The notes beneath the pieces are model-generated. The model was not told the DNA's origin, made no database searches, and worked only from the letters and a program-made list of their open reading frames with translations. Below are positions 1 to 64,000 of a DNA stretch of 64,000 nucleotides, one piece after another. Each line of letters opens with the position of its first letter. The stretch's first letter is position 1. The translations under genes and the position numbers were made by a program. The DNA lies in assembly GCF_002215215.1 (NCBI RefSeq), contig NZ_CP018632.1, forward strand, positions 638,001 through 702,000. Direction: 5' to 3'. Source of the DNA: Granulosicoccus antarcticus IMCC3135 (GTDB lineage Bacteria; Pseudomonadota; Gammaproteobacteria; Granulosicoccales; Granulosicoccaceae).

Positions 1-128
1 CGCGGAATGCCGTTGGCGCCCTCCGGTGTGCCCATGGCCCAGCCGAAGAGCCGATCGCGGGCCTTGTCTATATCTTTTTTCTGGCGTCCTAAACTTTTCA
101 AAATCGGAATGCTCCAGGGTACGATCAC
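1..128 (-). CDS. Possible partial CDS running off the left edge
   Basis: Reading leftwards from a GTG at 128, an open frame continues to the window edge. It starts MIVPWSIPILKSLGRQ and later has GWAMGTPEGANGIP, a composition that looks coding. The frame is the same as that of the 438-codon gene ending at 201, so it could be a separate downstream gene or the tail of a longer protein cut by a TGA. I do not recognise the family. Only 42 codons are visible and no clear ribosome binding site precedes the GTG, so confidence is low. Confidence 0.3.
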   Translation of the reverse strand, partial: MIVPWSIPILKSLGRQKKDIDKARDRLFGWAMGTPEGANGIP

Positions 129-200
129 AGTTTTAGTGCCATCCGCCTTTCGTTGATTAGCGGAGGACAGAGTGCGTGAGAACTGCGTGTCGCTGACGCG

Positions 201-1517
201 TCAGCGGTTTTTCTTCCTCGCCTTGCGGGCTGCCTTTCGGTCCGTTTTGCGCTTTGTTTTTTGCTTGCGTGCAGCGACCGGATCGAGAGGTGAAGCAGAG
301 TTTCGCGTATCGTAAAAAGGATCAAAGCCTGCCAATGGCGACTGCATGTCGGCAATCCGCGCGTTGTATTCTGCCTGCATTTGCATCGCGCCTTCTGGCG
401 TACTCGGGTCAATGCCCCTCGCACGCGCCTGCATGACCATCACCTTGGTTCGGCTGAAGTTTGTGCTGTCAGCCATCAAGGCCTCGAGCCGTTCGACTGA
501 TTCCGGTGCGTTGAGCCTGGCAAGGCATGCCGATGCCTGAGGCAGCGAGTACTCACGCTCGAGCCAGCGATAGAAGGCACGCAGGGATTCGATAAATGGG
601 CGGGCGTAGTCAACATCCGCGCTGACCTTGCGAGGCACGATGTCGAAGACAACCTCTTCAAGTCCGCTGGCGTCGAGCGAGGCGACGGTGCTACCGATAT
701 GCGAAACAGCCCAATGAGCGAAGGTTTGCCAGTACCAGGTACCCTCCATCAGCTCCGAGGCTTCCGGTGAATGAGCGAAACGGCGGCCCAGACGGTATTC
801 GATGGCGCGTCGTTCCGGTCCCTGGAGCAGCCAGCCATCATCTTTGGCCTCAAGCGCCCGCAGCCCGTCCAGCAGCGCACTCGCTGGCAGCGCCGCCTCG
901 GCACCGAGCGGGCTGCCGGACAGCTCTACGTCGAACTCGCCGCCTCCAGCACTCACCACTCGAGTCACGGGCTCGCTTATCTGCCCTGCGACGAACGATT
1001 CGACTCCTTCTGAGCTTGCGTCGGGCGTCCAGGCGATTGCCGCAGCTACCGCCTCGAAAGCGGTCAGGTCATCAACATCGCCTGGACGCGGCTTGCCGGT
1101 GTCGTCGAAGAACCAGACCGACGGTACGGTGTCGCCCATGTTGCGCTCGTGTCGCTCAAGTTCGCTCTGAACGGCGGGGTGAGCCTCGGCCAGCGATCCA
1201 AATGTCAGTTCAAGGCGGGCGAATGCAGGGGCATTTTCCGGTACGCCATCCGTTGCTTCCAGCGCCAGCCAGGCCTGGTGATCATCGGGTCCTGCAAACA
1301 ACGCGAAACCGCGACGCCCGCAGTTCAGTGCTAATGGGTGCAGCACAGCGTCGTTGATGCCCTGGCTGCCGATCGTCACGTACACCGGGAACCGAGTGCT
1401 TGACTCCCCTTGCCAGGGAGCAACGCGGTACAGACCTGCCATGGCCTCGAACCAGCCGTCCACAATGGACGGTAGCATGTCGTCGGAAAAATGCAGTGGG
1501 TAGTTGGCGTAAGGCAT
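201..1517 (-). CDS. Hypothetical protein, 438 aa, basic C-terminal tail
   Basis: This is a long minus-strand frame starting at an ATG at 1517, with coding-like composition throughout. I do not recognise the family. Residues 1-270 look like a mixed alpha/beta globular region rich in Trp, Phe and acidic residues. A helical region follows (about 290-390). The last 30 residues are almost entirely Lys/Arg/Ala, which suggests nucleic acid or polyanion contact. There is no signal peptide or membrane segment. The gene stands alone, and the frame continues open after its stop towards the window edge. Function is unknown; that it is a real gene is fairly sure. Confidence 0.75.
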   Translation of the reverse strand: MPYANYPLHFSDDMLPSIVDGWFEAMAGLYRVAPWQGESSTRFPVYVTIGSQGINDAVLHPLALNCGRRGFALFAGPDDHQAWLALEATDGVPENAPAFARLELTFGSLAEAHPAVQSELERHERNMGDTVPSVWFFDDTGKPRPGDVDDLTAFEAVAAAIAWTPDASSEGVESFVAGQISEPVTRVVSAGGGEFDVELSGSPLGAEAALPASALLDGLRALEAKDDGWLLQGPERRAIEYRLGRRFAHSPEASELMEGTWYWQTFAHWAVSHIGSTVASLDASGLEEVVFDIVPRKVSADVDYARPFIESLRAFYRWLEREYSLPQASACLARLNAPESVERLEALMADSTNFSRTKVMVMQARARGIDPSTPEGAMQMQAEYNARIADMQSPLAGFDPFYDTRNSASPLDPVAARKQKTKRKTDRKAARKARKKNR

Positions 1518-1637
1518 GGCGGTCCAGCAGGCGGTAAACGATACCTATTGTCGCGTATTTGATACCTTGTTTTGTTGCCGTTCAGAAGTGATTTTCATGT
1601 GACTCGCTGATTTATCCATCTGATTCGTCTCCCAAAA

Positions 1638-1651
1638 CCTGATGCATCAGG
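1638..1651. repeat. Perfect 14-bp palindrome
   Basis: CCTGATGCATCAGG is perfectly self-complementary. It lies between the start of the 438-aa gene and the TnpB remnant, just beyond the remnant's presumed right end. It could be a regulator site or part of the old element end. Confidence 0.45.
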
Positions 1652-1749
1652 CAACCGTCGTCCTTGACCCTGTCGATGACGGCGACCGGCGATCGCTCTG
1701 TGACTTCACGGTCGTCGGGTTGAAGAGAGGTAGATTCTTGCGTCTTCAC

Positions 1750-1878
1750 TCATTCGCAGGGGCCTTCTGCAAAGCTCTGAATTCCCAGGGCGGCGATGTT
1801 GCTGGCCGCGTCTACATCGCGATCGTGCGAGCTTCCACACTCGACACAGCTCCACTGCCACTATCGCTCGCAGGCTCT
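1750..1878 (-). pseudogene. TnpB (IS200/IS605 OrfB) C-terminal remnant
   Basis: On the minus strand the frame reads RACER, a TAG stop, then WQWSCVECGSSHDRDVDAAS and NIAALGIQSF, ending in TGA at 1750-1752. This is the second half of the TnpB zinc ribbon (CxxC) followed by the RuvC-III motif HDRDVDAA, as in the intact tnpB at 36.1-37.2 kb. Everything upstream is lost and the Arg-x-Trp stretch carries an in-frame TAG, so this is a dead 3' end. Just downstream, GAATCTACCTCTCTTCA resembles the right end of the intact element. An overlapping plus-strand frame (1642-2157) is mostly antisense to this remnant. Confidence 0.8.
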
Positions 1879-1880
1879 GA

Positions 1881-2157
1881 TGAACATATTGTTTTCACCA
1901 CACCGTATCTGTTGATCGCACCGGGCGAGACTGAGTGGCTTGCTTATATGGACAGAGTGCTGCCCGCCGAGTCGCCTGCCAAGCGCCATGCCGCCTATCT
2001 GAACCATATGAAATATGGTCCTGCGCGTAACTACTGGACAGAGTTCGTATTTGAGGCCTATGTCAACTTCAAACCGGAAGTCATCTTTCTTGAGGGATTG
2101 CCCGATGTGGCAGAAAGCAGGCCTTGTTCACGGATCAACTTGCGGGACCAGGATTAG
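1881..2157 (+). pseudogene. Unrecognised 3' gene fragment beside the TnpB remnant
   Basis: The open frame ending at 2157 looks coding only from about position 1881 onward (EHIVFTTPYLLIAPGETEW, then a Tyr/Phe-rich stretch). Its first 80 codons are antisense to the TnpB remnant and have no natural start. The simplest reading is the 3' end of a host gene interrupted by the element. I do not recognise the family. It may be expressed as a short protein, but this is unsupported. Confidence 0.35.
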
Positions 2158-2240
2158 TGGTTCCGGTCTGTGAGTGCGTCGGCATTGGTGCGTCGGACAA
2201 GAGCCAACATCCCGTCATCCTGTATCTTCCGGTTGGACTA

Positions 2241-3218
2241 CTAGCGCCCGGGGGCTTGCTTGTATAACGACGCCAGCCGAGCGACAACGTCACGAAGATA
2301 ATCACGCAGCTCCACAGGCTCCAATACTTCCACCTCCGCTCCCAGTCTTAGCAGCTCACTGGCCGCCACTTCAACGGAGCCGACAGGCATCGTAGCCTCA
2401 AACCAGCCATCATCATCGGCATTGTCAGACACCTGCATACGCATCGCGCCATAACCCGGCAGTAGATGAGGGGATAGGCTTACCCCGAGTTCTGTCAGGC
2501 GTAGTCGGGCTTGATTGGGGTAGGACTCAGCCTCGAAGCGTTCGGTGCTGTCACGCCAGTAACGGGCGAGATCGAAGTCGTGCGGGCGCTCGAATACCGA
2601 CTCTGTCTCATTGACTTCAATGACTCGGGATACGCGATAGGTGCGAATCTGTGCATCGGTGCAAGACACCAGGTACCAGGCACCGCCCTTGAGCACCAGT
2701 CCCAGGGGGGCGGTTTGCAGAGACTTTTCCTGTTTCCAGCTTTGATAACGCATATGTAGACGTCGACAGTTCCAGACGGCTGCTGCGATCGAGACAAGAT
2801 GCTGAGGCTGATCCGGCTCACCAAACCAGGTGAGCGCATCGAGATGGAAACGGTTGCGGGCAAGCTCTGCGCTTTTGCGCAGGCCTTCGGGCAGTGCGAC
2901 GGCAAGTTTCTGCTCGGCGCTGGCCATGATCGCACCCAGGCCCAGTTCAGCGGCCTGGCCGGGCAAGCCGGCCATGAACAGGGCTTGCGCTTCGCCAGCG
3001 GACACGCCATTAAGGGTCATCCGGTAACCCTCAAGCAGGCGATATCCGCCTTCGAATCCCCGCTCGCTGGTTAGCGGTATGCCTGCCAGTGTCAATTGGT
3101 CAATGTCGCGGTAGATGGTGCGCATTGACACCTCGTTCTCGGTGGCAAGCTGGGCTGCGGTGCGCAGGCCGTGGGCCTGCAAGGAGGTGAGAATGTTGAT
3201 CAGTCGGCTGGCACGCAT
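2241..3218 (-). CDS. YafY-type HTH/WYL-domain transcriptional regulator
   Basis: This is a DNA-binding regulator, 325 aa from the ATG at 3218. That start puts the HTH at the very N-terminus, as usual in the family. A longer frame reaches 3278 but adds 20 atypical residues. Residues 1-60 form the HTH_11 domain (MRASRLINILTSLQ...TIYRDIDQLTLAGIPL). The centre is a WYL domain (about 130-215, ending in a TYRVSRV motif), followed by a C-terminal WCX-like extension. WYL domains are thought to sense small ligands or nucleic acids. The gene is divergent from the glutathione S-transferase at 3390 and probably controls it through the palindromes between them. Confidence 0.9.
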   Translation of the reverse strand: MRASRLINILTSLQAHGLRTAAQLATENEVSMRTIYRDIDQLTLAGIPLTSERGFEGGYRLLEGYRMTLNGVSAGEAQALFMAGLPGQAAELGLGAIMASAEQKLAVALPEGLRKSAELARNRFHLDALTWFGEPDQPQHLVSIAAAVWNCRRLHMRYQSWKQEKSLQTAPLGLVLKGGAWYLVSCTDAQIRTYRVSRVIEVNETESVFERPHDFDLARYWRDSTERFEAESYPNQARLRLTELGVSLSPHLLPGYGAMRMQVSDNADDDGWFEATMPVGSVEVAASELLRLGAEVEVLEPVELRDYLRDVVARLASLYKQAPGR

Positions 3219-3325
3219 GCGGGTGATGGGAGAAGCGGTAAGTCGAAGGAGGAAGGCGAGACGCTGACAGGGAGGCAATTGACGATTCTGGTCCGGCCGT
3301 CAATCAGAGAAATATTTTACTAATA

Positions 3326-3354
3326 TGACATTAGATGTCAGGTATGAGACGTCA
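3326..3354. promoter_or_regulatory. Palindromic operator candidates between the WYL regulator and GST
   Basis: TGACAT (3326-3331), TAG, ATGTCA (3335-3340) is a perfect 6-3-6 inverted repeat. Four bases later TGAGACGTCA (3345-3354) repeats the TGA...TCA ends. Both lie 36-64 bases before the GST start and about 110 bases from the regulator start, where a binding site for the divergent regulator would be expected. Function is inferred. Confidence 0.4.
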
Positions 3355-3389
3355 TCATGCTAGCTCTTCCACCGAGCCGGAGTCAAACG

Positions 3390-4049
3390 ATGTCCACCGA
3401 CAATACAATCACGCTTTTCTATTCCCCACAAACGCGTGCTGCAGGTATCCGTGTCATTCTCGAAGAACTCGGCGCATCCTACGATCTGCATGTCTTGAAC
3501 ATGAAGGTTGACGAGAATCACGACCCCGATTTCCTGGCGATCAATCCACTGGGCAAGGTGCCCACGATTCGTCATCACGGTACGGTCATAACCGAACAGG
3601 TCGCCATCGCCATCTATCTGGGAGATCTGTTTCCCGATGCCAGGCTTGCACCGGCGATTGACGATCCGCAGCGCGGCACTTATCTGCGCTGGCTGGTGTA
3701 TTACGCGGCCTGCTTCGAGCCAGCACTGATGGACAAGTTCACACAGAATGAGGTGACCGATACCAGTCAGTCGGTTTATGGAGACTTTGACACGATGCTG
3801 GCAACACTCGAAACGGCACTCGCCGACGGCCCGTGGTTTCTGGGAGAGCGCATGAGCGTGGCCGATATATTGTGGGGTATTGCGCTCAACTGGACCATGA
3901 CGTTCAAGCTGATTCCTGAGCGCCCTGTATTTCGCGAGTACGCTGATCGTGTCACTGCGCGTGCAGCGTTTATCAAGGTAGCCGCGGATGACGAACGTCT
4001 GGCGGCCGCGCATCAGGCCGTGGTCGATCAGCGACGAGGTGAGTGTTGA
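3390..4049 (+). CDS. Glutathione S-transferase family protein
   Basis: A cytosolic enzyme that conjugates or transfers glutathione. The N-terminal thioredoxin-like domain (about 1-80) starts ITLFYSPQTRAAGIRVILEE and contains the cis-Pro region NPLGKVPTI. The C-terminal helical domain runs from about 90 to 219 and includes the WFLGERMSVADILWG capping motif. The catalytic Ser/Cys position is occupied by the SPQTRA segment. The ATG at 3390 is preferred over 3357 because GGAG lies 8 bases before it and the domain then starts at once. Divergent WYL regulator next door; the substrate cannot be told. Confidence 0.9.
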   Translation: MSTDNTITLFYSPQTRAAGIRVILEELGASYDLHVLNMKVDENHDPDFLAINPLGKVPTIRHHGTVITEQVAIAIYLGDLFPDARLAPAIDDPQRGTYLRWLVYYAACFEPALMDKFTQNEVTDTSQSVYGDFDTMLATLETALADGPWFLGERMSVADILWGIALNWTMTFKLIPERPVFREYADRVTARAAFIKVAADDERLAAAHQAVVDQRRGEC

Positions 4050-4410
4050 CAGGGTGGTATACGTGCGCCAGGGTTGCGTTTGATGCCGAGTGCTGCCTGT
4101 CAATCTGATCACTGAGTCTATGTGCTCACTTGGCCCTCGTTCGATGACGGCAAGGACCGTATCCACTAAGAAGCTGTTCACCCTGGATGATGTCGAATTG
4201 CTTGTGCAACAGCCTGATGGACGATTTGAGGAACGGGGCCATACGGCAGGAATTGCATCGATGGAAAATCGATAGGCACGTTGATCATCTTGCCAGCAGC
4301 ATGACGTGCATTGCCGGTTGCAAGCAGGAATAGTGTTTCTCACAAGATCAGAAAAATGCCAAATCATCCCTTATAATCAAACATAGAACGATCAACAAGA
4401 GAGAGAAGTC
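4050..4410. other. Intergenic region with a promoter-like -10 box
   Basis: No supported gene. A 61-codon plus-strand frame (4090-4275) has no ribosome site or recognisable family. Near the right end TATAAT (4372-4377) is a consensus -10 box 33 bases before the next gene, with no good -35. GAGAGAGAAG before the ATG at 4411 is a plausible ribosome binding site. Confidence 0.4.
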
Positions 4411-5598
4411 ATGCTGACTCCAGCATCCGTGAATGAGCCCGTCTGGCTCGATAATGCAAGCTGTGATCTAAGCGAATTTGATGCTCATCAGAGTCAGCAA
4501 ACCAACCCGAAGGACTATCCGCAAGCGATTCAAATTTCACAGCAGATCCCCGTCTATGATGGTTCTGCACTACTGGTGACGCTCGACGGTGATACGCAAT
4601 GGCAGCCTGTCATGGCCGAATGGAATCGCTCTTTCAGGACAGGCCCTGGCATTATCGTGGTGAAAAGGGGATTCACTGATTTTGACCTTATCGATGCAGC
4701 GACCGACGCTCTTGAGAAGGTCATCCGAGAAGAGGAGGCGAGTAATGCCGGCAAGGGAGATCATTTTGCGACAGCCGGAGCCAATAGCCGGGTTTGGAAT
4801 GCCCACGAAAAGCTGTGTATGCAAGATCCGGAGACCTACAGCCGATACAACGCCAATGAACTGGTGCGCCGTGTCAGCGAAGCCTGGCTTGGGCAGGGAT
4901 ATCAGATAACCACTCAGGTAAACGTGGTGCGACCAGGTGGCAAGGCGCAAACCGTTCATCGCGACTATCATATGGGATTCCAGACGATTGAACAATTGAA
5001 AAGCTACCCTGCCTGCCAGCACGCGCTGTCGGCACAGTTGACGCTGCAGGGAGCCATTGCGCACTGTGATGTCAGCCTGGAGAGTGGTCCCACCAAATTG
5101 CTGCCCTATTCGCAGAGCTACCTACCGGGCTATCTAGCCGTGCACTTACCAGAGTTTCAAGCCTATTTCGAAGCTCATCATGTTCAATTGTCGTTGGAAA
5201 AAGGCGATATGCTTTTCTTTAACCCGGCAACCTTTCATGCGGCTGGGGAAAATCGCACCACAGATATTCATCGATTCGTCAACCTGATGCAGATCGGATC
5301 TGCCTATGGCCGTTCGATTGAAATTGTTGACCGACTGAGAATATCGAAAGCGGTGTACGCCGGTTTACTTCAGCTTGTCGATGATGGCCAGCTCTCTATC
5401 CGCGAAGCGGACAATGTCATTGCAGCGACGGCTGAAGGCTATCCATTCCCGGCCAATCTTGATATCGATTCGCCCTTGAGTGGCATGGCTCCACCGAGCC
5501 AGCAGGACATCATGCGACAAGCCCTGGCTGAGCACTGGACGAATGAGAAGTTTTCGCAGGCGCTTGATGAGCAGGCTGGGCGTAAACGCTCTCACTGA
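4411..5598 (+). CDS. Phytanoyl-CoA dioxygenase (PhyH)-like Fe(II)/2-oxoglutarate oxygenase
   Basis: A putative non-haem iron oxygenase that hydroxylates a small molecule using 2-oxoglutarate. The facial triad is visible: H183 and D185 in VHRDYHMGF, and H276 in the NPATFHAAGENRTT segment. R288 is positioned to bind 2-oxoglutarate. At 395 aa it is somewhat longer than typical PhyH proteins (about 260-300), with a 70-residue N-terminal extension. No signal peptide. It has its own TATAAT box and a purine-rich ribosome site, and is followed by a second oxygenase of another subfamily. Substrate unknown. Confidence 0.85.
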   Translation: MLTPASVNEPVWLDNASCDLSEFDAHQSQQTNPKDYPQAIQISQQIPVYDGSALLVTLDGDTQWQPVMAEWNRSFRTGPGIIVVKRGFTDFDLIDAATDALEKVIREEEASNAGKGDHFATAGANSRVWNAHEKLCMQDPETYSRYNANELVRRVSEAWLGQGYQITTQVNVVRPGGKAQTVHRDYHMGFQTIEQLKSYPACQHALSAQLTLQGAIAHCDVSLESGPTKLLPYSQSYLPGYLAVHLPEFQAYFEAHHVQLSLEKGDMLFFNPATFHAAGENRTTDIHRFVNLMQIGSAYGRSIEIVDRLRISKAVYAGLLQLVDDGQLSIREADNVIAATAEGYPFPANLDIDSPLSGMAPPSQQDIMRQALAEHWTNEKFSQALDEQAGRKRSH

Positions 5599-5719
5599 TA
5601 CAGGTGGGATGTTTGTACTCAGTAATCAAAGCGGGAGTTCGTGATTTGGATTGATCATATTCGCCTCGGTCTCTTCAAAGTCTGAAGTAGAAACGTTACT
5701 ACTATAGATAGGGAGTTGC

Positions 5720-7399
5720 ATGTTCCTGATAGTGCTGATTACGATCGGTGACCTGCGCCTGCCGATTGCCATGACACGGGCCAAGGCGCTGGCCCGGATC
5801 GCGACCTCTGCACCATTCGGGTTGGGTCGTGCGACCGTGATCGATCCCAGCGTGCGCGATGTGGGTGAAATCAAGGCCTCGAAGGTTCGCTTCGATCGTC
5901 GCGCATGGAACCGTGAACTCAAGCCTGTGCTTGAGGCAATGCGTGTGGAGCTTGGTCTGCCTGATGGTCGGTTGAGCGCACGTCTCGACAAACTGCTGGT
6001 ATACGGCCCCGGGCAATTCTTCAAGCCGCACAAGGATACCGAACGCAGCGACGAGATGATCGGCACACTGGTTGTCGTGCTGCCCTCTCGCCACAAAGGT
6101 GGCTCTCTGGTGATCAACCATCAGGGTGAAACCCGCCGGTTTGTAGTGCGTAATCCGGCAGACCCCTTGCTTCGATTGTTCGCGTTTTACGCAACCTGCG
6201 AGCATGAAGTGCGGCCGGTCTCCGAAGGTCATCGAGTGGTATTGAGTTTTGAATTACGATTCAAGTGCGCTGGTAAAAAAGGCCTCGTTGAGGTTGAACC
6301 GGCATTGGAGAAGGCGCTTGAATCCTGGTTTGATCCTGCAAGAGAGCCTGCCTGTTCCTACGCGCCTGATGCCGAAAAACTCGTCTTCCTGCTTGATCAT
6401 GACTACAGCCAGCGCAGCTTGTCCTGGCAACGCCTCAAGGGTGTGGATCATCGTCGCGCCGAAGCTCTGCACGAGATCGAGTTGCTGCGCAGCTTTTCGC
6501 TGACCGCCGTGAAGCCTGCACACTTCAAGGCTCTGTTACCGCTTGGCCAGCACCATGGAGCCGACTTTTGTCAGACCTTGTTTGCACATTGGTCTGGTGT
6601 CTACCGACCGAAGGCCTTGCGAAAGTCGGCGTCAGGGTCTCGAAAGAATGGATACGGACGTGGCTTTGACCGGGAGTCCGACCGACATCGGCTTGACTGG
6701 TTGTCTTCATTTGCTGGTTTCTGCCGGCGAGTGAACGCCCTGAACGACGATGCCTGGAAAGCAGTTGTCGAGCCTGTGTTTGATACTCTGTACGAGATTG
6801 CCATCAAGGATCACGCGAAGCACCATGCCATGGTGTCAACAAGATCACGACGGCAGAACGTAGCGCGGGAATGTACGCAGATACAGTCTTTGCTGGAAGC
6901 TGCACAAGAGATCAATGGCAGCAAGGTCAATCAGATAATCGTCATGCTCATCCAGGAGCTTGAACACTATGCATCGGAAGTTCCTGTTGTTGTGCTCGAG
7001 CACCTGACGAAGTATGAGGCAGAAGGCAAACTCGATAAGGCACGAGAATCACTTGTAACAACAACTCGAAAGCTTGTGAAGCAACGGGCTGTCACAGCCA
7101 TTCGTGCCAAGGATGATTGGCGGATTGATGTGCCGGCCTCGTGCAAGTGTGCCGACTGCCAAATGCTTATCCAGTTCCTGCAGTCTCGAGATCGATCAAT
7201 CGATTTACCTCTGGCCAAGGAGCGACGCCAGCACCTGCACGGTCGAATTGAGAGATACGAGATTCCTGTTTCCCATTCCACTCGACGAGAAGGTCGTCCC
7301 TTTGTGCTTGAACTTCGCAAACTCCACAAGTTATTCGTGGAGGCTGCACAAGAACATGCCAGGGAAAATGAGTTACTTGAGAGGGCGGTGCTTGCATGA
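5720..7399 (+). CDS. Prolyl-4-hydroxylase-type 2OG-Fe(II) oxygenase with long C-terminal region
   Basis: 559 aa, with GGGAG before the ATG at 5720. Residues about 30-180 match the P4H/2OG-FeII_Oxy fold: KLLVYGPGQFFKPHKDTE holds the HxD pair, ATCEHEV the distal His, and GHRVVLSFEL the 2-oxoglutarate-binding Arg. After this a roughly 370-residue helical region follows, with a CKCADC cysteine cluster at about 480. In this family the oxygenase domain is often followed by a large uncharacterised helical part, and the substrate is unknown. The N-terminal hydrophobic stretch (MFLIVLITIGDL) is too short for a membrane anchor and is probably a strand. Confidence 0.82.
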   Translation: MFLIVLITIGDLRLPIAMTRAKALARIATSAPFGLGRATVIDPSVRDVGEIKASKVRFDRRAWNRELKPVLEAMRVELGLPDGRLSARLDKLLVYGPGQFFKPHKDTERSDEMIGTLVVVLPSRHKGGSLVINHQGETRRFVVRNPADPLLRLFAFYATCEHEVRPVSEGHRVVLSFELRFKCAGKKGLVEVEPALEKALESWFDPAREPACSYAPDAEKLVFLLDHDYSQRSLSWQRLKGVDHRRAEALHEIELLRSFSLTAVKPAHFKALLPLGQHHGADFCQTLFAHWSGVYRPKALRKSASGSRKNGYGRGFDRESDRHRLDWLSSFAGFCRRVNALNDDAWKAVVEPVFDTLYEIAIKDHAKHHAMVSTRSRRQNVARECTQIQSLLEAAQEINGSKVNQIIVMLIQELEHYASEVPVVVLEHLTKYEAEGKLDKARESLVTTTRKLVKQRAVTAIRAKDDWRIDVPASCKCADCQMLIQFLQSRDRSIDLPLAKERRQHLHGRIERYEIPVSHSTRREGRPFVLELRKLHKLFVEAAQEHARENELLERAVLA

Positions 7400-7718
7400 A
7401 GCTGGCAGGAGGCGGTAATCGCTGAGCCACGCTGTTGTCTCTCTTTCTCAAGGAGGGGGCCACGCATTGCCAATGCAGTCACAACTGTTGCTCAGAGCGC
7501 ACAGATGGTTGCCTGTCTGGACGTTACATGAGGTATTTGCAGAGAAATAGCCTTGTGCTTCAATTGAATTCACCGGTCTTATTCCATCAGTTGTACCTTC
7601 GCGTGCAGGTTTTATTGCTTCGATGTTGCAAGCTGTGGCGAGCGAGTCCTGGTCAGCAACTTTGTCGCAGTTTGTCTGATTCGAGTATCTGTGTAGTGGG
7701 GTTCACTGGGCGGCGGCT
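7400..7718. other. Intergenic region, nothing recognised
   Basis: 319 bases between two plus-strand genes. A 95-codon frame crosses it (7435-7722) but its composition is not coding-like. No hairpin followed by a T-run was seen. Confidence 0.4.
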
Positions 7719-8240
7719 ATGAGTAAAGGCTATATTTATGCTGCTCGCCAACCCGGAGCGCGAGAGGTCAAGATTGGCAAGACTCGAAAAAACCCTGCGG
7801 TTCGGTTGGGTCAGCTCAACAATACCAGCGTATTCAAGGATCTCGAGTTCGAGTTTTTATTGTCGGTCAGCGATCATGATGCGGTGGAAAAAGCGGTGCA
7901 TGTTTTGCTGGCCCAATATCGTGTGCGAAAAGACCGTGAGTTCTTCCGGTGTAGCCCACGCAAGGCACGCTCAGCTATCAAGCGCGCAGCAGTTGGGAGG
8001 GGGCGTTATTCGGTAGCAACAGCATCAGAAAAAGCGATTGGCACGGTGCGTCGTAGTTTGCAGCTACTGCTGGGCACTTCGCTGAGCATTCTTGGTCTTG
8101 GTGTAACGGCCGTATTGCTATTCATCATCTACGTGGATCCAGTGCCGCATGGCGAATCCGCCGTATGGATGTTGGGTTTGATGGCGGCATCCGCGACCAT
8201 GCTGTGGTCGGGTTTCAATTTGATGCGCAGCAGAACCTGA
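7719..8240 (+). CDS. T5orf172/MUG113 (GIY-YIG-like) protein with two membrane segments
   Basis: Residues 1-90 resemble the T5orf172/MUG113 branch of the GIY-YIG nuclease superfamily. YIYAARQPGAREVKIGKT takes the place of the GIY...YIG core, followed by NPAVRLGQLNNTSV and a segment matching the family's helix with a conserved Glu (DAVEKAVHVLL). Residues 110-168 form two hydrophobic helices, so the domain would face the cytoplasm from the inner membrane. Nuclease activity is possible by family but not certain. The gene converges with the DUF1206 gene only 20 bases away. I see no restriction or phage partner. Confidence 0.7.
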   Translation: MSKGYIYAARQPGAREVKIGKTRKNPAVRLGQLNNTSVFKDLEFEFLLSVSDHDAVEKAVHVLLAQYRVRKDREFFRCSPRKARSAIKRAAVGRGRYSVATASEKAIGTVRRSLQLLLGTSLSILGLGVTAVLLFIIYVDPVPHGESAVWMLGLMAASATMLWSGFNLMRSRT

Positions 8241-8260
8241 TTTCGTTACTAGTCGCTAAA

Positions 8261-9103
8261 TCAGTCAAGCTGCTCTTCGAACTCTGCATCCTCTACATTG
8301 ATTTGACGCCACATAGCCTCGCTGGCGCAGTAGGCAGAGAACAGCAGCAGCCCTATGCCAAGCACGATCAACAGCATATTACCGGCTGGCAGTTGCTGGA
8401 CAAAATTCAGTGCTTCACTCAAGCCTGGAGGTTTGGTGTCAGTTGGAGTGACTGTCATTAAACGATAGAAAAGAAGTAGCGTAATTATGGCAAATACGGT
8501 GCCGCGTGCCAGTAATCCCAGTTTTGCTACGGGATGTACGATATCCATTCTGGCTTCAGCCTGATTGAAATGTTTGGCATACCCTCCTGTGAAAGCTTTG
8601 AACCAGTGAGCGATGGTGACCCCGGCAAAGACCATCATCATGACGAGCAGTACGGGCTTTGTGCCAATTGTGGAGGCGATGCGATCAGCAATGCTCGGCG
8701 ACGAATCCGATCCGCTGTAGGGGAGCACTCCCAGCAGCGACAGGGCGTAGACAGTCAGCACGGCGTACGTTATCGCACTGGCAAGTAGTCCGCCCCTGAC
8801 CACAAGACCTTTTGGCGACCACCCGTGGGAATCTGTATCCAGAAGCGATTGAATCAGGCGCCACATCACATAGCCGGACATACCCACAATCAATACACCG
8901 ACAAGCGCTTTTCCGAACGGTTGTTCCAGCAACAGGCGCAGTGCCCCCTTGCTGTCGGTCTCACCGCTGTGGCCCAGACCGGACAGAACGGCAAATAATC
9001 CGATGATGAAATACACCAGGCTGCGAGATGCGTAACCGGTACGAGCCAGCTTTTTTATCCATTTCTGAGAAAGAAATCCGGTGTCTGAGGTAGCGGTGCT
9101 CAT
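8261..9103 (-). CDS. DUF1206 integral membrane protein
   Basis: 280 aa with six hydrophobic helices arranged as three repeated pairs, the DUF1206 pattern. Repeats start near residues 17 (KLARTGYASRSLVYFIIGLF), 100 and 190 (KLGLLARGTVFAIITLLLFY). Each starts with an Arg/Lys-Gly-Ala/Tyr-x-x-R motif before the first helix. The protein sits in the inner membrane and its biochemical role is unknown. It starts at an ATG at 9103. It lies downstream of the lipid-kinase remnant on the same strand. Confidence 0.85.
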   Translation of the reverse strand: MSTATSDTGFLSQKWIKKLARTGYASRSLVYFIIGLFAVLSGLGHSGETDSKGALRLLLEQPFGKALVGVLIVGMSGYVMWRLIQSLLDTDSHGWSPKGLVVRGGLLASAITYAVLTVYALSLLGVLPYSGSDSSPSIADRIASTIGTKPVLLVMMMVFAGVTIAHWFKAFTGGYAKHFNQAEARMDIVHPVAKLGLLARGTVFAIITLLLFYRLMTVTPTDTKPPGLSEALNFVQQLPAGNMLLIVLGIGLLLFSAYCASEAMWRQINVEDAEFEEQLD

Positions 9104-9142
9104 CTAATCAATGTTGTCCATGGGTTCAATCTCAAAAAGTCT

Positions 9143-9394
9143 TCAATCGTCCGAGTTGCGTCTGGTTACTGGAAGCAGAACCTGCAGGCTTTCAGGATGG
9201 GTTTTTAATTCCAGAGACTCGCCTGACGAAAACAGCTCACCATCGAGCATTCCCTTCGAGCGCCCTCGTTTGCCAGAAAATGTCAGCTCGTGTCCAGCCT
9301 CGTTCAGGGACTGCTCGAGTGTATTCCTGATGCTCTCCAGGCCAGCTGTGCACAGTGTTCCGCTACCGGGATTGACTACGACACTGATTTTCAT
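9143..9394 (-). pseudogene. Diacylglycerol/sphingosine-type lipid kinase with large internal deletion
   Basis: Starting at the ATG at 9394, the first residues MKISVVVNPGSGT are the opening of a DAGK catalytic domain (nucleotide-binding VNPxSG). After about 40 residues the sequence jumps to KGMLDGELFSSGE and HPESLQVLLPV, which match the last 40 residues of such kinases (DGE...P..L.VLVP). The central GGDGT and catalytic parts are missing, so only about 83 of some 300 residues remain in one open frame. A dead kinase is most likely. The frame stays open, so a short product is possible. Confidence 0.65.
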
Positions 9395-9648
9395 GAGAGC
9401 CTGGCAGCCCGGCCCCCAACACGAGTCCACATAGCCCTAGTTCCACAGGTTGATCGTCCAATTGATATTCGTCAGGATTTGTGGAATATACAGTTGGTTG
9501 TTTCACGAGCCCTGAGTTCCAGATGTCGAACTGATATCTCCTTGACTACCAAGCTTGGTCAGATATGCTCCAGCACTGAATCTTAGAGTTGGCTAATACT
9601 ACTCTGGCGTAAATGTTCCCTGAACTTGCATGTAGCTATTACAGTCTG

Positions 9649-9822
9649 AGTGTCAAGGCTCACTCTGGCGCAACCCTTCTGTACGTCACGCATGATCAGA
9701 TTGAAGCCATGATGATGGCAACCCGTGTCGGTGTCCTGGATCAAGGTAATCTGATTCAGATCGGTTAACCCAGAAAGATCTATGAAAACCCGGGGGGCAT
9801 TTGTGTAGCGAGTCACCTAGGT
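9649..9822 (+). pseudogene. ABC transporter ATPase fragment (PotA/UgpC/MalK type)
   Basis: The plus-strand frame reads SGATLLYVTHDQIEAMMMA, then TRVGVLDQGNLIQIG, a TAA stop (9766-9768), and in the same frame PRKIYENPGGICVASHLG. This is the switch-His loop (VTHD) and the following beta strand of an importer ATPase. The TAA replaces the residue usually found in IGTPREIYENP. Walker A, signature and Walker B regions are absent upstream. The frame stays open to about 9936 with FFKDPENF-like sequence that may derive from another gene of the same lost operon. Confidence 0.75.
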
Positions 9823-9907
9823 CTGATGGCTCTGATCCCTAACCCCTTCTTGCTGGAAATCACTAACGCCACTTTCTTCAAGGATCCTGAAAATTTCAAG
9901 AGTGAAG

Positions 9908-10048
9908 CGAGTGGTGACTATTACGCTCCGGCTTGATGCGGTCAAGCGCGAAGATCTTGAAGCGGCCGAAACACTGGGGGCGGATGCTTCAGTCCGGCTA
10001 CGCACCATCATTTTGCCGCAAGTGATTCCTTACGCCATTTCGGGCTGA
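9908..10048 (+). pseudogene. ABC transporter permease fragment (EAA loop)
   Basis: The frame RVVTITLRLDAVKREDLEAA, ETLGADASVRLRTIILPQVI, PYAISG ends in TGA at 10046-10048. It is the cytoplasmic EAA loop (EAA...G....LP) of a polyamine/iron/sugar-type permease, in a different frame from the nearby ATPase fragment. No membrane segments remain on either side. With the ATPase fragment 85 bases upstream it marks a decayed transporter operon on the plus strand. Confidence 0.75.
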
Positions 10049-10546
10049 ATTGAGCAAGAGAGACGAATAGAATCTATGAAAGCCGGTGAGGGTATGGAAG
10101 AGCAGGCCAAAGGGGGTGTCTGAAGTCTTTGGGAAAACCACCGAGCCAAACAGTAACTCTGTGCCTTCGGAGCCCTCTTGTGAATAGGGGCGAACCATCA
10201 ACCAGGAGCCCGTGCTCGACTTCGGAAAGCGAAGCAGTATTTCATTGTCACACCGATTTTCCACACTCCAGGCAGAAAAGCGATTGTGGCTGCCTTGCGC
10301 TAGTGCTCTGGCATCTTCATCGGTGGAGGGGACGCGCAAAGTCAAGGCCAGTAACTTGCGCTCGATACTGAACGCCCGAGATGTATAGAACGCGTAGACA
10401 AAGTCTTGCAGGCTGATGTCCGCCTCGATGCGTGTCGAATAGCAGTCACAATAGTTGGGCACAGTGCCGGTTGTAGATGTGCCGGTGTAGGCTGCCAATA
10501 GTGAGCCTTGGGGGATGTCGCTGGCACTGGCACTGTGTGAAGGCAT
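9998..10546 (-). CDS. Conserved hypothetical protein, 182 aa, 3' end recombined
   Basis: The frame starts at an ATG at 10546, 10 bases after the MOSC gene on the same strand, so the two may be cotranscribed. Motifs include DISLQDFVYAFYTSRAF, ALTLRVPSTDEDARALAQG and a C-terminal LLFGSVVF/HRFYSSLLL pattern. I associate these with a small uncharacterised proteobacterial family but cannot name it. The last 17 codons overlap the ABC permease fragment in antisense, so the natural C-terminus was probably replaced when the graveyard DNA came to lie here. No signal peptide or membrane helix. Confidence 0.65.
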   Translation of the reverse strand: MPSHSASASDIPQGSLLAAYTGTSTTGTVPNYCDCYSTRIEADISLQDFVYAFYTSRAFSIERKLLALTLRVPSTDEDARALAQGSHNRFSAWSVENRCDNEILLRFPKSSTGSWLMVRPYSQEGSEGTELLFGSVVFPKTSDTPFGLLFHTLTGFHRFYSSLLLNSARNGVRNHLRQNDGA

Positions 10547-10555
10547 GTCCTTGTC

Positions 10556-11323
10556 TCAACCCAGCTCGACAATGCCGCCAACAGAGAGCACACCGCCGTG
10601 CTTGACCTGGGCATAGACACCCATATCCAGATGGCCATAATGCTCCCGCAGCATTTTAGGTGTGCGGATATCACGCTCACCGGTTTTCAGATTGACCTCT
10701 GTAGCAGGGCATCGTCGCGTGCGCTTCACTATCTTCAACCTTACTGAGCCAACGCTGATCTCTTGTCCGAGCATTTCCAGTTCAGAGAAGGCGGGTAAGC
10801 CTGAGATCTGGATGTTGGCGCGAAATCTGTTCGGATCGACATCCTGGCCAATCGCTTTTGAAAACGCATCGACACTGTCCAGATTGATGATGGACACCGC
10901 ATTCATCATCTCGGTGGAATCCACCGATACATCGGTGAAACGATGGGGCGAGGCTTCATGAAGTTGCGGGGTCTCGTCATCGGACAATGACAGGTACGAC
11001 TTGATAAATTGGCTGGCCTGCTGTTTTCCATCAACGGTGCCGATATCGAATCGTCCGCTATTCTCGGAGGCTGATAACGAAAGCACACCACTCTCCTCGT
11101 CATACTCGGTGCTGAGTAGTGCAAGGCTTGCATCCCGTGCCAGCATGTAGAACTTTGTCTTGGGTAGCGGCTTCGGGTCGGCAGGATCAAAGCCACTGTT
11201 GGGGCGTGCGAAGCCAAATTTGCGATCGCAGGGAAAGCCCTGGCCCATATTGAGAATGACACTGTCAAGTGCTTGAGCACTCAGACCTTTGACAGGGAAC
11301 CGGTTTAACGCTTCAATCTTCAT
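10556..11323 (-). CDS. MOSC domain protein
   Basis: 255 aa: an N-terminal beta-barrel MOSC_N domain (1-100, starting MKIEALNRFPVKGLSAQ) and a C-terminal MOSC domain (about 110-255). The conserved Cys lies in KRTRRCPATEVN, where the molybdenum cofactor sulfur is thought to be handled. Family members bind or sulfurate molybdenum cofactor, or reduce N-hydroxylated compounds (YcbX type). This one lacks the C-terminal ferredoxin domain of YcbX. It is probably cotranscribed with the 182-aa gene downstream. Confidence 0.85.
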   Translation of the reverse strand: MKIEALNRFPVKGLSAQALDSVILNMGQGFPCDRKFGFARPNSGFDPADPKPLPKTKFYMLARDASLALLSTEYDEESGVLSLSASENSGRFDIGTVDGKQQASQFIKSYLSLSDDETPQLHEASPHRFTDVSVDSTEMMNAVSIINLDSVDAFSKAIGQDVDPNRFRANIQISGLPAFSELEMLGQEISVGSVRLKIVKRTRRCPATEVNLKTGERDIRTPKMLREHYGHLDMGVYAQVKHGGVLSVGGIVELG

Positions 11324-11660
11324 GATAGAGCTGACTTTGTCATTGTTTGGAGCATGGGCTTTCGGTCAGTTAATGATCAGACCGATGGGAGGGATAGCAT
11401 CGCATCACTATCGCCTGATACTTGTGAGCATATCAGGCACACGCCATTGTTGCCTCCTGCCGTCGTCTCTGTAAGCGGCTCGCGCTCAAAGCCAGTGACA
11501 TAGGTGTGAAATGAGGTTGAAGTCTCTACCCCTGATGCAAAGATAGCGCCTGCGCTAAACTCTACCGGCTTTCAGATTCTGTGCTGAGAGGCCAAAAGGC
11601 TCAGGTGGCCAGGACAACCTCATAGCCCTGATTCTGCTCCTATTACGGGATGCGCCTGAC
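11324..11660. other. Intergenic region, nothing firmly recognised
   Basis: 337 bases between divergent genes. A GC-rich stretch around 11580-11640 has short self-complementary parts (GGCC AAAA GGC) before the PHP gene, but I could not match it to a known riboswitch. No coding frame is supported. Confidence 0.3.
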
Positions 11661-12479
11661 ATGCAATTGTGCGAATATGCAGGAATGATGAAAATCCAGA
11701 AGAACTACCACACGCATACTCATCGCTGCAAACATGCCTCTCAGGATGTGTCGCACTACTGTGCCGCAGCCGTTGAGCAAGGCTTGAGCGTGTTGGGCAT
11801 TTCAGATCACACCGCGCTGCCTGATAATCGCTGGCCACACATCCGGATGGATATCGGTGAGCTGCCTGATTATATCCGTGCGGTGGACGAGGCCATCAAA
11901 AGCTATCCCGAGCTGACGATCCTCAAAGGGGCTGAGTGTGAATATGCCGATGAATATCACGAATTCTTTGAAGACACTTTGCTGGGTGAACATCGCTTCG
12001 ACTACCTTATCGGCGCTGCTCACTTCTTCCCGATGGAGGGCGAATGGCTAGGCTCATATGGAGGCACTGACAGCAAGGCCTCATTGCAAAGCTATGCGAA
12101 GTACTTCATCAAGTCGATGGAATCAGGGCTATTCGCTTTCATGGCTCATCCCGATCTATTCGGCAACAGCTATCTGACATGGGATGAAAATACGATTCAT
12201 GCCTCTCGGGACATGCTGACTGCAGCGGCCGAGTTGCAGGTTCCGCTGGAAATCAACGGCTATGGTCTGCGCAAACCAAAGATTGACACGCCTTCTGGAC
12301 GCCGCTGCATGTACCCCTGGTTACCGTTCTGGGAGCTGGCTAGCGAATACGATATTCGGGTCATCGTCAATTCCGATGCTCATCGACCTGAAGATGTCAG
12401 CAGCAATCTGCAAGAGGCGGCAGAGCTTGGAATCCGCTGTGGATTGAAGTTTGCCGACCTTGGGTATCTTGAGTCGTGA
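11661..12479 (+). CDS. PHP-domain histidinol-phosphatase-like phosphoesterase
   Basis: A cytosolic metal-dependent phosphatase of the HisJ/HisK type, 272 aa. Metal ligands are visible: YHTHTHRCKHA at the start, ISDHTALP, KGAECEYAD, GAAHFFP, MAHPDLFG and NSDAHRPEDV near the end. This pattern fits a trinuclear PHP active site. Histidinol phosphate is the best guess, but no his gene is nearby, so another phosphate ester is possible. The start is uncertain: the domain starts at about residue 11, and ATGATG at 11685/11688 right after AGGA may be the true start. Confidence 0.88.
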   Translation: MQLCEYAGMMKIQKNYHTHTHRCKHASQDVSHYCAAAVEQGLSVLGISDHTALPDNRWPHIRMDIGELPDYIRAVDEAIKSYPELTILKGAECEYADEYHEFFEDTLLGEHRFDYLIGAAHFFPMEGEWLGSYGGTDSKASLQSYAKYFIKSMESGLFAFMAHPDLFGNSYLTWDENTIHASRDMLTAAAELQVPLEINGYGLRKPKIDTPSGRRCMYPWLPFWELASEYDIRVIVNSDAHRPEDVSSNLQEAAELGIRCGLKFADLGYLES

Positions 12480-12570
12480 GGGAATCGCTGGGCGAATAGA
12501 AACTGTCGCCCGATTGTTTGACTATCTGGCCACTGCATGAGAGATTACCAGACGATCTGCTACAGCCTGC

Positions 12571-12786
12571 CTATGCCAGCCCTTCCAGTTGCTGTTTTTG
12601 CTCACGAACTATTTTCATGACGTTGCCTGCGCCACCCGCCAGATCCTGCAATGTCAGAAAAGGCGCTAGAGTGAACTTCCAGTTTGATGGCAGATTGTCC
12701 ACAGGGTCGAGCCCGTGCGAAATACGCGCATTATTGACTTCCTGCAGTTTGGGATGCTTATCGCTGGTTGCAGTTGCATTGTTCAT
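12571..12786 (-). CDS. Small hypothetical protein, 71 aa
   Basis: Starts at an ATG at 12786 with GGAG nine bases upstream (sequence ACGGAGTTTTATAAATG). The product is mostly polar with a helical C-terminal half ending KIVREQKQQLEGLA. I do not recognise it. It follows the 104-aa gene on the same strand with a 163-base gap. A small gene is supported mainly by the ribosome site. Confidence 0.5.
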   Translation of the reverse strand: MNNATATSDKHPKLQEVNNARISHGLDPVDNLPSNWKFTLAPFLTLQDLAGGAGNVMKIVREQKQQLEGLA

Positions 12787-12949
12787 TTATAAAACTCCGT
12801 TTATTTCACGATTTTGATTGTTGAGTTTGAATCTGTGTGGGCGCTGTTACCAGCAACAACGCCTGACCAGTATCTCGGCATATGGCTGCTTGTATTGAAT
12901 AGCAATATCATTTCCGAGCTTCATTTTGCGGTTCAGTGTGATTAGTGAA

Positions 12950-13264
12950 CTAGATCATCATGTCTACCAATTGCCCGGAACGCTGACCCCCTCCAGACAT
13001 ATCAACGCCATTGCTTTCTAGCTCGCTATCAACAAAGGAGCGAATCTCTTCGAAGCTGGCACCTGAACTTTCAAGCTCCACCACGCCTGCGAGTACTGAA
13101 TCCTTTGCATCATCCGTTAGCGAGCCGCCCAATTTCTGCATCGCGGAGGCGGCGTCAGGAAGTTCACCTTGTATGCCTCTTTCGGGAGGTGGGGCAGGCA
13201 GAGAGACTGCTTGAGCCTGGGATATGGTTGCCGACATGATGTCGGGTGAGGTACTCATGTTCAT
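12950..13264 (-). CDS. Small hypothetical protein, 104 aa
   Basis: The open frame extends back to 13408 with a TTG, but the upstream 48 residues look non-coding. The ATG at 13264 has CGGAG upstream and starts MNMSTSPDIMSATISQAQAV, so I chose it. The product is acidic, with a Pro-rich segment (LPAPPPERG) and a helical region SLTDDAKDSVLAGVVELE resembling a small EF-hand-like or regulatory helix pair. It ends with a Gly-rich stretch. Family unknown. Confidence 0.5.
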   Translation of the reverse strand: MNMSTSPDIMSATISQAQAVSLPAPPPERGIQGELPDAASAMQKLGGSLTDDAKDSVLAGVVELESSGASFEEIRSFVDSELESNGVDMSGGGQRSGQLVDMMI

Positions 13265-13411
13265 AAGCGGACTCCGTTGCTTCAGGTTACATGGGTTCAG
13301 GTTTCTTAACGGCTGCCGCGATGGCCACCTTGAACGCTGATCTTCGAATCTGTTAGGTGTACGCTCTGACTGGAACTCAGATCTGGATATCGTGAGCCAT
13401 CCAGTCAAATC

Positions 13412-13834
13412 ATGCGTAAAGGATGTATGAGAAACACAACACTATCAGCTCCGCTCGATTACGACACTCGATGCGATCTGACCGTCTACTACGACGGCGG
13501 CTGCCCTCTGTGCCGTCGTGAAATTGCTACCTACCAATCACTATCCGGTGCTGAACGTCTGAACTGGGAAGACGTAGCGCAGGCTGATGAGCGGGTTGCA
13601 CCGGATCTGATGCGTTCCGATGCACTGGCTCGTATGCATGTACGTACCGCGGATGGCAAGCTTGTTCATGGGGCTCATGCCTTCGCCCTGATGTGGCAGG
13701 TTTTGCCTAAAACACGCTGGTTGGGGCGCCTGGCTGCTACACGTCCGGCCTTGTGGGTGCTGGAACCGGCGTATCGTGCATTCCTGAAGCTGCGGCCACT
13801 GTGGCGCAAGCAAGGCAGTGTTGTCTCGGATTGA
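13412..13834 (+). CDS. DCC-family thiol-disulfide oxidoreductase (DUF393)
   Basis: 140 aa with the family's opening DLTVYYDGGCPLCRREI: a DGxCxxC motif on a thioredoxin-like fold, seen here as C-P-L-C. It is followed by the usual ADGKLVHGAHAFALMW region and a hydrophobic C-terminus. It is a putative cytosolic or membrane-associated redox protein. A second ATG at 13427 follows AAAGGA closely and could be the real start; both precede the domain. It often accompanies photolyase-like genes, and one follows here on the opposite strand. Confidence 0.85.
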   Translation: MRKGCMRNTTLSAPLDYDTRCDLTVYYDGGCPLCRREIATYQSLSGAERLNWEDVAQADERVAPDLMRSDALARMHVRTADGKLVHGAHAFALMWQVLPKTRWLGRLAATRPALWVLEPAYRAFLKLRPLWRKQGSVVSD

Positions 13835-13979
13835 GGCGCTCAAGTACGCGATTTACGTCGACAACGTTCTGAGCAGTACACGATACTTGGCCACAATCCG
13901 CGTGAAGCCCATTTTTTCCGGTTCTCGAAGCGTAGCTTGCAGACTGGGCAGATCTTGCTTTCGCGAGGTGGCGATGCCA

Positions 13980-15101
13980 TCAGAGACCAGCGCTTCCCTT
14001 GACCTGTTTCCAGAATTTTGAAAAGCTCGGGAACGCCTCAGCAGGCAGAGGGTAGAGCCAGTTGCGTGGCTCTACGGTACCGGGCCAGCTATCACAAGCG
14101 GGGTACTCCAATCGTACGACCTCACTCCCACTGAGGTGATGATGGAGAGCTTCGATGCTGCCGTGCACTAGTATCGCACCGCAACGTTGCGCCCAGTGCT
14201 CTATCAACTGCCAACGCTGTGCGGCCATGGGCCAGCGTGTGTTGAGTTCGGCATCCACGAACACGATATGCTGATTGATATCGGTTCGCCAGCGAGGGTC
14301 AAGATTCCAGATTGAGTGCAAGGCCAGTGGCGCGTCGTGCTCCAGTGTCAGTTCATCCAGAGGGATGCCGGGCAGGCTCGATTCCAGATTCGGTGCCTGG
14401 CGCAGCTGCAGTGCCTCGGGTAGTGCCAGTGTCGGCAGTTCCTCATAGCTGACATCCAGCCAGCTGCCTTGCTGCTCAGTGCCGGCAAATCGGTTCAGGT
14501 TCTCCTGATTGGCGATGTATTGCTTGTCACTGAAACTACCTGCCACCCACTGCCAGCTGAGTGTATTGCTGGCAAGGTCGCCGTCGAGCAGGTGATAGTG
14601 CAACCAGCGCGCAGGCTCCAGCCAGTGTGTGTGTGCAAGATTACAGGCAATGGCGGCAACCCACATGCGGGCGTGGTTGTGTAGGGTGCCTTCATATAGA
14701 AGATGTTGCACAGTGGTATCAATAGCTTCGATCCCAGTGGCGCCGTTTAGCAAGGCTGTTGGCGCATGGTTGTGCTGTACACCGGGTTGCGCGTGACGCA
14801 TGTCTGTGAAGATTGCATCGCCTTCAAGCTGCCAGTTACGATGGAAATACTCGCGCCAGGCCAATTCGAACAGCAGGCGGTAGCAGCTCTTGGCAGGGTG
14901 CTTCGCAAGTACAGCCTGTGCAACATCGCTGGTAGAGATCACGCCGTGTGTCAGGAAGGGGCCACACCAGGTAGTAGCGCCGTCCAGATAGTTGCGTGTA
15001 CGGTCATATTCATGCGGGTCGATATCGGCCAGACGTGCAAGCACCTCATTGATCTCAACGAGAAAGTGATCAAGTCCCGGGGCGGTGATGACGGCGCTCA
15101 T
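13980..15101 (-). CDS. FAD-binding photolyase/cryptochrome-like protein, domain order changed
   Basis: 373 aa. Residues 1-210 match the C-terminal FAD-binding domain of DNA photolyases: YDRTRNYLDGATTW, FELAWREYFHRNW, NHARMWVA, LDGDLASNTLSWQWVAGSFS and IANQENLNRF. There is no antenna domain before it. Instead an alpha/beta-like region follows (about 265-340: HIVFVDAELNTRWPMAAQRW, AILVHGSIEALHHHL). So the light-harvesting-type fold may be at the C-terminus or replaced. The protein starts two bases after the DUF3429 gene, so the two are coupled. Photorepair or a sensory role is inferred. Confidence 0.82.
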   Translation of the reverse strand: MSAVITAPGLDHFLVEINEVLARLADIDPHEYDRTRNYLDGATTWCGPFLTHGVISTSDVAQAVLAKHPAKSCYRLLFELAWREYFHRNWQLEGDAIFTDMRHAQPGVQHNHAPTALLNGATGIEAIDTTVQHLLYEGTLHNHARMWVAAIACNLAHTHWLEPARWLHYHLLDGDLASNTLSWQWVAGSFSDKQYIANQENLNRFAGTEQQGSWLDVSYEELPTLALPEALQLRQAPNLESSLPGIPLDELTLEHDAPLALHSIWNLDPRWRTDINQHIVFVDAELNTRWPMAAQRWQLIEHWAQRCGAILVHGSIEALHHHLSGSEVVRLEYPACDSWPGTVEPRNWLYPLPAEAFPSFSKFWKQVKGSAGL

Positions 15102-15103
15102 GG

Positions 15104-15577
15104 TTAGCCCGAAATCAACACGATAAAAGCGACCAGCAGCGAGGCCATAGCACCAGATGTCAGCATCAATCGCAGACGTGCGAACCAGTCGGGTAATTCA
15201 TGACGCCTCGCGGCTGCTCGATCCTGCGCGTACTGAAGCGCAAATCCTGCTGTCAGTAGTAGTAGCGTGCTGCGTGTTTCGAGTAATAGAGCAAGCCAGG
15301 CAATCAGGCTGGGAAGAATACTCAGTGTCAAGGGTGCCCATTGTTCGAGCCGTGCCTCGTCATCGAGCAGCTTTCCCCATCGCACTCCGCCCAGAAAACT
15401 CAAAATGACGGCGCCATAAGCGCCGAGCGCATGTACCAGAAAATCACTGGAGAACATGGCTGGTAGCTGCGTGAATTGAACCAGGCACACAATCAGTGCG
15501 GTTGTAAAAAAGGGCAGAAGGCCGCCCAGCCCTAAGATCAGGGCTGGTCGCGGTATGGTTGCAGAGTGCCTATTCAT
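15104..15577 (-). CDS. DUF3429 inner-membrane protein
   Basis: 157 aa with five hydrophobic helices and the family hallmark GAYGAVILSFLGGVRWGKLL in the second helix region. DUF3429 proteins are small bacterial and mitochondrial (TMEM69-like) membrane proteins of unknown function, often next to photolyase genes, as here. The stop is two bases before the photolyase-like start, giving a two-gene operon. Confidence 0.85.
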   Translation of the reverse strand: MNRHSATIPRPALILGLGGLLPFFTTALIVCLVQFTQLPAMFSSDFLVHALGAYGAVILSFLGGVRWGKLLDDEARLEQWAPLTLSILPSLIAWLALLLETRSTLLLLTAGFALQYAQDRAAARRHELPDWFARLRLMLTSGAMASLLVAFIVLISG

Positions 15578-15772
15578 GACGATGTTCCAGCTCCTGTAAG
15601 GGATTGATGGGGCTGGTAGGCTTATTCGTCAGCTGATGCGAAAGGGATCAGTTATTCGCCTGTCAATAAGCGAGATGATTGTGACATCAGCAGTGATGCA
15701 GGCCTCGTTCTCATGCAAATTTCAATGCCGGCTCAGCCGCTGGATTTGCTCCAGAGGCCGGGCGTATTGCTT

Positions 15773-16069
15773 TTAACTTCTGCGAATTCGCACCACTTTC
15801 ATGCTCTCGAATTCCATCCCCGCAATCTCCTCTACCTGTGGGTAGTAGGTGAGGTTGACCGGTCCGCCTTCCAGGCTGCGGTTCATCTCCTTGCGGTTAT
15901 ATTTGAACGGTACGCTGTAGCCTTCCAGCATCAATGTATTGATGATCCATTCACCTCTTTCACGTTGTACGTGGCTGACTACTTTTACCGAGTCCAGTTG
16001 GTTAAGCAGGCCATGTTTCAACAAGAGCTTGTCAGGGTCAGATTTCACGGTTAGATTTTTCTCCTGCAA
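15773..16069 (-). CDS. Small conserved hypothetical protein, 98 aa
   Basis: Starts at an ATG at 16069. The second half (INTLMLEGYSVPFKYNRKEM, GGPVNLTYYPQVEEIAGMEF, MKVVRIRRS) has an ordered beta-rich pattern of the kind conserved in small uncharacterised gammaproteobacterial proteins. No signal peptide or membrane segment. Function unknown. Confidence 0.55.
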   Translation of the reverse strand: MQEKNLTVKSDPDKLLLKHGLLNQLDSVKVVSHVQRERGEWIINTLMLEGYSVPFKYNRKEMNRSLEGGPVNLTYYPQVEEIAGMEFESMKVVRIRRS

Positions 16070-16222
16070 TGTCCAAGCGGGTTAGTGTAAAACATTGAGG
16101 TACCCGTTGCCTGTTATGCAGCAACCAGGTCCTTGCCGTCGGCTATGCTCGAATCAGGGGCACATAAAGGCTAGCGTGGCAAGTGATTCGCATCGTTTAT
16201 CGTAATTACAAGGAGTTGGAAC

Positions 16223-17584
16223 TTGTCATCTCACTCTGCAGCTCCTATCAGTGCCTCTACTGCCATACAATTTTCAGACCCCATACCTGCTGAAGTTGAT
16301 GTCGTTGTCATTGGCGGCGGTGTGATCGGAATCTTGACCGCGCTTTATCTCAACCGTCTGGGGCTCAGTGCCTATGTAGTAGAAAAAGGGCGCGTTGCCG
16401 GGGAGCAGTCATCGCGTAACTGGGGCTGGATTCGCCAGCTGGGTCGTGACGAGGCAGAGCTGCCTGTGATGATGGAGTCTTCAAGGCTCTGGCAGCAGCT
16501 GGATGCCGATACCGGCAAGCGCACAGGCTTTCGCCGTTCCGGCATTCTTTATCTTGCCAGCACTCAAAAAGAACTGGATAAGCAGGAAAAGTGGCTCGAG
16601 ATTGGCAAGCGCCATCAGCTTGATGTGACCTTACTCGATGCCGCGTCTGTGGCGACTCGGGTGGGTACAGGATCTGGTGGTCGACGCTGGGCGGGCGGAT
16701 TGTGGTCACCCGGCGATGGGCGTGCAGAGCCCTGGCTCGCCGTGCCTGCGATTGCCAGGCTAGCGCAGAGCGAGGGTGTCGGCATCCGCGAATCGTCGGC
16801 GGCTCGAACGATAGAAATGGCCGCTGGCAAGGTGAGCGGTGTTCACACCGAGCACGGATTCATCGCCGCATCACAGGTGATTGTTGCCGGAGGTGCCTGG
16901 TCATCGTTGTTGCTTAAAAATCTTGGTATTTCAATCCCGCAATTGACAGTGCGTTCGACGGTGGCACAGACCGCTCCGATGGCTGAGGTTTTTGCCGGTA
17001 GTGCACATGATGAAGAGCTGGCTTTTCGACGTAGAGAGGATGGTGGCTATACGATTACCAGCCTGGATGGCCATGATTTGCTGATCGGGCCTGATGCTTT
17101 TCGGCATCTACCCCGTTGGCTGTCGGTGGCCATGAAGTCTCTGGGGGATACCCGGTTCAGGCCGTATGCCCCCAAACACTATCCTGACGCCTGGGGAACA
17201 GCGCGACAGTGGTCACCGAATGAGCAGACACCTTTTGAGCGTTGTCGGGTGCTTGAGCCCGTACCCGATCAGCGCTGTATAGAAAGGGCGCGGCAGGGGT
17301 TTGCGCTACGGTTCCCAGAACTGGGTGCACCGCACATTCTGAATGCCTGGGCTGGCATGATCGACGCCATGCCGGATGTGGTTCCCGTGGTTGATCGGGT
17401 GCCGAGCTGTGAAGGTTTGATTGTCGCCACCGGGATGAGCGGCCATGGTTTTGGTATTGGCCCGGGTTTTGGCAAGGCGATTGCCAATCTGGCCGCAGGT
17501 CATGAAACCGGGCATGATTTGACGCGTTTCAGATTCTCGCGATTTACCGATGGTAGTCGGCTCGTGCCTGGGCCATCGTTGTGA
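16223..17584 (+). CDS. FAD-dependent oxidoreductase (DAO/DadA superfamily)
   Basis: 453 aa starting at a TTG at 16223, seven bases after AGGAG; no ATG fits. A Rossmann dinucleotide site lies at about residues 28-60 (VDVVVIGGGVIGILTALYLN ... VVEKGR), followed by GEQSSRNWGWIRQLGRDEAE. The C-terminal FAD-contact motif is NAWAGMIDAMPDVVPV...ATGMSGHGFGIGPG. This matches D-amino-acid dehydrogenase or sarcosine/glycine oxidase-like enzymes that oxidise an amine. Substrate not determinable. Convergent with the sugar dehydrogenase gene. Confidence 0.88.
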   Translation: MSSHSAAPISASTAIQFSDPIPAEVDVVVIGGGVIGILTALYLNRLGLSAYVVEKGRVAGEQSSRNWGWIRQLGRDEAELPVMMESSRLWQQLDADTGKRTGFRRSGILYLASTQKELDKQEKWLEIGKRHQLDVTLLDAASVATRVGTGSGGRRWAGGLWSPGDGRAEPWLAVPAIARLAQSEGVGIRESSAARTIEMAAGKVSGVHTEHGFIAASQVIVAGGAWSSLLLKNLGISIPQLTVRSTVAQTAPMAEVFAGSAHDEELAFRRREDGGYTITSLDGHDLLIGPDAFRHLPRWLSVAMKSLGDTRFRPYAPKHYPDAWGTARQWSPNEQTPFERCRVLEPVPDQRCIERARQGFALRFPELGAPHILNAWAGMIDAMPDVVPVVDRVPSCEGLIVATGMSGHGFGIGPGFGKAIANLAAGHETGHDLTRFRFSRFTDGSRLVPGPSL

Positions 17585-17609
17585 GCCAACCGCTCAGTCC
17601 GGCAATCGG

Positions 17610-18755
17610 CTAAGGGTTGGGCGTGACGTGAAGCACCTTGCCCTCGGAAGAGTCGGTAAGAATGTACAAAGTGCCATCAGAGGCCACCCGAATATCACGC
17701 AGGCGTTTGCCCAATTCTGTGAGCAGGCTTTGCTGGGTCAGAGACTGGTCCTCGTTGATATGAACTCGGCGAACTTCTCGGGCTTTCAATGCGGCGACCA
17801 GCCAGTCACCTTGCAAGGCAGGGAAGGCGTCTCCGTGCCCGATAGCCATGCCTGCGGGGGCGATGGACGGGGTCCAGTGCAGCAAGGGTTGTTCTGTGCC
17901 GGGGTAGTGGGTAAACGGTGAAATGGCTGCACCTGAGTAGTCGTCACCGTAGGTGGCAATAGGCCAGCCGTAGTTGAGACCTGGTTCCATGCGATTGACT
18001 TCATCGCCACCGGCAGGACCGTGTTCGTGTGACAGAACCTTACCTGTGTCGGGGTGCACCACAATGGCCTGGGGGTTGCGATGCCCATAGCTCCATATTT
18101 CAGGCAACACCTTGACATCATCAACGAACGGATTGTCCGCGGGCACGCTGCCGTCATCATTGAGCCGCACGAAGGTACCCAGATGGCTATCGTTACGCTG
18201 AGCCTGTTCGCGATAATCGAAGCCGTCCCCGATAGCCAGCAGCAGGGTCTTGTCAGGTAGAAAAGCCATGCGACCACCGAAGTGCACCGGTGTATCTCTA
18301 AAGGGGGTGGCGGTAAACAGCACGGTGACATCTACGAGTGAGTTGTCCACCAGCCTGGCCCTGGCAAGTCGTGTGGCATTGGCATCGTCAGTACCGTAGG
18401 CATAGCTGAGGTAGAGCCAGCCATTCGTTTCAAAGTCCGGATGCAGAACCACATCAAAAAGCCCGCCCTGGCTTTTTGCAAAAACAGCAGGCACTCCGGT
18501 GACGGGTGCGGATACTTTGCCTTTATCAACGATTCGCAGTTGCCCAGCGCGTTCGGTGACCAGCAATCTGCCATCGGGTAAAAACGCAAGCGACCAGGGA
18601 TGGTCCAGAGAGTCGGCTACTACCGTGATGGTATAGTCGTTAGGCGTTAGCGGCTCGTAGGCGGCGACCGATTGTGTGTGGCCGGCGAGCAGCATGACAA
18701 GCGCTGCGCTCAGGTGCGGCCGGCGGCGCAGCAATGGACGAATCATCATTGGCAT
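17610..18755 (-). CDS. PQQ-dependent sugar dehydrogenase (YliI/Asd type), periplasmic
   Basis: 381 aa. A twin-arginine-poor Sec-type signal (about 1-32, ending SVAAYEP) leads to a six-bladed beta-propeller. Motifs of soluble aldose dehydrogenases are visible: HPWSLAFLPDGRLLVTERAG, HFGGRMAFLPDKTLLLAIGD, WSYGHRNPQAI and HGPAGGDEVN, the last contributing to the PQQ/Ca2+ site. It would oxidise aldoses in the periplasm. No PQQ biosynthesis gene is in the window. It is back-to-back with the next plus-strand membrane protein gene. Confidence 0.88.
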   Translation of the reverse strand: MPMMIRPLLRRRPHLSAALVMLLAGHTQSVAAYEPLTPNDYTITVVADSLDHPWSLAFLPDGRLLVTERAGQLRIVDKGKVSAPVTGVPAVFAKSQGGLFDVVLHPDFETNGWLYLSYAYGTDDANATRLARARLVDNSLVDVTVLFTATPFRDTPVHFGGRMAFLPDKTLLLAIGDGFDYREQAQRNDSHLGTFVRLNDDGSVPADNPFVDDVKVLPEIWSYGHRNPQAIVVHPDTGKVLSHEHGPAGGDEVNRMEPGLNYGWPIATYGDDYSGAAISPFTHYPGTEQPLLHWTPSIAPAGMAIGHGDAFPALQGDWLVAALKAREVRRVHINEDQSLTQQSLLTELGKRLRDIRVASDGTLYILTDSSEGKVLHVTPNP

Positions 18756-18779
18756 TGAATCTGTATTGGCCCTGTAGCG

Positions 18780-19274
18780 ATGCGAACAAATCTACTCAAG
18801 CTCTGCATCTCGTTTGCCCTGTCGGTGGTGGTGACGTATACGCTTGCCAGTGTTGCACACAGCCAGCAGGTGTTGGCGGGTCTTCTGAACCTGGACGTAC
18901 GTATCTCGCTGACTGATCGTATCGTCATGGTCGCTGGCGACTGGCTTGGGTTGTATCTTTATCTGCTTGTGATTGCGATCGGGTTACTGATTGCGTTCAC
19001 TGTCATGGCCTTGCTCAGGCGGTTTGTGTCAGTACCCGGAACACTGCTCTATACCGTGGGTGGCACGCTGGCTATGCTGGTCATCCTCATCTCCATGCGA
19101 GAACTGGGATCATTGACGCCTATTGCCGGTGCACGCGGAGCATTGGGCCTGTCCCTGCAGTGTCTGGCCGGAGCCATTGGCGGGGCTGTGTTTGGCGCAA
19201 GCCTTGGCCAGTCGCCCAGAGAGCCGCGAGCGGCAAGTTCAAATGTGACCTTGCCGCTCAGAGACCTGCTTTAA
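18780..19274 (+). CDS. Hypothetical integral membrane protein, 164 aa
   Basis: Starts at an ATG at 18780. Four hydrophobic helices: about 5-28, 55-80, 88-105 and 120-145, the last Gly/Ala-rich (GLSLQCLAGAIGGAVFGASLG). A large periplasmic or cytoplasmic loop is absent. Family not recognised. It ends 7 bases from the convergent fusion gene. Confidence 0.6.
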   Translation: MRTNLLKLCISFALSVVVTYTLASVAHSQQVLAGLLNLDVRISLTDRIVMVAGDWLGLYLYLLVIAIGLLIAFTVMALLRRFVSVPGTLLYTVGGTLAMLVILISMRELGSLTPIAGARGALGLSLQCLAGAIGGAVFGASLGQSPREPRAASSNVTLPLRDLL

Positions 19275-19281
19275 TTTTTGC

Positions 19282-20757
19282 CTATCCAGAGATGAGGGCT
19301 TCGGCTTCGATTTCCACGCGATATTCCCCAACCAGTCTGCTGACTTCGATCAATGTGTTGGCCGGCAGACATTCATCGAAGTACCGTCCATGCACGCGTG
19401 ACACCGTTTCCCAGTCGTCGGCATCGGTCAGGTAGATTCGTGTGCGGATGACATCGTTCAACGTGGCTCCCAGTGAGGCGAGACTGGCAGAAATCTTGTC
19501 GAGTATATAGGTTGTCTGAGCGCGTAAATCATCATGCCCGATGACCCGGTCGCTCTGGTGGGTGGCGGTAGTGCCGCTGACCAGAACACGATTGCCATCT
19601 CGCACCGCGCGGCTGTACCCACAGATGGGCTCGAATTCGCTGCCGCTGGAAATACGCCACCGGTCTTTGCGACCAGCCACGGCCTGTTTTTCGAACACCG
19701 GTGGCAGTGCGTCCAGATGGTCGCTCAAGTCGCCAGAGGCCGTCAGGAACGGCGGGCGACGATACTCGGTGCCGCAATCTCCGCGAATGGGGGTCAGCCG
19801 TTGTGTTGCTGACTGGATGCGTGCGAGATCGTCTTCCGTTAGTTCCAGGCTCAACAGGTTCTTGTTATCCTGGCGGTGCTGGCTGTCGGTGAGTCGGGCT
19901 CCCACGATGGTGCCGGTAACAGCCGCTTGTTGCATGACCCAGCGTGTGGCCACATTCGAAATCGATACATCGTGTTCCTTGGCGACGGTTGCCAGGGTTT
20001 GCAGTATTTTCTGATAGACCTGCCAGCCGCCAACCGCATGAATGAAGCGCTGATATTTCATTTTGCTCCAGTCGGGCACATCGGTAGGTTCGCTGGTATT
20101 GAGCCAGCGATCACCCAGAAAGCCACCGGCCAGGGTGCCGTATGCCAGCAGCCTGACACCGCTGCTCAGGCACAGCTCGCTCATATCGCCCAGGGCACGC
20201 TGATCAAGTACCGAAAGACAAACCTGATTGGTCGCTATTTCATGTCCGCAACTCAGCAGTACGGATAGATGATCGGTATCAAAATTGGTCAGGCCCAGCT
20301 GTCCGATCCAGCCTTCCTGCTTCAACTCCATCAGGTAGTCCATGACATCGATATAGCCGGGGTGATCAAAACTCCACCAGTGCAGCTGTAGTAGATCGAT
20401 AGTCTCGACACCGAGGCGTTCACGGCGTTCCTGAATACCAGCGCGAACAGCCTCGCGCGTGCACTGATGCGGTTGTGGACACCATTTGGTAAACAGCTTC
20501 AAGTCGGTCGCCTGGTTGGATGCCAGCAGACGCGCCCTTGCACGTCCGGCAATCAATTCGGCGCTACCGTAATGATCGGCCATGTCAAAGCAGGGATATC
20601 CCGCCTGTACATAGCCGATCAGTTCTTCAGCGGCCTTGTCACAATCCAGCTCTTGACCTCCGCGCTCCAGATCGGCTACCTGCCAAAGGCCGGTAATGAG
20701 CGGTGTATTCTGCAAACCGAGAGTCTGCAGTGCATTTTTATTGGCTTGATCAGTCAT
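19282..20757 (-). CDS. Aldo/keto reductase-RidA fusion protein
   Basis: 491 aa joining two enzymes. Residues 1-330 are an aldo/keto reductase TIM barrel (catalytic Asp and Tyr in FDMADHYGSAE, Lys in LKLFTKW, His in LLQLHWW). After a linker, residues 360-491 are a RidA/YjgF domain (VLVSGTTATHQ, a family-typical LRAQTTYILDKISASLASLGA, and NDVIRTRIYLTD). RidA proteins hydrolyse reactive enamines and imines. The fusion suggests that a carbonyl or imine intermediate is processed in one protein. It is the last gene of the ABC transporter operon, 23 bases after the binding-protein gene. Confidence 0.9.
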   Translation of the reverse strand: MTDQANKNALQTLGLQNTPLITGLWQVADLERGGQELDCDKAAEELIGYVQAGYPCFDMADHYGSAELIAGRARARLLASNQATDLKLFTKWCPQPHQCTREAVRAGIQERRERLGVETIDLLQLHWWSFDHPGYIDVMDYLMELKQEGWIGQLGLTNFDTDHLSVLLSCGHEIATNQVCLSVLDQRALGDMSELCLSSGVRLLAYGTLAGGFLGDRWLNTSEPTDVPDWSKMKYQRFIHAVGGWQVYQKILQTLATVAKEHDVSISNVATRWVMQQAAVTGTIVGARLTDSQHRQDNKNLLSLELTEDDLARIQSATQRLTPIRGDCGTEYRRPPFLTASGDLSDHLDALPPVFEKQAVAGRKDRWRISSGSEFEPICGYSRAVRDGNRVLVSGTTATHQSDRVIGHDDLRAQTTYILDKISASLASLGATLNDVIRTRIYLTDADDWETVSRVHGRYFDECLPANTLIEVSRLVGEYRVEIEAEALISG

Positions 20758-20780
20758 GAGTGGATTGCTGTTGGTGTGTC

Positions 20781-22058
20781 TTATTTCGTAAGTTCTGCAA
20801 TGAAGGCATTCACCTCATCGAGTGCGAAGTAGCTCTCTTCCTCAACGCCTGTCTCGCTGAACTTCCAGGCAACCGCAGGTGCGGACACATCACCATTGGC
20901 ATCAAAGACCACGGCGCCGGTTGCACCTTGGTAGGAGACGTTTTTACCTTCGCCGAGTAATTCTCGAGCCTGCGCAAGTCCGGCTACATCAGGAAAGATA
21001 GGTGTTCCGGCAGGGTCTGTCACTCGTGGCACGCTGGCAGCAATGGCTGCACCGGTGAGTTCCGGAGCTGCATCCATGGCCAGCAGGGAAATCATGACCG
21101 CATCATAACTGTTGGGCAGGCCCGGGCCATTAGGTTCTGAATCAAACTTTGCCTTGTACATTTCTGTGAAAGTGTCGGCAGAGTCGGTGCGCGGCGGTGC
21201 TGTGTCATGGCCCACCAGTTTGGTCAGATACTGCATGCCAACACCATCGCGGAACTCATCGGATTTCAGGGAGTTGGCAGCAACGAATTCTTGCGTGCCA
21301 CCCAGAGAGAGCCACTCGCGCACCAGTGAAATACCTTCTGCCGGGTAGAGCGCCATGTAAAGCGCCTCGGGCTTGGTCTTCAAAACTGAGGTCACTTCGG
21401 CACGGTAGGAGGCTTGCGCATCGTTGATGGCTGCAGAGGTGGTGACTTCAATGCCCAGCGTTTCCAGATCGGCGGCGACCAGTTTCCCCAGGTCTTGTCC
21501 CCAGTCATCGTTCTTGTAGAAAATACCAACGCTTTTATAGCCACGTTCTTGTATCAGTCTGGCCGCTACTGCTGCCTGATTACGTGTAGTCGCAAAGGTA
21601 CGAAACCACAATCCCTTGGTTTTGCCTTCTTTGGCAACATCGGTAAACGCGGTGGAAGAAGAGCAGCAAGACATTTGCATGACGCCTGAAGGCGCGGTAA
21701 CCGATGTCAGAATAGGCATGGAGACACCGCTTGATACGGCACCTATCAAGACAGGAACCTTGTCAAGATCAACCATGGCTTTCGCTGCATCGACACCGAT
21801 TTTCGGATCGGCCTGACTATCACGCAGCACCATTTCGATGTCGCAGCCTTTGACGCCACCGGATTCATTGTAGAGCTCTACCGCAAACTGGGCTGTTTCT
21901 GCAATGGGTCGTCCCCAGTCAACCGATGTTGGTAGCACTGCGCCTATTTTTGTCGTGCAATCAGCAGCCTGGGCTGGTGAGAGTGGTGCGAATGAAGATA
22001 GACCGACAAGTGCCAGACTAAGCTTGAACAGAGGGATGTTTGCGGGTGTGATTTTCAC
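20781..22058 (-). CDS. ABC transporter substrate-binding protein, branched-chain amino acid type
   Basis: 425 aa. Signal peptide about 1-31 (ending LSPAQAADC), then the Leu/Ile/Val-binding type I periplasmic fold: TKIGAVLPTSVDWGRPIAET, DSQADPKIGVDAAKAMVD, PVLIGAVSSGVSMPI. It presents the ligand to the adjoining permeases. The start overlaps the end of the LivM-like gene by 4 bases. The family covers amino acids, amides, urea and aromatic acids, so the ligand is open; the operon's reductases argue against ordinary branched-chain amino acids. Confidence 0.9.
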   Translation of the reverse strand: MKITPANIPLFKLSLALVGLSSFAPLSPAQAADCTTKIGAVLPTSVDWGRPIAETAQFAVELYNESGGVKGCDIEMVLRDSQADPKIGVDAAKAMVDLDKVPVLIGAVSSGVSMPILTSVTAPSGVMQMSCCSSSTAFTDVAKEGKTKGLWFRTFATTRNQAAVAARLIQERGYKSVGIFYKNDDWGQDLGKLVAADLETLGIEVTTSAAINDAQASYRAEVTSVLKTKPEALYMALYPAEGISLVREWLSLGGTQEFVAANSLKSDEFRDGVGMQYLTKLVGHDTAPPRTDSADTFTEMYKAKFDSEPNGPGLPNSYDAVMISLLAMDAAPELTGAAIAASVPRVTDPAGTPIFPDVAGLAQARELLGEGKNVSYQGATGAVVFDANGDVSAPAVAWKFSETGVEEESYFALDEVNAFIAELTK

Positions 22059-23068
22059 TTGGCCTCCTGGGCGTGGGGTTTTCCTGAGTCTTCATTGCTG
22101 TGCCAGTCGACCGGGTCGGTTGCTGGTTTTGAATAGTGTCGTGTGCCGAGCTTTTCCGGCAATAGTCCTCGCGGACGCCACAGCAGTGTCAATACGATAA
22201 TAGATCCGATAAGAATGTACTGAATGGAGCCGGTATATAGTTGCAGGTGAGTGGGTGCTACAGCCGTTAGTAGCCAGCCACTGCCAACCCAGCCTCCCCA
22301 GACGACAAGGGTGCCCAGCAAGGCGCCACGGTTGTTGCCACTGCCGCCGACGATCAACATGGCCCAGATCTGAAAGGTGAGGATAGGGGCCAGATCCTGT
22401 GGGCTGATGAAGGCATAGAAGGTGGCATAGAGTGCCCCCGACAGACCCATGATCATGGAGCCGATGACAAAGGCTGTCAGCCGAATTACCGGTGGTGATT
22501 TGCCTAGTGAGCGTGCAGCGCGCTCATTTTCTCGAACCGCTCGCAGCAATCTGCCGAACGGTGAGCGCACCAGTGTTTCGAGAAACACATAGACAATGAT
22601 CAGGCAAATGACGACAAAGGCGAGAAACAGCAAGTTGTATTGCAAGGCGCCGTCGACCAGGGACTCGAAAGGCCTTTCAAAGCCACGTAGTCCGGTTGCA
22701 CCACCGGTGAGGTAGCTTGCGTTCCTGACAACGGATTCCATGGCAATGGCAACTCCAAAGGTTGCGATCGCCAGATAGTCATGGCGCAGGCGAGTGGTGG
22801 CCAATCCCACCAGTACGGCCAGTATTCCTGACAGGGCGATGCCGCCTGATAATGCTACTGGATAGGGCAATCCGAAACCGCCCAGACCGTCGATTCTTTC
22901 CGGTCCTCCCAGTAGCATCATTCCGTAGGCCCCTGCACCGAAAAAAGCGACGATGCCACCGTTGAACAAACCGGTAAATCCCCACTGCAGATTGAGCCCC
23001 AGCACCGTGATGGCCAGGATCAGAGCGATGGTCAGAAAAAACGCCAGATAGGAAATAATGCCAATCAC
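22055..23068 (-). CDS. LivM-like ABC permease
   Basis: 337 aa inner-membrane permease with about nine helices. It has the LivM pattern GLNLQWGFTGLFNGGIVAFFGAGAYG near the N-terminus and RSPFGRLLRAVRENERAARSLGK as the cytoplasmic coupling loop. It forms the transmembrane channel with the LivH-like protein. It overlaps both neighbours by 4 bases, giving tight translational coupling. Confidence 0.9.
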   Translation of the reverse strand: MIGIISYLAFFLTIALILAITVLGLNLQWGFTGLFNGGIVAFFGAGAYGMMLLGGPERIDGLGGFGLPYPVALSGGIALSGILAVLVGLATTRLRHDYLAIATFGVAIAMESVVRNASYLTGGATGLRGFERPFESLVDGALQYNLLFLAFVVICLIIVYVFLETLVRSPFGRLLRAVRENERAARSLGKSPPVIRLTAFVIGSMIMGLSGALYATFYAFISPQDLAPILTFQIWAMLIVGGSGNNRGALLGTLVVWGGWVGSGWLLTAVAPTHLQLYTGSIQYILIGSIIVLTLLWRPRGLLPEKLGTRHYSKPATDPVDWHSNEDSGKPHAQEAK

Positions 23069-23976
23069 CGTTCTTCTCCGAACAGACCATTGGGTCTGAG
23101 ATAGAGCACCAGCAATATGATGAGAAACGGTACCGCAGGTTTGTATCCGGTGGGAATGATCAGCAGCGCCATGCTGGAGGCCAATCCGACAATCAGTCCT
23201 CCCAGTGCAGCACCGTAGATACTGCCGATGCCACCGACAATGGCGGCGGCAAACAGCGAGAGCACCAGGTCGCGGCCCATGACGGGACTGAGTTGATTAT
23301 TGAGGGCATAGCAGACGCCGGCAATAGCTGCCAGTGCTCCACCGAGCATCCATGCGAGTCGGACCATGGCGGCCAGATTGATGCCGTTGACCTGAGCCAG
23401 TACCGGATTCTCCGAGATAGCCGTGAGTGCAAAACCTACGGAGGTTCTGGAAATGAACAAATGCAGCGACACCATGACCAGTAGCGTCAATGCAAGTATG
23501 AACAGCTGATCGGCCTTGACCAGTAACAGAGGATCGCTGCTGAGCATCATGGCAAAGGCGATATCGCCATTGTAGTGAGTGGATTTCAGACCGTAGACAA
23601 GGCCGATGGCGTTGCGAATGATCAGGCTGATGCCAAAGGATGCAAAGACCATCGTCAGTGGGCCGGCTTGTTCGCGCAGTCGTTTAAAGACCAGGCGATC
23701 GATGATGGCTGCGATAACACCGGTAATCAACAAGGCACAGAGCATCGCGATTATCAGTGACACGCTCACGCTGAGCATGGGCAGTTTGCTGCTCAGAGAA
23801 TTGGACAAGGCATTGAACACGGAATCCAGGGTCAGCGTGAAATAGGCGCCCATGGAGATCAGCTCGGCGTGTGAGAAATTCGCAAACCGCAGAATGTGCA
23901 TGACCAGCGTCAGACCGATCGCACCGAGCGACAGAATCGAACCCACCAGGATTCCATCAAACAGACTTTGTAGCAT
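23065..23976 (-). CDS. LivH-like ABC permease
   Basis: 303 aa from the ATG at 23976, where GGAGG lies three bases upstream and the first helix starts at once (MLQSLFDGILVGSILSLGAI). A longer frame to 24015 overlaps the ATPase gene further and adds an unlikely extension. LivH features: LTLVMHILRFANFSHAELIS in the first helices and ISRTSVGFALTAISENPVLA as the coupling loop. The start overlaps the LivF-like gene by 20 bases. Confidence 0.9.
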   Translation of the reverse strand: MLQSLFDGILVGSILSLGAIGLTLVMHILRFANFSHAELISMGAYFTLTLDSVFNALSNSLSSKLPMLSVSVSLIIAMLCALLITGVIAAIIDRLVFKRLREQAGPLTMVFASFGISLIIRNAIGLVYGLKSTHYNGDIAFAMMLSSDPLLLVKADQLFILALTLLVMVSLHLFISRTSVGFALTAISENPVLAQVNGINLAAMVRLAWMLGGALAAIAGVCYALNNQLSPVMGRDLVLSLFAAAIVGGIGSIYGAALGGLIVGLASSMALLIIPTGYKPAVPFLIILLVLYLRPNGLFGEER

Positions 23977-24712
23977 GTGCCTCCACGCGGCGTACGCCCA
24001 TATAGATTTCACCAAGAACAGGATCGTTCATCAGACTGCTTGCCTCGCCTTCGTACTGATTGCGCCCCTCGGCCAGAACATAGGCCCGGTCGGAGACCGT
24101 TAGGGCGGCTTTTACATTCTGTTCAACCATCAGAATCGCCACGTGTGAACGGGCAATGCCGGGAAGCATGCCGAGTACTTCCTGGGCCGCCTTGGGAGAA
24201 AGCCCAGCACTGGGCTCATCGAGCAGGAGTAATGTGGGGGAGGAGACCAGCGCCATGGCGACCGCCAGGAATTGGCGCTGACCACCTGACAGGGATCCTG
24301 CGCGAGCATTGAATTTTTCGGCTAGAACCGGGAACAGTTCCAGCATCGATTCAATTGCTTGCCGCGGGTTTGCATTGCAGCGACGTGCTGCCAGGCGCAG
24401 GTTCTGCTGCACGCTCATGGTGCGAAAGATGTTGTCCAGCTGAGGAACCAGCGCCACGCCCGATTGAGACAGTTTGTCAGGGCGGATACCTGTAATAAGT
24501 CGGTTGTCAAAGCTTACCGAGCCGGATTCGACACGCAACAGACCGGCAATGGCTTTGAGCAGTGTTGATTTGCCCGCCCCATTAGGACCGATGATGGAGA
24601 CGATTTCTCCATGCTGCATGCTGAGGTTGATGTCCGAAATAATCGGCATGCCTTTCACATAACCTGCAGTCAGCTGCTGGACTTGCAGTCCGTTCTCAGA
24701 TTCTGCAGCCAT
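23957..24712 (-). CDS. LivF-like ABC transporter ATPase
   Basis: 251 aa cytoplasmic ATPase. Walker A GPNGAGKSTLLKAIAGL, Q-loop region VALVPQLDNIF, signature LSGGQRQFLAVAMAL, Walker B TLLLLDEPSAGLSPKAA and switch His replaced by Gln in the MVEQNVK motif, as is normal for LivF. It powers transport with the LivG-like partner. Overlaps its neighbours by 1 and 20 bases. Confidence 0.92.
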   Translation of the reverse strand: MAAESENGLQVQQLTAGYVKGMPIISDINLSMQHGEIVSIIGPNGAGKSTLLKAIAGLLRVESGSVSFDNRLITGIRPDKLSQSGVALVPQLDNIFRTMSVQQNLRLAARRCNANPRQAIESMLELFPVLAEKFNARAGSLSGGQRQFLAVAMALVSSPTLLLLDEPSAGLSPKAAQEVLGMLPGIARSHVAILMVEQNVKAALTVSDRAYVLAEGRNQYEGEASSLMNDPVLGEIYMGVRRVEAHATKSV

Positions 24713-25506
24713 CAGGCAGGCACCATGTCCATATCGCCCAGATAGCTCTCCAGCAGCTCCTCGCAGTTCATGGCCTCGTCGGCGGTGCCTGTGAATATGA
24801 CTCGACCGCTGGCCATGGCGATAATGGGTTGGCAGTGCCGCATGATCAGATCCATATTGTGTTCAATAATAAGAAAGCTCATCCCCTGGTCGTTGAGGGC
24901 GTGAATTCTTTCCATTAGAATGTGTGTCAATGCAGGGTTGACCCCCGCCGCTGGTTCGTCCAGCATGATCAGTTCGGGCTTGCCCATGAGAACGCGTGCC
25001 AGTTCCAGTAATTTTTGCTGACCACCAGAGAGGTTTCTGGCCGCCAGCATAGCTACCTTTGAGAGCGTCGTGAATTCCAGAATTTCGTGAGCGCGCTGCA
25101 GATGTTCACTTTCCTGTTTGCGAATAGCACCGGGCCTGAAGATGGGAGCCCAGAAGGTCTCACCCAGTTGTCCCGGGGCTGCAAGCATGAGATTGTCCAG
25201 CACGCTCATTTCAGGAAAGGGCTGCGGAATCTGAAATGTGCGAGCCAGTCCTTCGCGATAGACCTGGTCAGCCGTCAATGTCTGCAGTGGCTTTGAATTG
25301 AACAGGATGCTGCCCTGGTCGCAACGCGCCTCTCCCACAATGGTTTCGAACAAGGTTGATTTGCCGGCGCCATTGGGTCCGATCAGTCCGGTGATAGAGC
25401 CGCGTTCTATCGTTAACGAGACATCGTCTACCGCCGTAAGATCACCATAGTGTTTGCTCAGATTACGTACATCCAGCAGCACATCGCTTGAGGCCGAGGG
25501 CTTCAT
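24712..25506 (-). CDS. LivG-like ABC transporter ATPase
   Basis: 264 aa. Walker A GPNGAGKSTLFETIVG, signature LSGGQQKLLELARVL, Walker B ELIMLDEPAAGVNP and the LivG-typical IIEHNMDLIMRHC with the switch His. It lacks the long insert of some LivG proteins. Coupled to both neighbours (4-base overlap upstream, 1-base overlap downstream). Confidence 0.92.
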   Translation of the reverse strand: MKPSASSDVLLDVRNLSKHYGDLTAVDDVSLTIERGSITGLIGPNGAGKSTLFETIVGEARCDQGSILFNSKPLQTLTADQVYREGLARTFQIPQPFPEMSVLDNLMLAAPGQLGETFWAPIFRPGAIRKQESEHLQRAHEILEFTTLSKVAMLAARNLSGGQQKLLELARVLMGKPELIMLDEPAAGVNPALTHILMERIHALNDQGMSFLIIEHNMDLIMRHCQPIIAMASGRVIFTGTADEAMNCEELLESYLGDMDMVPA

Positions 25507-26555
25507 TTCGGTGTGTTGAGGTTGTATTTCATGATGCGACCGTGTGGCCCGTTACGATCACTCTCCAGCTCGTAAACGGATCCCCTGGGGCCCTTTGCTT
25601 GCGCTGTCACAGCTTCAATGGCCGCAAGGTTGGCAGCCGTCAGTGAGACTTCGAAGCTTGCCAGGGTCTCGTCAATATTGTCAGCGGTACGCGCCCCGAT
25701 AATGGTGGCCGCGACTTGCGGTTGAGCCATCATGTAGCTGGTGGCAACGGCCGAGAGCGGTACATTATGTTCCTTGCCAATGCTGTCCAGCACTTGTAAC
25801 AGGGACTGAAACAGATCCCAGCCGCCAAAATCTTCGATGATCAGACGGTATTTGATCAACGATCGGTTCTCGAAACTGAATCCCGGGTCTGGTTGTCCTA
25901 ACCAGCGTGCGGTTAGAAATCCGCCTGCCAGTACGCCATAACACAGGATCTGTATGTTCGCATTCTCGCACCAGTGGCTGAAATCACCTGCTGGGCGTTT
26001 ATCGAGCAATGAGTACTGGACCTGAGCAGAAACCATGTCGAAGTCATCGTCGACGAACGGCTGCATGGCAGATTCGTTCCAGTTGGTACAGCCCAGGTGG
26101 CGAATCTTGCCCTTGGCCTTGAGTTTTTTGAGCACATCCAGACTAGCCAGTGGATCACCGAGAGACAGATCCCACCAGAAGAACTGCACGAGGTGCAACT
26201 GATCCAGGTTCAGTCTCTTGAGTGATCGGTCAATGATGGCTTCGATGTCTTCGTGGCGAATACTGGTCAGCTTGTCAAGATCAGGAACCAGCTTGGTGTG
26301 GACCTGAATAAGCTCTTCGACTGGACCGGACTCACGTTGGCGCAGTTCCTTGACCGCGTCGCCAATCATGGCTTCCACACCGGTGTAGATATCGGCACAG
26401 TCGAAGGTGGTAATGCCACGATCGACGAAAGTGAGCATGTCATCAACCGCTTTCTGACGATCAAACGTGCCATGTCCGCCAGCCAGTTGCCAGCCGCCTT
26501 TGATGACACGGCTGATGTTGTAGCCGGGTCGAAGCTCAGTGCGAGAGATGCTCAT
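25503..26555 (-). CDS. Aldo/keto reductase
   Basis: 350 aa from the ATG at 26555, which leaves 7 bases after the upstream gene; a longer frame to 26621 would overlap it. NAD(P)H-dependent TIM barrel: catalytic Asp/Tyr in TFDCADIYTGVEAMIG, Lys in VHTKLVPDL, HLVQFFWWD near the usual His position, and IIGARTADNIDETLASF at the cofactor site. The His is shifted or replaced (QFFWW), so catalysis may be atypical. It is related to the AKR half of the fusion at the other end of the operon. Confidence 0.88.
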   Translation of the reverse strand: MSISRTELRPGYNISRVIKGGWQLAGGHGTFDRQKAVDDMLTFVDRGITTFDCADIYTGVEAMIGDAVKELRQRESGPVEELIQVHTKLVPDLDKLTSIRHEDIEAIIDRSLKRLNLDQLHLVQFFWWDLSLGDPLASLDVLKKLKAKGKIRHLGCTNWNESAMQPFVDDDFDMVSAQVQYSLLDKRPAGDFSHWCENANIQILCYGVLAGGFLTARWLGQPDPGFSFENRSLIKYRLIIEDFGGWDLFQSLLQVLDSIGKEHNVPLSAVATSYMMAQPQVAATIIGARTADNIDETLASFEVSLTAANLAAIEAVTAQAKGPRGSVYELESDRNGPHGRIMKYNLNTPK

Positions 26556-26562
26556 GAATCGA

Positions 26563-26943
26563 TTAATTGTCAGAAGTGGATGTTGCCCAATAAGGCGTAC
26601 CACGTTTATCGGGCAGACCACTGGTTTGAGCGTGAGTGAAACGGCGTTTGTCCGTGCGGGTTATACGAAATTGGCCGCCACAGTGGGGATCGGGGCAGGC
26701 GATGCAGGCGTCTGTTGTCATCCAGTCGTGTTCATCGGTGGCGCGTTGTTTTGCCGGTAGCAACGGCAACAAGGCGGCCAGAGGGTAGAGCGGAAATTTG
26801 CCATCGGGGCCAAAAATCAGGTTCTCGCCGTGCATCAGAAAATATTGCCCCGGCTGATGATCGCAAACCATGGGTCTTTCGGTAGCGATAACCTCAACCT
26901 TGAGATCGTACAGCCAGAATTCCTTGGAGTCGCTCATGGGCAT
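26563..26943 (-). CDS. TIGR04076 family protein
   Basis: 126 aa, first gene of the transporter operon. It has the TIGR04076 pattern: YDLKVEVIATERPMVCDHQPGQYF at the N-terminus, LYPLAALLPLLPAKQRATDEHDWM in the middle and a Cys cluster CIACPDPHCGGQFRI likely to bind metal. These small proteins often accompany aldo/keto reductases and ferredoxin-like genes; function unknown. A second Met two codons later is an alternative start. Confidence 0.75.
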   Translation of the reverse strand: MPMSDSKEFWLYDLKVEVIATERPMVCDHQPGQYFLMHGENLIFGPDGKFPLYPLAALLPLLPAKQRATDEHDWMTTDACIACPDPHCGGQFRITRTDKRRFTHAQTSGLPDKRGTPYWATSTSDN

Positions 26944-27040
26944 GGCAAAGTTGAAGGATGAACACGGAATGGGAGACTTGTCTCAGGCAATCTACCACGA
27001 ACAATGTAATGCTCGCGAGTCGCGTCTTTTCAACTTCTGG

Positions 27041-27050
27041 GGAGGGGGGC
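27041..27050. repeat. Target site duplication, left copy
   Basis: GGAGGGGGGC directly before the insertion sequence. The same ten bases follow the element at 29590-29599. A perfect 10-bp duplication fits IS4-family insertion. Confidence 0.92.
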
Positions 27051-27062
27051 CAATGGCATTCA
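27051..27062. repeat. IS left terminal inverted repeat
   Basis: CAATGGCATTCA, the exact complement of the right end at 29578-29589. Beyond 12 bases the two ends diverge. Confidence 0.9.
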
Positions 27063-27131
27063 CTTAACAAAATAAGCCATTCACTTAATAAAACGGTTTT
27101 CGGCGGCCAGTGCTTTTCCCTGTTTTTTGCT

Positions 27132-29423
27132 TTAAGCCGTAATCGGTGTCTTTGCTGCGGCGAGTTTTGCTGGTTTTGGTGCTTTCCACTTGCCCACAGG
27201 CTTTCTTGAGCATCGCGCGTACGATCTGTTGGGGCGTAACTTCTGCCGGCACGTGCTAATGCTAGCGATAATGGTGTTCACGGTCTTGTTCAGCAGGTTG
27301 GTTTGTTGAAGTAACAAAGCTTCGATATGTCTAGCCACCGTCATGAGGCAGTTTTTGAAGTTCGCTTTAATGGCGTGCTTTTCACTTTCGCCTTGCTCGC
27401 TTTTTGATTGAAAGCCATCCTCACTGTGATTGGCAAATAATCGAGCGAGAGTGATGAGGTTAAAATGTGCAAAGAGTTCCTGCTTGACGCCTCGCTCGCT
27501 TTGAGCATGAAAGTCTTCGACTTTCATCAGCTGTTTGGATATTTTGTACAACTCTTCGACACCCCAGCGCGAGTGATAGACCGCTGACAGTTGCTCAATG
27601 CTGTATTTTTTCTGATCCCATAATGTGGTGCCCAGAATGTAGCTTGTTCCGCCAGCATCGTATTTCACTAACCGCAGCGCGAGTGCTGGGTAATCCGGCT
27701 GTGGGTCGTGCGCAGGTATGGATGTGCGCTTTGACTGGCTAGGAAAAATCTGGACGACGGCATCGATGTCATCGCTGTTGGCAAATGCTTCAACCACGCG
27801 ACAGGCGGTTGTCTTGAGTCGAAAGATAGGGTGTATGTGACGTTTGTCATGCTCGTGCAGCATGTCATACGAGTAATATCCACGATCATAGACCACCACA
27901 TCGGTTTCAGAGAGTGAGTTCAGGTGGCTGATCGCCATTTTGCGCTCATCGCGATGACTGGCCAAGTCAAAATCGATGGGAATTTTCGTTTTTAGCTCAT
28001 AGAGGCAGCTCACAGTACCTTGTGGATAATGGGCATTGTCCGAGGGCGTTTTGTAGCCTGCGCGAATCAACTGCCGAGGTAAGTTCAATTTTGATCCATC
28101 AACAGCCATTAGACGATGGCCTTGCCATAGTTTTTTGGGGTCGGGTTTGGCTTGTTGAAGTATTTGAACCTGGAGTAACTTGAACACCTCTTCATCTAAT
28201 TTGGCGCGAGCATTACAAAAAGCTGATGCTGCGACCGGCGTGGGTTGAGGAAGGTCTATGCCCAGAGTGCGGCACTGCTCCCAAAGCTCAGCGGTGGTGA
28301 TGGCATAGCCTTGTTTGTTCGTTGAAAAAACCAGCCGGAAGATGAAGAGCATGATCAACAGTGAGTTCAACACGCGTTGACGCTTTTGCCATTGCCGATC
28401 GAAATCATGAGCAACGTGAATCACGGTGCCAATGATGTTTTGCCACAGCTGAACAAAGGGATCAGTTGGGCCCAGTGGTCTGGGCGTATGGCCTGTATTT
28501 CTAGAGTGTGCTTTACCTTTTTTGCGGACAAGCTCAGGGCCATTGATCAGTATGGGTTTGGGGTTCCGGGTCAGTGCAAAAACATAGACATCTTTCGCAG
28601 ATTTACCCGGTGTGCTTTTAGTGGCAGATTGGCCTTTGGTCTGACCCAGGCATTGCCAATTGGCCGCGCGGTAGCAGGTGGCTTTGAATCTTGTCGGATC
28701 AATGAATGTCTCGACCAGCACGGGACGCGTGTGGTAGTTCGCCAGCCAATCATCGCTCAATTGTTTGCAGGCCATGGATAACGACTTTGAGGCCAGGCAT
28801 TTCACTTTTACCCACGGGAAGATCAGGAATCGATTGTTATTGACTAGCAAATCCAGGTGTTTTTTGTATTTCTGTTCCTGCCAGCCAATCCATTGATCAC
28901 GACAAGGTAGCGACTTGACGGCATAGCAGAACATCAGGCAGCCTAACTTTCGTCCTTGCGCATCGACAATGAAATAGCGCAAATGCGGCCCAATAGGTCG
29001 CCTGTAGCCCAGGTAATGATGCCTGTCGACTAGCTCGTTCCACAGCCCGATGTCGTGCTTGTCTGCGGCCAATTGAACCGTAATTGCCAGCTGGTCCAAC
29101 GGCTCGTCGATGAGAGGTTGTTGCTCTGAGCGAGAAGTCGGTTTGATCTGCTTCTGCAGGCCTGGTCTCTTGGTCTCATCGATTGCTGGCAAGGACACAA
29201 TGCCCAGTTTTTCCAGCGACTCCAGCGTGCTCAGGCAGGACTGAATCTTGTGCTTGCCCGCCGGTGTACACCAGCCTAGATGTTCGCTAATCGTATGAGC
29301 CAATTCCCGTCGGCTTAGTGCTGGAAAAGCGCGACAGGTTTCCTGGATGGTGCAGATTTGCTTGCGGGTAAATCGCTTGCCTGCAAAGGTGGTTGAGCTG
29401 AGGTTCTCTATGAGTGGATCCAT
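27132..29423 (-). CDS. IS4-family transposase with N-terminal DruA-like (DUF4338) domain
   Basis: 763 aa. Residues about 20-265 match DUF4338, the family of the Druantia protein DruA: HHYLGYRRPIGPHLRYFIVD, GCLMFCYAVKSLPCRDQWIG, LLVNNNRFLIFPWVKVKCLA, VETFIDPTRFKATCYRAANW. Residues about 340-700 are an IS4 DDE transposase: D442 in LMAVDGSKLNLP, D513 in VVVYDRGYYSYD, E623 in the Y(2)R(3)E(6)K signature YHSRWGVEELYKISK. A Lys/Pro-rich tail ends the protein. The transposase would cut and join the 12-bp ends. What the DruA-like part does here is unknown; target selection or strand cleavage are guesses. No druBCDE-like gene is nearby, so this is not a Druantia defence locus. Confidence 0.9.
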   Translation of the reverse strand: MDPLIENLSSTTFAGKRFTRKQICTIQETCRAFPALSRRELAHTISEHLGWCTPAGKHKIQSCLSTLESLEKLGIVSLPAIDETKRPGLQKQIKPTSRSEQQPLIDEPLDQLAITVQLAADKHDIGLWNELVDRHHYLGYRRPIGPHLRYFIVDAQGRKLGCLMFCYAVKSLPCRDQWIGWQEQKYKKHLDLLVNNNRFLIFPWVKVKCLASKSLSMACKQLSDDWLANYHTRPVLVETFIDPTRFKATCYRAANWQCLGQTKGQSATKSTPGKSAKDVYVFALTRNPKPILINGPELVRKKGKAHSRNTGHTPRPLGPTDPFVQLWQNIIGTVIHVAHDFDRQWQKRQRVLNSLLIMLFIFRLVFSTNKQGYAITTAELWEQCRTLGIDLPQPTPVAASAFCNARAKLDEEVFKLLQVQILQQAKPDPKKLWQGHRLMAVDGSKLNLPRQLIRAGYKTPSDNAHYPQGTVSCLYELKTKIPIDFDLASHRDERKMAISHLNSLSETDVVVYDRGYYSYDMLHEHDKRHIHPIFRLKTTACRVVEAFANSDDIDAVVQIFPSQSKRTSIPAHDPQPDYPALALRLVKYDAGGTSYILGTTLWDQKKYSIEQLSAVYHSRWGVEELYKISKQLMKVEDFHAQSERGVKQELFAHFNLITLARLFANHSEDGFQSKSEQGESEKHAIKANFKNCLMTVARHIEALLLQQTNLLNKTVNTIIASISTCRQKLRPNRSYARCSRKPVGKWKAPKPAKLAAAKTPITA

Positions 29424-29577
29424 GGCCCTTTCGACTGAAGTTGACGCACAGATAGTGTGTCAACTGTCGTGAAGCGAGTCAAGAGTTTTTTGAGGGACAT
29501 CTCGGAAGTGTAGAATGTTCATACTAATCAGCCTGTTACAAAACTGCCCGTGACGGGGAAATTAGTTTGCTCCAAAA

Positions 29578-29589
29578 TGAATGCCATTG
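29578..29589. repeat. IS right terminal inverted repeat
   Basis: TGAATGCCATTG, complementary to the left end over 12 bases. Confidence 0.9.
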
Positions 29590-29599
29590 GGAGGGGGGC
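29590..29599. repeat. Target site duplication, right copy
   Basis: GGAGGGGGGC, identical to 27041-27050. Confidence 0.92.
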
Positions 29600-29809
29600 T
29601 GTAGTTTGAGGACGCACGCTCGCACACAGCAGAGCTATGAGCTTGGGTGCGGATTGCTCATAGGGGCGTCGAGGCAGGGGAGGAAATTACACTTCCGATC
29701 TGTATTCCGGGAGTTTTGTTCTGCAGTAGAGGCGTCCGTGTTGGTGCTCTGCCCAGCAACCTTGCCGTGCCCTATGCTCCGGATCGAATTAGTGATTGTA
29801 TATTTCAGA

Positions 29810-31411
29810 CTAAGTGTTGTGAACAAAGCCCGTCTCTTGCAGGCGTGGCGAGTCACTCTTCTGGTACCCGGTGTAGCCCTGCGCGACAGAGCGTGCCGAT
29901 AGCTGGCTGTAGATCGCCTCTGCCTCCAAGGCCAGATTGGTCGATAGATCTGACAAAGGTTCGGCAAGGCTACCTGGAGCACGCAGGCGTTTTGCTGCTG
30001 CCATCAGAGTCGTTGTCGCCACCTCATTGAGTTCCAGGTTTTTTGCCAGCTGACCCAAATCGGCGGAGCCGTTCTGCAGCAGTGATTCATAGCCAATGAA
30101 CTGCGTACCTTCTGGTGCATGCTCTAGCACGTGGCGATAGGCATCAACCCAGTACTGTAGCCAGAACAAACGCTGTGTCGGATCGAGACTATTTTTTTCA
30201 CTGAAGTGGATAGGACGAAAATTGGCTCCAAAGTCGTGATGACCAATCCAGCGCATGTAGTTGCGGGCAAACGCATCATTCTTGTGTATCTCAAGGAAAC
30301 GCAAATGCTGGGTGTGCAGAGAGGCAACGTGAGTGGTGGGGTGTCGATAGCAGAGCAGCAGGTCTGCGTCACTGAACACCGAGCGAATGGCATCAAGACG
30401 GGACAGGTTTGCATTGTTCTTCGACAGGTAGCGCGATGACGAATTCAAGTGCTGCGTGTCGGAGTCTGAGGCGCTGGGCGTGGATGGATGTGCACCCTGC
30501 ACGTTGAGCTCTTTCAGACAAACAAGCTTGCGCGCAAGATTGACGAAAGCGTCCGGCATGTTGGCGTCCAGGTCGGTAGGCATCAGTGTTCGCATACCAC
30601 CGTCGTCAAACATCGACTTGCCCTGGTAACTCACCCAGAGCACTTCTTCAAAAGCTTCCGGGCTGTCGTAGGAAATAAGCATGCCATCGCCGTGTGCACG
30701 TTCCTGCCCCTCTCCCTGTTTACGTGAGCCTGAGCTCAGACGATTCCAGAGCAAGGGGTTGAGCACGAATGGCATTTGCCGGTAAGTGAAGCTGGCGAAC
30801 TGGTCTGTGTCGTAGAGCAATTCCAGCAACAAGGTGGTACCTGCTCGTGGCAGGCCAGTGACGAACACCGGTCGCCTAACCTCAACATCAGTCAGATGTT
30901 TCTTGAAAAGATCATTTTCAACATCGCCGAGGATTTTCTGCAAGCCCGGATGAATGAAGGCAATCCGGTGCAACAGACGATCAAGGCTGGAATACTGGCT
31001 GGTACTGGAGTGTGAACTGGCAGGTTCGCCGACTGGCTTGAAGCGGGTATACAAAGCGACGCTGACAACCGCTGCGATCAGACCCTGCCAGGATGCCAGT
31101 AAATCACTGAGGCCGCCCGGGGATAGAGTGAACAGAGACTGGGCCATGGCAGCTACTGCCACGCAGGTCAGCAATACGCCGGCAAGTTTGGCAGTGAAGG
31201 TGAAGGTATCCTTCAGCACTTGCAGACTCATGCGTCTGACTGATACTTCTTTTTCTTCGTCCGATAGCGTCGTCGAACGAATTACTTTGATCGCCGCTGG
31301 AGCCACGTTGAACACTTTCTGGATATCGCTGATCACATTCAGACGAACAAACAGCTCGTAGAACAGGATTCCTATCAGACCGAACAGGGCAACAACGGCG
31401 AGCAGATTCAT
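29810..31411 (-). CDS. Membrane-anchored sulfotransferase
   Basis: 533 aa. Two or three hydrophobic helices at the N-terminus (1-22, about 74-95, 103-122) anchor a cytosolic sulfotransferase domain from about residue 150. The 5'-phosphosulfate loop is PVFVTGLPRAGTTLLLELLY and the 3'-phosphate region includes LLCYRHPTTHVASLHTQHLR. It transfers sulfate from PAPS to a hydroxyl or amine. The start coincides with the end of the 123-aa gene, so the three genes are coupled. The acceptor is unknown, perhaps a membrane lipid or surface glycan. Confidence 0.85.
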   Translation of the reverse strand: MNLLAVVALFGLIGILFYELFVRLNVISDIQKVFNVAPAAIKVIRSTTLSDEEKEVSVRRMSLQVLKDTFTFTAKLAGVLLTCVAVAAMAQSLFTLSPGGLSDLLASWQGLIAAVVSVALYTRFKPVGEPASSHSSTSQYSSLDRLLHRIAFIHPGLQKILGDVENDLFKKHLTDVEVRRPVFVTGLPRAGTTLLLELLYDTDQFASFTYRQMPFVLNPLLWNRLSSGSRKQGEGQERAHGDGMLISYDSPEAFEEVLWVSYQGKSMFDDGGMRTLMPTDLDANMPDAFVNLARKLVCLKELNVQGAHPSTPSASDSDTQHLNSSSRYLSKNNANLSRLDAIRSVFSDADLLLCYRHPTTHVASLHTQHLRFLEIHKNDAFARNYMRWIGHHDFGANFRPIHFSEKNSLDPTQRLFWLQYWVDAYRHVLEHAPEGTQFIGYESLLQNGSADLGQLAKNLELNEVATTTLMAAAKRLRAPGSLAEPLSDLSTNLALEAEAIYSQLSARSVAQGYTGYQKSDSPRLQETGFVHNT

Positions 31412-31782
31412 TACACCTGAGTTTCGGTTCGGTTAGTGGTGCCAGCTTCAGTCGTCTCGTTGAGTGCGACTGTATTGTTGGTGTCTTGCTTGTCCGGATG
31501 GGCTTGTGATGGGTTTTCTGCTTGTGTCTGGGGCATGTCAGGATGAGCTGTCTGTTCGGCGATCGTGGCGGCGGCCTGACTGGTAGCTGGATTCGACCCC
31601 GTTTTCTTTTTGTTGAAAGCGCGTTTTAGTGGATACCAGAAGAGCCCGAAGAGCGCGAGCACGATGGCGGCAAGCACGCCGAAGATGGTGCCAATTACAC
31701 CCATACCCAGACCCGGACCCACGTAGGCCATGGCAGGTGCCGAGAACAGAATGAGTAGTGCGACGAGTGAGAGTTGTTTCAT
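31411..31782 (-). CDS. Small membrane protein of the sulfotransferase operon
   Basis: 123 aa. An N-terminal hydrophobic signal or helix (1-20), a second helix (about 27-50, GVIGTIFGVLAAIVLALFGLFWYPLK), then a polar Gln/Thr/Asn-rich tail. Overlaps both neighbours (ATGA upstream, one base downstream). The glycine-rich first part, VGPGLGMGVIGT, recalls small membrane proteins found beside arylsulfotransferase-like genes, but I cannot name a family. Confidence 0.7.
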   Translation of the reverse strand: MKQLSLVALLILFSAPAMAYVGPGLGMGVIGTIFGVLAAIVLALFGLFWYPLKRAFNKKKTGSNPATSQAAATIAEQTAHPDMPQTQAENPSQAHPDKQDTNNTVALNETTEAGTTNRTETQV

Positions 31783-33164
31783 GAGGGTTGTCCGTTGTTG
31801 CAGGCAAAGTCGGCCGGCGCTATGTCGAAGTAGTCTTCTGGTAACCAGAGATAATCTGAGATGAAGGCGTTGTGCCCTTCATTGAAAATATTGTTGATTT
31901 CCAACAGGAGTCTGCCGTTCTTGTCGAACTCCATGGCACGCCCCTCGTAGGGCACCGTTATTTGCAGGGTGCCGTCCTGCAGATACTCATGCTTGCCCAT
32001 GTACTGGCTGTAGAAACGAAAGTCGGGATCGATCTCTACGGTGCGAACTTGGCGAGTTTGCGGATCCATGGCGATGATGCTCGATTCGCCTCGATAGCCA
32101 TTGTTGTTGTACACAGAGATTTCTCCATTGGCCGTGAAATCAGGATCATGCTGCTGGATCCAGGGGCCATGGCTCCACCATTTGATCTGGCGAGTATCCG
32201 GGGCCAGTACTGCCACCATGTTGATGTTGCGAAAGCTGAGTAACAGGTCACCGGCTTCGAACTGGGGAAAGGCATCGGCCATTTCTGGCCGCAGCACTTC
32301 CAGATCATTCGGATGGAACCGGTCGTAGACCACATGCCGCCCCTTGTAGTGTTCGAATCCTTTGCCGGGTACGATGGTGAAGATGGTGCGATTCTCAGAG
32401 GAGGTGTCGATGATGTCGTCGATCAGGCTGATCTCCTCGATCGTTTCACCGGTTTCAGGGTCGAAGCGGGTGAGGAACTGGTATTGATCGAATGCCGTTA
32501 CTTCGCCATGCCAGGTCCAGAGACCGCCGCGTGGGTCGGCTGCGAAAGAATGATGAAAGGAACCCTTGCGTGACCACATCGGTTCACCGCAGGTGTCGTA
32601 ACGAGTCATGACGTCACCCTTGTCACTGTTGACGATGACCGATCCATCTTTCATGACATGGAAGGCATGGGGCGCTTCTGAACCACCAGAGGGACCATCC
32701 GGATCCTGAACGTCGTAGTTCAGCAGACGCTCATGAACCTTTGCGCCGCTGCTGTCGAAGATCCACATACCAAACTCGCCCGATTTGGGTTCGTAGCCGA
32801 GCACTGCGCGGTAGCCAGCAAGCAGTGCGTCCGGATGGTGGGCGGTCCAGGTTTCCCGCGAAGCATTCTCCGGTGCTTTTCCAACCGCGTTCTCGGGGGC
32901 AAAGCCACCGACATCCCAGGCTTCCAGTAGTACTGACTTGGCACGTGTGATCGGCTTGTAGGGCCAGTATTTCTGGTTTGCGAAGTGCACGCCAATACCA
33001 AAGATGACAGCGACGCCCAGGAACCTCAGGGAAAATTGAGATACCTTGCGGGCAATGGCTTCGCCACGGGGTTCCACCATCGCATTATTTGCCTGGCTTG
33101 AAGCCGTTGACTCTATAGGCGCTGTGTTTTCGCCTCGTTCTGTGTCGGATTGCTTGTCACACAT
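31779..33164 (-). CDS. Arylsulfotransferase (ASST)-like membrane-anchored protein
   Basis: 461 aa. One membrane helix at about 45-63 (FLGVAVIFGIGVHFA) exports a beta-propeller-like domain. Family-type motifs: HHSFAADPRGGLWTWHGE, HPNDLEVLRPEMADAFPQFE, GDLLLSFRNINMVAVLAPDT, IKWWSHGPWIQQHDPDF, EISVYNNNGYRGESSIIAMD and GKHEYLQDGTLQI. ASST enzymes use a His and move sulfate between phenols without PAPS; several His residues are present but the catalytic one cannot be fixed by eye. It heads the operon that includes a PAPS-type sulfotransferase. Confidence 0.8.
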   Translation of the reverse strand: MCDKQSDTERGENTAPIESTASSQANNAMVEPRGEAIARKVSQFSLRFLGVAVIFGIGVHFANQKYWPYKPITRAKSVLLEAWDVGGFAPENAVGKAPENASRETWTAHHPDALLAGYRAVLGYEPKSGEFGMWIFDSSGAKVHERLLNYDVQDPDGPSGGSEAPHAFHVMKDGSVIVNSDKGDVMTRYDTCGEPMWSRKGSFHHSFAADPRGGLWTWHGEVTAFDQYQFLTRFDPETGETIEEISLIDDIIDTSSENRTIFTIVPGKGFEHYKGRHVVYDRFHPNDLEVLRPEMADAFPQFEAGDLLLSFRNINMVAVLAPDTRQIKWWSHGPWIQQHDPDFTANGEISVYNNNGYRGESSIIAMDPQTRQVRTVEIDPDFRFYSQYMGKHEYLQDGTLQITVPYEGRAMEFDKNGRLLLEINNIFNEGHNAFISDYLWLPEDYFDIAPADFACNNGQPS

Positions 33165-33562
33165 CAGTCTGATTGGTCGCTTGTCGTCTGCGATGTACCG
33201 CCGGTGGCGGGATGCAGATTCCGGATGAACATGGCACTGGAATCTGCCTCTGATCGATCAGGTAGAAGTCATGATCGTACGACCTTGAATCGTCGCACAC
33301 TGATGACATTTCTTTTATGTATCTTTTGACACGTGAGTGGAAAAAAGCGCACCGAATGCCTTTCTTAACTATATGTCATGAAGCATTGGTGATTCTGCTG
33401 CCAGGCAGGCACGAGTAACTATCCAAGGGAGGTGCAATGACAATGAATACGACCAGATAATCAAGGCTGACACACAGCACACAGGTACGTCCAGGCGCGC
33501 AAAAACAAGAGGGCAATGTGTCTATCCACAGTCACCCAAACCGCGCAGGGACTCGAATATTT
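33165..33562. other. Intergenic region with an SD-led seven-residue ORF
   Basis: 398 bases upstream of the ASST operon and downstream of the LysR gene. On the plus strand AAGGGAGGTGCAATG leads ATG at 33437 to TAA at 33460, encoding MTMNTTR. A strong ribosome site before so short a frame is odd and may be the start of a deleted gene. No other gene is supported. Confidence 0.35.
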
Positions 33563-34447
33563 TCAATCAGCCCTTAAAAAATCGACAACCCAGTTGTGCA
33601 ATGGATCTTGGTTCGAGCGGGGGTGCCAAGCTGTTATCACCTCAAAACTGACAGGGGATTCCTTCAGCTCAATAGTCGCCAATTTACTGTCAATCAATGC
33701 TCTGGATGGCAAAAAGGCAATCGCATCAGTAGTTTCAAGGTAGAGAGGCACGATGGAGAAGCAAGGGGCTGATATCACCACATTTCGTTCTAACCCGAAT
33801 TGTTCAAACCAGCTATCAATCGAGCCCCGGAAGTTGGGTCTTGAAGGGGAGGCAATTATCTGTGGATGGCGCGCAATGGCTTCCAGGCTTAATTTCTTAC
33901 CCACAACCGAAGAAGTTTTTGACGCGACACAGACATGATGCTCGGTAAATAAAGTGATACAGGGGTAATTGCTGGGCACAAAGTCTGGAAATGCGACAAC
34001 CAGATTAACCCGGCCCGCGACCATGGCATCGTTCAAGGTGTCGATATCCAGATCTTGAATGATAATTTTCAACCTGGGGGCCTGTTGCCTGATCTTCGAT
34101 AGCAAGTCGGGCAGTACGACCTGCTGGGCGTAGTCAGTGGCTGCTATCACATAGGTGCTGTCGATGAGGTGCGGCTCGAAGGAATCTGGAGTCAGCAGCT
34201 GCTCAAAATCGTGAAGAATGGCTTCGATTTTTTCGCCCAATTGTTCAGCCATAGGGGTGGGAATCAAGCCATTACTCTTGCGAAGGAATAACCTGTCGTC
34301 AAAGATATCTCTCAGCTTTCTCAACTGATCACTCACCGCTTGCTGTGTTAGCCCTACTTGCTGCGCAACACGAGACACATTTTTCTCCCGCAGCAGCGCC
34401 TGGAGTATCCGTAACTGTCTGATTTCCAGTCTATCAATCTTGCTCAT
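33563..34447 (-). CDS. LysR-family transcriptional regulator
   Basis: 294 aa from the ATG at 34447; a longer frame to 34510 runs into the divergent gene's promoter region. Winged HTH at 1-60 (LEIRQLRILQALLREKNVSR, QQAVSDQLRKLRDIFDDRLF) and a LysR_substrate domain at about 90-290. It is divergent from the SDR gene, the classic layout for a LysR protein controlling its neighbour. TAACAAGTGTTA between them is a candidate site. Confidence 0.92.
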   Translation of the reverse strand: MSKIDRLEIRQLRILQALLREKNVSRVAQQVGLTQQAVSDQLRKLRDIFDDRLFLRKSNGLIPTPMAEQLGEKIEAILHDFEQLLTPDSFEPHLIDSTYVIAATDYAQQVVLPDLLSKIRQQAPRLKIIIQDLDIDTLNDAMVAGRVNLVVAFPDFVPSNYPCITLFTEHHVCVASKTSSVVGKKLSLEAIARHPQIIASPSRPNFRGSIDSWFEQFGLERNVVISAPCFSIVPLYLETTDAIAFLPSRALIDSKLATIELKESPVSFEVITAWHPRSNQDPLHNWVVDFLRAD

Positions 34448-34458
34448 ACTTGTATCTC

Positions 34459-34470
34459 TAACAAGTGTTA
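34459..34470. promoter_or_regulatory. Candidate LysR binding palindrome
   Basis: TAACA-AG-TGTTA, a 5-bp inverted repeat 12 bases upstream of the LysR start and 84 bases from the SDR start, fits the position and T...A symmetry of LysR sites. Inference only. Confidence 0.35.
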
Positions 34471-34553
34471 TCTGTTTCCAATTGTATCCCTGCGTCACTA
34501 ACATAGCCACTGTAACGACGAAATGTCATGTTCACTCGCAGAAGGTTGTTGTA

Positions 34554-35162
34554 ATGAAAAAAGTTATTGTTATTGGTGCATCAGGAAAAATCGGACAGGC
34601 AGCATTGACGGGACTGGGGCATCATGACGTTGTCACGGCAAGCCGTTCGGGCAATGGCTGCGATTATCAGGTTGATATAAGCGACGAAGCATCCATCAGA
34701 AGCCTGTTCAAAGAAGTAGGTTCTTTTGATGCCGTTGTAAATACAGTGGGTGTATGCGAATACGCCGATTTTGTAGATATGACTGAGCAGCAGTGGATGA
34801 CCACCGTCATGAGCAAGATGATGGGGCAGATAAACCTGGTACGTATCGGCCAGGAATATATTAATGACGGTGGTTCATTTTCCCTCATAAGTGGCATTCT
34901 GAGCTCCAAGCCCATTGCGATGGCTATAGCAGACGCAACCACCAGTGGTGCCATTGATACATTTGTAAAATGTGTTGCTTATGAAATGCCCAGAGGCATT
35001 CGCATCAACGCGATCAATCCCACGGTTATTGATGAAGCCTGGGATGTTTATGGCGAAATGATGGCAGGTTTCCAGTCTGTGCCGGGTGCTTTGGTGGGTA
35101 AGGCGTTTGAAAGATCTGTTGATGGCTTTATTACGGGTGAAGTGATCGTTGTTGATGCTTGA
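34554..35162 (+). CDS. Short-chain dehydrogenase/reductase
   Basis: 202 aa from the ATG at 34554, where the Rossmann motif starts at once (MKKVIVIGASGKIGQAALTG); the frame extends upstream to 34440 without support. NAD(P) site GASGKIG, then NTVGVCEYADF, and SLISGILSSKP around the catalytic Ser. The usual YxxxK Tyr is replaced (IADATTSGAIDTFVK), as in the atypical short SDRs of about 200 aa that use other residues. Substrate unknown; likely regulated by the divergent LysR protein. Confidence 0.85.
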   Translation: MKKVIVIGASGKIGQAALTGLGHHDVVTASRSGNGCDYQVDISDEASIRSLFKEVGSFDAVVNTVGVCEYADFVDMTEQQWMTTVMSKMMGQINLVRIGQEYINDGGSFSLISGILSSKPIAMAIADATTSGAIDTFVKCVAYEMPRGIRINAINPTVIDEAWDVYGEMMAGFQSVPGALVGKAFERSVDGFITGEVIVVDA

Positions 35163-35189
35163 AATTGACTGATAGACAACATTGTCCAG

Positions 35190-35225
35190 GCACAGCTGTC
35201 TGGTGGATCGGCCAGACAGCTGTGC
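35190..35225. terminator. Perfect 14-bp stem hairpin after the SDR gene
   Basis: GCACAGCTGTCTGG (35190-35203), an 8-base loop, then CCAGACAGCTGTGC (35212-35225): all 14 pairs match. It starts 28 bases after the SDR stop. No T-run follows, so it may act as a factor-dependent terminator or an RNA 3'-end stabiliser, or be a protein-binding palindrome. Confidence 0.6.
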
Positions 35226-35365
35226 GTCACTGATTTCAGCGTTAAAGATATGTTGGCATCACTGCCGATTGAAACTCGTTACTCAGTGGCGATTGGCATC
35301 CGTTGCGAGTTGCCGCGTGCAACTTGCAGGGTTAAGCTAGCGTTTTTTCAAGAACAGCACTGCTC

Positions 35366-35995
35366 ATGTCGTTAGCTTTCGGTCGTGACCATCTGGCTAT
35401 TCCAGGTCCCTCTGTCATTCCAGATCGGGTGTTGCGTGCCATGCACCGCAGTGCGCCCAACATCTATGCAGGGCCTTTGGTGGATCTCACCGCGGGTTTG
35501 TTGAGTGATCTGAAAAAGATTGCCCGCTGTGAAGGGCACGCAGTCTTTTATATAGGTAATGGACATGCTGGTTGGGAGGCAAGTCTGTGTAATACGCTGA
35601 GTCGCGGGGACCGGATACTGGCGTTGGTCACCGGTCGTTTTGGTCGAGGCTGGGTGCAAATGGCAAGAGGTCTTGGCATCGAGGTGGAAACGCTTGAGTT
35701 CGCTGAGGCCGAACCTGCTGGTCCGACACGTCTTCAGGCAGCTTTGCAAGCCGATACCAAGCATGCCTTCAAGGCGGTGATCACGGTGCAGACAGATACC
35801 TCCACCTCATCGACTAATGACATTCCAGCCTTGCGTCAGGCCATCGATGCCGCAGGACATCCGGCCCTGTTCATGGTCGATGCCATCGCCTCATTTGCCT
35901 GCGAACCCATGCAGATGCATGACTGGAGTGTGGATGTACTGATCACGGCCAGTCAGAAGGGCATGATGACACCTCCGGGGCTTGCCATCGTCTTC
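35366..35995 (+). pseudogene. Class V aminotransferase, 5' part (split by TnpB element)
   Basis: Residues 1-210 of an alanine-glyoxylate/serine-glyoxylate-type aminotransferase: AIPGPSVIPDRVLRAMHRSA at the start, YIGNGHAGWEASLCNTL at the phosphate site, MVDAIASFACEPM with the PLP-binding Asp, and SQKGMMTPPG with the Schiff-base K198. The frame enters the element at 35996 and ends after 21 unrelated codons. The 3' part resumes in register at 37198. Joined, the gene would encode 404 aa, the normal length for the family. Confidence 0.93.
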
Positions 35996-37197
35996 ATCCC
36001 TTCAATTCCAAGGATACCCCGTCGTTCAGGGCGGGGAGGAATTGGAGTGCTGTATATATAGCCAGTGATTGCTGACCCTTCTGGGTGAATGGGGGCGGAA
36101 CGGTTATACAATCGAGCTGTGAAATCAACATGCATCAAGGTTCTCAAAGTCAGGGTAAAAGATCGCCACGCGCCGCTTTTGCGCAGCATGGCGACTGAAG
36201 TCAATCAGGTATGGAACTACTGCAACGACCTGTCTGATCGTATGATTCGGGAGCGTGGTCGGTGGATGTCCGGATTTGACTTCTCTGCTTACACGGCGGG
36301 TGCCTCGAAGCAGTTCGAGCACATTGGCAGCAGTACGATTCAGGAAATTGCCGAACACTACGCCAGCAAACGCTTCTCGGCAAAGCGTCGCAAGCTGAGG
36401 TGGCGCAAGAGTTTTGGCGATAAACGCTCGTTGGGATGGGTGCCCTTCAAGGCTCGGGCAGCTCACTGGAAGCACGGGCAGGTCTTCTTTGCAGGTTCTC
36501 ACTTCAAGGTATGGGACAGCTTCGGTCTTGCCAATTACAAGTTCAGGGCAGGTTGTTTCACTGAGGATGCTCGCGGTCGATGGTATTTTTGCATCTGTGT
36601 CTCGGTTGATCGCACGTGTCCCAAGGGGCAAGATAGTATTGGTATCGATCTTGGTCTGAAAACCGTTGCCACCTGCAGCGATGGCACCGTGCTGGAGGGA
36701 CGTTGGTATCGCCACCTGGAGGGCAAGCTTGCCAAGGCCCAACGGGCAAGACGCAAGCGGCGCACCCGGGCGATTCACGCAAAAATCAGGAATCGCAGAG
36801 CAGATGCCCTGCATAAATTCAGCCGCCATCTGGTCAATCGATGCGGCGAGATCTACGTGGGAGATGTCAGTAGCTCGAAGCTGACAAAAACCACGATGGC
36901 CAAGTCTGTGCTTGACGCAAGCTGGGCCAGCTTCAAGACAATGCTCGACTACAAGAGCCAGCAGGCCGGTATTGTCTACCGAGAAATCAATGAAGCCTAT
37001 ACCACGCGAGCGTGCTCCGAATGCGGAGGCCTGTGCGGGCCGCAGGGAATAAGAGCTCTTTCGGTAAGAGACTGGCAATGTGTTGAATGTGGTGTTCAGC
37101 ATGATCGTGACGTTAACGCGGCTCGAAATATTCTCCGTCTCGGCGCAGGACATTGCGCTCCTTAGTGGGAATCCTCTTTCTTCAGGGAGAGGAGGAT
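35996..37197 (+). mobile_element. TnpB-only IS200/IS605-type element, 1202 bp
   Basis: The borders are set by rejoining the aminotransferase: codon 210 (TTC) ends at 35995 and the frame resumes at GTC 37198 with no gain or loss, giving IVF-VNGEKVW. No target duplication, as expected of IS605-type transposition. Each end has a hairpin: CCCCGTC/GGCGGGG (36017-36036) on the left and CCTCTTTC/GGGAGAGG (37173-37192, TTCA loop) on the right. It carries tnpB only; movement would need a TnpA Y1 transposase supplied from elsewhere. Confidence 0.9.
36089..37165 (+). CDS. tnpB: TnpB (RNA-guided nuclease family), RuvC-II Glu not in the usual place
   Basis: 358 aa. The N-terminal OrfB_IS605 part includes VWNYCNDLSDRMIRERGRW. 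RuvC-I D187 lies in SIGIDLGLKTVATCSDG and RuvC-III D341 in HDRDVNAARNI. Zinc-ribbon cysteines are C309, C312, C331 and C334. The canonical RuvC-II Glu (as in VxEDL) is Gly258 in EIYVGDVSSSKL. E302 in NEAYTT may serve instead, a known rearranged arrangement in some TnpB branches. TnpB uses an RNA from the element's right end to cut DNA and favour retention of the element. GTG at 36119 is an alternative start that fits the family better. Confidence 0.92.
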   Translation: MGAERLYNRAVKSTCIKVLKVRVKDRHAPLLRSMATEVNQVWNYCNDLSDRMIRERGRWMSGFDFSAYTAGASKQFEHIGSSTIQEIAEHYASKRFSAKRRKLRWRKSFGDKRSLGWVPFKARAAHWKHGQVFFAGSHFKVWDSFGLANYKFRAGCFTEDARGRWYFCICVSVDRTCPKGQDSIGIDLGLKTVATCSDGTVLEGRWYRHLEGKLAKAQRARRKRRTRAIHAKIRNRRADALHKFSRHLVNRCGEIYVGDVSSSKLTKTTMAKSVLDASWASFKTMLDYKSQQAGIVYREINEAYTTRACSECGGLCGPQGIRALSVRDWQCVECGVQHDRDVNAARNILRLGAGHCAP

Positions 37198-37782
37198 GTC
37201 AACGGTGAGAAGGTCTGGCCACTGCATGATTCGGCGCAGCTGAACACACCCTATTGGGATTGGAAGCCAAGGGCCAATCCATCCGTGTTCCCCGATCACT
37301 TTGGTGGCACACCGCCAACGCACCATTTGTTCGGTTTGCGCGAAGCGGTAGATATGTTGCTTGAAGAGGACATGGAGCATGTGTGGCTACGGCATCGCAT
37401 TCTGGCCACCTGTGTCTGGAAGGCGGTTGATGCCTGGGGTGCCGGTGGTCAGATGCGCTGTCATATTCCCACGCCCGCGTATCGTTCCACCGCGGTTACC
37501 GCCATCGATACGGGAGCAGGTGATGCCTTGCGACTGCGTAACTGGTGCGAAAGCAAGATGGGCGTGATTCTGGGGGTCGGGCTAAAACCGACGCCCAGCG
37601 CGACGCTGGTAGACAACGGCTTTCGCATAGGCCATATGGGTCATCTGAGCCCCGCCATGTTGTTTGGTACGCTTGGCTGTATCGATGCGGGGCTCAAAGC
37701 CCTCGATATAGCGCATGGTTCTGGCGCTCTGGAGGCTGCCAGCGCATGGATTGCCAGCGCCTCTGTACCTGATCAGTGCTAA
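37198..37782 (+). pseudogene. Class V aminotransferase, 3' part
   Basis: Continues the gene from 35995 in register: VNGEKVWPLHDSAQLNTPYW, then GGTPPTHHLFGLREAVDMLL (the family's APTHHLYGL-like loop), and the C-terminal small domain ending GHMGHLSPAMLFGTLGCIDA. A frame from 37153 includes 15 codons of element DNA. Both halves are otherwise undamaged, so the insertion looks recent. The enzyme would have used PLP to transaminate glyoxylate or a similar acceptor. Confidence 0.92.
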
Positions 37783-38004
37783 ATCTGTCATCGTACGTTA
37801 TGTAATTGCACGGCACGTGCACTGCAGTAGCCTGCGGGCAAGGTGAATTTACTCAAGCTAAACAATGGCTTGAAACACGATATTCCCTTGTAGTTCGACA
37901 ATATGGCTCTACATATGAGCTGGTGGATTCGACATGTTTTGCGGCGCACGCCGAGTACACGGTCAGAATTTGATTCAATAGCAGAAATATAAGAGAAAAC
38001 CGAG

Positions 38005-38652
38005 ATGAAACGTATACTGACCGTTAGAAATATCCTGATTGCGATCCCCCTGCTTGTTCTGCTGGTAGGCCTTCACTATGCGCTGCCACAGGTTGATGTT
38101 GTACGGGCTGTTGGTGTCGAGGTGAAGCGCGTCGATGTCAAGGAATCCGATGCCAGCCAAGGCCGTACGCGCGACGTCTATCAACTCCAGACGGAAACGC
38201 CGGATGGGACCCCGAAGGTTTATCGTAATGAGGACAATTTCCTCTACGGCAAGTTTGATTCTGCCGACCTGCAGACACAAATTCAATCATTTGCCGCTGA
38301 CAAGCAGCTCGTTGCACTGCGCCATTACGGCTGGCGGTTGAAGTTGTTTTCCACCTTCCCGAACGCGATCAAAGTCTGGCCTGTGGAAGAAGGATACCGA
38401 CATATTCCGGTCTTCAATATCGTCGTTCTGGCAGGTATTGGTTTCCTCATTTTCTTGGTGTACCGACGGGTTAACAGTGCTGTTGACAAATCACGTCAAG
38501 CCATCGAGTCAGCACGTGCCGAGCGTGCAGAAAAAGAAGCTGTAGCAGCACGTGAAGCCCAAGAGGCGGCATCACTCAGTCGTGAGGCTGAACGCAAAAA
38601 GGACAGTGATGTTGATGCATTCCTGAATTCGGACGGTAACAACAAAGATTGA
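38005..38652 (+). CDS. DUF1523 membrane protein at the head of the Ter cluster
   Basis: 215 aa. Helix 1 at about 9-27 (ILIAIPLLVLLVGLHYALP), then the DUF1523 core: QVDVVRAVGVEVKRVDVKES, RDVYQLQTETPDGTPKVYRN, ALRHYGWRLKLFSTFPNAIK. A second helix (about 135-152) is followed by a charged coiled-coil tail rich in Ala, Glu and Arg. The stop overlaps the PRTase start (TTGA), so it is translationally coupled to the Ter biosynthetic block. Function unknown. Confidence 0.85.
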   Translation: MKRILTVRNILIAIPLLVLLVGLHYALPQVDVVRAVGVEVKRVDVKESDASQGRTRDVYQLQTETPDGTPKVYRNEDNFLYGKFDSADLQTQIQSFAADKQLVALRHYGWRLKLFSTFPNAIKVWPVEEGYRHIPVFNIVVLAGIGFLIFLVYRRVNSAVDKSRQAIESARAERAEKEAVAAREAQEAASLSREAERKKDSDVDAFLNSDGNNKD

Positions 38653-39908
38653 ACCCGCTAAATGATGCGGCTGCAAGTGTGACTGCAAGTGTGGCTGCAG
38701 GCGCAGTCAAGACGCCTCGCCGCCATGAGCTGGAAGCTGGTGTTCTGAGCCTTGTGACATCTCAGTCCGAGGCTCAGGATATTTTCAAAATTGCTGAGCG
38801 CATCAATCCCAAGCGCGCATTTCTATTTGTTTCCACCCTGCTTGGAAGGCACATTCCGGTTGATCCGGTAGAGCACCGGGCCGCTCTGCAGACACTTGCA
38901 GACGGTGTCCAGACACATCTTCTGGATGGCCCGGTCTTCGTTATGGGTTTTGCAGAAACTGCTGTGGGTATCGGAGCGGGTGTCTTTGATTGCCTCAGGA
39001 TGGGAAATCCTGCGCGTAATATCGGCTACCTGACGACAACACGCTTTCCTGCACGGGGTGCGAGTGAATGGTTCTCGATTGAGGAAGGCCATTCGCATGC
39101 GGTGGACCACACCATTCTTGAGCCAGGTCCAGGAGTTGTACAACAGGGAGCTGACGCCACTTTGGTACTCGTCGATGACGAGACTACAACCGGCAAGACG
39201 TTCTCGGAATTGGCGGCAGGTCTGTGTGCGCAATCACAGCAGTTCGGGCGGGTAGTGCTGGTCACGCTCACGGATTGGTCCGATGACCAGGCACAGACGG
39301 CTGTCGAGGGTATTTTCAAGGGTGCTGATGTTTGCAGTGTGACCTTGCAAAAGGGATCCTGGAGCTGGACGCCGAAAGAGAACTGGACGCCGTCGGCCCT
39401 TCCAGGTGGCTGCAAAGCGCACCGTTCGCCCTGGATACCTGACGCTGATCAGACATTTGCAGCGCCTCGTCTGGGTCTGGCCTCTTCAGCAGCAAGACAG
39501 TCCGGTGAGGACATCCTGAGCGATCTGCAGCGTAGTGGTCTGCGCTCTACCGGCGCTGGAGATAAAGTGTTGGTGGTGGGCGCCGGCGAACATGTCTGGC
39601 AGCCGATGCTGGCAGCAGAAGCTCTGTGCGAGCGTGGTATTCACGCGCGTTTCATTACAACAACACGCTCGCCGATTCTTCAGGGCGACACTATTCGTCA
39701 AAAAGTGTCTTTCCCGGATCACTACGGCCAGGGCTTCTGGATGTATATGCATAACGTCACCCCCTCCGATTGGGATCGTATTCTGTTTTTTACCGAAACC
39801 GGTGTGGATGGATTACCCGCAGAGCTGATTGACTGGCTGGGTCAGGTCGATGTCATTGACGGATCGGGTGCCGTTACCGTTCTCAAGAGTGCTGTGGGAG
39901 CTGCATGA
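38649..39908 (+). CDS. Ter-associated phosphoribosyltransferase with TRSP domain
   Basis: 419 aa starting at TTG 38649, which overlaps the previous stop; no in-frame ATG lies nearby. The PRTase core shows the PRPP loop TLVLVDDETTTGKTFSEL (about 171-187) and PVFVMGFAETAVGIGAGVF. A C-terminal TRSP domain (about 295-415; KVLVVGAGEHVWQPMLAAE, RFITTTRSPILQG) is typical of Ter-linked PRTases. It should transfer a ribose-5-phosphate unit to a base-like molecule. The next gene's ATGA overlaps its stop. Confidence 0.88.
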   Translation: MNPLNDAAASVTASVAAGAVKTPRRHELEAGVLSLVTSQSEAQDIFKIAERINPKRAFLFVSTLLGRHIPVDPVEHRAALQTLADGVQTHLLDGPVFVMGFAETAVGIGAGVFDCLRMGNPARNIGYLTTTRFPARGASEWFSIEEGHSHAVDHTILEPGPGVVQQGADATLVLVDDETTTGKTFSELAAGLCAQSQQFGRVVLVTLTDWSDDQAQTAVEGIFKGADVCSVTLQKGSWSWTPKENWTPSALPGGCKAHRSPWIPDADQTFAAPRLGLASSAARQSGEDILSDLQRSGLRSTGAGDKVLVVGAGEHVWQPMLAAEALCERGIHARFITTTRSPILQGDTIRQKVSFPDHYGQGFWMYMHNVTPSDWDRILFFTETGVDGLPAELIDWLGQVDVIDGSGAVTVLKSAVGAA

Positions 39909-40645
39909 TGCGTCCGATTATCTTCAGTGACCTTGACGATACGATCTTTCAGACTGCGCGCAAGATGCCCGATGGCGAGTTGGAGCACGCAACGCTGGCC
40001 TCTGAAGCCTTGAACGGTAGTCACTCGTATATGTCGCCTCCGCAGTCCCTGATGATGGATTGGTTGCTGGGATCGACCCGCTTCATTCCGGTGACAGCCC
40101 GTTCGACAGAGGCACTTGAGCGTTGCAAGCTGCCCTTCGATGATTATCAGGTCTGCAGTAACGGTGCCGTCATACTCATGCCCGATGGCACTCGGGATCT
40201 GGAATGGTTCGAGACCACGAAGGGTCATGCGGATGCCGCCGCAGAGTCTTTGAACGCGCTTCTTTCTTTCGTGCAGAATCAGACAGTGCCTGATCGTTTC
40301 AGATGCTGGATTGTCGAGGAGTTTGGCACGGGGTTCTATTTTTGCGTCAAATCGAATGAAGGTGCGGACAGGCTTGATGAGGTTGAAGAGGGCCTTGGCG
40401 ATATTGCAGGTATCCAGTTTGTTCGTCATCGAAATGACAACAACCTTTCGTTTACACCCGCGGCGATCTCGAAGCGTCATGCCGTCGAATATCTGGCGGC
40501 CAAATTGCTTGATGAGGCACGGGTGCCGGTTTTTGGAATGGGCGACAGCCTGACGGATTTACCTTTCATGGCGACATGCGACATGTTGGTCATACCCAGA
40601 AACTCACAGATCGATCGAAAAATTCTGCACTCTGAGCGCTTTTGA
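39905..40645 (+). CDS. HAD-superfamily phosphatase (Cof-like) of the Ter cluster
   Basis: 246 aa. HAD motif I is FSDLDDTIFQT (D9 nucleophile, D11 acid). Motif II corresponds to FIPVTARSTEAL, and motif IV is PVFGMGDSLTDLPFMATC. A cap domain between them (about 60-180) fits the C2/Cof type. It probably dephosphorylates a sugar-phosphate or nucleotide-like intermediate made by the flanking PRTases. Overlaps both neighbours by 4 bases. Confidence 0.88.
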   Translation: MMRPIIFSDLDDTIFQTARKMPDGELEHATLASEALNGSHSYMSPPQSLMMDWLLGSTRFIPVTARSTEALERCKLPFDDYQVCSNGAVILMPDGTRDLEWFETTKGHADAAAESLNALLSFVQNQTVPDRFRCWIVEEFGTGFYFCVKSNEGADRLDEVEEGLGDIAGIQFVRHRNDNNLSFTPAAISKRHAVEYLAAKLLDEARVPVFGMGDSLTDLPFMATCDMLVIPRNSQIDRKILHSERF

Positions 40646-41748
40646 TGTCCCCAGCACTTTCGACCACCATTGCCGGATCCTACAAACCGGAGGATGTTAC
40701 ATTTTTACTCAAGCCGGTGCAGATTGTCCCGACTGACATCGAGACCAAAGAGCGGCTGATTCAAAGCGGCACTGCGCATTATTCCGAGATGATTTCAGAG
40801 GAGCGCAGGCCAGACGAGCGCTATCTGAAAATCTTTGAACAGGCTCGCAGCAAAGGCCAGGATCGCATCGCACGAGAGATTTCCGGTCTTGCCCGGCGCA
40901 TTGCTGAGCGTGTGGCTGAAGGTTCGCTTGATCGGCAGATCACCTTGTGCTCGCTGGTCCGAGCCGGCGTGCCTTATGGGGTTTTGTTGCAGCGTGAGTT
41001 GTCAGCCATCGGTGTTGACACCCTGCATTACGGTATATCGATCATCCGTGATCGAGGGCTTGATCGTAATGCGGTGGAATTCATTCTGGGCAAGCGACCC
41101 GTGGGTGGGGTTGTCTTTGTTGACGGGTGGACTGGCAAGGGGGCGATTTCAACGGAGCTGGATAAATCCTGGTTAGAGATAACGGGCAGGCAAGCTGCGG
41201 AGCTAGTCGTTCTGGCAGACCCTGGTGGGTTTGCAACCCTGTCTGGTTCGCACGAGGACTGGTTGATTCCATCTGGCATTCTGGGGGCTAACGTTTCGGG
41301 TCTGATCAGCCGCTCTATCCTGAATGCAGATGTTATCGGTCCTGATGATTTTCACGGATCGGTGTCGGTGGATCATCTGGCTGATATCGATGTGTCGCTG
41401 GACTTTGTCGATCGCATAACGCAGCTAATGCCTGAGTACAGGGAAGCGGCTGAACCGCTGGCAGCATCGCAAGACAGGGCCGCGCTGCGCGCCCGGGCGC
41501 TTGCTTCGGTGCGTGCCATTGCACAGCTTTACAAGGTTGATAATCTTAATCGAATCAAGCCGGGTATTGCCGAGGCAACGCGGGCTGTCTTGCGTCGAAA
41601 ACCTCAAAAGGCATTCGTACGCTCGTTTGATGACCCTGATCTTGAAGCCTTGATCCATCTATGTCGCACGGACGGTGTCGATCTGGTAGAAGATGCAGCA
41701 TTGACCGGACCCTATCGGGCTATTACGTTGATCGAGAAGCTAGCCTGA
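40642..41748 (+). CDS. StiP-family protein (PRTase_1 with C-terminal PELOTA-like domain)
   Basis: 368 aa. The N-terminal part (SYKPEDVTFLLKPVQIVPTD, then HYSEMISEERRPDERYLKIF) and the PRTase-like loop GGVVFVDGWTGKGAIS (about 154-170) match the family annotated as StiP cysteine protease. I read it as a PRPP-binding-type fold with GWTGKG. The last 80 residues (LRRKPQKAFVRSFDDPDLEA, LCRTDGVDLVEDAALTGPYR) resemble a PELOTA RNA-binding domain. The stop overlaps the lyase start (TGATG). Confidence 0.85.
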   Translation: MMSPALSTTIAGSYKPEDVTFLLKPVQIVPTDIETKERLIQSGTAHYSEMISEERRPDERYLKIFEQARSKGQDRIAREISGLARRIAERVAEGSLDRQITLCSLVRAGVPYGVLLQRELSAIGVDTLHYGISIIRDRGLDRNAVEFILGKRPVGGVVFVDGWTGKGAISTELDKSWLEITGRQAAELVVLADPGGFATLSGSHEDWLIPSGILGANVSGLISRSILNADVIGPDDFHGSVSVDHLADIDVSLDFVDRITQLMPEYREAAEPLAASQDRAALRARALASVRAIAQLYKVDNLNRIKPGIAEATRAVLRRKPQKAFVRSFDDPDLEALIHLCRTDGVDLVEDAALTGPYRAITLIEKLA

Positions 41749-42665
41749 TGCAATTTGATTTTTCATCGTATGCACTGGGTGCTACGCTTTATATGCCCAT
41801 TGTGCATCATCGCGTGCCTGCCTATTTGCGCGGCGAGCTTGAATTTCCCTCAACCTCCGTTGTACTTTGCCTCGAAGATGCGTTGGCAGAGAACGATGTG
41901 GCGCGCGGCATCGTGACGCTGAAGAATCTTTTGCGCACTTGCCCAATCAATTCGAAAACCCGCGTGTTCGTGCGTCCGCGCTCTCTGGAAATGGGATTGC
42001 AGCTTGCCGAATTCAGCGGGATCGACAAGATCGAAGGCTTTGTAGCGCCGAAGATCGTGCCTGAGACCGCAGCAGCCTGGATGGATCTGGCACAGTCAGC
42101 CAATCTTCGGATCATGCCGACAGTGGAGAGCTCAGAGTTTTTCGATCCGGGTCGTATAACGGCTCTGAGAGAGGCGCTGGATAATTATGACAAGCGCCTG
42201 ATCGCTGCCATCAGGTTGGGTGGGAATGATTTGCTGGCAGCTATGGCTTTGCGCCGCCAATCTGGCATCACCTCATGGGAAGGCCCGCTGGCGTGGGTGT
42301 TGGCGATGGCCTCTTCCATGCTGATTTCGGCGGGATACCCGGTTGCGGCACCCGTGTTCGACATCATCGAGGACATTGAGACGTTAAAACGGGAGGTTGC
42401 TCAGGATGTGGCGGCCGGATTCATTTCTAAAACCGCGATCCATCCGGCGCAGATCCCCCACATTCACGATGCCTTTCGAGTTTCTGGCAAAGACATACAT
42501 CAGGCACAAGCGATTCTGCAGGAAGGGGCTGGTGCGGTCTTTCAGATCGGCGGAATAATGTGTGAGCCTTCTACGCACAGGGCATGGGCAGAAAGAGTGC
42601 TTGCCAGATACGAGGTCTTTGGCATGCAGGAAATCGCAGGACGGCGCCTGAGTCTGGAAGGCTGA
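41748..42665 (+). CDS. HpcH/HpaI aldolase-citrate lyase (CitE)-like protein of the Ter cluster
   Basis: 305 aa from ATG 41748, which shares its first base with the previous stop; the frame extends upstream only inside the StiP gene. TIM barrel features: LGATLYMPIVHHRVPAYLRG, VVLCLEDALAEND with acidic metal ligands, RVFVRPRS with the substrate Arg, IMPTVESSEFFDPGRI with a Glu, and AIRLGGNDLLAAM. It probably makes or breaks a C-C bond in the small molecule built by this block. Last gene of the four-gene biosynthetic block. Confidence 0.87.
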   Translation: MQFDFSSYALGATLYMPIVHHRVPAYLRGELEFPSTSVVLCLEDALAENDVARGIVTLKNLLRTCPINSKTRVFVRPRSLEMGLQLAEFSGIDKIEGFVAPKIVPETAAAWMDLAQSANLRIMPTVESSEFFDPGRITALREALDNYDKRLIAAIRLGGNDLLAAMALRRQSGITSWEGPLAWVLAMASSMLISAGYPVAAPVFDIIEDIETLKREVAQDVAAGFISKTAIHPAQIPHIHDAFRVSGKDIHQAQAILQEGAGAVFQIGGIMCEPSTHRAWAERVLARYEVFGMQEIAGRRLSLEG

Positions 42666-43178
42666 ATAAGCAAGCTGTGTCAGTGATGAATGCTTCAGGT
42701 CAGACTCGGAACGAGTAATAAGATGATGCTCAGACTCTCTGAGATGCCTCTTGTCGCTGACACTACTGTGTTGTTCCTCGCATTTTCTATATTGTAATCT
42801 ATGCTGGCAAGTGTCTTTCTGCAGCTGGTATTCGTCTTGTTGCGGGTGGTGTCAAGTGCGTAGCGCGTCAGCAGTGCGGCTGCAAATCCCTGGTTTTCAC
42901 AGAGCTATTGCATCGAAAAAAATCTGATTTGTGCCTGACAACCGCATTGATCAGCCAGTTACCAGGGGAATGCCACGAGAGATGGAGCGACTGGCGAGTG
43001 TGCGGCCTGCAAGCTTTAATGAAGCTTTTGAAAAATATAGAGAAATGCTGGCCGATCTTCCGGGCTGTGTTGCAGCGCGGGTAAACATACTGAGCGGATA
43101 TTTCGCCTCTTGTCATCTTGTTTTACGGATACATGCTAACTACCTTGCACTGTCACCTTTCACTATTTGGAGAAAAGA
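42666..43178. other. 513-base gap between Ter biosynthetic and TerD blocks
   Basis: No supported gene; an 83-codon frame (42931-43182) lacks a ribosome site. TTGTTC (42771-42776), 16 bases, TGTAAT (42793-42798) is a plausible promoter for the TerD block, though about 380 bases from it. The length suggests separate control of the two blocks. Confidence 0.4.
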
Positions 43179-43769
43179 ATGAGTATTTCGCTGACCAAGG
43201 GACAGACCGTGTCCCTGGAAAAGGACTCTGGCCTTTCGAAGGTTTTCATGGGATGTGGGTGGGATCCTGCACAGCCAAAGAAAAAGGGTTTTCTCAGCGG
43301 TCTGTTAGGCGGCGGTGGCGCCGATGAGATCGATCTAGATGCATCGGTTATTGTTTTTGATGCTGCCAAAAAGCAGATCGATCTGATCTGGTTTCAGCAA
43401 CTGAAAGGCAAAGATGGCTCCATTCAACACAGCGGTGATAACCTGACAGGTGAAGGCGAGGGTGATGATGAGAAAATTCATGTTGATCTCAAGGCACTGA
43501 GCTCTGAGGCGAAGTATCTCGTCTTTACTGTCAACAGTTTTCGTGGTCAGACTTTTGATGAAGTGGACAATGCCTTCGCTCGTCTGGTTGATCAGGACAA
43601 GAACACCGAGATCTGCCGCTATACACTGAATGAGAAGGGCAAGCACACCGGTGTGGTCATGGCATCGATGGAAAAAACATCGTCGGGTTGGCAGCTGACT
43701 GCCCATGGCACTCCGACAAACGGTCGCACCGCAGAAGATCTTGCCGGTGCCGCATTAGCTGTAATTTAA
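43179..43769 (+). CDS. TerD-family protein, divergent copy
   Basis: 196 aa from ATG 43179, seven bases after GGAG; it starts MSISLTKGQTVSLEKDSG as TerD proteins do. Ca2+-site regions are present: DEIDLDASVIVFDA and LTGEGEGDDEKIHVDL. Compared with canonical TerD the FYNN segment is changed (IWFQQLKGKDGSIQHSGDN) and a Lys/Gly-rich loop (PKKKGFLSGLLGGGGADE) is inserted near residue 35. TerD proteins bind Ca2+ and are thought to scaffold membrane-linked stress complexes. Ten bases before terB. Confidence 0.9.
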   Translation: MSISLTKGQTVSLEKDSGLSKVFMGCGWDPAQPKKKGFLSGLLGGGGADEIDLDASVIVFDAAKKQIDLIWFQQLKGKDGSIQHSGDNLTGEGEGDDEKIHVDLKALSSEAKYLVFTVNSFRGQTFDEVDNAFARLVDQDKNTEICRYTLNEKGKHTGVVMASMEKTSSGWQLTAHGTPTNGRTAEDLAGAALAVI

Positions 43770-43779
43770 GGAGAACATT

Positions 43780-44229
43780 ATGCTCAACTGGTTAAAACAA
43801 AACGCTGAACAAGCGCGCTCGAAATTAACGGCTGAAGCCTCCAAGTTCAAGAACAAAGGCTTCATGGAAGCCGTTGTGAACGGCTGTGCTCTGGTCGCTG
43901 CAGCGGATGGCAATATTGATGCCTCCGAGAAGCAGAAGATGGCAGGCTTCATTGAGCGGGCCGATGAGCTGCAGCACTTTGAAATGCGTCAGGTCATTGA
44001 AGTTTTTCAAAAGGCCGCTGGCGATTTCGAGTTTGATCACGGAATCGGCAAGGCATCTGCGCTGAAGGTTATCGGCAAGATCAAAGGCAATGAAGAGCAG
44101 GCTCGACTGCTGGTACGCGTTGTTTGCGCTATCGGTGCGGCTGATGGTGATTTTGATGCACAAGAGAAAGCGATGGTTTCTGAAATTGTGCGTGAACTTG
44201 GTCTGAATGCTGCCGACTTTGATCTATAG
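43780..44229 (+). CDS. terB: TerB-family tellurite resistance protein
   Basis: 149 aa, all-helical TerB fold with AKAEAE-type acidic ligands: NGCALVAAADGNIDASEKQK and VRVVCAIGAADGDFDAQEKA, the two ADGxxDxxE repeats that bind metal. TerB is known to link TerC membrane proteins to cytosolic TerD partners. Here no TerC follows; the next gene is a cation antiporter. AAGGAGAAC precedes the ATG. Confidence 0.92.
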   Translation: MLNWLKQNAEQARSKLTAEASKFKNKGFMEAVVNGCALVAAADGNIDASEKQKMAGFIERADELQHFEMRQVIEVFQKAAGDFEFDHGIGKASALKVIGKIKGNEEQARLLVRVVCAIGAADGDFDAQEKAMVSEIVRELGLNAADFDL

Positions 44230-44254
44230 ATCTCTAACGTAAATCAGAGCACCG

Positions 44255-44281
44255 GGGTAGGTCGTCAGACTTACCCATTTT
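44255..44281 (+). terminator. Hairpin with T-rich tail after terB
   Basis: GGGTAGGT (44255-44262), 6-base loop, ACTTACCC (44269-44276): 7 of 8 pairs plus a wobble or mismatch, then ATTTTA. Probably a weak terminator or attenuator inside the cluster. Confidence 0.5.
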
Positions 44282-44300
44282 ATCCAGGCAGGGAATATTA

Positions 44301-45254
44301 ATGCACGAACTTGGTACTTATCAGCTGATTGTCATCGCAATCGGCGCTATTGCTTTTGGTGTTTACCTGCTTGTTAAGGGGGGTGACTGGACCGTTGATA
44401 ATGCGGTTGTAGTTGCCGAAAGATCTGGTCTATCCAAGCACTTCATTGCTGCGACTGTCGTGGCTTTTGGTACTTCAGCGCCAGAGCTCTTTACGTCTAT
44501 CAACGCCAACCTTTCGGGTTATCCCGGAATCTCGGTTGGTAATGTCATCGGTTCCAATATTGCCAACGTCCTGATGGTCATTGGTGTGGCGGCCATTTTG
44601 GCGCCTATCGTTATCAAACGCGCTGATGTGCGTGTGGATACGTTTGTGATGCTCGGGGCGACGGTGGCAATGGTTGTCGCCATCTTGTATGGCCTTCTGC
44701 CACGTTGGGGAGGCTTTGCGATGATCATCGCTATCGGCTTGTATGTTTTGTATCAGTACAAAGCCGCAAAGCTTGATGTCGATGAGAGTGAGGAGCACGA
44801 AGCAGGTGCTGTCAGCCCTGGTCTGATGTTGCTTCTCGGGATCGTTACGCTTCTGGTTGGCTCTGAACTTCTTGTTCAAGGCGCTGTAGCAGGTGGTGTG
44901 GCACTTGGTGTGCCTGAGGCAGTCATTGGCATGACCATGATCGCCTTCGGAACCTCTTTGCCAGAGCTGACTGCCAGTGTGGCCGCTGCTCGCAAGGGCC
45001 ATTCGGAGATGATCATAGGCGGCATAATCGGATCGAATATTTTCAACATCCTGTCGGTCATGGCGTTCTCGGCGATCGCAAAACCACTGGTCATCGATAG
45101 TCGCTTTGCCTCCTTTGATATGATCGTGGTGGTGGCAGTGACCCTTCTCTTTGCAGCCTTTCTATTGTTTGCTGGAAGGATAGGGCGACTGGCTGGTGCG
45201 TTGATGAGCTTCGGCTATCTGGCGTTCTTTGGTGTTCAGTACTTCATGTCGTGA
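44301..45254 (+). CDS. K+-dependent or simple Na+/Ca2+ exchanger-like antiporter (YrbG/CaCA)
   Basis: 317 aa, about ten helices in two inverted halves. The alpha-repeats are clear: VAFGTSAPELFTSINANLSG...GNVIGSNIANVLMVIG (about 53-95) and IAFGTSLPELTASVAAARKG...GGIIGSNIFNILSVMA (about 213-255), each with the Ca2+-binding Glu in PEL. It exchanges Ca2+ for Na+ or H+ across the inner membrane. Its place between terB and terD suggests it sets the Ca2+ level that TerD senses, perhaps standing in for TerC. Confidence 0.9.
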   Translation: MHELGTYQLIVIAIGAIAFGVYLLVKGGDWTVDNAVVVAERSGLSKHFIAATVVAFGTSAPELFTSINANLSGYPGISVGNVIGSNIANVLMVIGVAAILAPIVIKRADVRVDTFVMLGATVAMVVAILYGLLPRWGGFAMIIAIGLYVLYQYKAAKLDVDESEEHEAGAVSPGLMLLLGIVTLLVGSELLVQGAVAGGVALGVPEAVIGMTMIAFGTSLPELTASVAAARKGHSEMIIGGIIGSNIFNILSVMAFSAIAKPLVIDSRFASFDMIVVVAVTLLFAAFLLFAGRIGRLAGALMSFGYLAFFGVQYFMS

Positions 45255-45358
45255 TAGCGTGAAGGCAGCATCATTGATCTGTTCCATTATTATAAATTTA
45301 CAACGTCCGTACACACCGTGCGGGTATTAACAACAAGCTTCATTGAGAGGAAATACAA

Positions 45359-45937
45359 ATGGCTGTAACACTTCAGAAAGGCGGAAACGTATCCCTGAGC
45401 AAAGAAGCTCCAGGCCTGACTAAAGTCACCGTCGGTCTCGGTTGGGATCCTCGCGTCACAGATGGAACCGAGTTTGACCTCGATGCGTCTGTGTTTGTTT
45501 GCGGTGAAGATGGCAAGGTTCTGTCCGACAAGCATTTCGTTTTCTACAATAATGCCAAGAGCCCGGATGGCTCCGTTGAGCACACGGGTGACAACAAGAC
45601 CGGTGAAGGCGACGGTGATGATGAGCAGGTGAAGATTGACCTCAGTGCTGTTCCAGCCGAAGTCAAGAAACTGGTTTTCGCCGTGACTATCCATGATGCC
45701 TCACAGCGCAGTCAGAACTTTGGTCAGGTGGCCAATGCCTTTATGCGTGTTATCAATCAGGATGGCGAAAAGGAACTGGCACGCTACGACCTGTCTGAAG
45801 ATTATTCCGTTGAAACGGCAATGATCTTTGGTGAAGTCTATCGTCATAACGATGATTGGAAATTCAAGGCGATCGGTGCAGGCTTTGAAGGCGGCCTTGG
45901 ACCATTGGCCTCTTCACACGGTGTGAACCTGGGATAA
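45359..45937 (+). CDS. terD: TerD-family protein, canonical
   Basis: 192 aa. Canonical TerD/TerE features: [87 protein letters not shown] and the C-terminal [20 protein letters not shown]. Acidic clusters form two Ca2+ sites in the family. Preceded by GAGAGGAAA and followed by a strong hairpin terminator. Confidence 0.94.
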
Positions 45938-45949
45938 GTTTGTCCTCGT

Positions 45950-45987
45950 GGGACGCGGGTTGATGAAGGCCCGCGGCCCCCATTTTT
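45950..45987 (+). terminator. Rho-independent terminator candidate after terD
   Basis: GGGACGCGGG pairs with CCCGCGGCCC across a 10-base loop (45950-45979) with one A/G mismatch, then CCATTTTTATT. It would cut transcription between terD and the double-TerD gene, producing more of the upstream products. Confidence 0.65.
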
Positions 45988-46038
45988 ATTGAGGATCTGT
46001 ATAGGACAGGTCCTGTGCCAGCTTCTGGAAGATTCACC

Positions 46039-47217
46039 ATGCCGACTCTTGCCATGGGCGCGAACGCGCCAATCTCATCGCGAAACTTCACGCTCGATGT
46101 GCATTTGCCGCAGGGGGCACAGATTGATGTGGCGGCTCTGCAGCTCTATGCCGGCGGCAAGGTACGGGGTGATGACGACATGTGCTTTTATAACCAGCCC
46201 TCGATTGGTGCTGGTGCACTGTCACTGCAAGTAAGCGGCGATAAGCAAAGCTTCACTTTCGATCTTGACAAGATCGGTGCTGATGTTGAAAAAATCGTGG
46301 TGAATGCGACTCTGGATAGCGGTGTGTTCAGTTCAGTCAGTAGTCTGAAAGTCTCGACAACCGAAGGTATCGAGATGCCCGTGGATACTTCTGGACGCAC
46401 AGAAGCCGCGCTGATCCTTTGCGAGGTCTATAAACGCAACGATCAATGGAAAATTCGCAATGTGAGCCAGGGGTTCAATGGCGGCCTGCAAGCTCTGGCA
46501 GAACACTTCGGTGTTGAAGTGGCTGCTGCAGAAAGTCCAGCCCCCGCGCCAGCAGCTCCAACGCCAGCGCCAACACCTGCTGCAACACCTGCAGCGCCTG
46601 CCTCTTCCGTCAATCTTGACAAGGTCTCGCTGACTAAAAACGAAAGCAGCATCTCGCTCAAGAAGGATGACGGCAAGTTCGGTCGTATCCGTGTCAATCT
46701 CAACTGGAACCAGAAAACAAAATCCACCGGCCTGTTCGGGATGGGGAAACGTGGAATCGATCTTGATCTGGGCGCGTTTGTAGAATTCAAGAATGGCGAA
46801 TTCGCTGTTATTCAGGCACTCGGAAAGGCCTTCGGCGATCTGGACAAACAACCCTTCGTCAAACTGATGGGAGACGACAGAACAGGTACTTCAACGGATG
46901 GCGAGTGGCTTGAGATAAATGGCGATGCCTGGCCCTCATTTCGTCGTGTTCTGATATTCGCATTTATCTATCAAGGTGCTGCTAACTGGCAGGAAACGGA
47001 CGGTGTCATCCGAATGATGGTTCCAGGGCAGCCTGAAGTAGAAGTGCGCATGAATGAGTTGAATTCGAACAAGCGCGACATCATGTGCGCAGTGGCTCTG
47101 CTTGAAAATAACAATAACCAGATTCGCGTCAACCGAGAGGTCAGTTTCTTTGGCGGGCATGAACAGATGGATAAGGGCTATGGCTGGGGCATGAAGTGGC
47201 GCGCTGGTAGAAAATAA
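46039..47217 (+). CDS. Double TerD-domain protein (TerA-like) with Pro/Ala linker
   Basis: 392 aa from ATG 46039, where GGAAG lies about seven bases upstream; a GTG frame from 46015 is less likely. N-terminal TerD-like domain at 1-160 (IDVAALQLYAGGKVRGDDDM, ALILCEVYKRNDQWKIRNVS). A linker of repeated Pro-Ala-Thr follows (about 168-198). The second TerD-like domain runs from about 200 (VSLTKNESSISLKKDDGKFG, IDLDLGAFVEFKNGEFAVIQ). TerA and TerF proteins have related layouts. The domains carry fewer acidic clusters than terD, so Ca2+ binding may be partly lost. Confidence 0.87.
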   Translation: MPTLAMGANAPISSRNFTLDVHLPQGAQIDVAALQLYAGGKVRGDDDMCFYNQPSIGAGALSLQVSGDKQSFTFDLDKIGADVEKIVVNATLDSGVFSSVSSLKVSTTEGIEMPVDTSGRTEAALILCEVYKRNDQWKIRNVSQGFNGGLQALAEHFGVEVAAAESPAPAPAAPTPAPTPAATPAAPASSVNLDKVSLTKNESSISLKKDDGKFGRIRVNLNWNQKTKSTGLFGMGKRGIDLDLGAFVEFKNGEFAVIQALGKAFGDLDKQPFVKLMGDDRTGTSTDGEWLEINGDAWPSFRRVLIFAFIYQGAANWQETDGVIRMMVPGQPEVEVRMNELNSNKRDIMCAVALLENNNNQIRVNREVSFFGGHEQMDKGYGWGMKWRAGRK

Positions 47218-47233
47218 CCGAGACAAAAAAGTT

Positions 47234-47875
47234 ATGAGAAGGCTTCCCGTATATCTCCTGCTGGACACATCGACCTCGATGAGAGGTGAACCGATCAATG
47301 CCGTGCGTGACGGGCTTGATCTTCTGGTTAGCACATTGCGTCAGGATCCCTATGCCCTGGAGACGGCCTACCTTTCAGTCATTACTTTCGATACCTCTGC
47401 CAAACAGCTGGTTCCACTCACCGAACTGACTGATTTTCAGACACCGAGTATTGAGGCCAAGGGAGCAACATCGCTGGGCGAGGCGCTGTCTCTGGCTGCA
47501 GAGTGTATAGGCCGTGAGGTCCAGAAATCTGATGCTGAAACCAAAGGGGACTGGAAACCGCTTGTTTTTCTAATGACAGATGGTGCGCCGACAGACAGCT
47601 GGCAGAGGGGGCTCAAAGACTTTCGTGCCGCAAAGCCTGGCATGGTGATCTGCTGTGCCGCAGGACCGGGTGCCGATACAAAGGTGCTTGAAGAGATTTC
47701 CGAAATTGTGGTGACGCTCGATACCGCTGATGGGGCAACCATCGCCTCATTCTTCAAATGGGTATCCGCATCAATCACAACTTCCTCCCGAAAGGTCGAT
47801 CTCAGCAAGAACGATGTCGGCGGTATAGAGGAGCTTCCGCCTACGCCCTCCGGTGTCAATCTTGCTAAGGGCTAA
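47234..47875 (+). CDS. TerY-type von Willebrand factor A domain protein 1
   Basis: 213 aa, a single cytosolic vWA domain. MIDAS DTSTS at residues 11-15 (LLLDTSTSMRGEPINAVRDG), second metal Thr in KGATSLGEAL, and Asp in VFLMTDGAPTDSW. TerY vWA proteins are proposed to assemble kinase and phosphatase partners on TerD complexes. Sixteen bases after the double-TerD gene. Confidence 0.9.
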   Translation: MRRLPVYLLLDTSTSMRGEPINAVRDGLDLLVSTLRQDPYALETAYLSVITFDTSAKQLVPLTELTDFQTPSIEAKGATSLGEALSLAAECIGREVQKSDAETKGDWKPLVFLMTDGAPTDSWQRGLKDFRAAKPGMVICCAAGPGADTKVLEEISEIVVTLDTADGATIASFFKWVSASITTSSRKVDLSKNDVGGIEELPPTPSGVNLAKG

Positions 47876-47907
47876 ATTCTGATCCGGCATATCCATGAGC
47901 AAAACCT

Positions 47908-48543
47908 ATGAGAAGACTTCCCGTTTATATGCTGCTGGATACATCCGGAAGCATGCAGGGCGAACCGATTGAGGCGGTAAATTCGGGTATGGAGACGCTG
48001 ATTGGAGCGCTCCGTCAGGACCCCTATGCGCTCGAAACGGTGCATATGTCGGTGATGACCTTTGATGCCGACGCCAAGACCATCATTCCGTTGACACCAC
48101 TTGAGGATGTGCTGTTACCGCAGATCACCACACCTCGCTCAGGCCCGACACATCTGGGACTGGCGCTGGAAACGCTGGGTGTTCAGGTAAGCAAGGATGT
48201 CATCAAGGGGAGCGATGCTGAAAAGGGCGACTGGGCTCCGTACCTTTTCATCATGACCGATGGCAAGCCCTCAGATACTCAGTTGTATGCCGAGCAATGT
48301 ATCGCCATGCGCAAGCTTGGTTTTGCCAGCATCGTCGGTTGCGCGGCTGGTCCCAAGGCAAAAGAGGATGATCTGAAGCCATTGTGTGATCACATTGTGC
48401 GTCTGGACACCATGGACAGTAGTGCCTTTGCCAAGCTCTTCAAATGGGTATCTGAAATCATAGCCTCAGGTAACAAGAGCCTCGGTACCACTGAGACTAA
48501 AAGTCTGCCCCCGCCACCGCCTGAAATAAACGTGGTGTTCTGA
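47908..48543 (+). CDS. TerY-type vWA protein 2
   Basis: 211 aa with a canonical MIDAS DTSGS (MLLDTSGSMQGEPIEAVNSG), GPTHLGLALETLG, and FIMTDGKPSDTQLY. Paralog of its neighbour; the first 60 residues align almost position by position (RRLPVY, LRQDPYALET). The stop shares a base with the next start (TGATG). Confidence 0.9.
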   Translation: MRRLPVYMLLDTSGSMQGEPIEAVNSGMETLIGALRQDPYALETVHMSVMTFDADAKTIIPLTPLEDVLLPQITTPRSGPTHLGLALETLGVQVSKDVIKGSDAEKGDWAPYLFIMTDGKPSDTQLYAEQCIAMRKLGFASIVGCAAGPKAKEDDLKPLCDHIVRLDTMDSSAFAKLFKWVSEIIASGNKSLGTTETKSLPPPPPEINVVF

Positions 48544-49604
48544 TGCGAAAGTTTCCCATCTATCTGCTTGTTGACGTGTCTGAGTCGATGGCGGGCGACG
48601 CCCTGACTCAGCTTGAAAATGGCATGCGTCAGATCACCGCAGACCTGATGCAAGACCCTCACGCTTTGGAGACTGCCTATCTTTCGGTGATCGCCTTCGC
48701 TGGCCGCGCAAGAACGCTGACGCCGCTAACGGAGCTGGTTGAGTTCGTGCCGCCGCACCTTCCCGTCGGTGGCGGTACCGGGCTTGGTTGTGCGCTTATG
48801 CATTTAATGGATGAAATCGATAACAATGTGACGCCCGGTTCGCCCGAGCGTAAAGGCGACTGGAAGCCTCTGGTGTTTCTGATCACCGATGGCGTGCCGA
48901 CCGATGATGTTGAGCCAGCGATGCGGCGCTGGCAGGATAACTATGCGCATCGTGTTGCTATTGTTGCGGTGTCTATCGGTGGTGGTGGCGACCACAATAT
49001 TCTGTCTCGACTCACGGACGACATTATTCCCTTCGACGACACGGTGGACGGTGCGTTCAAGAAATTCATAACCTGGATTACCAATTCGGTCAAAAGCTCA
49101 ACGCGTAGTGTCACAACAGGTGGTGGTATTACGTTGAGCAAGCTGGGAGATGATGTGTCGGGGCGTAGTTTAAGCGGGATGCCATTCGAGGCGGTTGATG
49201 ATCGGTATGCCGTTTTTGTTGGTCGTTGTACTGAAAACAAGGCGCCGTATGTTGTCAAATATGAGCGGCATATGAACCGGATGAATACTCAGGTTCCGCA
49301 ACTCGAAGAGCTTTTCAAAACGAGAGATTACCTGCTAAAGGCTGCAGTGCCTGTACAGCAGGATTATTTCGAGCTGTGTGATGGTGAAAAAACAGATGCC
49401 AGTGTGAGCTCCACGCAACTGATAGGCCAGCCTGACTGCCCGCATTGTCACGCCCAGTTCGGTATGGCTGTCTGTGCCTGCGGCGGTATTCATTGCGTAA
49501 AGGGCGATGGTTTTTCTGTCTGCCCCTGGTGCACTGAGGTGGGTAACTACGGTTCTTCCGGTAAATCTGATGATGGCTTTGATATCGGACGAGGACGCGG
49601 GTGA
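48543..49604 (+). CDS. TerY-type vWA protein 3 with C-terminal zinc-binding domain
   Basis: 353 aa. vWA domain at 1-185 with MIDAS DVSES (residues 11-15), GGTGLGCAL and FLITDGVPTDDV. Residues about 215-290 form an unknown globular part (FEAVDDRYAVFVGRCTENKA). The end holds a Cys/His cluster (C299, C302, C311, C313, C318, C327, C330; CPHC, CACGG, CPWC), the TerY-C metal-binding pattern. Overlaps the start of the PP2C gene by 32 bases. Confidence 0.9.
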   Translation: MRKFPIYLLVDVSESMAGDALTQLENGMRQITADLMQDPHALETAYLSVIAFAGRARTLTPLTELVEFVPPHLPVGGGTGLGCALMHLMDEIDNNVTPGSPERKGDWKPLVFLITDGVPTDDVEPAMRRWQDNYAHRVAIVAVSIGGGGDHNILSRLTDDIIPFDDTVDGAFKKFITWITNSVKSSTRSVTTGGGITLSKLGDDVSGRSLSGMPFEAVDDRYAVFVGRCTENKAPYVVKYERHMNRMNTQVPQLEELFKTRDYLLKAAVPVQQDYFELCDGEKTDASVSSTQLIGQPDCPHCHAQFGMAVCACGGIHCVKGDGFSVCPWCTEVGNYGSSGKSDDGFDIGRGRG

Positions 49605-50925
49605 GCAGATCCCCGGGGAGTTACCTGATGCACAGATTGCATTGCCATGTGAACTTGAAGCAGAGGAGGACGATGCGTTGATCATAGGACCAGGTGGTAT
49701 TCCCAAGACCGGACTGGAGTCGTCGCAACCGGATCCGGACCGGGTCAATCTGAAAAATGGCAAGGCACACCAGTCGTATCAGACCTCTATTGAGGGCTAT
49801 TCGAATATTGCCGTGAAGGACAATGGTGGCGCTGCGCTGGAAATTTCACCCGAGGGTGAAGTGTCAGGCGAGGCGATGGTCGCAGGTGAGTACACGCTGA
49901 TCCTGGAAGCGCTTAAAGCGGGTCGGCCAGTTGCCATACGGGCACGCCTGTCAATTATCGCTGATCCTCGTGACTTGTGGAAAGCCATTGCCTCAGATCA
50001 GCAAGCACCCAATGCCAAGGTGGATGAAGCGTCTGATTACTGCCGAAGTGCTGAGGCTTTTATCGTGGCAGCCAGCAAGCGTGGCAGATCACATGCACAA
50101 GTGGGAAGTTATCGCGATGATGATTTTTCTATCCGGGCCGATACTGAGACAGGCTGGCATATTCTGATTGTTGCCGACGGTGCAGGATCGGCAGAGCTGA
50201 GTCGAGAAGGTAGCAGGATCGCTTGCGAGGTCGTACTTGCTGCTCTGCCGGTGCTGCTGGCGGAGAAGGTTGATCCTCGATTACAGAGTGTCGTCGAAGG
50301 CTATGCTGATGACCCGGAGTCTTGGGCGTTGATGGTGAGAGAGGAGTTGCTCAAACCAGTTCTGCCAGAAGCCGCCCTTGAAGCCGCTCGGGCGATTGAA
50401 CTGGAGGCTGCTGAAACAGACCGCGAGCCGCAGGAATTTTCCACAACCCTCGTTATAGCCATTTCCAAAAAGGTGTCGGACAGGTGGTTTACCGCAAGTT
50501 TTTCGGTCGGGGATGGTGGGGTTGCCATATTTGATGTCGATAAAAATGAGGTTGCCGTGATCTGTCGACCCGATAGCGGTGAATACGCGGGCCAGACTCG
50601 CTTTCTTGCCTGTTCGGAATTTGATGACGCAAACGATCTCATGGGTCGTATCTTTGTTGATCTCAGAGAGAATTTTACGGTGCTGGCGGCAATGACCGAC
50701 GGTGTCACTGATGCGAAATTTCCGACTGATGCGGCTTTGGAAAACTCGCAGATCTGGTCTGAGTTCTGGGCTGAGGACATCAGTAAGGAAGTTGATTTGC
50801 AATCGAATAATCCAGCTATCCAGGAGCAGATGCTGAGCTGGCTTGATTTCTGGTCACGCGGCAATCACGACGACAGAACCATTGCCTTGATGCTGCCGGA
50901 GCAAGCAGTTAATGAATGTGATTAG
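49573..50925 (+). CDS. PP2C-family protein phosphatase with Ig-like N-terminal region
   Basis: 450 aa from ATG 49573, inside the end of the vWA gene; an upstream frame to 49507 is less likely. Residues about 68-130 look like a bacterial Ig-like domain (ISPEGEVSGEAMVAGEYTLI). The PP2C domain covers about 160-445: SYRDDDFSIRADTETGWHIL, IVADGAGSAELSREG with metal-binding D202, EFSTTLVIAIS, VGDGGVAIF, AAMTDGVTD and NHDDRTIALM. Mn/Mg-dependent Ser/Thr phosphatase, likely opposing the kinase encoded next (14-base overlap). Confidence 0.9.
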   Translation: MALISDEDAGEQIPGELPDAQIALPCELEAEEDDALIIGPGGIPKTGLESSQPDPDRVNLKNGKAHQSYQTSIEGYSNIAVKDNGGAALEISPEGEVSGEAMVAGEYTLILEALKAGRPVAIRARLSIIADPRDLWKAIASDQQAPNAKVDEASDYCRSAEAFIVAASKRGRSHAQVGSYRDDDFSIRADTETGWHILIVADGAGSAELSREGSRIACEVVLAALPVLLAEKVDPRLQSVVEGYADDPESWALMVREELLKPVLPEAALEAARAIELEAAETDREPQEFSTTLVIAISKKVSDRWFTASFSVGDGGVAIFDVDKNEVAVICRPDSGEYAGQTRFLACSEFDDANDLMGRIFVDLRENFTVLAAMTDGVTDAKFPTDAALENSQIWSEFWAEDISKEVDLQSNNPAIQEQMLSWLDFWSRGNHDDRTIALMLPEQAVNECD

Positions 50926-52402
50926 TCTGACATCCGAGAATGGGCAGCCTGTGTCTTTTGTCGATGAGATAATTGCTTCAGGCGCTATGAAAGACATCTA
51001 TGTCAGTCCTGATAAAACCTATGTTGTGGGTTTTTTCAGGGATACACCGGACGCCGCTTTGAAAGAGCGCTTACGTGAGATTACTACACGCTATCGGAAA
51101 AACCTGTTCGAAAAGGAGGGCGGGGACTTCTGGAAAGACTACTTCTGCTGGCCTGTGGATACCGTTGAATACAACGGTCGCATGGGCGTCGTTGTCCCTT
51201 TTTATGCGTCGGATTTTTTCTTCGAATTTGGCTCGAAGAATGACGATATGCTGAACATTCGCGGCAAGGATAAAGAGGGGAAGTGGTTTGCTTCTGCCTC
51301 TAACAGAGAGAAGTTTCTTGATCCTCGCGAGAAGGGTAACTGGTTGACGCATCTGCAAATCTGCCTGTCTATCTCGCGAGCGGTACGGCGATTACATATG
51401 GCTGGTCTGGCACATTCTGACCTGAGCTACAAGAATGTCTTGATTGATCCGACAAGAGGCAAGGCATGCCTGATTGATATTGATGGTCTGGTCGTGCCCG
51501 GCAAGTTCCCACCTGATGTGGTGGGTACACCTGATTTCATCGCACCGGAAGTGATTTCTACTCAAGGTCTGGCCAAGAATGATGAGGCTCGATTTCTGCC
51601 ATCCAGAACAACCGACAGACATGCGTTGGCTGTTCTGATCTATATGTACTTGTTCTTTCGGCATCCGCTTCGCGGGCGCAAGGTTTTTGATCCAGACCCT
51701 ACGCGTGATGAGGAATTGGGTATGGGCAAGGATGCGCTCTTTGTCGAACATCCCACTGATGCCAGCAATCGTGTGCGTCCGAGTGATCTGCGGCCTCAGG
51801 CCATGCCCTGGGGGGATCCAGCAGAGCGCCCCTATACGATGGCTGGGCCACTGTTGCAGGAACTCTTTGAGCGTGCCTTCATTGTCGGCTTGCATGATCC
51901 GGATAAACGTCCTTCTGCCGCTGATTGGGAGAATGCACTGATACGTACCATGGATATGATCCAGCCCTGTTCGGCGTCTTGTGAGATGGGCTGGTTTGTT
52001 TTCGACAATACTCGTGCGCCGGTTTGTCCGCACTGTGGTACGCCTTATCGCGGAAAACTGCCCGTGCTCAATCTCTACTCCAGTCGAACCAAAGGCAGTT
52101 TTCATCCCGACAACCATCGCGTCATGGTCTGGGACGGGCAATCGCTTTTCCCTTGGCATGTGAACCGCACGGTGTTTCCCAATGAACACCTTGACCCTGC
52201 TTTGAAAAAGCGCATGGGTTATTTCCAGATGCATGGTGGCGACTGGTTTCTGGTGAATGAGGGTATGCCCGGCATGAGGGATATGTCTGCAGGCAAAGAG
52301 ATTGCTATTGGCAGCAACGTAAAGCTTGAAGAGGGGACGCAAGTATTGCTGTCGCCTGATGAGGGTGGACGACTGATCCAGGTACAAATGGCCGGTGTCT
52401 GA
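50912..52402 (+). CDS. Ser/Thr protein kinase with zinc ribbon (Ter cluster)
   Basis: 496 aa. The kinase fold covers about 12-345. The catalytic loop is AHSDLSYKNVLID (H168-S-D170, N175), the metal motif LIDIDG (D189 or D191), and the activation segment end VGTPDFIAPEV. Gly-rich loop and Lys are degenerate near ASGAMKDIYVSP. Next come Cys pairs C353/C357 and C372/C375 (zinc ribbon), then a beta-rich C-terminal region (about 385-496) resembling an FHA-like or other recognition domain. With the PP2C and vWA proteins it forms a phospho-signalling unit. Confidence 0.87.
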   Translation: MNVISLTSENGQPVSFVDEIIASGAMKDIYVSPDKTYVVGFFRDTPDAALKERLREITTRYRKNLFEKEGGDFWKDYFCWPVDTVEYNGRMGVVVPFYASDFFFEFGSKNDDMLNIRGKDKEGKWFASASNREKFLDPREKGNWLTHLQICLSISRAVRRLHMAGLAHSDLSYKNVLIDPTRGKACLIDIDGLVVPGKFPPDVVGTPDFIAPEVISTQGLAKNDEARFLPSRTTDRHALAVLIYMYLFFRHPLRGRKVFDPDPTRDEELGMGKDALFVEHPTDASNRVRPSDLRPQAMPWGDPAERPYTMAGPLLQELFERAFIVGLHDPDKRPSAADWENALIRTMDMIQPCSASCEMGWFVFDNTRAPVCPHCGTPYRGKLPVLNLYSSRTKGSFHPDNHRVMVWDGQSLFPWHVNRTVFPNEHLDPALKKRMGYFQMHGGDWFLVNEGMPGMRDMSAGKEIAIGSNVKLEEGTQVLLSPDEGGRLIQVQMAGV

Positions 52403-52583
52403 ATCACTTCGGTGCCACATCGAAGTCCCTGAAAGTGCATGGAGTCTCCGGCACAAGGTGTTTCAGTCATTTTACTGACGTCGGGGCTAACATAGCGCTC
52501 TTTGTCTGTCACCTTTGTGTGAGTACAACAGCATCATCTTCTGTCAGGATGTCAGTTACCTGGACAATATTGTTTGAGCAGCT

Positions 52584-54530
52584 ATGCGTGAGCGCAACTC
52601 CGACGCGCCAAATGAACTGGAACATGTCCTTCAGGCAGCTGGCCTGCTGGTCTGCGGTGATGCCAAACCAGCTGAGTTCCTTGAATGGTTCCGGACAAGT
52701 GTGCCGGCCATGGCCCCGCGCTTTGCCAAATCTCTGTCTGATGCTGATGGTGGCTCTGGAGTCTTGATCTATGGCATGGGACGGGCTTTGTGGAGCGCAA
52801 TGCCACAGCCGTCAAATCGCTATCGACCGCAGCCATTGCCCAAGCCGGATCGCAATGGCCGCTGCCCCTGTAGTTCGGGACGCAAGTTCAAGCAATGTTG
52901 CGCGCTGGCTGAACCTCCTCGAGAGATGTTTGAGTCCATGAATTTGTTGCGCTATGTGCTCGATGGCGAAAGCAAAGCGGCTTTGAGGCGAATCGATGCT
53001 AGTGTGATGGATCCGGCTGCGCTGGATGATGTCGCACAGCAGTGGACTCACGAAGGTAATTTTGAACGCGCCCTGGCACTGCTGGAGTCCGTGTTCGATG
53101 AAGGGGCAAAGCTTCCAAAGCATGCTGAGATGCTGCTGGACACTTTGTTTGATATCTGGCCTCCGAATCACAAGCCTCAGCGTCGCCGTCGCCTGGCTGA
53201 GCGGCTTGCCAATGGAGCGAGTCCGGCAGTTGCCTGCGTCGCTGTGCATCGCTGCATCTTGATGCTGGCGGACGAGAGCAAGATGGAGGAGGCCTGGGTT
53301 CGGTTTCACGCGGGCATGCGCCAGTATCCTAAGGAGGTGAACTTTGCCGGGTTGGAGATTACCTTGCTGCTCAGGGAAAATCGTCTGGACGAAGCAAAGC
53401 GTCGGGCAGAGTTCTGGGAGCACTGGTTGAGGCGTCAGGGTTCCCAGTATCACCCCTATGCCGAACGCCTCGTGTCCATGGCTGAATCTGGTGGTGGTCA
53501 AGGAGTACTTGAGCGATTGCGCGATGAGTGGCCCATGATCGACAAACTGGCAGAATTGATCGAGTCACAGCCTATAAGCGTTGATGGCTACGCACCTCGG
53601 CCTACTGATGCCGAAGCTCCTATTGTGCTGATGCCCGATTCCAGTATGGTTGCCATTGAACGACGGTGGTCAGAAGCCGGGGTTGGTGGCAAGCCGGCGC
53701 TGGTCATGTTCGATTCAGGTGATGAGCCAATGGATCTGGAGCAGATCATTGCCATGCTTGAACAGGATCCAGCTCTGCTGCATAGCTTTGATGTGCTAGA
53801 TGATATAAGCCAGTCGCTGCAGACCTTAGCATCCGATTGGGCCGAGCTTGGTGCTGTAATGGAGCTCGTTCTGCAACGTGCAGAAACGATGCTGTTTGCT
53901 ATCGTGACCGGCAAGATGAGTGCTGAATGGGTCAAGGCTGCCAGTTGGTGTGACGCCATACCCAATATCATTCATGAGATGCCGTGGGGTTTTCTGGAAA
54001 ACCGACCGGCATTGCGCCTGATGGCTCGATATATCAATTATCTGAATTTCAACACCGTAGGTAGCTTCGAACGCTGGTTGCCTCGCGCTCGAGTCTTGCT
54101 GAAAATCAACCCGAACGATAACCATGGGTACCGTGAAATGGTCTCTATAGAGTTGTTGCGTCAGCGACGTCCAAGAGATGCTATGGCATTACTGGATCAG
54201 TACCCCGACGATGCAATGGGAGCGATAGTCATGAATCGGGTGTTGGCCTTGTTCTTACTGGAGCGAAAGACAGAGGCAGCAAGTACATTATGCAAAGGTG
54301 GCACTTGGCTGCGTGAGATACGCAAGGGGATAAAACAGGATAGCTACGCCAAGCCACGTGATATCAGCGAGTCCGGTATCACTATGGGTGGCCGTGATGA
54401 AGCGTGGTTCTACCGACAGGATATGCGCACTACCTGGAAGGAGGTTGGGGCCATGGAATGGTTGAAGCAACAGCCAGCGCCTGGAAAATTGCATCGAGGT
54501 GCGAACTCGTCAGTCGACGAGGGTGCGTGA
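52584..54530 (+). CDS. SEC-C motif and helical-repeat protein ending the Ter cluster
   Basis: 648 aa. SEC-C zinc motif at about 89-106 (DRNGRCPCSSGRKFKQCC; C94, C96, C105, C106). After it comes a long all-helical region with TPR-like pairs (QWTHEGNFERALALLESVFD, LLLRENRLDEAKRRAEFWEH, LLRQRRPRDAMALLDQYPDD), suited to protein binding. Starts 181 bases after the kinase, with an ATG at 52584. It may bring clients to the kinase/phosphatase pair. Alternative: an unrelated gene that happens to follow. Confidence 0.8.
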   Translation: MRERNSDAPNELEHVLQAAGLLVCGDAKPAEFLEWFRTSVPAMAPRFAKSLSDADGGSGVLIYGMGRALWSAMPQPSNRYRPQPLPKPDRNGRCPCSSGRKFKQCCALAEPPREMFESMNLLRYVLDGESKAALRRIDASVMDPAALDDVAQQWTHEGNFERALALLESVFDEGAKLPKHAEMLLDTLFDIWPPNHKPQRRRRLAERLANGASPAVACVAVHRCILMLADESKMEEAWVRFHAGMRQYPKEVNFAGLEITLLLRENRLDEAKRRAEFWEHWLRRQGSQYHPYAERLVSMAESGGGQGVLERLRDEWPMIDKLAELIESQPISVDGYAPRPTDAEAPIVLMPDSSMVAIERRWSEAGVGGKPALVMFDSGDEPMDLEQIIAMLEQDPALLHSFDVLDDISQSLQTLASDWAELGAVMELVLQRAETMLFAIVTGKMSAEWVKAASWCDAIPNIIHEMPWGFLENRPALRLMARYINYLNFNTVGSFERWLPRARVLLKINPNDNHGYREMVSIELLRQRRPRDAMALLDQYPDDAMGAIVMNRVLALFLLERKTEAASTLCKGGTWLREIRKGIKQDSYAKPRDISESGITMGGRDEAWFYRQDMRTTWKEVGAMEWLKQQPAPGKLHRGANSSVDEGA

Positions 54531-54539
54531 ACGTAGTCC

Positions 54540-56258
54540 TCAATCAGGCTCTTGTTGTTCTGCATACTCTTGTAGTATCGCATAGAGATTGTCCATATTC
54601 ATGGGCTTGACCAAGTGGTGGTCAAACCCGGCATTGGTGCTACGAAGCCGGTCTTGTGCCTGCCCGTATCCGGTGCTTGCGATCAATAGCAAGGCTTTGT
54701 CAGGATAACCCTGGCGCAGCCTGCCAGCTATTTCATGACCACTGATGTCAGGTAAACCTATATCCAGCAGCAACACATCGGGAAACTGCTGTGCGACTGC
54801 ATCAAGGGCCTGCTGTCCGGTTTCTGCCAGACGGACTCGATGACCTCGACGCTCCAGCAAACGAGCTAATGCGCGGATACTATCCAGGTTATCGTCAGTG
54901 AGGACTATATCCAGGGCTGATGAGATTGTCTTGGCCGCTTGTCTGTCGGTACTGCCTGTATTAATCGAGGCACAGCTCGCCGTGGGTAGATTGAGAGTGA
55001 AAGTGCTGCCCTTGCCGATGCCGTCACTGTGTACCTGAATTGAACCACCATGCAGCTGGGCCAGTTGACGAACCAGTGCAAGACCAAGTCCGAGTCCGTT
55101 TGCACCGGATGCACGGACATTTTTGACTTGTATGAAGGGGTCAAAAATACGGTTTGTATCAGCGGCCTCAATACCTTGCCCGGTGTCGCGCACTTTAATG
55201 GATACCGTATTGTCTGTTACAGCTGTACTGAGATGGATTTCACCCCCTTCGGGGGTGTAACGAATGGCATTGCTCAACAGGTTGACAACCATCTGTGTGA
55301 GGCGTGTGGTGTCAGCGTTGATGTGCACATCGTCAATGGGTGGCTCTAACGTCAGTGTCTGGGATTTGTTACGTGAGTCAGCCAGAACGGTTGCCAGTGA
55401 GTGCTCCAGAATGGGGCGCAAGGTTATCGTCTGCATGCTCAAAGAGACCTTGCCTCGGCTGATTCGAGACACATCCAGCAGATCGTCCAGTAGTCGAGTC
55501 AGTTGTGTGCATTGGCGTTTGAGCATCTGCACTGTGTCTGATTCGTCGGCAAACTGTTCATCCGCATCAATAACGCTCAAACCGTTATGTAATGCACTCA
55601 AGGGGTTGCGCAACTCGTGAGACAACATAGCCAGGTAGACATCCTTGCTCTCGTCAGCCTCTCGGAGCTGTTCGTTCATTTGTAGCAATTTGTCATGTTG
55701 CTGCTGAACTTGCTGTTTGAGCTGGCGTTCAGTCTTCAGTGTGGCCCGCAGGGAAATTCTGGCCATGACCTGATTGGCCAGAACTTTCAAGGCCTTTACC
55801 TGTTGAGGGTCGAGTATGCGGGGAACAGTGTCCAGAACACACAGCGTACCAATGGGCAGTTGTTCGTTGGAAACCAGAGGAATGCCAGCATAGAAACGCA
55901 TGTGTACATCGTTATGCACCAGCGGATTCTGGCTGGTTCTGTCATCTTGAGTCGTATCAGGGATGACCAGCGGATCATCCGACAGAATCGCATGTGCGCA
56001 AACCGATTCCTGTAGTCCGGTCTGGGACGCCTTCAGTCCTACTCGCGCCTTGAACCACTGACGATCAGTATCGACCAGGCTGATGAGTGAAATAGGCGTT
56101 CCGCAGATCTGAGCAGCCAGTTCAACCAGTTCATCAAATTCGTCCTCCGGGTCTGAATCCAGAATGTCCAACGAATGCAACTCGTTGATTCTGCGTGCTT
56201 CCAATACGTGTTTTTCTGCCATCGTACCCGTTGAAGTCAGTTGCCGCGCTTCAGACAA
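54540..56258 (-). CDS. GAF-domain hybrid sensor histidine kinase/response regulator
   Basis: 572 aa, soluble. GAF domain about 35-172 (ICGTPISLISLVDTDRQWFK, VCAHAILSDDPLVIPDTTQD), coiled coil about 175-205, HisKA with H214 (MLSHELRNPLSALHNGL), and HATPase (NLLSNAIRYTPEGGE, VRDTGQGIEAAD, GLGLGLALVRQ). The C-terminal receiver is about 450-568 (IVLTDDNLDS, VLLLDIGLPDISG with the phospho-Asp, HLVKPM with Lys). The GAF type resembles redox or light sensors acting with cytosolic kinases. Converges with the SEC-C gene 9 bases away. Confidence 0.92.
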   Translation of the reverse strand: MSEARQLTSTGTMAEKHVLEARRINELHSLDILDSDPEDEFDELVELAAQICGTPISLISLVDTDRQWFKARVGLKASQTGLQESVCAHAILSDDPLVIPDTTQDDRTSQNPLVHNDVHMRFYAGIPLVSNEQLPIGTLCVLDTVPRILDPQQVKALKVLANQVMARISLRATLKTERQLKQQVQQQHDKLLQMNEQLREADESKDVYLAMLSHELRNPLSALHNGLSVIDADEQFADESDTVQMLKRQCTQLTRLLDDLLDVSRISRGKVSLSMQTITLRPILEHSLATVLADSRNKSQTLTLEPPIDDVHINADTTRLTQMVVNLLSNAIRYTPEGGEIHLSTAVTDNTVSIKVRDTGQGIEAADTNRIFDPFIQVKNVRASGANGLGLGLALVRQLAQLHGGSIQVHSDGIGKGSTFTLNLPTASCASINTGSTDRQAAKTISSALDIVLTDDNLDSIRALARLLERRGHRVRLAETGQQALDAVAQQFPDVLLLDIGLPDISGHEIAGRLRQGYPDKALLLIASTGYGQAQDRLRSTNAGFDHHLVKPMNMDNLYAILQEYAEQQEPD

Positions 56259-56874
56259 TTGGCGTGCCCGAGCATGAGTTTTAGCCGTTTGAAGGCTGAG
56301 TTCAAGAGTAGCAGCAATGGGTGCTGCTTGTTTGAGGATCGTGCGGTGTGTTTAATTCCGGGGAATGGCCAGAATTCCCGTGGTACCCAATTTGGTGTGT
56401 AACAGATACTCGGACTGCGTAATATTCTCGTCCATGACGGGCTGAGAATACGGGCGCTCTGGTTGGGGGGCAGGTTATAAAGAATGATACTTATCAGACT
56501 TTGAGGTGATGGGTGTCAGAACAAGAGACGTCGAAATGTCGATCGTTGCACTGGAAGGCCAGTGCCTGCATCGTCTCCAGATCGAAGACGAAGCGCAGGT
56601 AGCTCCAGCACACCCTAGTGGCGATCTCGTTGCAGCGCAGGCGTTGATCGCCTCACAGGTGAATTGTTGATCAGTGAGTATGCTGTGGCCGCCTCATTGC
56701 TGCATATACAATTGGCAGAGCGGGTGAATCTGTTTGTTGCTGAAAGAGGGTGAGGAGGAGCTTGAAAGTGCTCAGTCGCTAGACCTGGACTTTGAATTGA
56801 AGAATCTGTATTCTTTTTGTGCTGATGGGAGGGTGTTGGCTGGGCAAAGACAAGTATGAAATGTGCGTCTTATT
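56259..56874. other. 616-base region with no assigned gene
   Basis: Stretch 56510-56668 has coding-like composition on both strands (minus-strand frame RLRCNEIATRVCWSYLRFVF, FDLETMQALAFQCND) but no start or recognised family; it may be an old fragment. A TGATA-CT-TATCA palindrome lies at 56485-56496. No terminator with a T-run was seen. Confidence 0.35.
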
Positions 56875-57909
56875 TCAACGTACTGCTTTGACGGACTCTC
56901 GTTCTAAAAGGGTTGGCTGAATCAACACACGTGTCGCCGAGCCACGGTTTTCAGGGTGCTTCACTGCATTGATCAGGGCGTTGGCAGCTTCCCTGCCTAA
57001 TTCATCAACGTTCTGACTTACCACTGTTAACGATGGACGCACAAGAGTCGTCCAATGCACGTCGTCATAACCGATCACCGAGATATCGTCCGGTATTGCA
57101 ATGTCCAGATCCTGGCAACACCGATAAAGAATTTCAGAAACAACACTATTGGCAGCAATAATGGCGGTGACGCCTTGGCGTAGAGCGCTATTGAAAAACG
57201 TTTTGATAGAACTCTGCATGGCTTCCCGCGTTTCACCCAGCTGGAGAATCAACTCCTCGGGCGCTGTGAGGCCATCCTCTCTGAATGCGGATCGATATCC
57301 TTCCAATCTTGCACTGCCGCTGGTCCAACGCACGTGATCGATCATTATTGAAATGCGACGGTGACCCAAGTCCAGCAGGTGTCGTGTCGCAAGGTTGCCT
57401 CCGTCGAAGTTGTCGCTAGCGACTAATGACTGAGTGCGGATCACCGAGCGATCCAGTTGAATCACAGCTAACCCATGGTCGGTCAGTCGCGTGATGGCAC
57501 TAGCGGAAACTGGTGTAATGGCAACTCCGGATACGTTCATTGCTATCAAGGATTCGGCAGCGAGCACCTCTTCCTCGGGGTCAGCCCGGTCCAGTATGAG
57601 GACAACATCATACCCGTGCGATCTTGCGATCCCTTCAAACCCTGCAGCGAGGTGTGCATAGAAGGGATCCCACAGATTGCTGACGACCAGTCCGATCTGA
57701 TTGCTGGAGCGACGTCGCAAGTTGCGTGCGTTGACATCGGGGACATAGCCAAGCTCACGAGCGGTGTCGACGATGCGTTGACGTGCCTTGCCGGAGACAT
57801 AGCCCTGCCCGCTCAATGCGCGAGAGACTGTCGACGTTGAGAGCTTCAGCTGAATTGCTATGTCTGTGATGGTCACCCGTTTGTCTGGCTCAGGTGTTTT
57901 CTCGACCAT
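56875..57909 (-). CDS. LacI-family transcriptional regulator of the mannosidase/sugar locus
   Basis: 344 aa. HTH about 11-60 (VTITDIAIQLKLSTSTVSRA, LSGQGYVSGKARQRIVDTAR) with the LacI hinge helix (LRRRSSNQIGLVVSNL), then the periplasmic-binding-like sugar-sensing domain. It ends in QPTLLERESVK, as many LacI proteins do. Third gene of the minus-strand mannosidase operon, 12 bases after the aldolase. It probably represses both divergent operons until a mannoside or derived sugar binds. Confidence 0.92.
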   Translation of the reverse strand: MVEKTPEPDKRVTITDIAIQLKLSTSTVSRALSGQGYVSGKARQRIVDTARELGYVPDVNARNLRRRSSNQIGLVVSNLWDPFYAHLAAGFEGIARSHGYDVVLILDRADPEEEVLAAESLIAMNVSGVAITPVSASAITRLTDHGLAVIQLDRSVIRTQSLVASDNFDGGNLATRHLLDLGHRRISIMIDHVRWTSGSARLEGYRSAFREDGLTAPEELILQLGETREAMQSSIKTFFNSALRQGVTAIIAANSVVSEILYRCCQDLDIAIPDDISVIGYDDVHWTTLVRPSLTVVSQNVDELGREAANALINAVKHPENRGSATRVLIQPTLLERESVKAVR

Positions 57910-57921
57910 ATCAGTATCTTC

Positions 57922-58839
57922 TCAGTTCGAACCGTCTAGGCGGTCATATCTGACCAGTAGTTGGTGTAAGGCGGCCAGGCCACTGCACTGATTGTAATCT
58001 GTGCCTCGTTTCAGCCTTCGCGAGAAAGAGGAAAGATTCACCCCATAAGCTTCTTGCAACAGGCACTTTGCCGAAGCCGGGTAGTCCTTTTCCAGTGCGG
58101 TGTCGCCAATAGTCAAGAGCAGTGAAAGCTCTTCCCCCGCATCGCCGCCTTCAGTCGCCACAGGTCCAAGGAGCTGCGGGACGATATTGGCCATCAAGCC
58201 ACAAAACCCGTGTGCACCAAGTTGCATGGATACTCTGAACGAGGACATTTCGGCGTTGAAAAGTTGCAGGGGGCTGTCTGTTATGGCTTTAAGGCGTGCT
58301 TCGATAATCGCCGTGCTCTGTGAGGTGTCCTTCAAAAAAGTGAAGCGTCCACTGTCTGCTGCAAATGTAATGGCATCAAGGGACAATAGTCGCTTATACG
58401 GTAGTGGAGCTTCATACAGCCCGAGATCCCCATAGCTTGAATCGACAATGGTTCGGAGTTTGTCCAGTAGCGATACGTCGGATGCCTCCTCGGGAACAAG
58501 CGTCGATGCCAGAATGACCGCGGTGTTGGCGCCGGCATCTTGCACTTCCGCAATGCATTTCAACCAATCCTCAATGACCGTTGATTCAGGGTATATGGCT
58601 GCTGCGATTGATACCCTTCCATCTACTTGGCTGACTACGCGCGAGAGAACCTGCGCACGTTCCTCTGCTGACAGTGTGAATGGTTCTGCAGACAGTCCGG
58701 TTACTAGCAGGCCGGCGACCGATTGGTTTATGTAAAAGTCGACCAATCTGTCGAGTGCTTCAAAGTCGATATCACCCACTGTGTTGAAAGGGGTGAGTAA
58801 TGGTGGCCAGATTTGCGGCTCATGCTTGGTTAAATTCAT
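57922..58839 (-). CDS. DapA-family aldolase/lyase
   Basis: 305 aa from ATG 58839, where the barrel starts (PQIWPPLLTPFNTVGDIDFE); the frame extends to 58968 inside the mannosidase gene. Class I aldolase residues: Y142 (GLYEAPLPYKRL) and Schiff-base K170 (FTFLKDTSQS). The usual GTTGE phosphate/carboxylate loop is TGLSAEPFTLS, so the substrate differs from dihydrodipicolinate synthase. Possibly cleaves a keto-acid or amino sugar released by the mannosidase pathway. Confidence 0.87.
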   Translation of the reverse strand: MNLTKHEPQIWPPLLTPFNTVGDIDFEALDRLVDFYINQSVAGLLVTGLSAEPFTLSAEERAQVLSRVVSQVDGRVSIAAAIYPESTVIEDWLKCIAEVQDAGANTAVILASTLVPEEASDVSLLDKLRTIVDSSYGDLGLYEAPLPYKRLLSLDAITFAADSGRFTFLKDTSQSTAIIEARLKAITDSPLQLFNAEMSSFRVSMQLGAHGFCGLMANIVPQLLGPVATEGGDAGEELSLLLTIGDTALEKDYPASAKCLLQEAYGVNLSSFSRRLKRGTDYNQCSGLAALHQLLVRYDRLDGSN

Positions 58840-58885
58840 TGTTTTTGACCTGTGAAACAGACGTTGTGTCGTTTGGGTGGCGACA

Positions 58886-61459
58886 TCATGAGTCGCGTGG
58901 TACTGCCCTTGGCAGTGGGTGATCCGGACGGAATTCCAGCAGATCGACTTCAAATGGCGCCACGTCATCCTGCGGTGGTATGACCCAGGATTTGATCTGC
59001 AAGGCTTCGAGCTCGACCGACAAGGGTCTGTTGTTGAGGAAGCCCAGCACCAACTCTTTTCGGCAGGTTATATTGCTGTGGTTCACTAGTCTGATCAGGG
59101 TATGGGAAGGGTCCTCTTCCCAGGGTTTGATCGCAGAGACCATCACGCCTGCAGCCTCATCGAGTCCATCTATCAGGCCTCGGGAGGTGTTTATCTCGCC
59201 TTCATGAAACGATTCCATCATGATGCGTAGCGGTGTGCATAGCTCTGCAGTCAACTGTTCGACGACGTTCAGGTCACCACCGTCTAACTGAGGCACGATT
59301 CGGCAGGTGAAGCGCTGAATGCCCTGATCCTGGTGAGAGTAGAGACGGTCCGGTGCCAGGGTTTCCGGGTCGTGCCACGCATAGACTGGGCTTCGCGCTA
59401 TGGTGATACCCATGTCACCACCACAACAATCGTAGGCATACTTAGCATCATTGATGACGGTCAGCCTCGACTGTTCAGGGGCATGTTTATCACACACGCT
59501 GATCCAGCGTTGTCCCGGATTTTCGTTACCATCGGCAGGGCGCATAATGCTCCCTGTCTGTATCTGATAAAGCATTTGATCAGTCTTTATGGCTGATGGA
59601 AACCTGAGCTTCAGCAGTTTTCTTTGTTCGCGCCAATCAAGCGATACTTCCAGATCGATAACGTCGCTGTCTGCCGTGATCGAATAAACCTCGCTAAGCC
59701 TTGATGTACCCCAACTCGAATCGACGCGGATCGCGGCACGAATCGGTCCGCATTCAACGATGGTCAATGAGTCGACAACGAACGAAGATCCTGGCTGTGC
59801 GTATGACTCGACTCTGTGACCCCATGTATCAGATTGATCATCTGTCACGACGGTATGTGCGCAACCCGATGCTGGAGCGAAATTCACCTGACGATCCTTG
59901 AGTACCAGTTCGGAAACCCAGCCTGTGTTGGGATCGATCGTGACACGAAGGCAACTGTTTTCAAGTGTAGTACCGCAAGCTGTTACAGCCGCGGCAGCAA
60001 GGGTGGGAGGCGATTGTTTATCAACTTCCAGTCGGTATAGTTGATGACCCAATGCGGGTACTTGTGCTTCGAACAGGATTCGCCGGCGATACAGGTTGCG
60101 GAAAGAATCGTTCTCGCGCATTGTGGCCATGGGCTGTATCTGTTGCCAGCTAAGTTGCTTGCCTGCCTCGTCAGCCAGCGACCAGCTGCCGGTAGTGAAG
60201 GCGAGTTCGATCTCAACCATTGTTTTGATGGCAAACGGGTGTGGATTGAATACAAGCAGGGGTTGCGTTGCTTCATCCAAGGGTATGTGAATACTGCGAG
60301 CAATGGATTGCAACGCAAGGTTGGTGGCTTTATCGGCAGTAGCTATTACACCGCCGAGTTGATGTCGGGCGTCATCGTAGGCGGTTTCGATCGCACTGCC
60401 CGGCAGAATATCGTGGAACTGATTGAACAGCAGTGTCTTCCAGGCCGAGTCGAATTCATCGGTAGGGTAAGCTATGCCATGCAGTCGGTGCACGATCGTG
60501 GCAAAGCGCTCGGCCTCGAGCAGTCGTAACTCACCCCGCAGATTTATTCGTTTGATCTCGGAATGTGCCGAATAGCAACCCGCTGCGTGGCGCTGCAGTT
60601 CACCGTGCCAACGTGGCGGGACTAGCCCGCTACTGCGAACTTCTTCGAAAAATCGTTCTGGACCTGCGGGGATAAGCTCGCCGAAGCGGCCACTCTCATT
60701 GAGTGAATGAAGGCTTTGCAGGTTACGCCGCGTCGGGCCACCGCCATGATTGCCAACACCGAAAAATACCATTGCATCACCCAAGGTCGTGGGTGCAACT
60801 GTCTCTACCGCGCTCTGCATGTGAGATGCGATGTCTTCACCTCCGCAGCAGTATTCGTGTGGTATTCGATATGCCTGCACTGAGGTGCCGTCAATTCCGA
60901 GCCAGTCAAACCACGTGTAGGGCATGTCAGTCTCTGTCGGGCCGGGGCGTAAGAAACAATAACTATCGATACGTTGTTGGCGAAGAACCTGTGGCAAGGC
61001 TGCCGAGTGACCAAAAGGATCGGCATTCAATCCGAGTGAAGCAATGTGCCCGAAATGGCGCAACATGAAACGTTGTCCCAGCAAGCCCTGTCGGACAAAG
61101 GATTCGAGTGCCGGTAAGTTGCAATCCGGCTCGATCCACCAGCCTCCGACCAATGAAATGCGTCCTTGTTCGACGTATCGCTGTACTTGCTCGAACAGCT
61201 GAGGTTCACTCTCACGGACCCAATCAAGGACTGCCATCTGTTCAAGAGTGAACACATAGTTTTTATCTTCGGCCAGCAGTTTGATGGCTGCATGAACGGT
61301 AGCGCGAGCTTCCTGATAACCCTCAGTCCAGCGCCATAGCCATACGGGGTCCAGATGAGCGTGACCAACCATGAATATTCTATCGAAACGTGGGGCCGGC
61401 TTTGCGTTTGCAAGATCGTGCGGGGTCTCATGTGACATGTCTGCAGTTTGTCTGTTCAT
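58886..61459 (-). CDS. GH38 alpha-mannosidase
   Basis: 857 aa cytosolic glycosidase (no signal peptide). GH38 zinc site: GHAHLDPVWLWRW (H35, D37) and the nucleophile Asp D147 in LNADPFGHSAALPQVL, where it also binds zinc. FNQFHDILPGSAI carries another zinc His (HD). The central helical and C-terminal beta domains extend to the end (VNHSNITCRKELVLGFLNNR). It hydrolyses alpha-mannosides taken up by the divergent ABC transporter. First gene of a three-gene operon with the aldolase and LacI regulator. Confidence 0.93.
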   Translation of the reverse strand: MNRQTADMSHETPHDLANAKPAPRFDRIFMVGHAHLDPVWLWRWTEGYQEARATVHAAIKLLAEDKNYVFTLEQMAVLDWVRESEPQLFEQVQRYVEQGRISLVGGWWIEPDCNLPALESFVRQGLLGQRFMLRHFGHIASLGLNADPFGHSAALPQVLRQQRIDSYCFLRPGPTETDMPYTWFDWLGIDGTSVQAYRIPHEYCCGGEDIASHMQSAVETVAPTTLGDAMVFFGVGNHGGGPTRRNLQSLHSLNESGRFGELIPAGPERFFEEVRSSGLVPPRWHGELQRHAAGCYSAHSEIKRINLRGELRLLEAERFATIVHRLHGIAYPTDEFDSAWKTLLFNQFHDILPGSAIETAYDDARHQLGGVIATADKATNLALQSIARSIHIPLDEATQPLLVFNPHPFAIKTMVEIELAFTTGSWSLADEAGKQLSWQQIQPMATMRENDSFRNLYRRRILFEAQVPALGHQLYRLEVDKQSPPTLAAAAVTACGTTLENSCLRVTIDPNTGWVSELVLKDRQVNFAPASGCAHTVVTDDQSDTWGHRVESYAQPGSSFVVDSLTIVECGPIRAAIRVDSSWGTSRLSEVYSITADSDVIDLEVSLDWREQRKLLKLRFPSAIKTDQMLYQIQTGSIMRPADGNENPGQRWISVCDKHAPEQSRLTVINDAKYAYDCCGGDMGITIARSPVYAWHDPETLAPDRLYSHQDQGIQRFTCRIVPQLDGGDLNVVEQLTAELCTPLRIMMESFHEGEINTSRGLIDGLDEAAGVMVSAIKPWEEDPSHTLIRLVNHSNITCRKELVLGFLNNRPLSVELEALQIKSWVIPPQDDVAPFEVDLLEFRPDHPLPRAVPRDS

Positions 61460-61527
61460 GGTGTTTTCTCAGTGCGAAGCCGCTAGGCGATCGATCAACA
61501 GACGCTGGTCATAGCAGGCTTTTTATG

Positions 61528-61541
61528 TGGGCACGATTGCA
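61528..61541. promoter_or_regulatory. LacI-type operator candidate 1
   Basis: Reads TGCAATCGTGCCCA on the minus strand, with a central CG. It matches the site at 61657-61670 in 11 of 14 positions and lies 69 bases upstream of the mannosidase start. Confidence 0.45.
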
Positions 61542-61637
61542 TATTGTTTCCATTTTTCATCTCTTTCGTCAAGTGAATTAGTTCGGCGAAATTCGTTTTG
61601 CACTGCATTTAAGCATAGGTCATGCGAAAATTCGGGT

Positions 61638-61670
61638 TTGACACTGCAAAAATGTCTGGTATCGTTCCCA
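61638..61670 (+). promoter_or_regulatory. Sugar-transporter promoter with overlapping LacI-type operator 2
   Basis: TTGACA (61638-61643) is a consensus -35; 16 bases later TATCGT (61660-61665) could serve as -10. TGGTATCGTTCCCA (61657-61670), with TGG...CCA ends and a central CG as in LacI-family sites, covers the -10, so binding would block transcription of the transporter gene at 61701. Confidence 0.5.
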
Positions 61671-61700
61671 CACTGCTTGTCGTAGCCACTGGAGTTTCCT

Positions 61701-63053
61701 ATGCATATTCCCGTCAATTCAGCATTTACCGTCATTACGACGGCAGTGCTTGTGTCAACCATGAGCGCACCGGTTCTCGCCGCTGATCCATTGCGTGTCG
61801 TTTATCGTGCATCAAGCTATGTCACTGCGGTGATGGAAGCCGCTGAAACACAGTTCGAAGGCAAGCATCCCGGTGTGGATGTTGTTCTTGAACCAATAAC
61901 CGCCTCTTCGCGTGACTATGCGACCAAAGTCGCATTGATGAATCAGTCCGCATCCACGGCTGCAGATATCATCTATGAGGATGGCTTCAGTGTTACTGCA
62001 GATGCAGCCGCGGGTTATCTGGAAAACATTACAAGCAGGGTCGATAACTGGGAGGATTGGAGCAAGTTCAATTCAGCGGCCAAACAGAACGGCATGTCTT
62101 TTATCGATGGCGAAGTCTATTCACTGCCAATGGGTACGGATACGCAAGGCATCTGGTACAACAAGAAGGTGTTTGCCGAAGCAGGTCTGCCTACTGACTG
62201 GCAACCGTCTAGCTGGGCCGATATTTCCGCGGTGGCCGCGACCATAAAATCAAAGTTGCCTGATGTAACGCCACTGAATATCTACGTCACCAAGGCGAGT
62301 GGTGAGGCCAGTACGATGCGCGGCTTGTTGAATCTCATCTCGGGTACGCCGGGATCACTTGCCGCGACTTTCATGGATCCTGCAGACAACAAATGGGTTA
62401 TCGGTTCACAAGGATTCAGAGATGCGCTGACGTTCCTGAAGAGCGTGTATGACGAGGGGTACCTGGTGTCCAATGCCAGCCTTCAAGATCCGAACCTTGC
62501 TAATCTGATAGCGGAGCAGATGCTGCCAGAAGGCAAGGTGGCCATGTCCATTGATGGTAGCTGGATATGGAGCCGTTGGACAGAATCCGGCAATGCCACC
62601 TGGGAAGGTTGGAACGATGAAGTCGGAATTGCGATGATCCCTACTCAGAATGGTGAGACGCCTGGTTATACCAGCATGTCTGGTGGTTGGACGTTAGCGA
62701 TGAGCTCCCACACGCCCGACAAGGATCTGGCTTTCGACTTCCTCACCACCGCGGTCAGCAAGGAGAACAGCCTTTCCTATGCCATGCTTGCGGGTGCCAT
62801 CGCCGTGCGTGACGACTTGATGACCAACAGCGATTACCTTGAACAGAACCCGACTGCCGAATTCTTTTCGGGCCTGGTGCAGTACACGAACTTTCGGCCA
62901 GCGCTGGAGCTCTACCCACAGGTATCGTCATTGGTTCAGCAGACAATGGAAGCCGTCACGGTCGGGGGCGAGAGCGTCGACGACGCACTGTCTCGCTATG
63001 ACAGTCAGCTTACTCGAATGGCAGGCAAGCAGTACGTCAAAGGAGCCGAGTAA
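61701..63053 (+). CDS. Sugar ABC transporter substrate-binding protein
   Basis: 450 aa. Signal peptide about 1-28 (ending APVLAADPL), then a family 1 extracellular solute-binding fold: VVYRASSYVTAVMEAAETQF, DIIYEDGFSVTADAAAGYLE, SLPMGTDTQGIWYNKKVFAE (typical GxxYNKxxF), and GKVAMSIDGSWIWSRWTES. It captures an oligosaccharide, plausibly mannose-containing given the GH38 enzyme, in the periplasm. The next permease starts at the base after its stop. Confidence 0.92.
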   Translation: MHIPVNSAFTVITTAVLVSTMSAPVLAADPLRVVYRASSYVTAVMEAAETQFEGKHPGVDVVLEPITASSRDYATKVALMNQSASTAADIIYEDGFSVTADAAAGYLENITSRVDNWEDWSKFNSAAKQNGMSFIDGEVYSLPMGTDTQGIWYNKKVFAEAGLPTDWQPSSWADISAVAATIKSKLPDVTPLNIYVTKASGEASTMRGLLNLISGTPGSLAATFMDPADNKWVIGSQGFRDALTFLKSVYDEGYLVSNASLQDPNLANLIAEQMLPEGKVAMSIDGSWIWSRWTESGNATWEGWNDEVGIAMIPTQNGETPGYTSMSGGWTLAMSSHTPDKDLAFDFLTTAVSKENSLSYAMLAGAIAVRDDLMTNSDYLEQNPTAEFFSGLVQYTNFRPALELYPQVSSLVQQTMEAVTVGGESVDDALSRYDSQLTRMAGKQYVKGAE

Positions 63054-63968
63054 ATGACTGCCGGAGCCTCGGGGAATAGACTGGTGAAATCGCGAATGGT
63101 AGCGACCATCGCTCGGATCTTGCCTCTGGCTCCGGCCACGTTGATGATCGTAGGGTTCTTTCTGATTCCGATTCTCTGGGCAGTCTTCGCCTCGTTGACC
63201 AATCAAGGGTTAACCGGGGCGGCTGCAAGGAACCCTGTTTTTATCGGGCTCGAAAATTACTATTATCTTTTCACTGATTCCCGCACTTGGGATGCTCTGG
63301 CCCGTACTGCAGTATTCGTTGTGTTCTCGGTGCTCGGCCAGAATGTCATTGGATTCAGCATAGCCTACGCACGCCAGCGGGCTTCACAGATCGTGCAAAG
63401 TATTGTTACCACGGTGATGATCATTGCTTGGGTGGTGCCTGAAGTCGTAGCAGGCTATCTGTGGTATTCCTTTCTCAGTGCTGAGAGTGGTGCCTTGAAT
63501 CAGTTCTTCAGTATGTTAGGAATGGAGCGTCAGGAATGGCTTGTTACCGATCCGCTGGCAGCTGTTATCTTCATCAACATCTGGCGAGGCTGCGCGTTCT
63601 CGTTGCTGATATACGGTGCTGCCCTGCAAGACGTGTCGAGCGAGGTGATTGAAGCTGCGGAGATTGATGGCGCGGGTTCGTTGCGCAAGATCTTTGGTGT
63701 CATTCTGCCTATCATCCGTCCGGTTATTCTGATCAATGTCGTGCTGACAACACTGGCAACATTGGGGGTTTTCGGTCTTATCTGGGTCGTAACCGCCGGC
63801 GGTCCGGGTACGCGTAGTGAAACCTTGCCAATTTATATGTATACCCAGGCGTATGACTTCGGCTTGATCGGATACGGTTCGGCTATCGCTGTGTTGTTGC
63901 TGAGTCTCGGCATGATCGCATCGTTGGTCTATGTCCGGCTTTTCAACATCGGAGACAAGCAGCCATGA
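63054..63968 (+). CDS. Sugar ABC transporter permease (MalF/UgpA type)
   Basis: 304 aa with six helices. First helix LPLAPATLMIVGFFLIPILW; EAA coupling loop VIEAAEIDGAGSLRKIFGVI and LPIIRPVILI near residue 200; typical ENYYYLFTD after helix 1. It forms half of the transport channel; the ATPase is not in the window. AAAGGAG precedes the ATG. Its stop overlaps the next start (ATGA). Confidence 0.92.
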   Translation: MTAGASGNRLVKSRMVATIARILPLAPATLMIVGFFLIPILWAVFASLTNQGLTGAAARNPVFIGLENYYYLFTDSRTWDALARTAVFVVFSVLGQNVIGFSIAYARQRASQIVQSIVTTVMIIAWVVPEVVAGYLWYSFLSAESGALNQFFSMLGMERQEWLVTDPLAAVIFINIWRGCAFSLLIYGAALQDVSSEVIEAAEIDGAGSLRKIFGVILPIIRPVILINVVLTTLATLGVFGLIWVVTAGGPGTRSETLPIYMYTQAYDFGLIGYGSAIAVLLLSLGMIASLVYVRLFNIGDKQP

Positions 63969-64000
63969 CTGATAGACAAGCACCCGGCATGTCCAAGTCG
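63965..64000 (+). CDS. Start of a second sugar ABC permease (partial)
   Basis: ATG at 63965 overlaps the previous stop by 4 bases and reads MTDRQAPGMSKS before the window ends. By position it should be the MalG/UgpE-type partner permease, but only 12 codons are visible. Confidence 0.55.
   Translation, partial: MTDRQAPGMSKS

Follow-up and report, generated by a model that had tools for sequence, protein, structure and literature searches.

A chromosomal Ter gene supercluster in Granulosicoccus antarcticus with a CaCA cation exchanger in the position of TerC

The window analysed here is a 64,000-nucleotide stretch of Granulosicoccus antarcticus IMCC3135 DNA (NZ_CP018632.1, positions 638,001 to 702,000), and positions 38005-54530 of it hold 16 open reading frames (ORFs), all on the (+) strand. 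An earlier note made from the sequence alone had named a domain for each, from DUF1523 at one end to SEC-C at the other, and a Pfam profile search of the ORFs recovered every one above cut-off, including the TerD, TerB and TerY calls for which it had proposed an HMM check. TerD-domain proteins (PF02342 in three) and TerB (PF05099 in one) are encoded together, as in Ter superclusters in the broad sense. They are accompanied by a TerY-P triad (PF00092 with PF15616, PF13672 and PF00069) and by a biosynthetic block of PRTase-TRSP, HAD, StiP-PELOTA and C-C lyase proteins. Four TerD matches were found in the 7.78-Mb genome, all inside the cluster.

Short motifs include DxSxS in all three vWA proteins, the PRPP-type sequences VDDETTTGK and VDGWTGKG, DGAG and DGVTD in the PP2C phosphatase, HSDLSYKN in the kinase, and DLDA and GDD in TerD proteins. 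The closest counterparts of the kinase are kinases of Ter loci, and the matches of the HAD protein to NCBIfam HAD-IIB subfamilies all fall below cut-off. The single direction of the gene run stands as first described, but the run is not an uninterrupted unit: ~500 bp separate the end of the C-C lyase gene (42665) from the first TerD gene, and 181 bp separate the end of the kinase gene (52402) from the SEC-C ORF (52584). The starts of the C-C lyase, first TerD and PP2C genes are uncertain. G+C across 38-54 kb (0.505-0.546) is similar to that elsewhere in the window, so base composition does not point to an island. A promoter search gave 11 sites where 12.7 would be expected by chance, and hence no signal.

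Table 1. Genes of the cluster, in window coordinates, with the profile matches that identify them
Feature	Coordinates	Strand	Evidence
DUF1523 membrane protein	38005..38652	+	PF07509 133 bits, cut-off 23
PRTase_2-TRSP, biosynthetic block	38649..39908	+	PF15609 175 bits, PF12500 66 bits
HAD-IIB-like phosphatase, biosynthetic block	39905..40645	+	PF08282 (Hydrolase_3) 27.8 bits, cut-off 20.9, weak; DLDDT
StiP (PRTase-like) with PELOTA_1, biosynthetic block	40642..41748	+	PF11202 310 bits, PF15608 82 bits
CitE-like C-C bond lyase, biosynthetic block	41745..42665 (ORF open from 41661; start is a choice)	+	PF15617 244 bits
TerD family, TerZ-like position	43167..43769	+	PF02342 155 bits
TerB	43780..44229	+	PF05099 86 bits
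CaCA exchanger in terC slot	44301..45254	+	PF01699 188 bits; TIGR00367 223 bits; NCX_Mj alignment
TerD	45359..45937	+	PF02342 293 bits
Two-TerD-domain protein, TerA-like	46015..47217	+	PF02342 111 bits, two stretches
vWA (TerY-like) 1	47234..47875	+	PF00092 45 bits
vWA (TerY-like) 2	47908..48543	+	PF13519 38 bits
TerY, vWA + TerY_C metal-binding domain	48543..49604	+	PF15616 134 bits, PF00092 42 bits
PP2C phosphatase	49507..50925 (start uncertain; ORF overlaps TerY)	+	PF13672 (PP2C_2) 117 bits
Ser/Thr kinase of TerY-P triad, C-terminal CPHC	50912..52402	+	PF00069 39 bits
SEC-C/TPR protein, flanking gene, probably outside system	52584..54530	+	PF02810 23.4 bits, cut-off 20.4, weak

Ter-dependent stress response systems were reportedly described by Anantharaman, Iyer and Aravind in 2012. 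As far as those systems are conveyed by excerpts of citing papers (PMC11090510, PMC12054061) and by Pfam family names, the cluster shares with them a putative metal-binding membrane complex, a TerY-P triad and a module predicted to make a nucleoside-like product. The proposal that a Ter system here unites TerD/TerB, a TerY-phosphatase-kinase set and an enzyme block is supported, and the combination is a known one: Pfam has families named for StiP, TRSP, TerY-C and "ATP-grasp in the biosynthetic pathway with Ter operon", and E. coli plasmid p1108-NDM_Vir carries a ter / biosynthetic / TerY-PP2C-kinase locus of the same kind. Common to that plasmid and the cluster are TerD-type genes, TerB, the two-TerD protein, four enzymes, three vWA proteins including TerY-C, PP2C and the kinase, the gene labels having been assigned by profile as well. 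The supercluster of Enterobacteriaceae plasmids comprises terZABCDE, ATP-grasp/PRTase/HAD/StiP/C-C lyase and vWA/TerX/vWA/TerY-C/PP2C/kinase genes in divergent blocks, whereas the cluster is transcribed in one direction. The cluster also differs in having a CaCA exchanger in the slot where p1108-NDM_Vir has TerC, DUF1523 in front, and the ATP-grasp gene away from the cluster rather than in cis. Two points were absent from the earlier note: the antiporter occupies the usual place of TerC, and the cluster lacks the biosynthetic ATP-grasp.

The DUF1523 gene adjoins the biosynthetic block upstream and overlaps the PRTase_2-TRSP gene by 4 nt. Its product is predicted to have a transmembrane helix, an OB-like domain (residues ~27-127), a second transmembrane helix and a coiled-coil tail (structure model pLDDT 82, pTM 0.52). 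DUF1523 is present in 12 of 96 surveyed loci, at the same position in L056, L105 and L233, and stands directly before the biosynthetic block in a Halomonas MAG, an alphaproteobacterium and a Bacteroidota-labelled MAG. That it directly adjoins the biosynthetic operon in more than one lineage supports the suggestion that DUF1523 is a genuine part; it may be an accessory of that operon, perhaps a membrane anchor or sensor.

ATPgrasp_Ter (PF15632) was not found in the cluster and is encoded 2.0 Mb away, at C1:2680963-2682027 (123 bits, cut-off 29). We did not take this gene as defining, as 9 of 62 TerC/DUF475 loci also lack PF15632 in the stretch examined. None of 11 CaCA loci has the ATP-grasp in cis, against 53 of 62 TerC/DUF475 loci, a link that falls short of significance in a test on independent pairs (3 pairs, median p 0.5).

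In the Pfam search no TerC was found in the cluster, and the gap between TerB and TerD holds a CaCA (Na+/Ca2+-type) exchanger that matches Na_Ca_ex rather than TerC or DUF475. The cluster is therefore not classed as a terZABCDE operon, in which terC lies between terB and terD; the genome's sole TerC-family match is elsewhere. Two stretches of the protein match PF01699, giving the two-repeat form of NCX/YrbG-type CaCA proteins, and its TIGR00367 calcium/sodium antiporter score exceeds the cut-off of 180. It aligns over residues 10-306 (E ~1e-40) with NCX_Mj (MJ0091), an archaeal Na+/Ca2+ exchanger of solved structure, and retains ion ligands T58, S59, E62, S85, N89, T218, S219, E222 and S245. 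Excerpts of PMC8366772 name six essential residues of NCX_Mj (S51, E54, S77, T209, E213 and D240) and state that D240N is found among NCXs and that deprotonation of D240 is unnecessary. Five of the six are retained here, D240 being replaced by N249, and exchange is the predicted function.

Of 96 loci surveyed over all sources, 75 have at least two TerD-type genes. The membrane partner in these 75 is TerC in 48, DUF475 in 14, CaCA in 8 and a second CaCA subfamily in 3, with none found in 2; each locus was counted separately, so that related loci duplicate one another. Within the StiP-anchored set, where 64 of 80 loci carry at least two TerD-type genes, the numbers are 45, 14, 2, 1 and 2, respectively. 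No locus among the 75 has two kinds of partner: one Ter locus has one kind of membrane transporter. TerC and DUF475, both of the TerC superfamily, fill this slot of the operon in other Ter loci; in Thiothrix (L097) the DUF475 protein matches the profile for TerC as well. TerB and TerD flank TerC in 45 of 51 loci and CaCA in 7 of 9 fetched loci, as well as in the window. The positional replacement TerB-exchanger-TerD is thus exact and recurrent, which supports the antiporter as a real part of the system, as had been proposed.

CaCA-bearing Ter loci occur in Halomonas MAG25 (L056), in Granulosicoccus MAGs (L059, L171, L172) and in the alphaproteobacteria G099 (L179), G915 (L233), G900 (L234) and G890 (L235). 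Like the window they have the order TerB-CaCA-TerD, unless a contig end cuts the locus. TerY-P triad genes are shared by G099 and G900, and DUF1523 lies in front in L056 and L233. The window order DUF1523-PRTase-HAD-StiP-lyase-TerD-TerB-CaCA-TerD-TerA is repeated in L233 and, with an additional TerD-type call, in L056. Among the CaCA-bearing loci seen, the window alone has a gene run of uniform direction that takes in DUF1523, the biosynthetic block, the CaCA gene and the genes of the TerY-P triad.

Ter-linked CaCA proteins form a clade separate from housekeeping exchangers (SH-aLRT 100); the window exchanger scores 532 bits, compared with 259 bits for the second-ranking hit, which is the genome's own second exchanger. 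On a tree of the biosynthetic genes only 3 changes are needed for the TerC-superfamily/CaCA difference, and the ter-type CaCA rows group at a support of only 54. The exchanger clade is not exclusive to Ter loci, as 2 of its 11 members lie away from Ter genes. A 68% identical exchanger on Roseicitreum plasmid pRA01 adjoins arsJ, with no TerD found in the 425-kb record, and the G801 (L236) exchanger is located away from Ter genes.

Taken together, we consider it probable that the cluster represents a Ter-dependent stress-response supercluster, carried on the chromosome, whose TerC has given way to a dedicated CaCA exchanger. TerB, TerD and TerA-like proteins would dock on the exchanger at the inner membrane, forming a putative membrane-associated complex. 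The exchanger would move a divalent cation, most likely Ca2+ and possibly Mn2+, against Na+ or H+, and the local metal level could be read by TerD and TerB. The vWA/TerY, PP2C and kinase triad may then convert this reading into a phosphorylation switch. The PRTase-TRSP, HAD, StiP-PELOTA and C-C lyase enzymes, with the ATP-grasp encoded elsewhere, would make a nucleoside-like small molecule.

Ca2+ handling is a putative role, and a substrate of Mn2+ or Zn2+, with the slot serving to expel transition metals or to metalate exported proteins in the manner of Bacillus TerC proteins, is a minority prospect that deserves weight. Parts of PMC12096827 report Mn2+ export by TerC-family proteins (Ca2+ being carried by relatives) and, for MeeF/MeeY, metalation of secreted enzymes; in Klebsiella, terC affects tolerance of Zn(II) and slightly of Mn(II) (PMC12054061, in excerpt). 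Against this, the window protein retains in both its repeats the T/S/E ligands typical of NCX, E54 and E213 among them, it matches TIGR00367 above cut-off, and Ca2+ exchange is the activity given for NCX homologues in the text consulted of PMC8366772.

A primary role in anti-phage defence, with ion handling and the small molecule serving an abortive or restrictive response, seems to us unlikely. A K. pneumoniae terC mutant has reduced resistance to 4 of 8 phages, although terC also has metal phenotypes, which are no weaker, in the same extracts (PMC12054061). TerY-P modules are said in part of PMC11090510 to accompany restriction systems, with related modules being antiphage systems; in the cluster, the ORF list and Pfam search revealed no nuclease, toxin or restriction genes. 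PADLOC-DB, a library that may lack Ter models, gave no complete system among the 10 of 16 proteins scanned: 8 had no match, and the kinase and SEC-C-motif proteins matched weakly.

Still less plausible is a passenger role for the exchanger and DUF1523, in which the exchanger adds a separate cation efflux while a TerC-family protein acts on the Ter complex in trans. A gene for such a protein (371 aa) exists at C1:3252957-3253580, the exchanger clade extends beyond Ter loci, and, its ATP-grasp being encoded at a distance, the system can evidently be divided. However, that gene has unrelated neighbours and belongs to a common family, represented in 9 of 14 control genomes. In all complete Ter-linked cases the exchanger itself lies precisely in the TerB-X-TerD slot, and never alongside TerC or DUF475 in the locus.

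The inclusion of the SEC-C/TPR protein in the system did not survive comparison. Its TPR match is below the Pfam cut-off, and although it has matches in 66 of 274 class genomes (E <= 0.001), these mostly cover the short SEC-C motif alone. That it is a further functional member, such as a kinase substrate adaptor, is very improbable: the gene closes the run in the same direction just 3' of the kinase, but in 9 of 9 genomes with long matches (26-34% identity) no Ter, TerY, PP2C or triad-kinase genes lie within up to 20 kb, and a tblastn search of 13 distinct Ter loci with a kinase gene, some extending only ~0.7-2 kb past the kinase, gave no match.

Beyond the preferred reading of a dedicated exchanger in place of TerC, we tentatively raise a broader possibility, one we hold at somewhat less than even chances. 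The terC position may be a socket that accepts divalent-cation antiporters in general, each locus having TerC, DUF475 or either of two CaCA subfamilies to the exclusion of the others. On this view the job of TerC would be cation exchange, Ca2+ being the leading candidate, as input to a TerD/TerB-TerY-P switch, and DUF1523 with CaCA would mark a distinct, horizontally shared Ter subtype whose ATP-grasp is lost or elsewhere.

With this cluster, DUF1523 joins the recurrent partners of the Ter biosynthetic block, and the ATP-grasp of the pathway is shown to be able to lie a long way from the cluster. The role of TerC in ter operons is called unclear in a passage of PMC12096827. Its natural replacement, in the same slot, by a member of a mechanistically understood exchanger superfamily offers a direct handle on TerC function: if the exchanger can substitute for TerC, the function of the slot would be cation antiport.

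The cluster comprises 16 open reading frames (ORFs) read in one direction, and all of the domains that the earlier note had named there were verified with Pfam. The key motifs of the encoded proteins are intact, and the four TerD matches in the 7.78-Mb, single-contig host genome all fall inside the cluster. The finding is real, and the cluster is mostly a known kind of system. Several of its families are named after Ter in Pfam, StiP homologues are present in 2568 of 72,556 plasmid records, and E. coli plasmid p1108-NDM_Vir likewise has terZABCDE-type genes, ATP-grasp, PRTase, HAD, StiP, lyase and a vWA-TerD-vWA-TerY_C-PP2C-kinase series. In two publications (PMC11090510, PMC12054061), Ter systems are portrayed as membrane complexes that sense metals and include both TerY-P signalling and nucleoside-like biosynthesis. 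NCBIfam has no family for the PRTase-TRSP, StiP, two-TerD, PP2C and DUF1523 proteins. The same Ter locus is present in another genome of the genus (G405), and because the TRSP domain was found in just 3 of the 26 other Granulosicoccus genomes searched, the system is accessory in the genus.

Gaps of ∼500 bp 3′ of the lyase gene and 181 bp 5′ of the SEC-C gene make at least two transcription units likely. Terminator-like sites numbered 28 against 14 expected, one of them between the TerB and exchanger genes, while a promoter scan gave no excess of sites over expectation and an Rfam scan of the window gave nothing above threshold. Upstream of the cluster, a TnpB-like gene is likely an insertion into a class-V aminotransferase gene. 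StiP is often called a cysteine protease. Among 12 aligned members, however, no cysteine is invariant. In an alignment of 72 rows, cysteine is commonest in two columns, at 62% and 88%, where the window protein has G195 and S240; a PRPP-type motif, VDGWTGKG, is retained.

Features of the Ter cluster, its surroundings and related loci (window coordinates unless prefixed by a locus or genome)
Feature	Location	Strand	Basis or remark
Class-V aminotransferase piece	35366-36061		231 aa
TnpB-like gene	36089-37165		OrfB_IS605 and Cas12f1-like TNB domains
ORF resembling the remainder of the aminotransferase	37153-37782
Ter cluster, in order: DUF1523; PRTase_2-TRSP; HAD; StiP-PELOTA; C-C bond lyase; TerD; TerB; Na_Ca_ex; TerD; two-TerD protein; vWA; vWA; vWA-TerY_C; PP2C; kinase; SEC-C/TPR	38005-54530		Pfam
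StiP gene	40642-41748
Terminator-like site	44255-44276
Exchanger gene	44301-45254
Convergent hybrid sensor histidine kinase, directly past cluster	54540-56258	-	GAF, histidine kinase, receiver; read by eye from the translation
Ter-type ATP-grasp	G000:C1:2680963-2682027 = L224:6964-8028	-	window genome
Apparent IS66 transposase remnant near the ATP-grasp gene	L224:5186-5581		by eye
Exchanger of Roseicitreum plasmid pRA01	L180:15001-15966
Second CaCA subfamily, in TerC-free Ter loci	L084:6763-7845
Second CaCA subfamily, in TerC-free Ter loci	L174:9514-10659
Second CaCA subfamily, in TerC-free Ter loci	L175:10580-11728
TerB fused to C-terminal end of TerD-type protein, Granulosicoccus MAG	L059:4401-5609		ORF length and profile hits
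TerB fused to C-terminal end of TerD-type protein, Granulosicoccus MAG	L171:13189-14403		ORF length and profile hits

The cluster has no TerC; a CaCA (Na+/Ca2+-type) exchanger lies between TerB and TerD instead. The antiporter had been proposed as a part of the system, and its position in the terC slot and its recurrence in other Ter loci support this. A scan of 84,980 species genomes, with aligned StiP sequences as the query, yielded at least 595 StiP-bearing relatives, of which 80 were kept. Sixty-four of these loci have at least two TerD-type genes within the stretch examined, and they carry TerC (45), DUF475 (14), CaCA (2), a second CaCA subfamily (1) or none of these (2); no StiP-anchored locus among the 64 has two transporter kinds. 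A wider set of 96 loci joined the 80 to three plasmid loci, loci from further genomes and the window, omitting L170 (a copy of the Granulosicoccus MAG locus L059). After 21 were dropped, 75 loci qualified, again with no case of two transporter kinds (Fisher p 1.6e-11, with kinship uncorrected). The counts were TerC 48, DUF475 14, second CaCA subfamily 3, none 2 and CaCA 8, the last not being a frequency because some added loci came from searches that used the exchanger as query. These locus counts derive from scans of every ORF, as greedy ORF picking hid real genes in G+C-rich DNA, and from profiles in which TerC was separated from DUF475, and CaCA from the second CaCA subfamily, after the first iterated profiles had drifted.

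TerB and TerD flank the CaCA gene in seven of nine fetched loci and in the window (the other two being one locus cut by a contig end and one exchanger away from Ter genes), and they flank TerC in 45 of 51. Because DUF475 proteins match DUF475 and TerC profiles alike, the replacement proper is that of the TerC superfamily by CaCA, and it requires three changes on a tree built from the biosynthetic enzymes. A single origin of the CaCA version is at most tentative: on this tree, made without the alphaproteobacterial loci L233-L235, the five ter-type CaCA rows group with a support of only 54 and a long-branch warning. The loci in which DUF475 replaces TerC are L083, L086, L088, L097, L108, L112-L115, L119, L125, L131, L134 and L075. 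The second, divergent CaCA subfamily comes from Psychromonas and two genomes of one other genus, and the two proteins scanned score 93 and 123 bits with Na_Ca_ex.

In a tree of 38 rows, the exchangers linked to Ter fall into one clade together with a single plasmid copy, and housekeeping exchangers lie outside it (SH-aLRT 100). Among 321 genomes of the class, the window gene scores 532 bits and the runner-up, at 259, is a second exchanger of the same genome, which thus has an ordinary exchanger besides the Ter-linked one. Five matches at E ≤ 1e-90 occur in 228 genomes of the family of genome G099, four of them in Ter loci and the fifth, in G801, outside one. Overall, 9 of 11 known clade members are Ter-linked, the exceptions being G801 and plasmid pRA01, whose copy is 68% identical to that of the window and lies 570 bp past arsJ in a record that lacks TerD. 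The window exchanger keeps five of the six residues described as essential in the archaeal exchanger NCX_Mj; the sixth, D240, is replaced by N, a substitution reported to occur in natural NCXs (PMC8366772).

DUF1523 had been suggested as an unrecorded part. Its gene shares 4 nt with the PRTase-TRSP gene, and direct same-strand contact with the biosynthetic block recurs in L056 (a Halomonas MAG), L105 (a MAG labelled Bacteroidota) and L233, although elsewhere DUF1523 is mostly unlinked to Ter and in G099 it lies on a separate contig. The Bacteroidota assignment of L105 is that of a MAG, and binning error could explain it. DUF1523 is present in 12 of the 96 loci, but eight of these are Pseudomonas, and a more cautious figure is four or more lineages. 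From the frequency of the gene in the phylum, with one copy per ∼4.5 Mb and 20-kb loci, chance proximity would give ∼0.04 of 96 loci, and it is rejected as the explanation. Half of the 16 Pseudomonas-labelled loci have the gene; it is divergent and adjoins the first biosynthetic gene in all but one of them, where it is found at the opposite end. Within 398 genomes of the phylum it occurs in 37, mostly of two families, and adjoins ter only in the window genome. In the predicted model (pLDDT 82, pTM 0.52), one membrane helix is followed by an OB-like domain, after which a second helix extends into a coiled coil. A fold search returned nothing at E ≤ 0.001, the best matches being OB-fold proteins at 1.2e-3, which would indicate an OB-like fold only and no kinship with these proteins. 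The SEC-C/TPR protein, also put forward as a member, is rejected as one on the gene neighbourhoods of nine homologues, in which it is not a recurrent partner of Ter genes.

An ATP-grasp gene is absent from the cluster. The sole ATPgrasp_Ter protein of the genome is encoded 2.0 Mb away among unrelated housekeeping genes and is 39% identical to that of locus L176. As a single query it was unmatched in 11 other genomes, eight of which have a CaCA-type locus and which do not include G915, G900 and G890; some of the 11 are incomplete, so that copies may have been missed. An ATP-grasp gene in cis is found in 0 of 11 CaCA-type loci versus 53 of 62 TerC/DUF475 loci. This correlate is strong by locus but not by independent pairs, and kinship accounts for much of the association.

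Searches of openly licensed literature showed, by title, no paper linking DUF1523 to Ter or CaCA exchangers to TerB, TerC or TerD, and the titles and passages found gave no report of the TerC-to-CaCA replacement with DUF1523; a 2012 Ter paper outside that literature may describe these links.

Replacement of TerC by a CaCA exchanger, together with DUF1523, is a recurrent variant of the Ter system, for which the parts, their order, their recurrence and the use of one transporter kind per locus are established. The proposed mechanism appears compatible with what has been published on complexes of TerC with TerB and with TerD, and on Mn2+ export by the TerC family (PMC12054061, PMC12096827). The exchanger would take over from TerC at the membrane, serving TerB and TerD as their hub, and may move Ca2+ or another divalent cation; TerB and TerD would bind metal. 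TerY, PP2C and the kinase would act as a relay, and the biosynthetic enzymes may make a nucleoside-like product.
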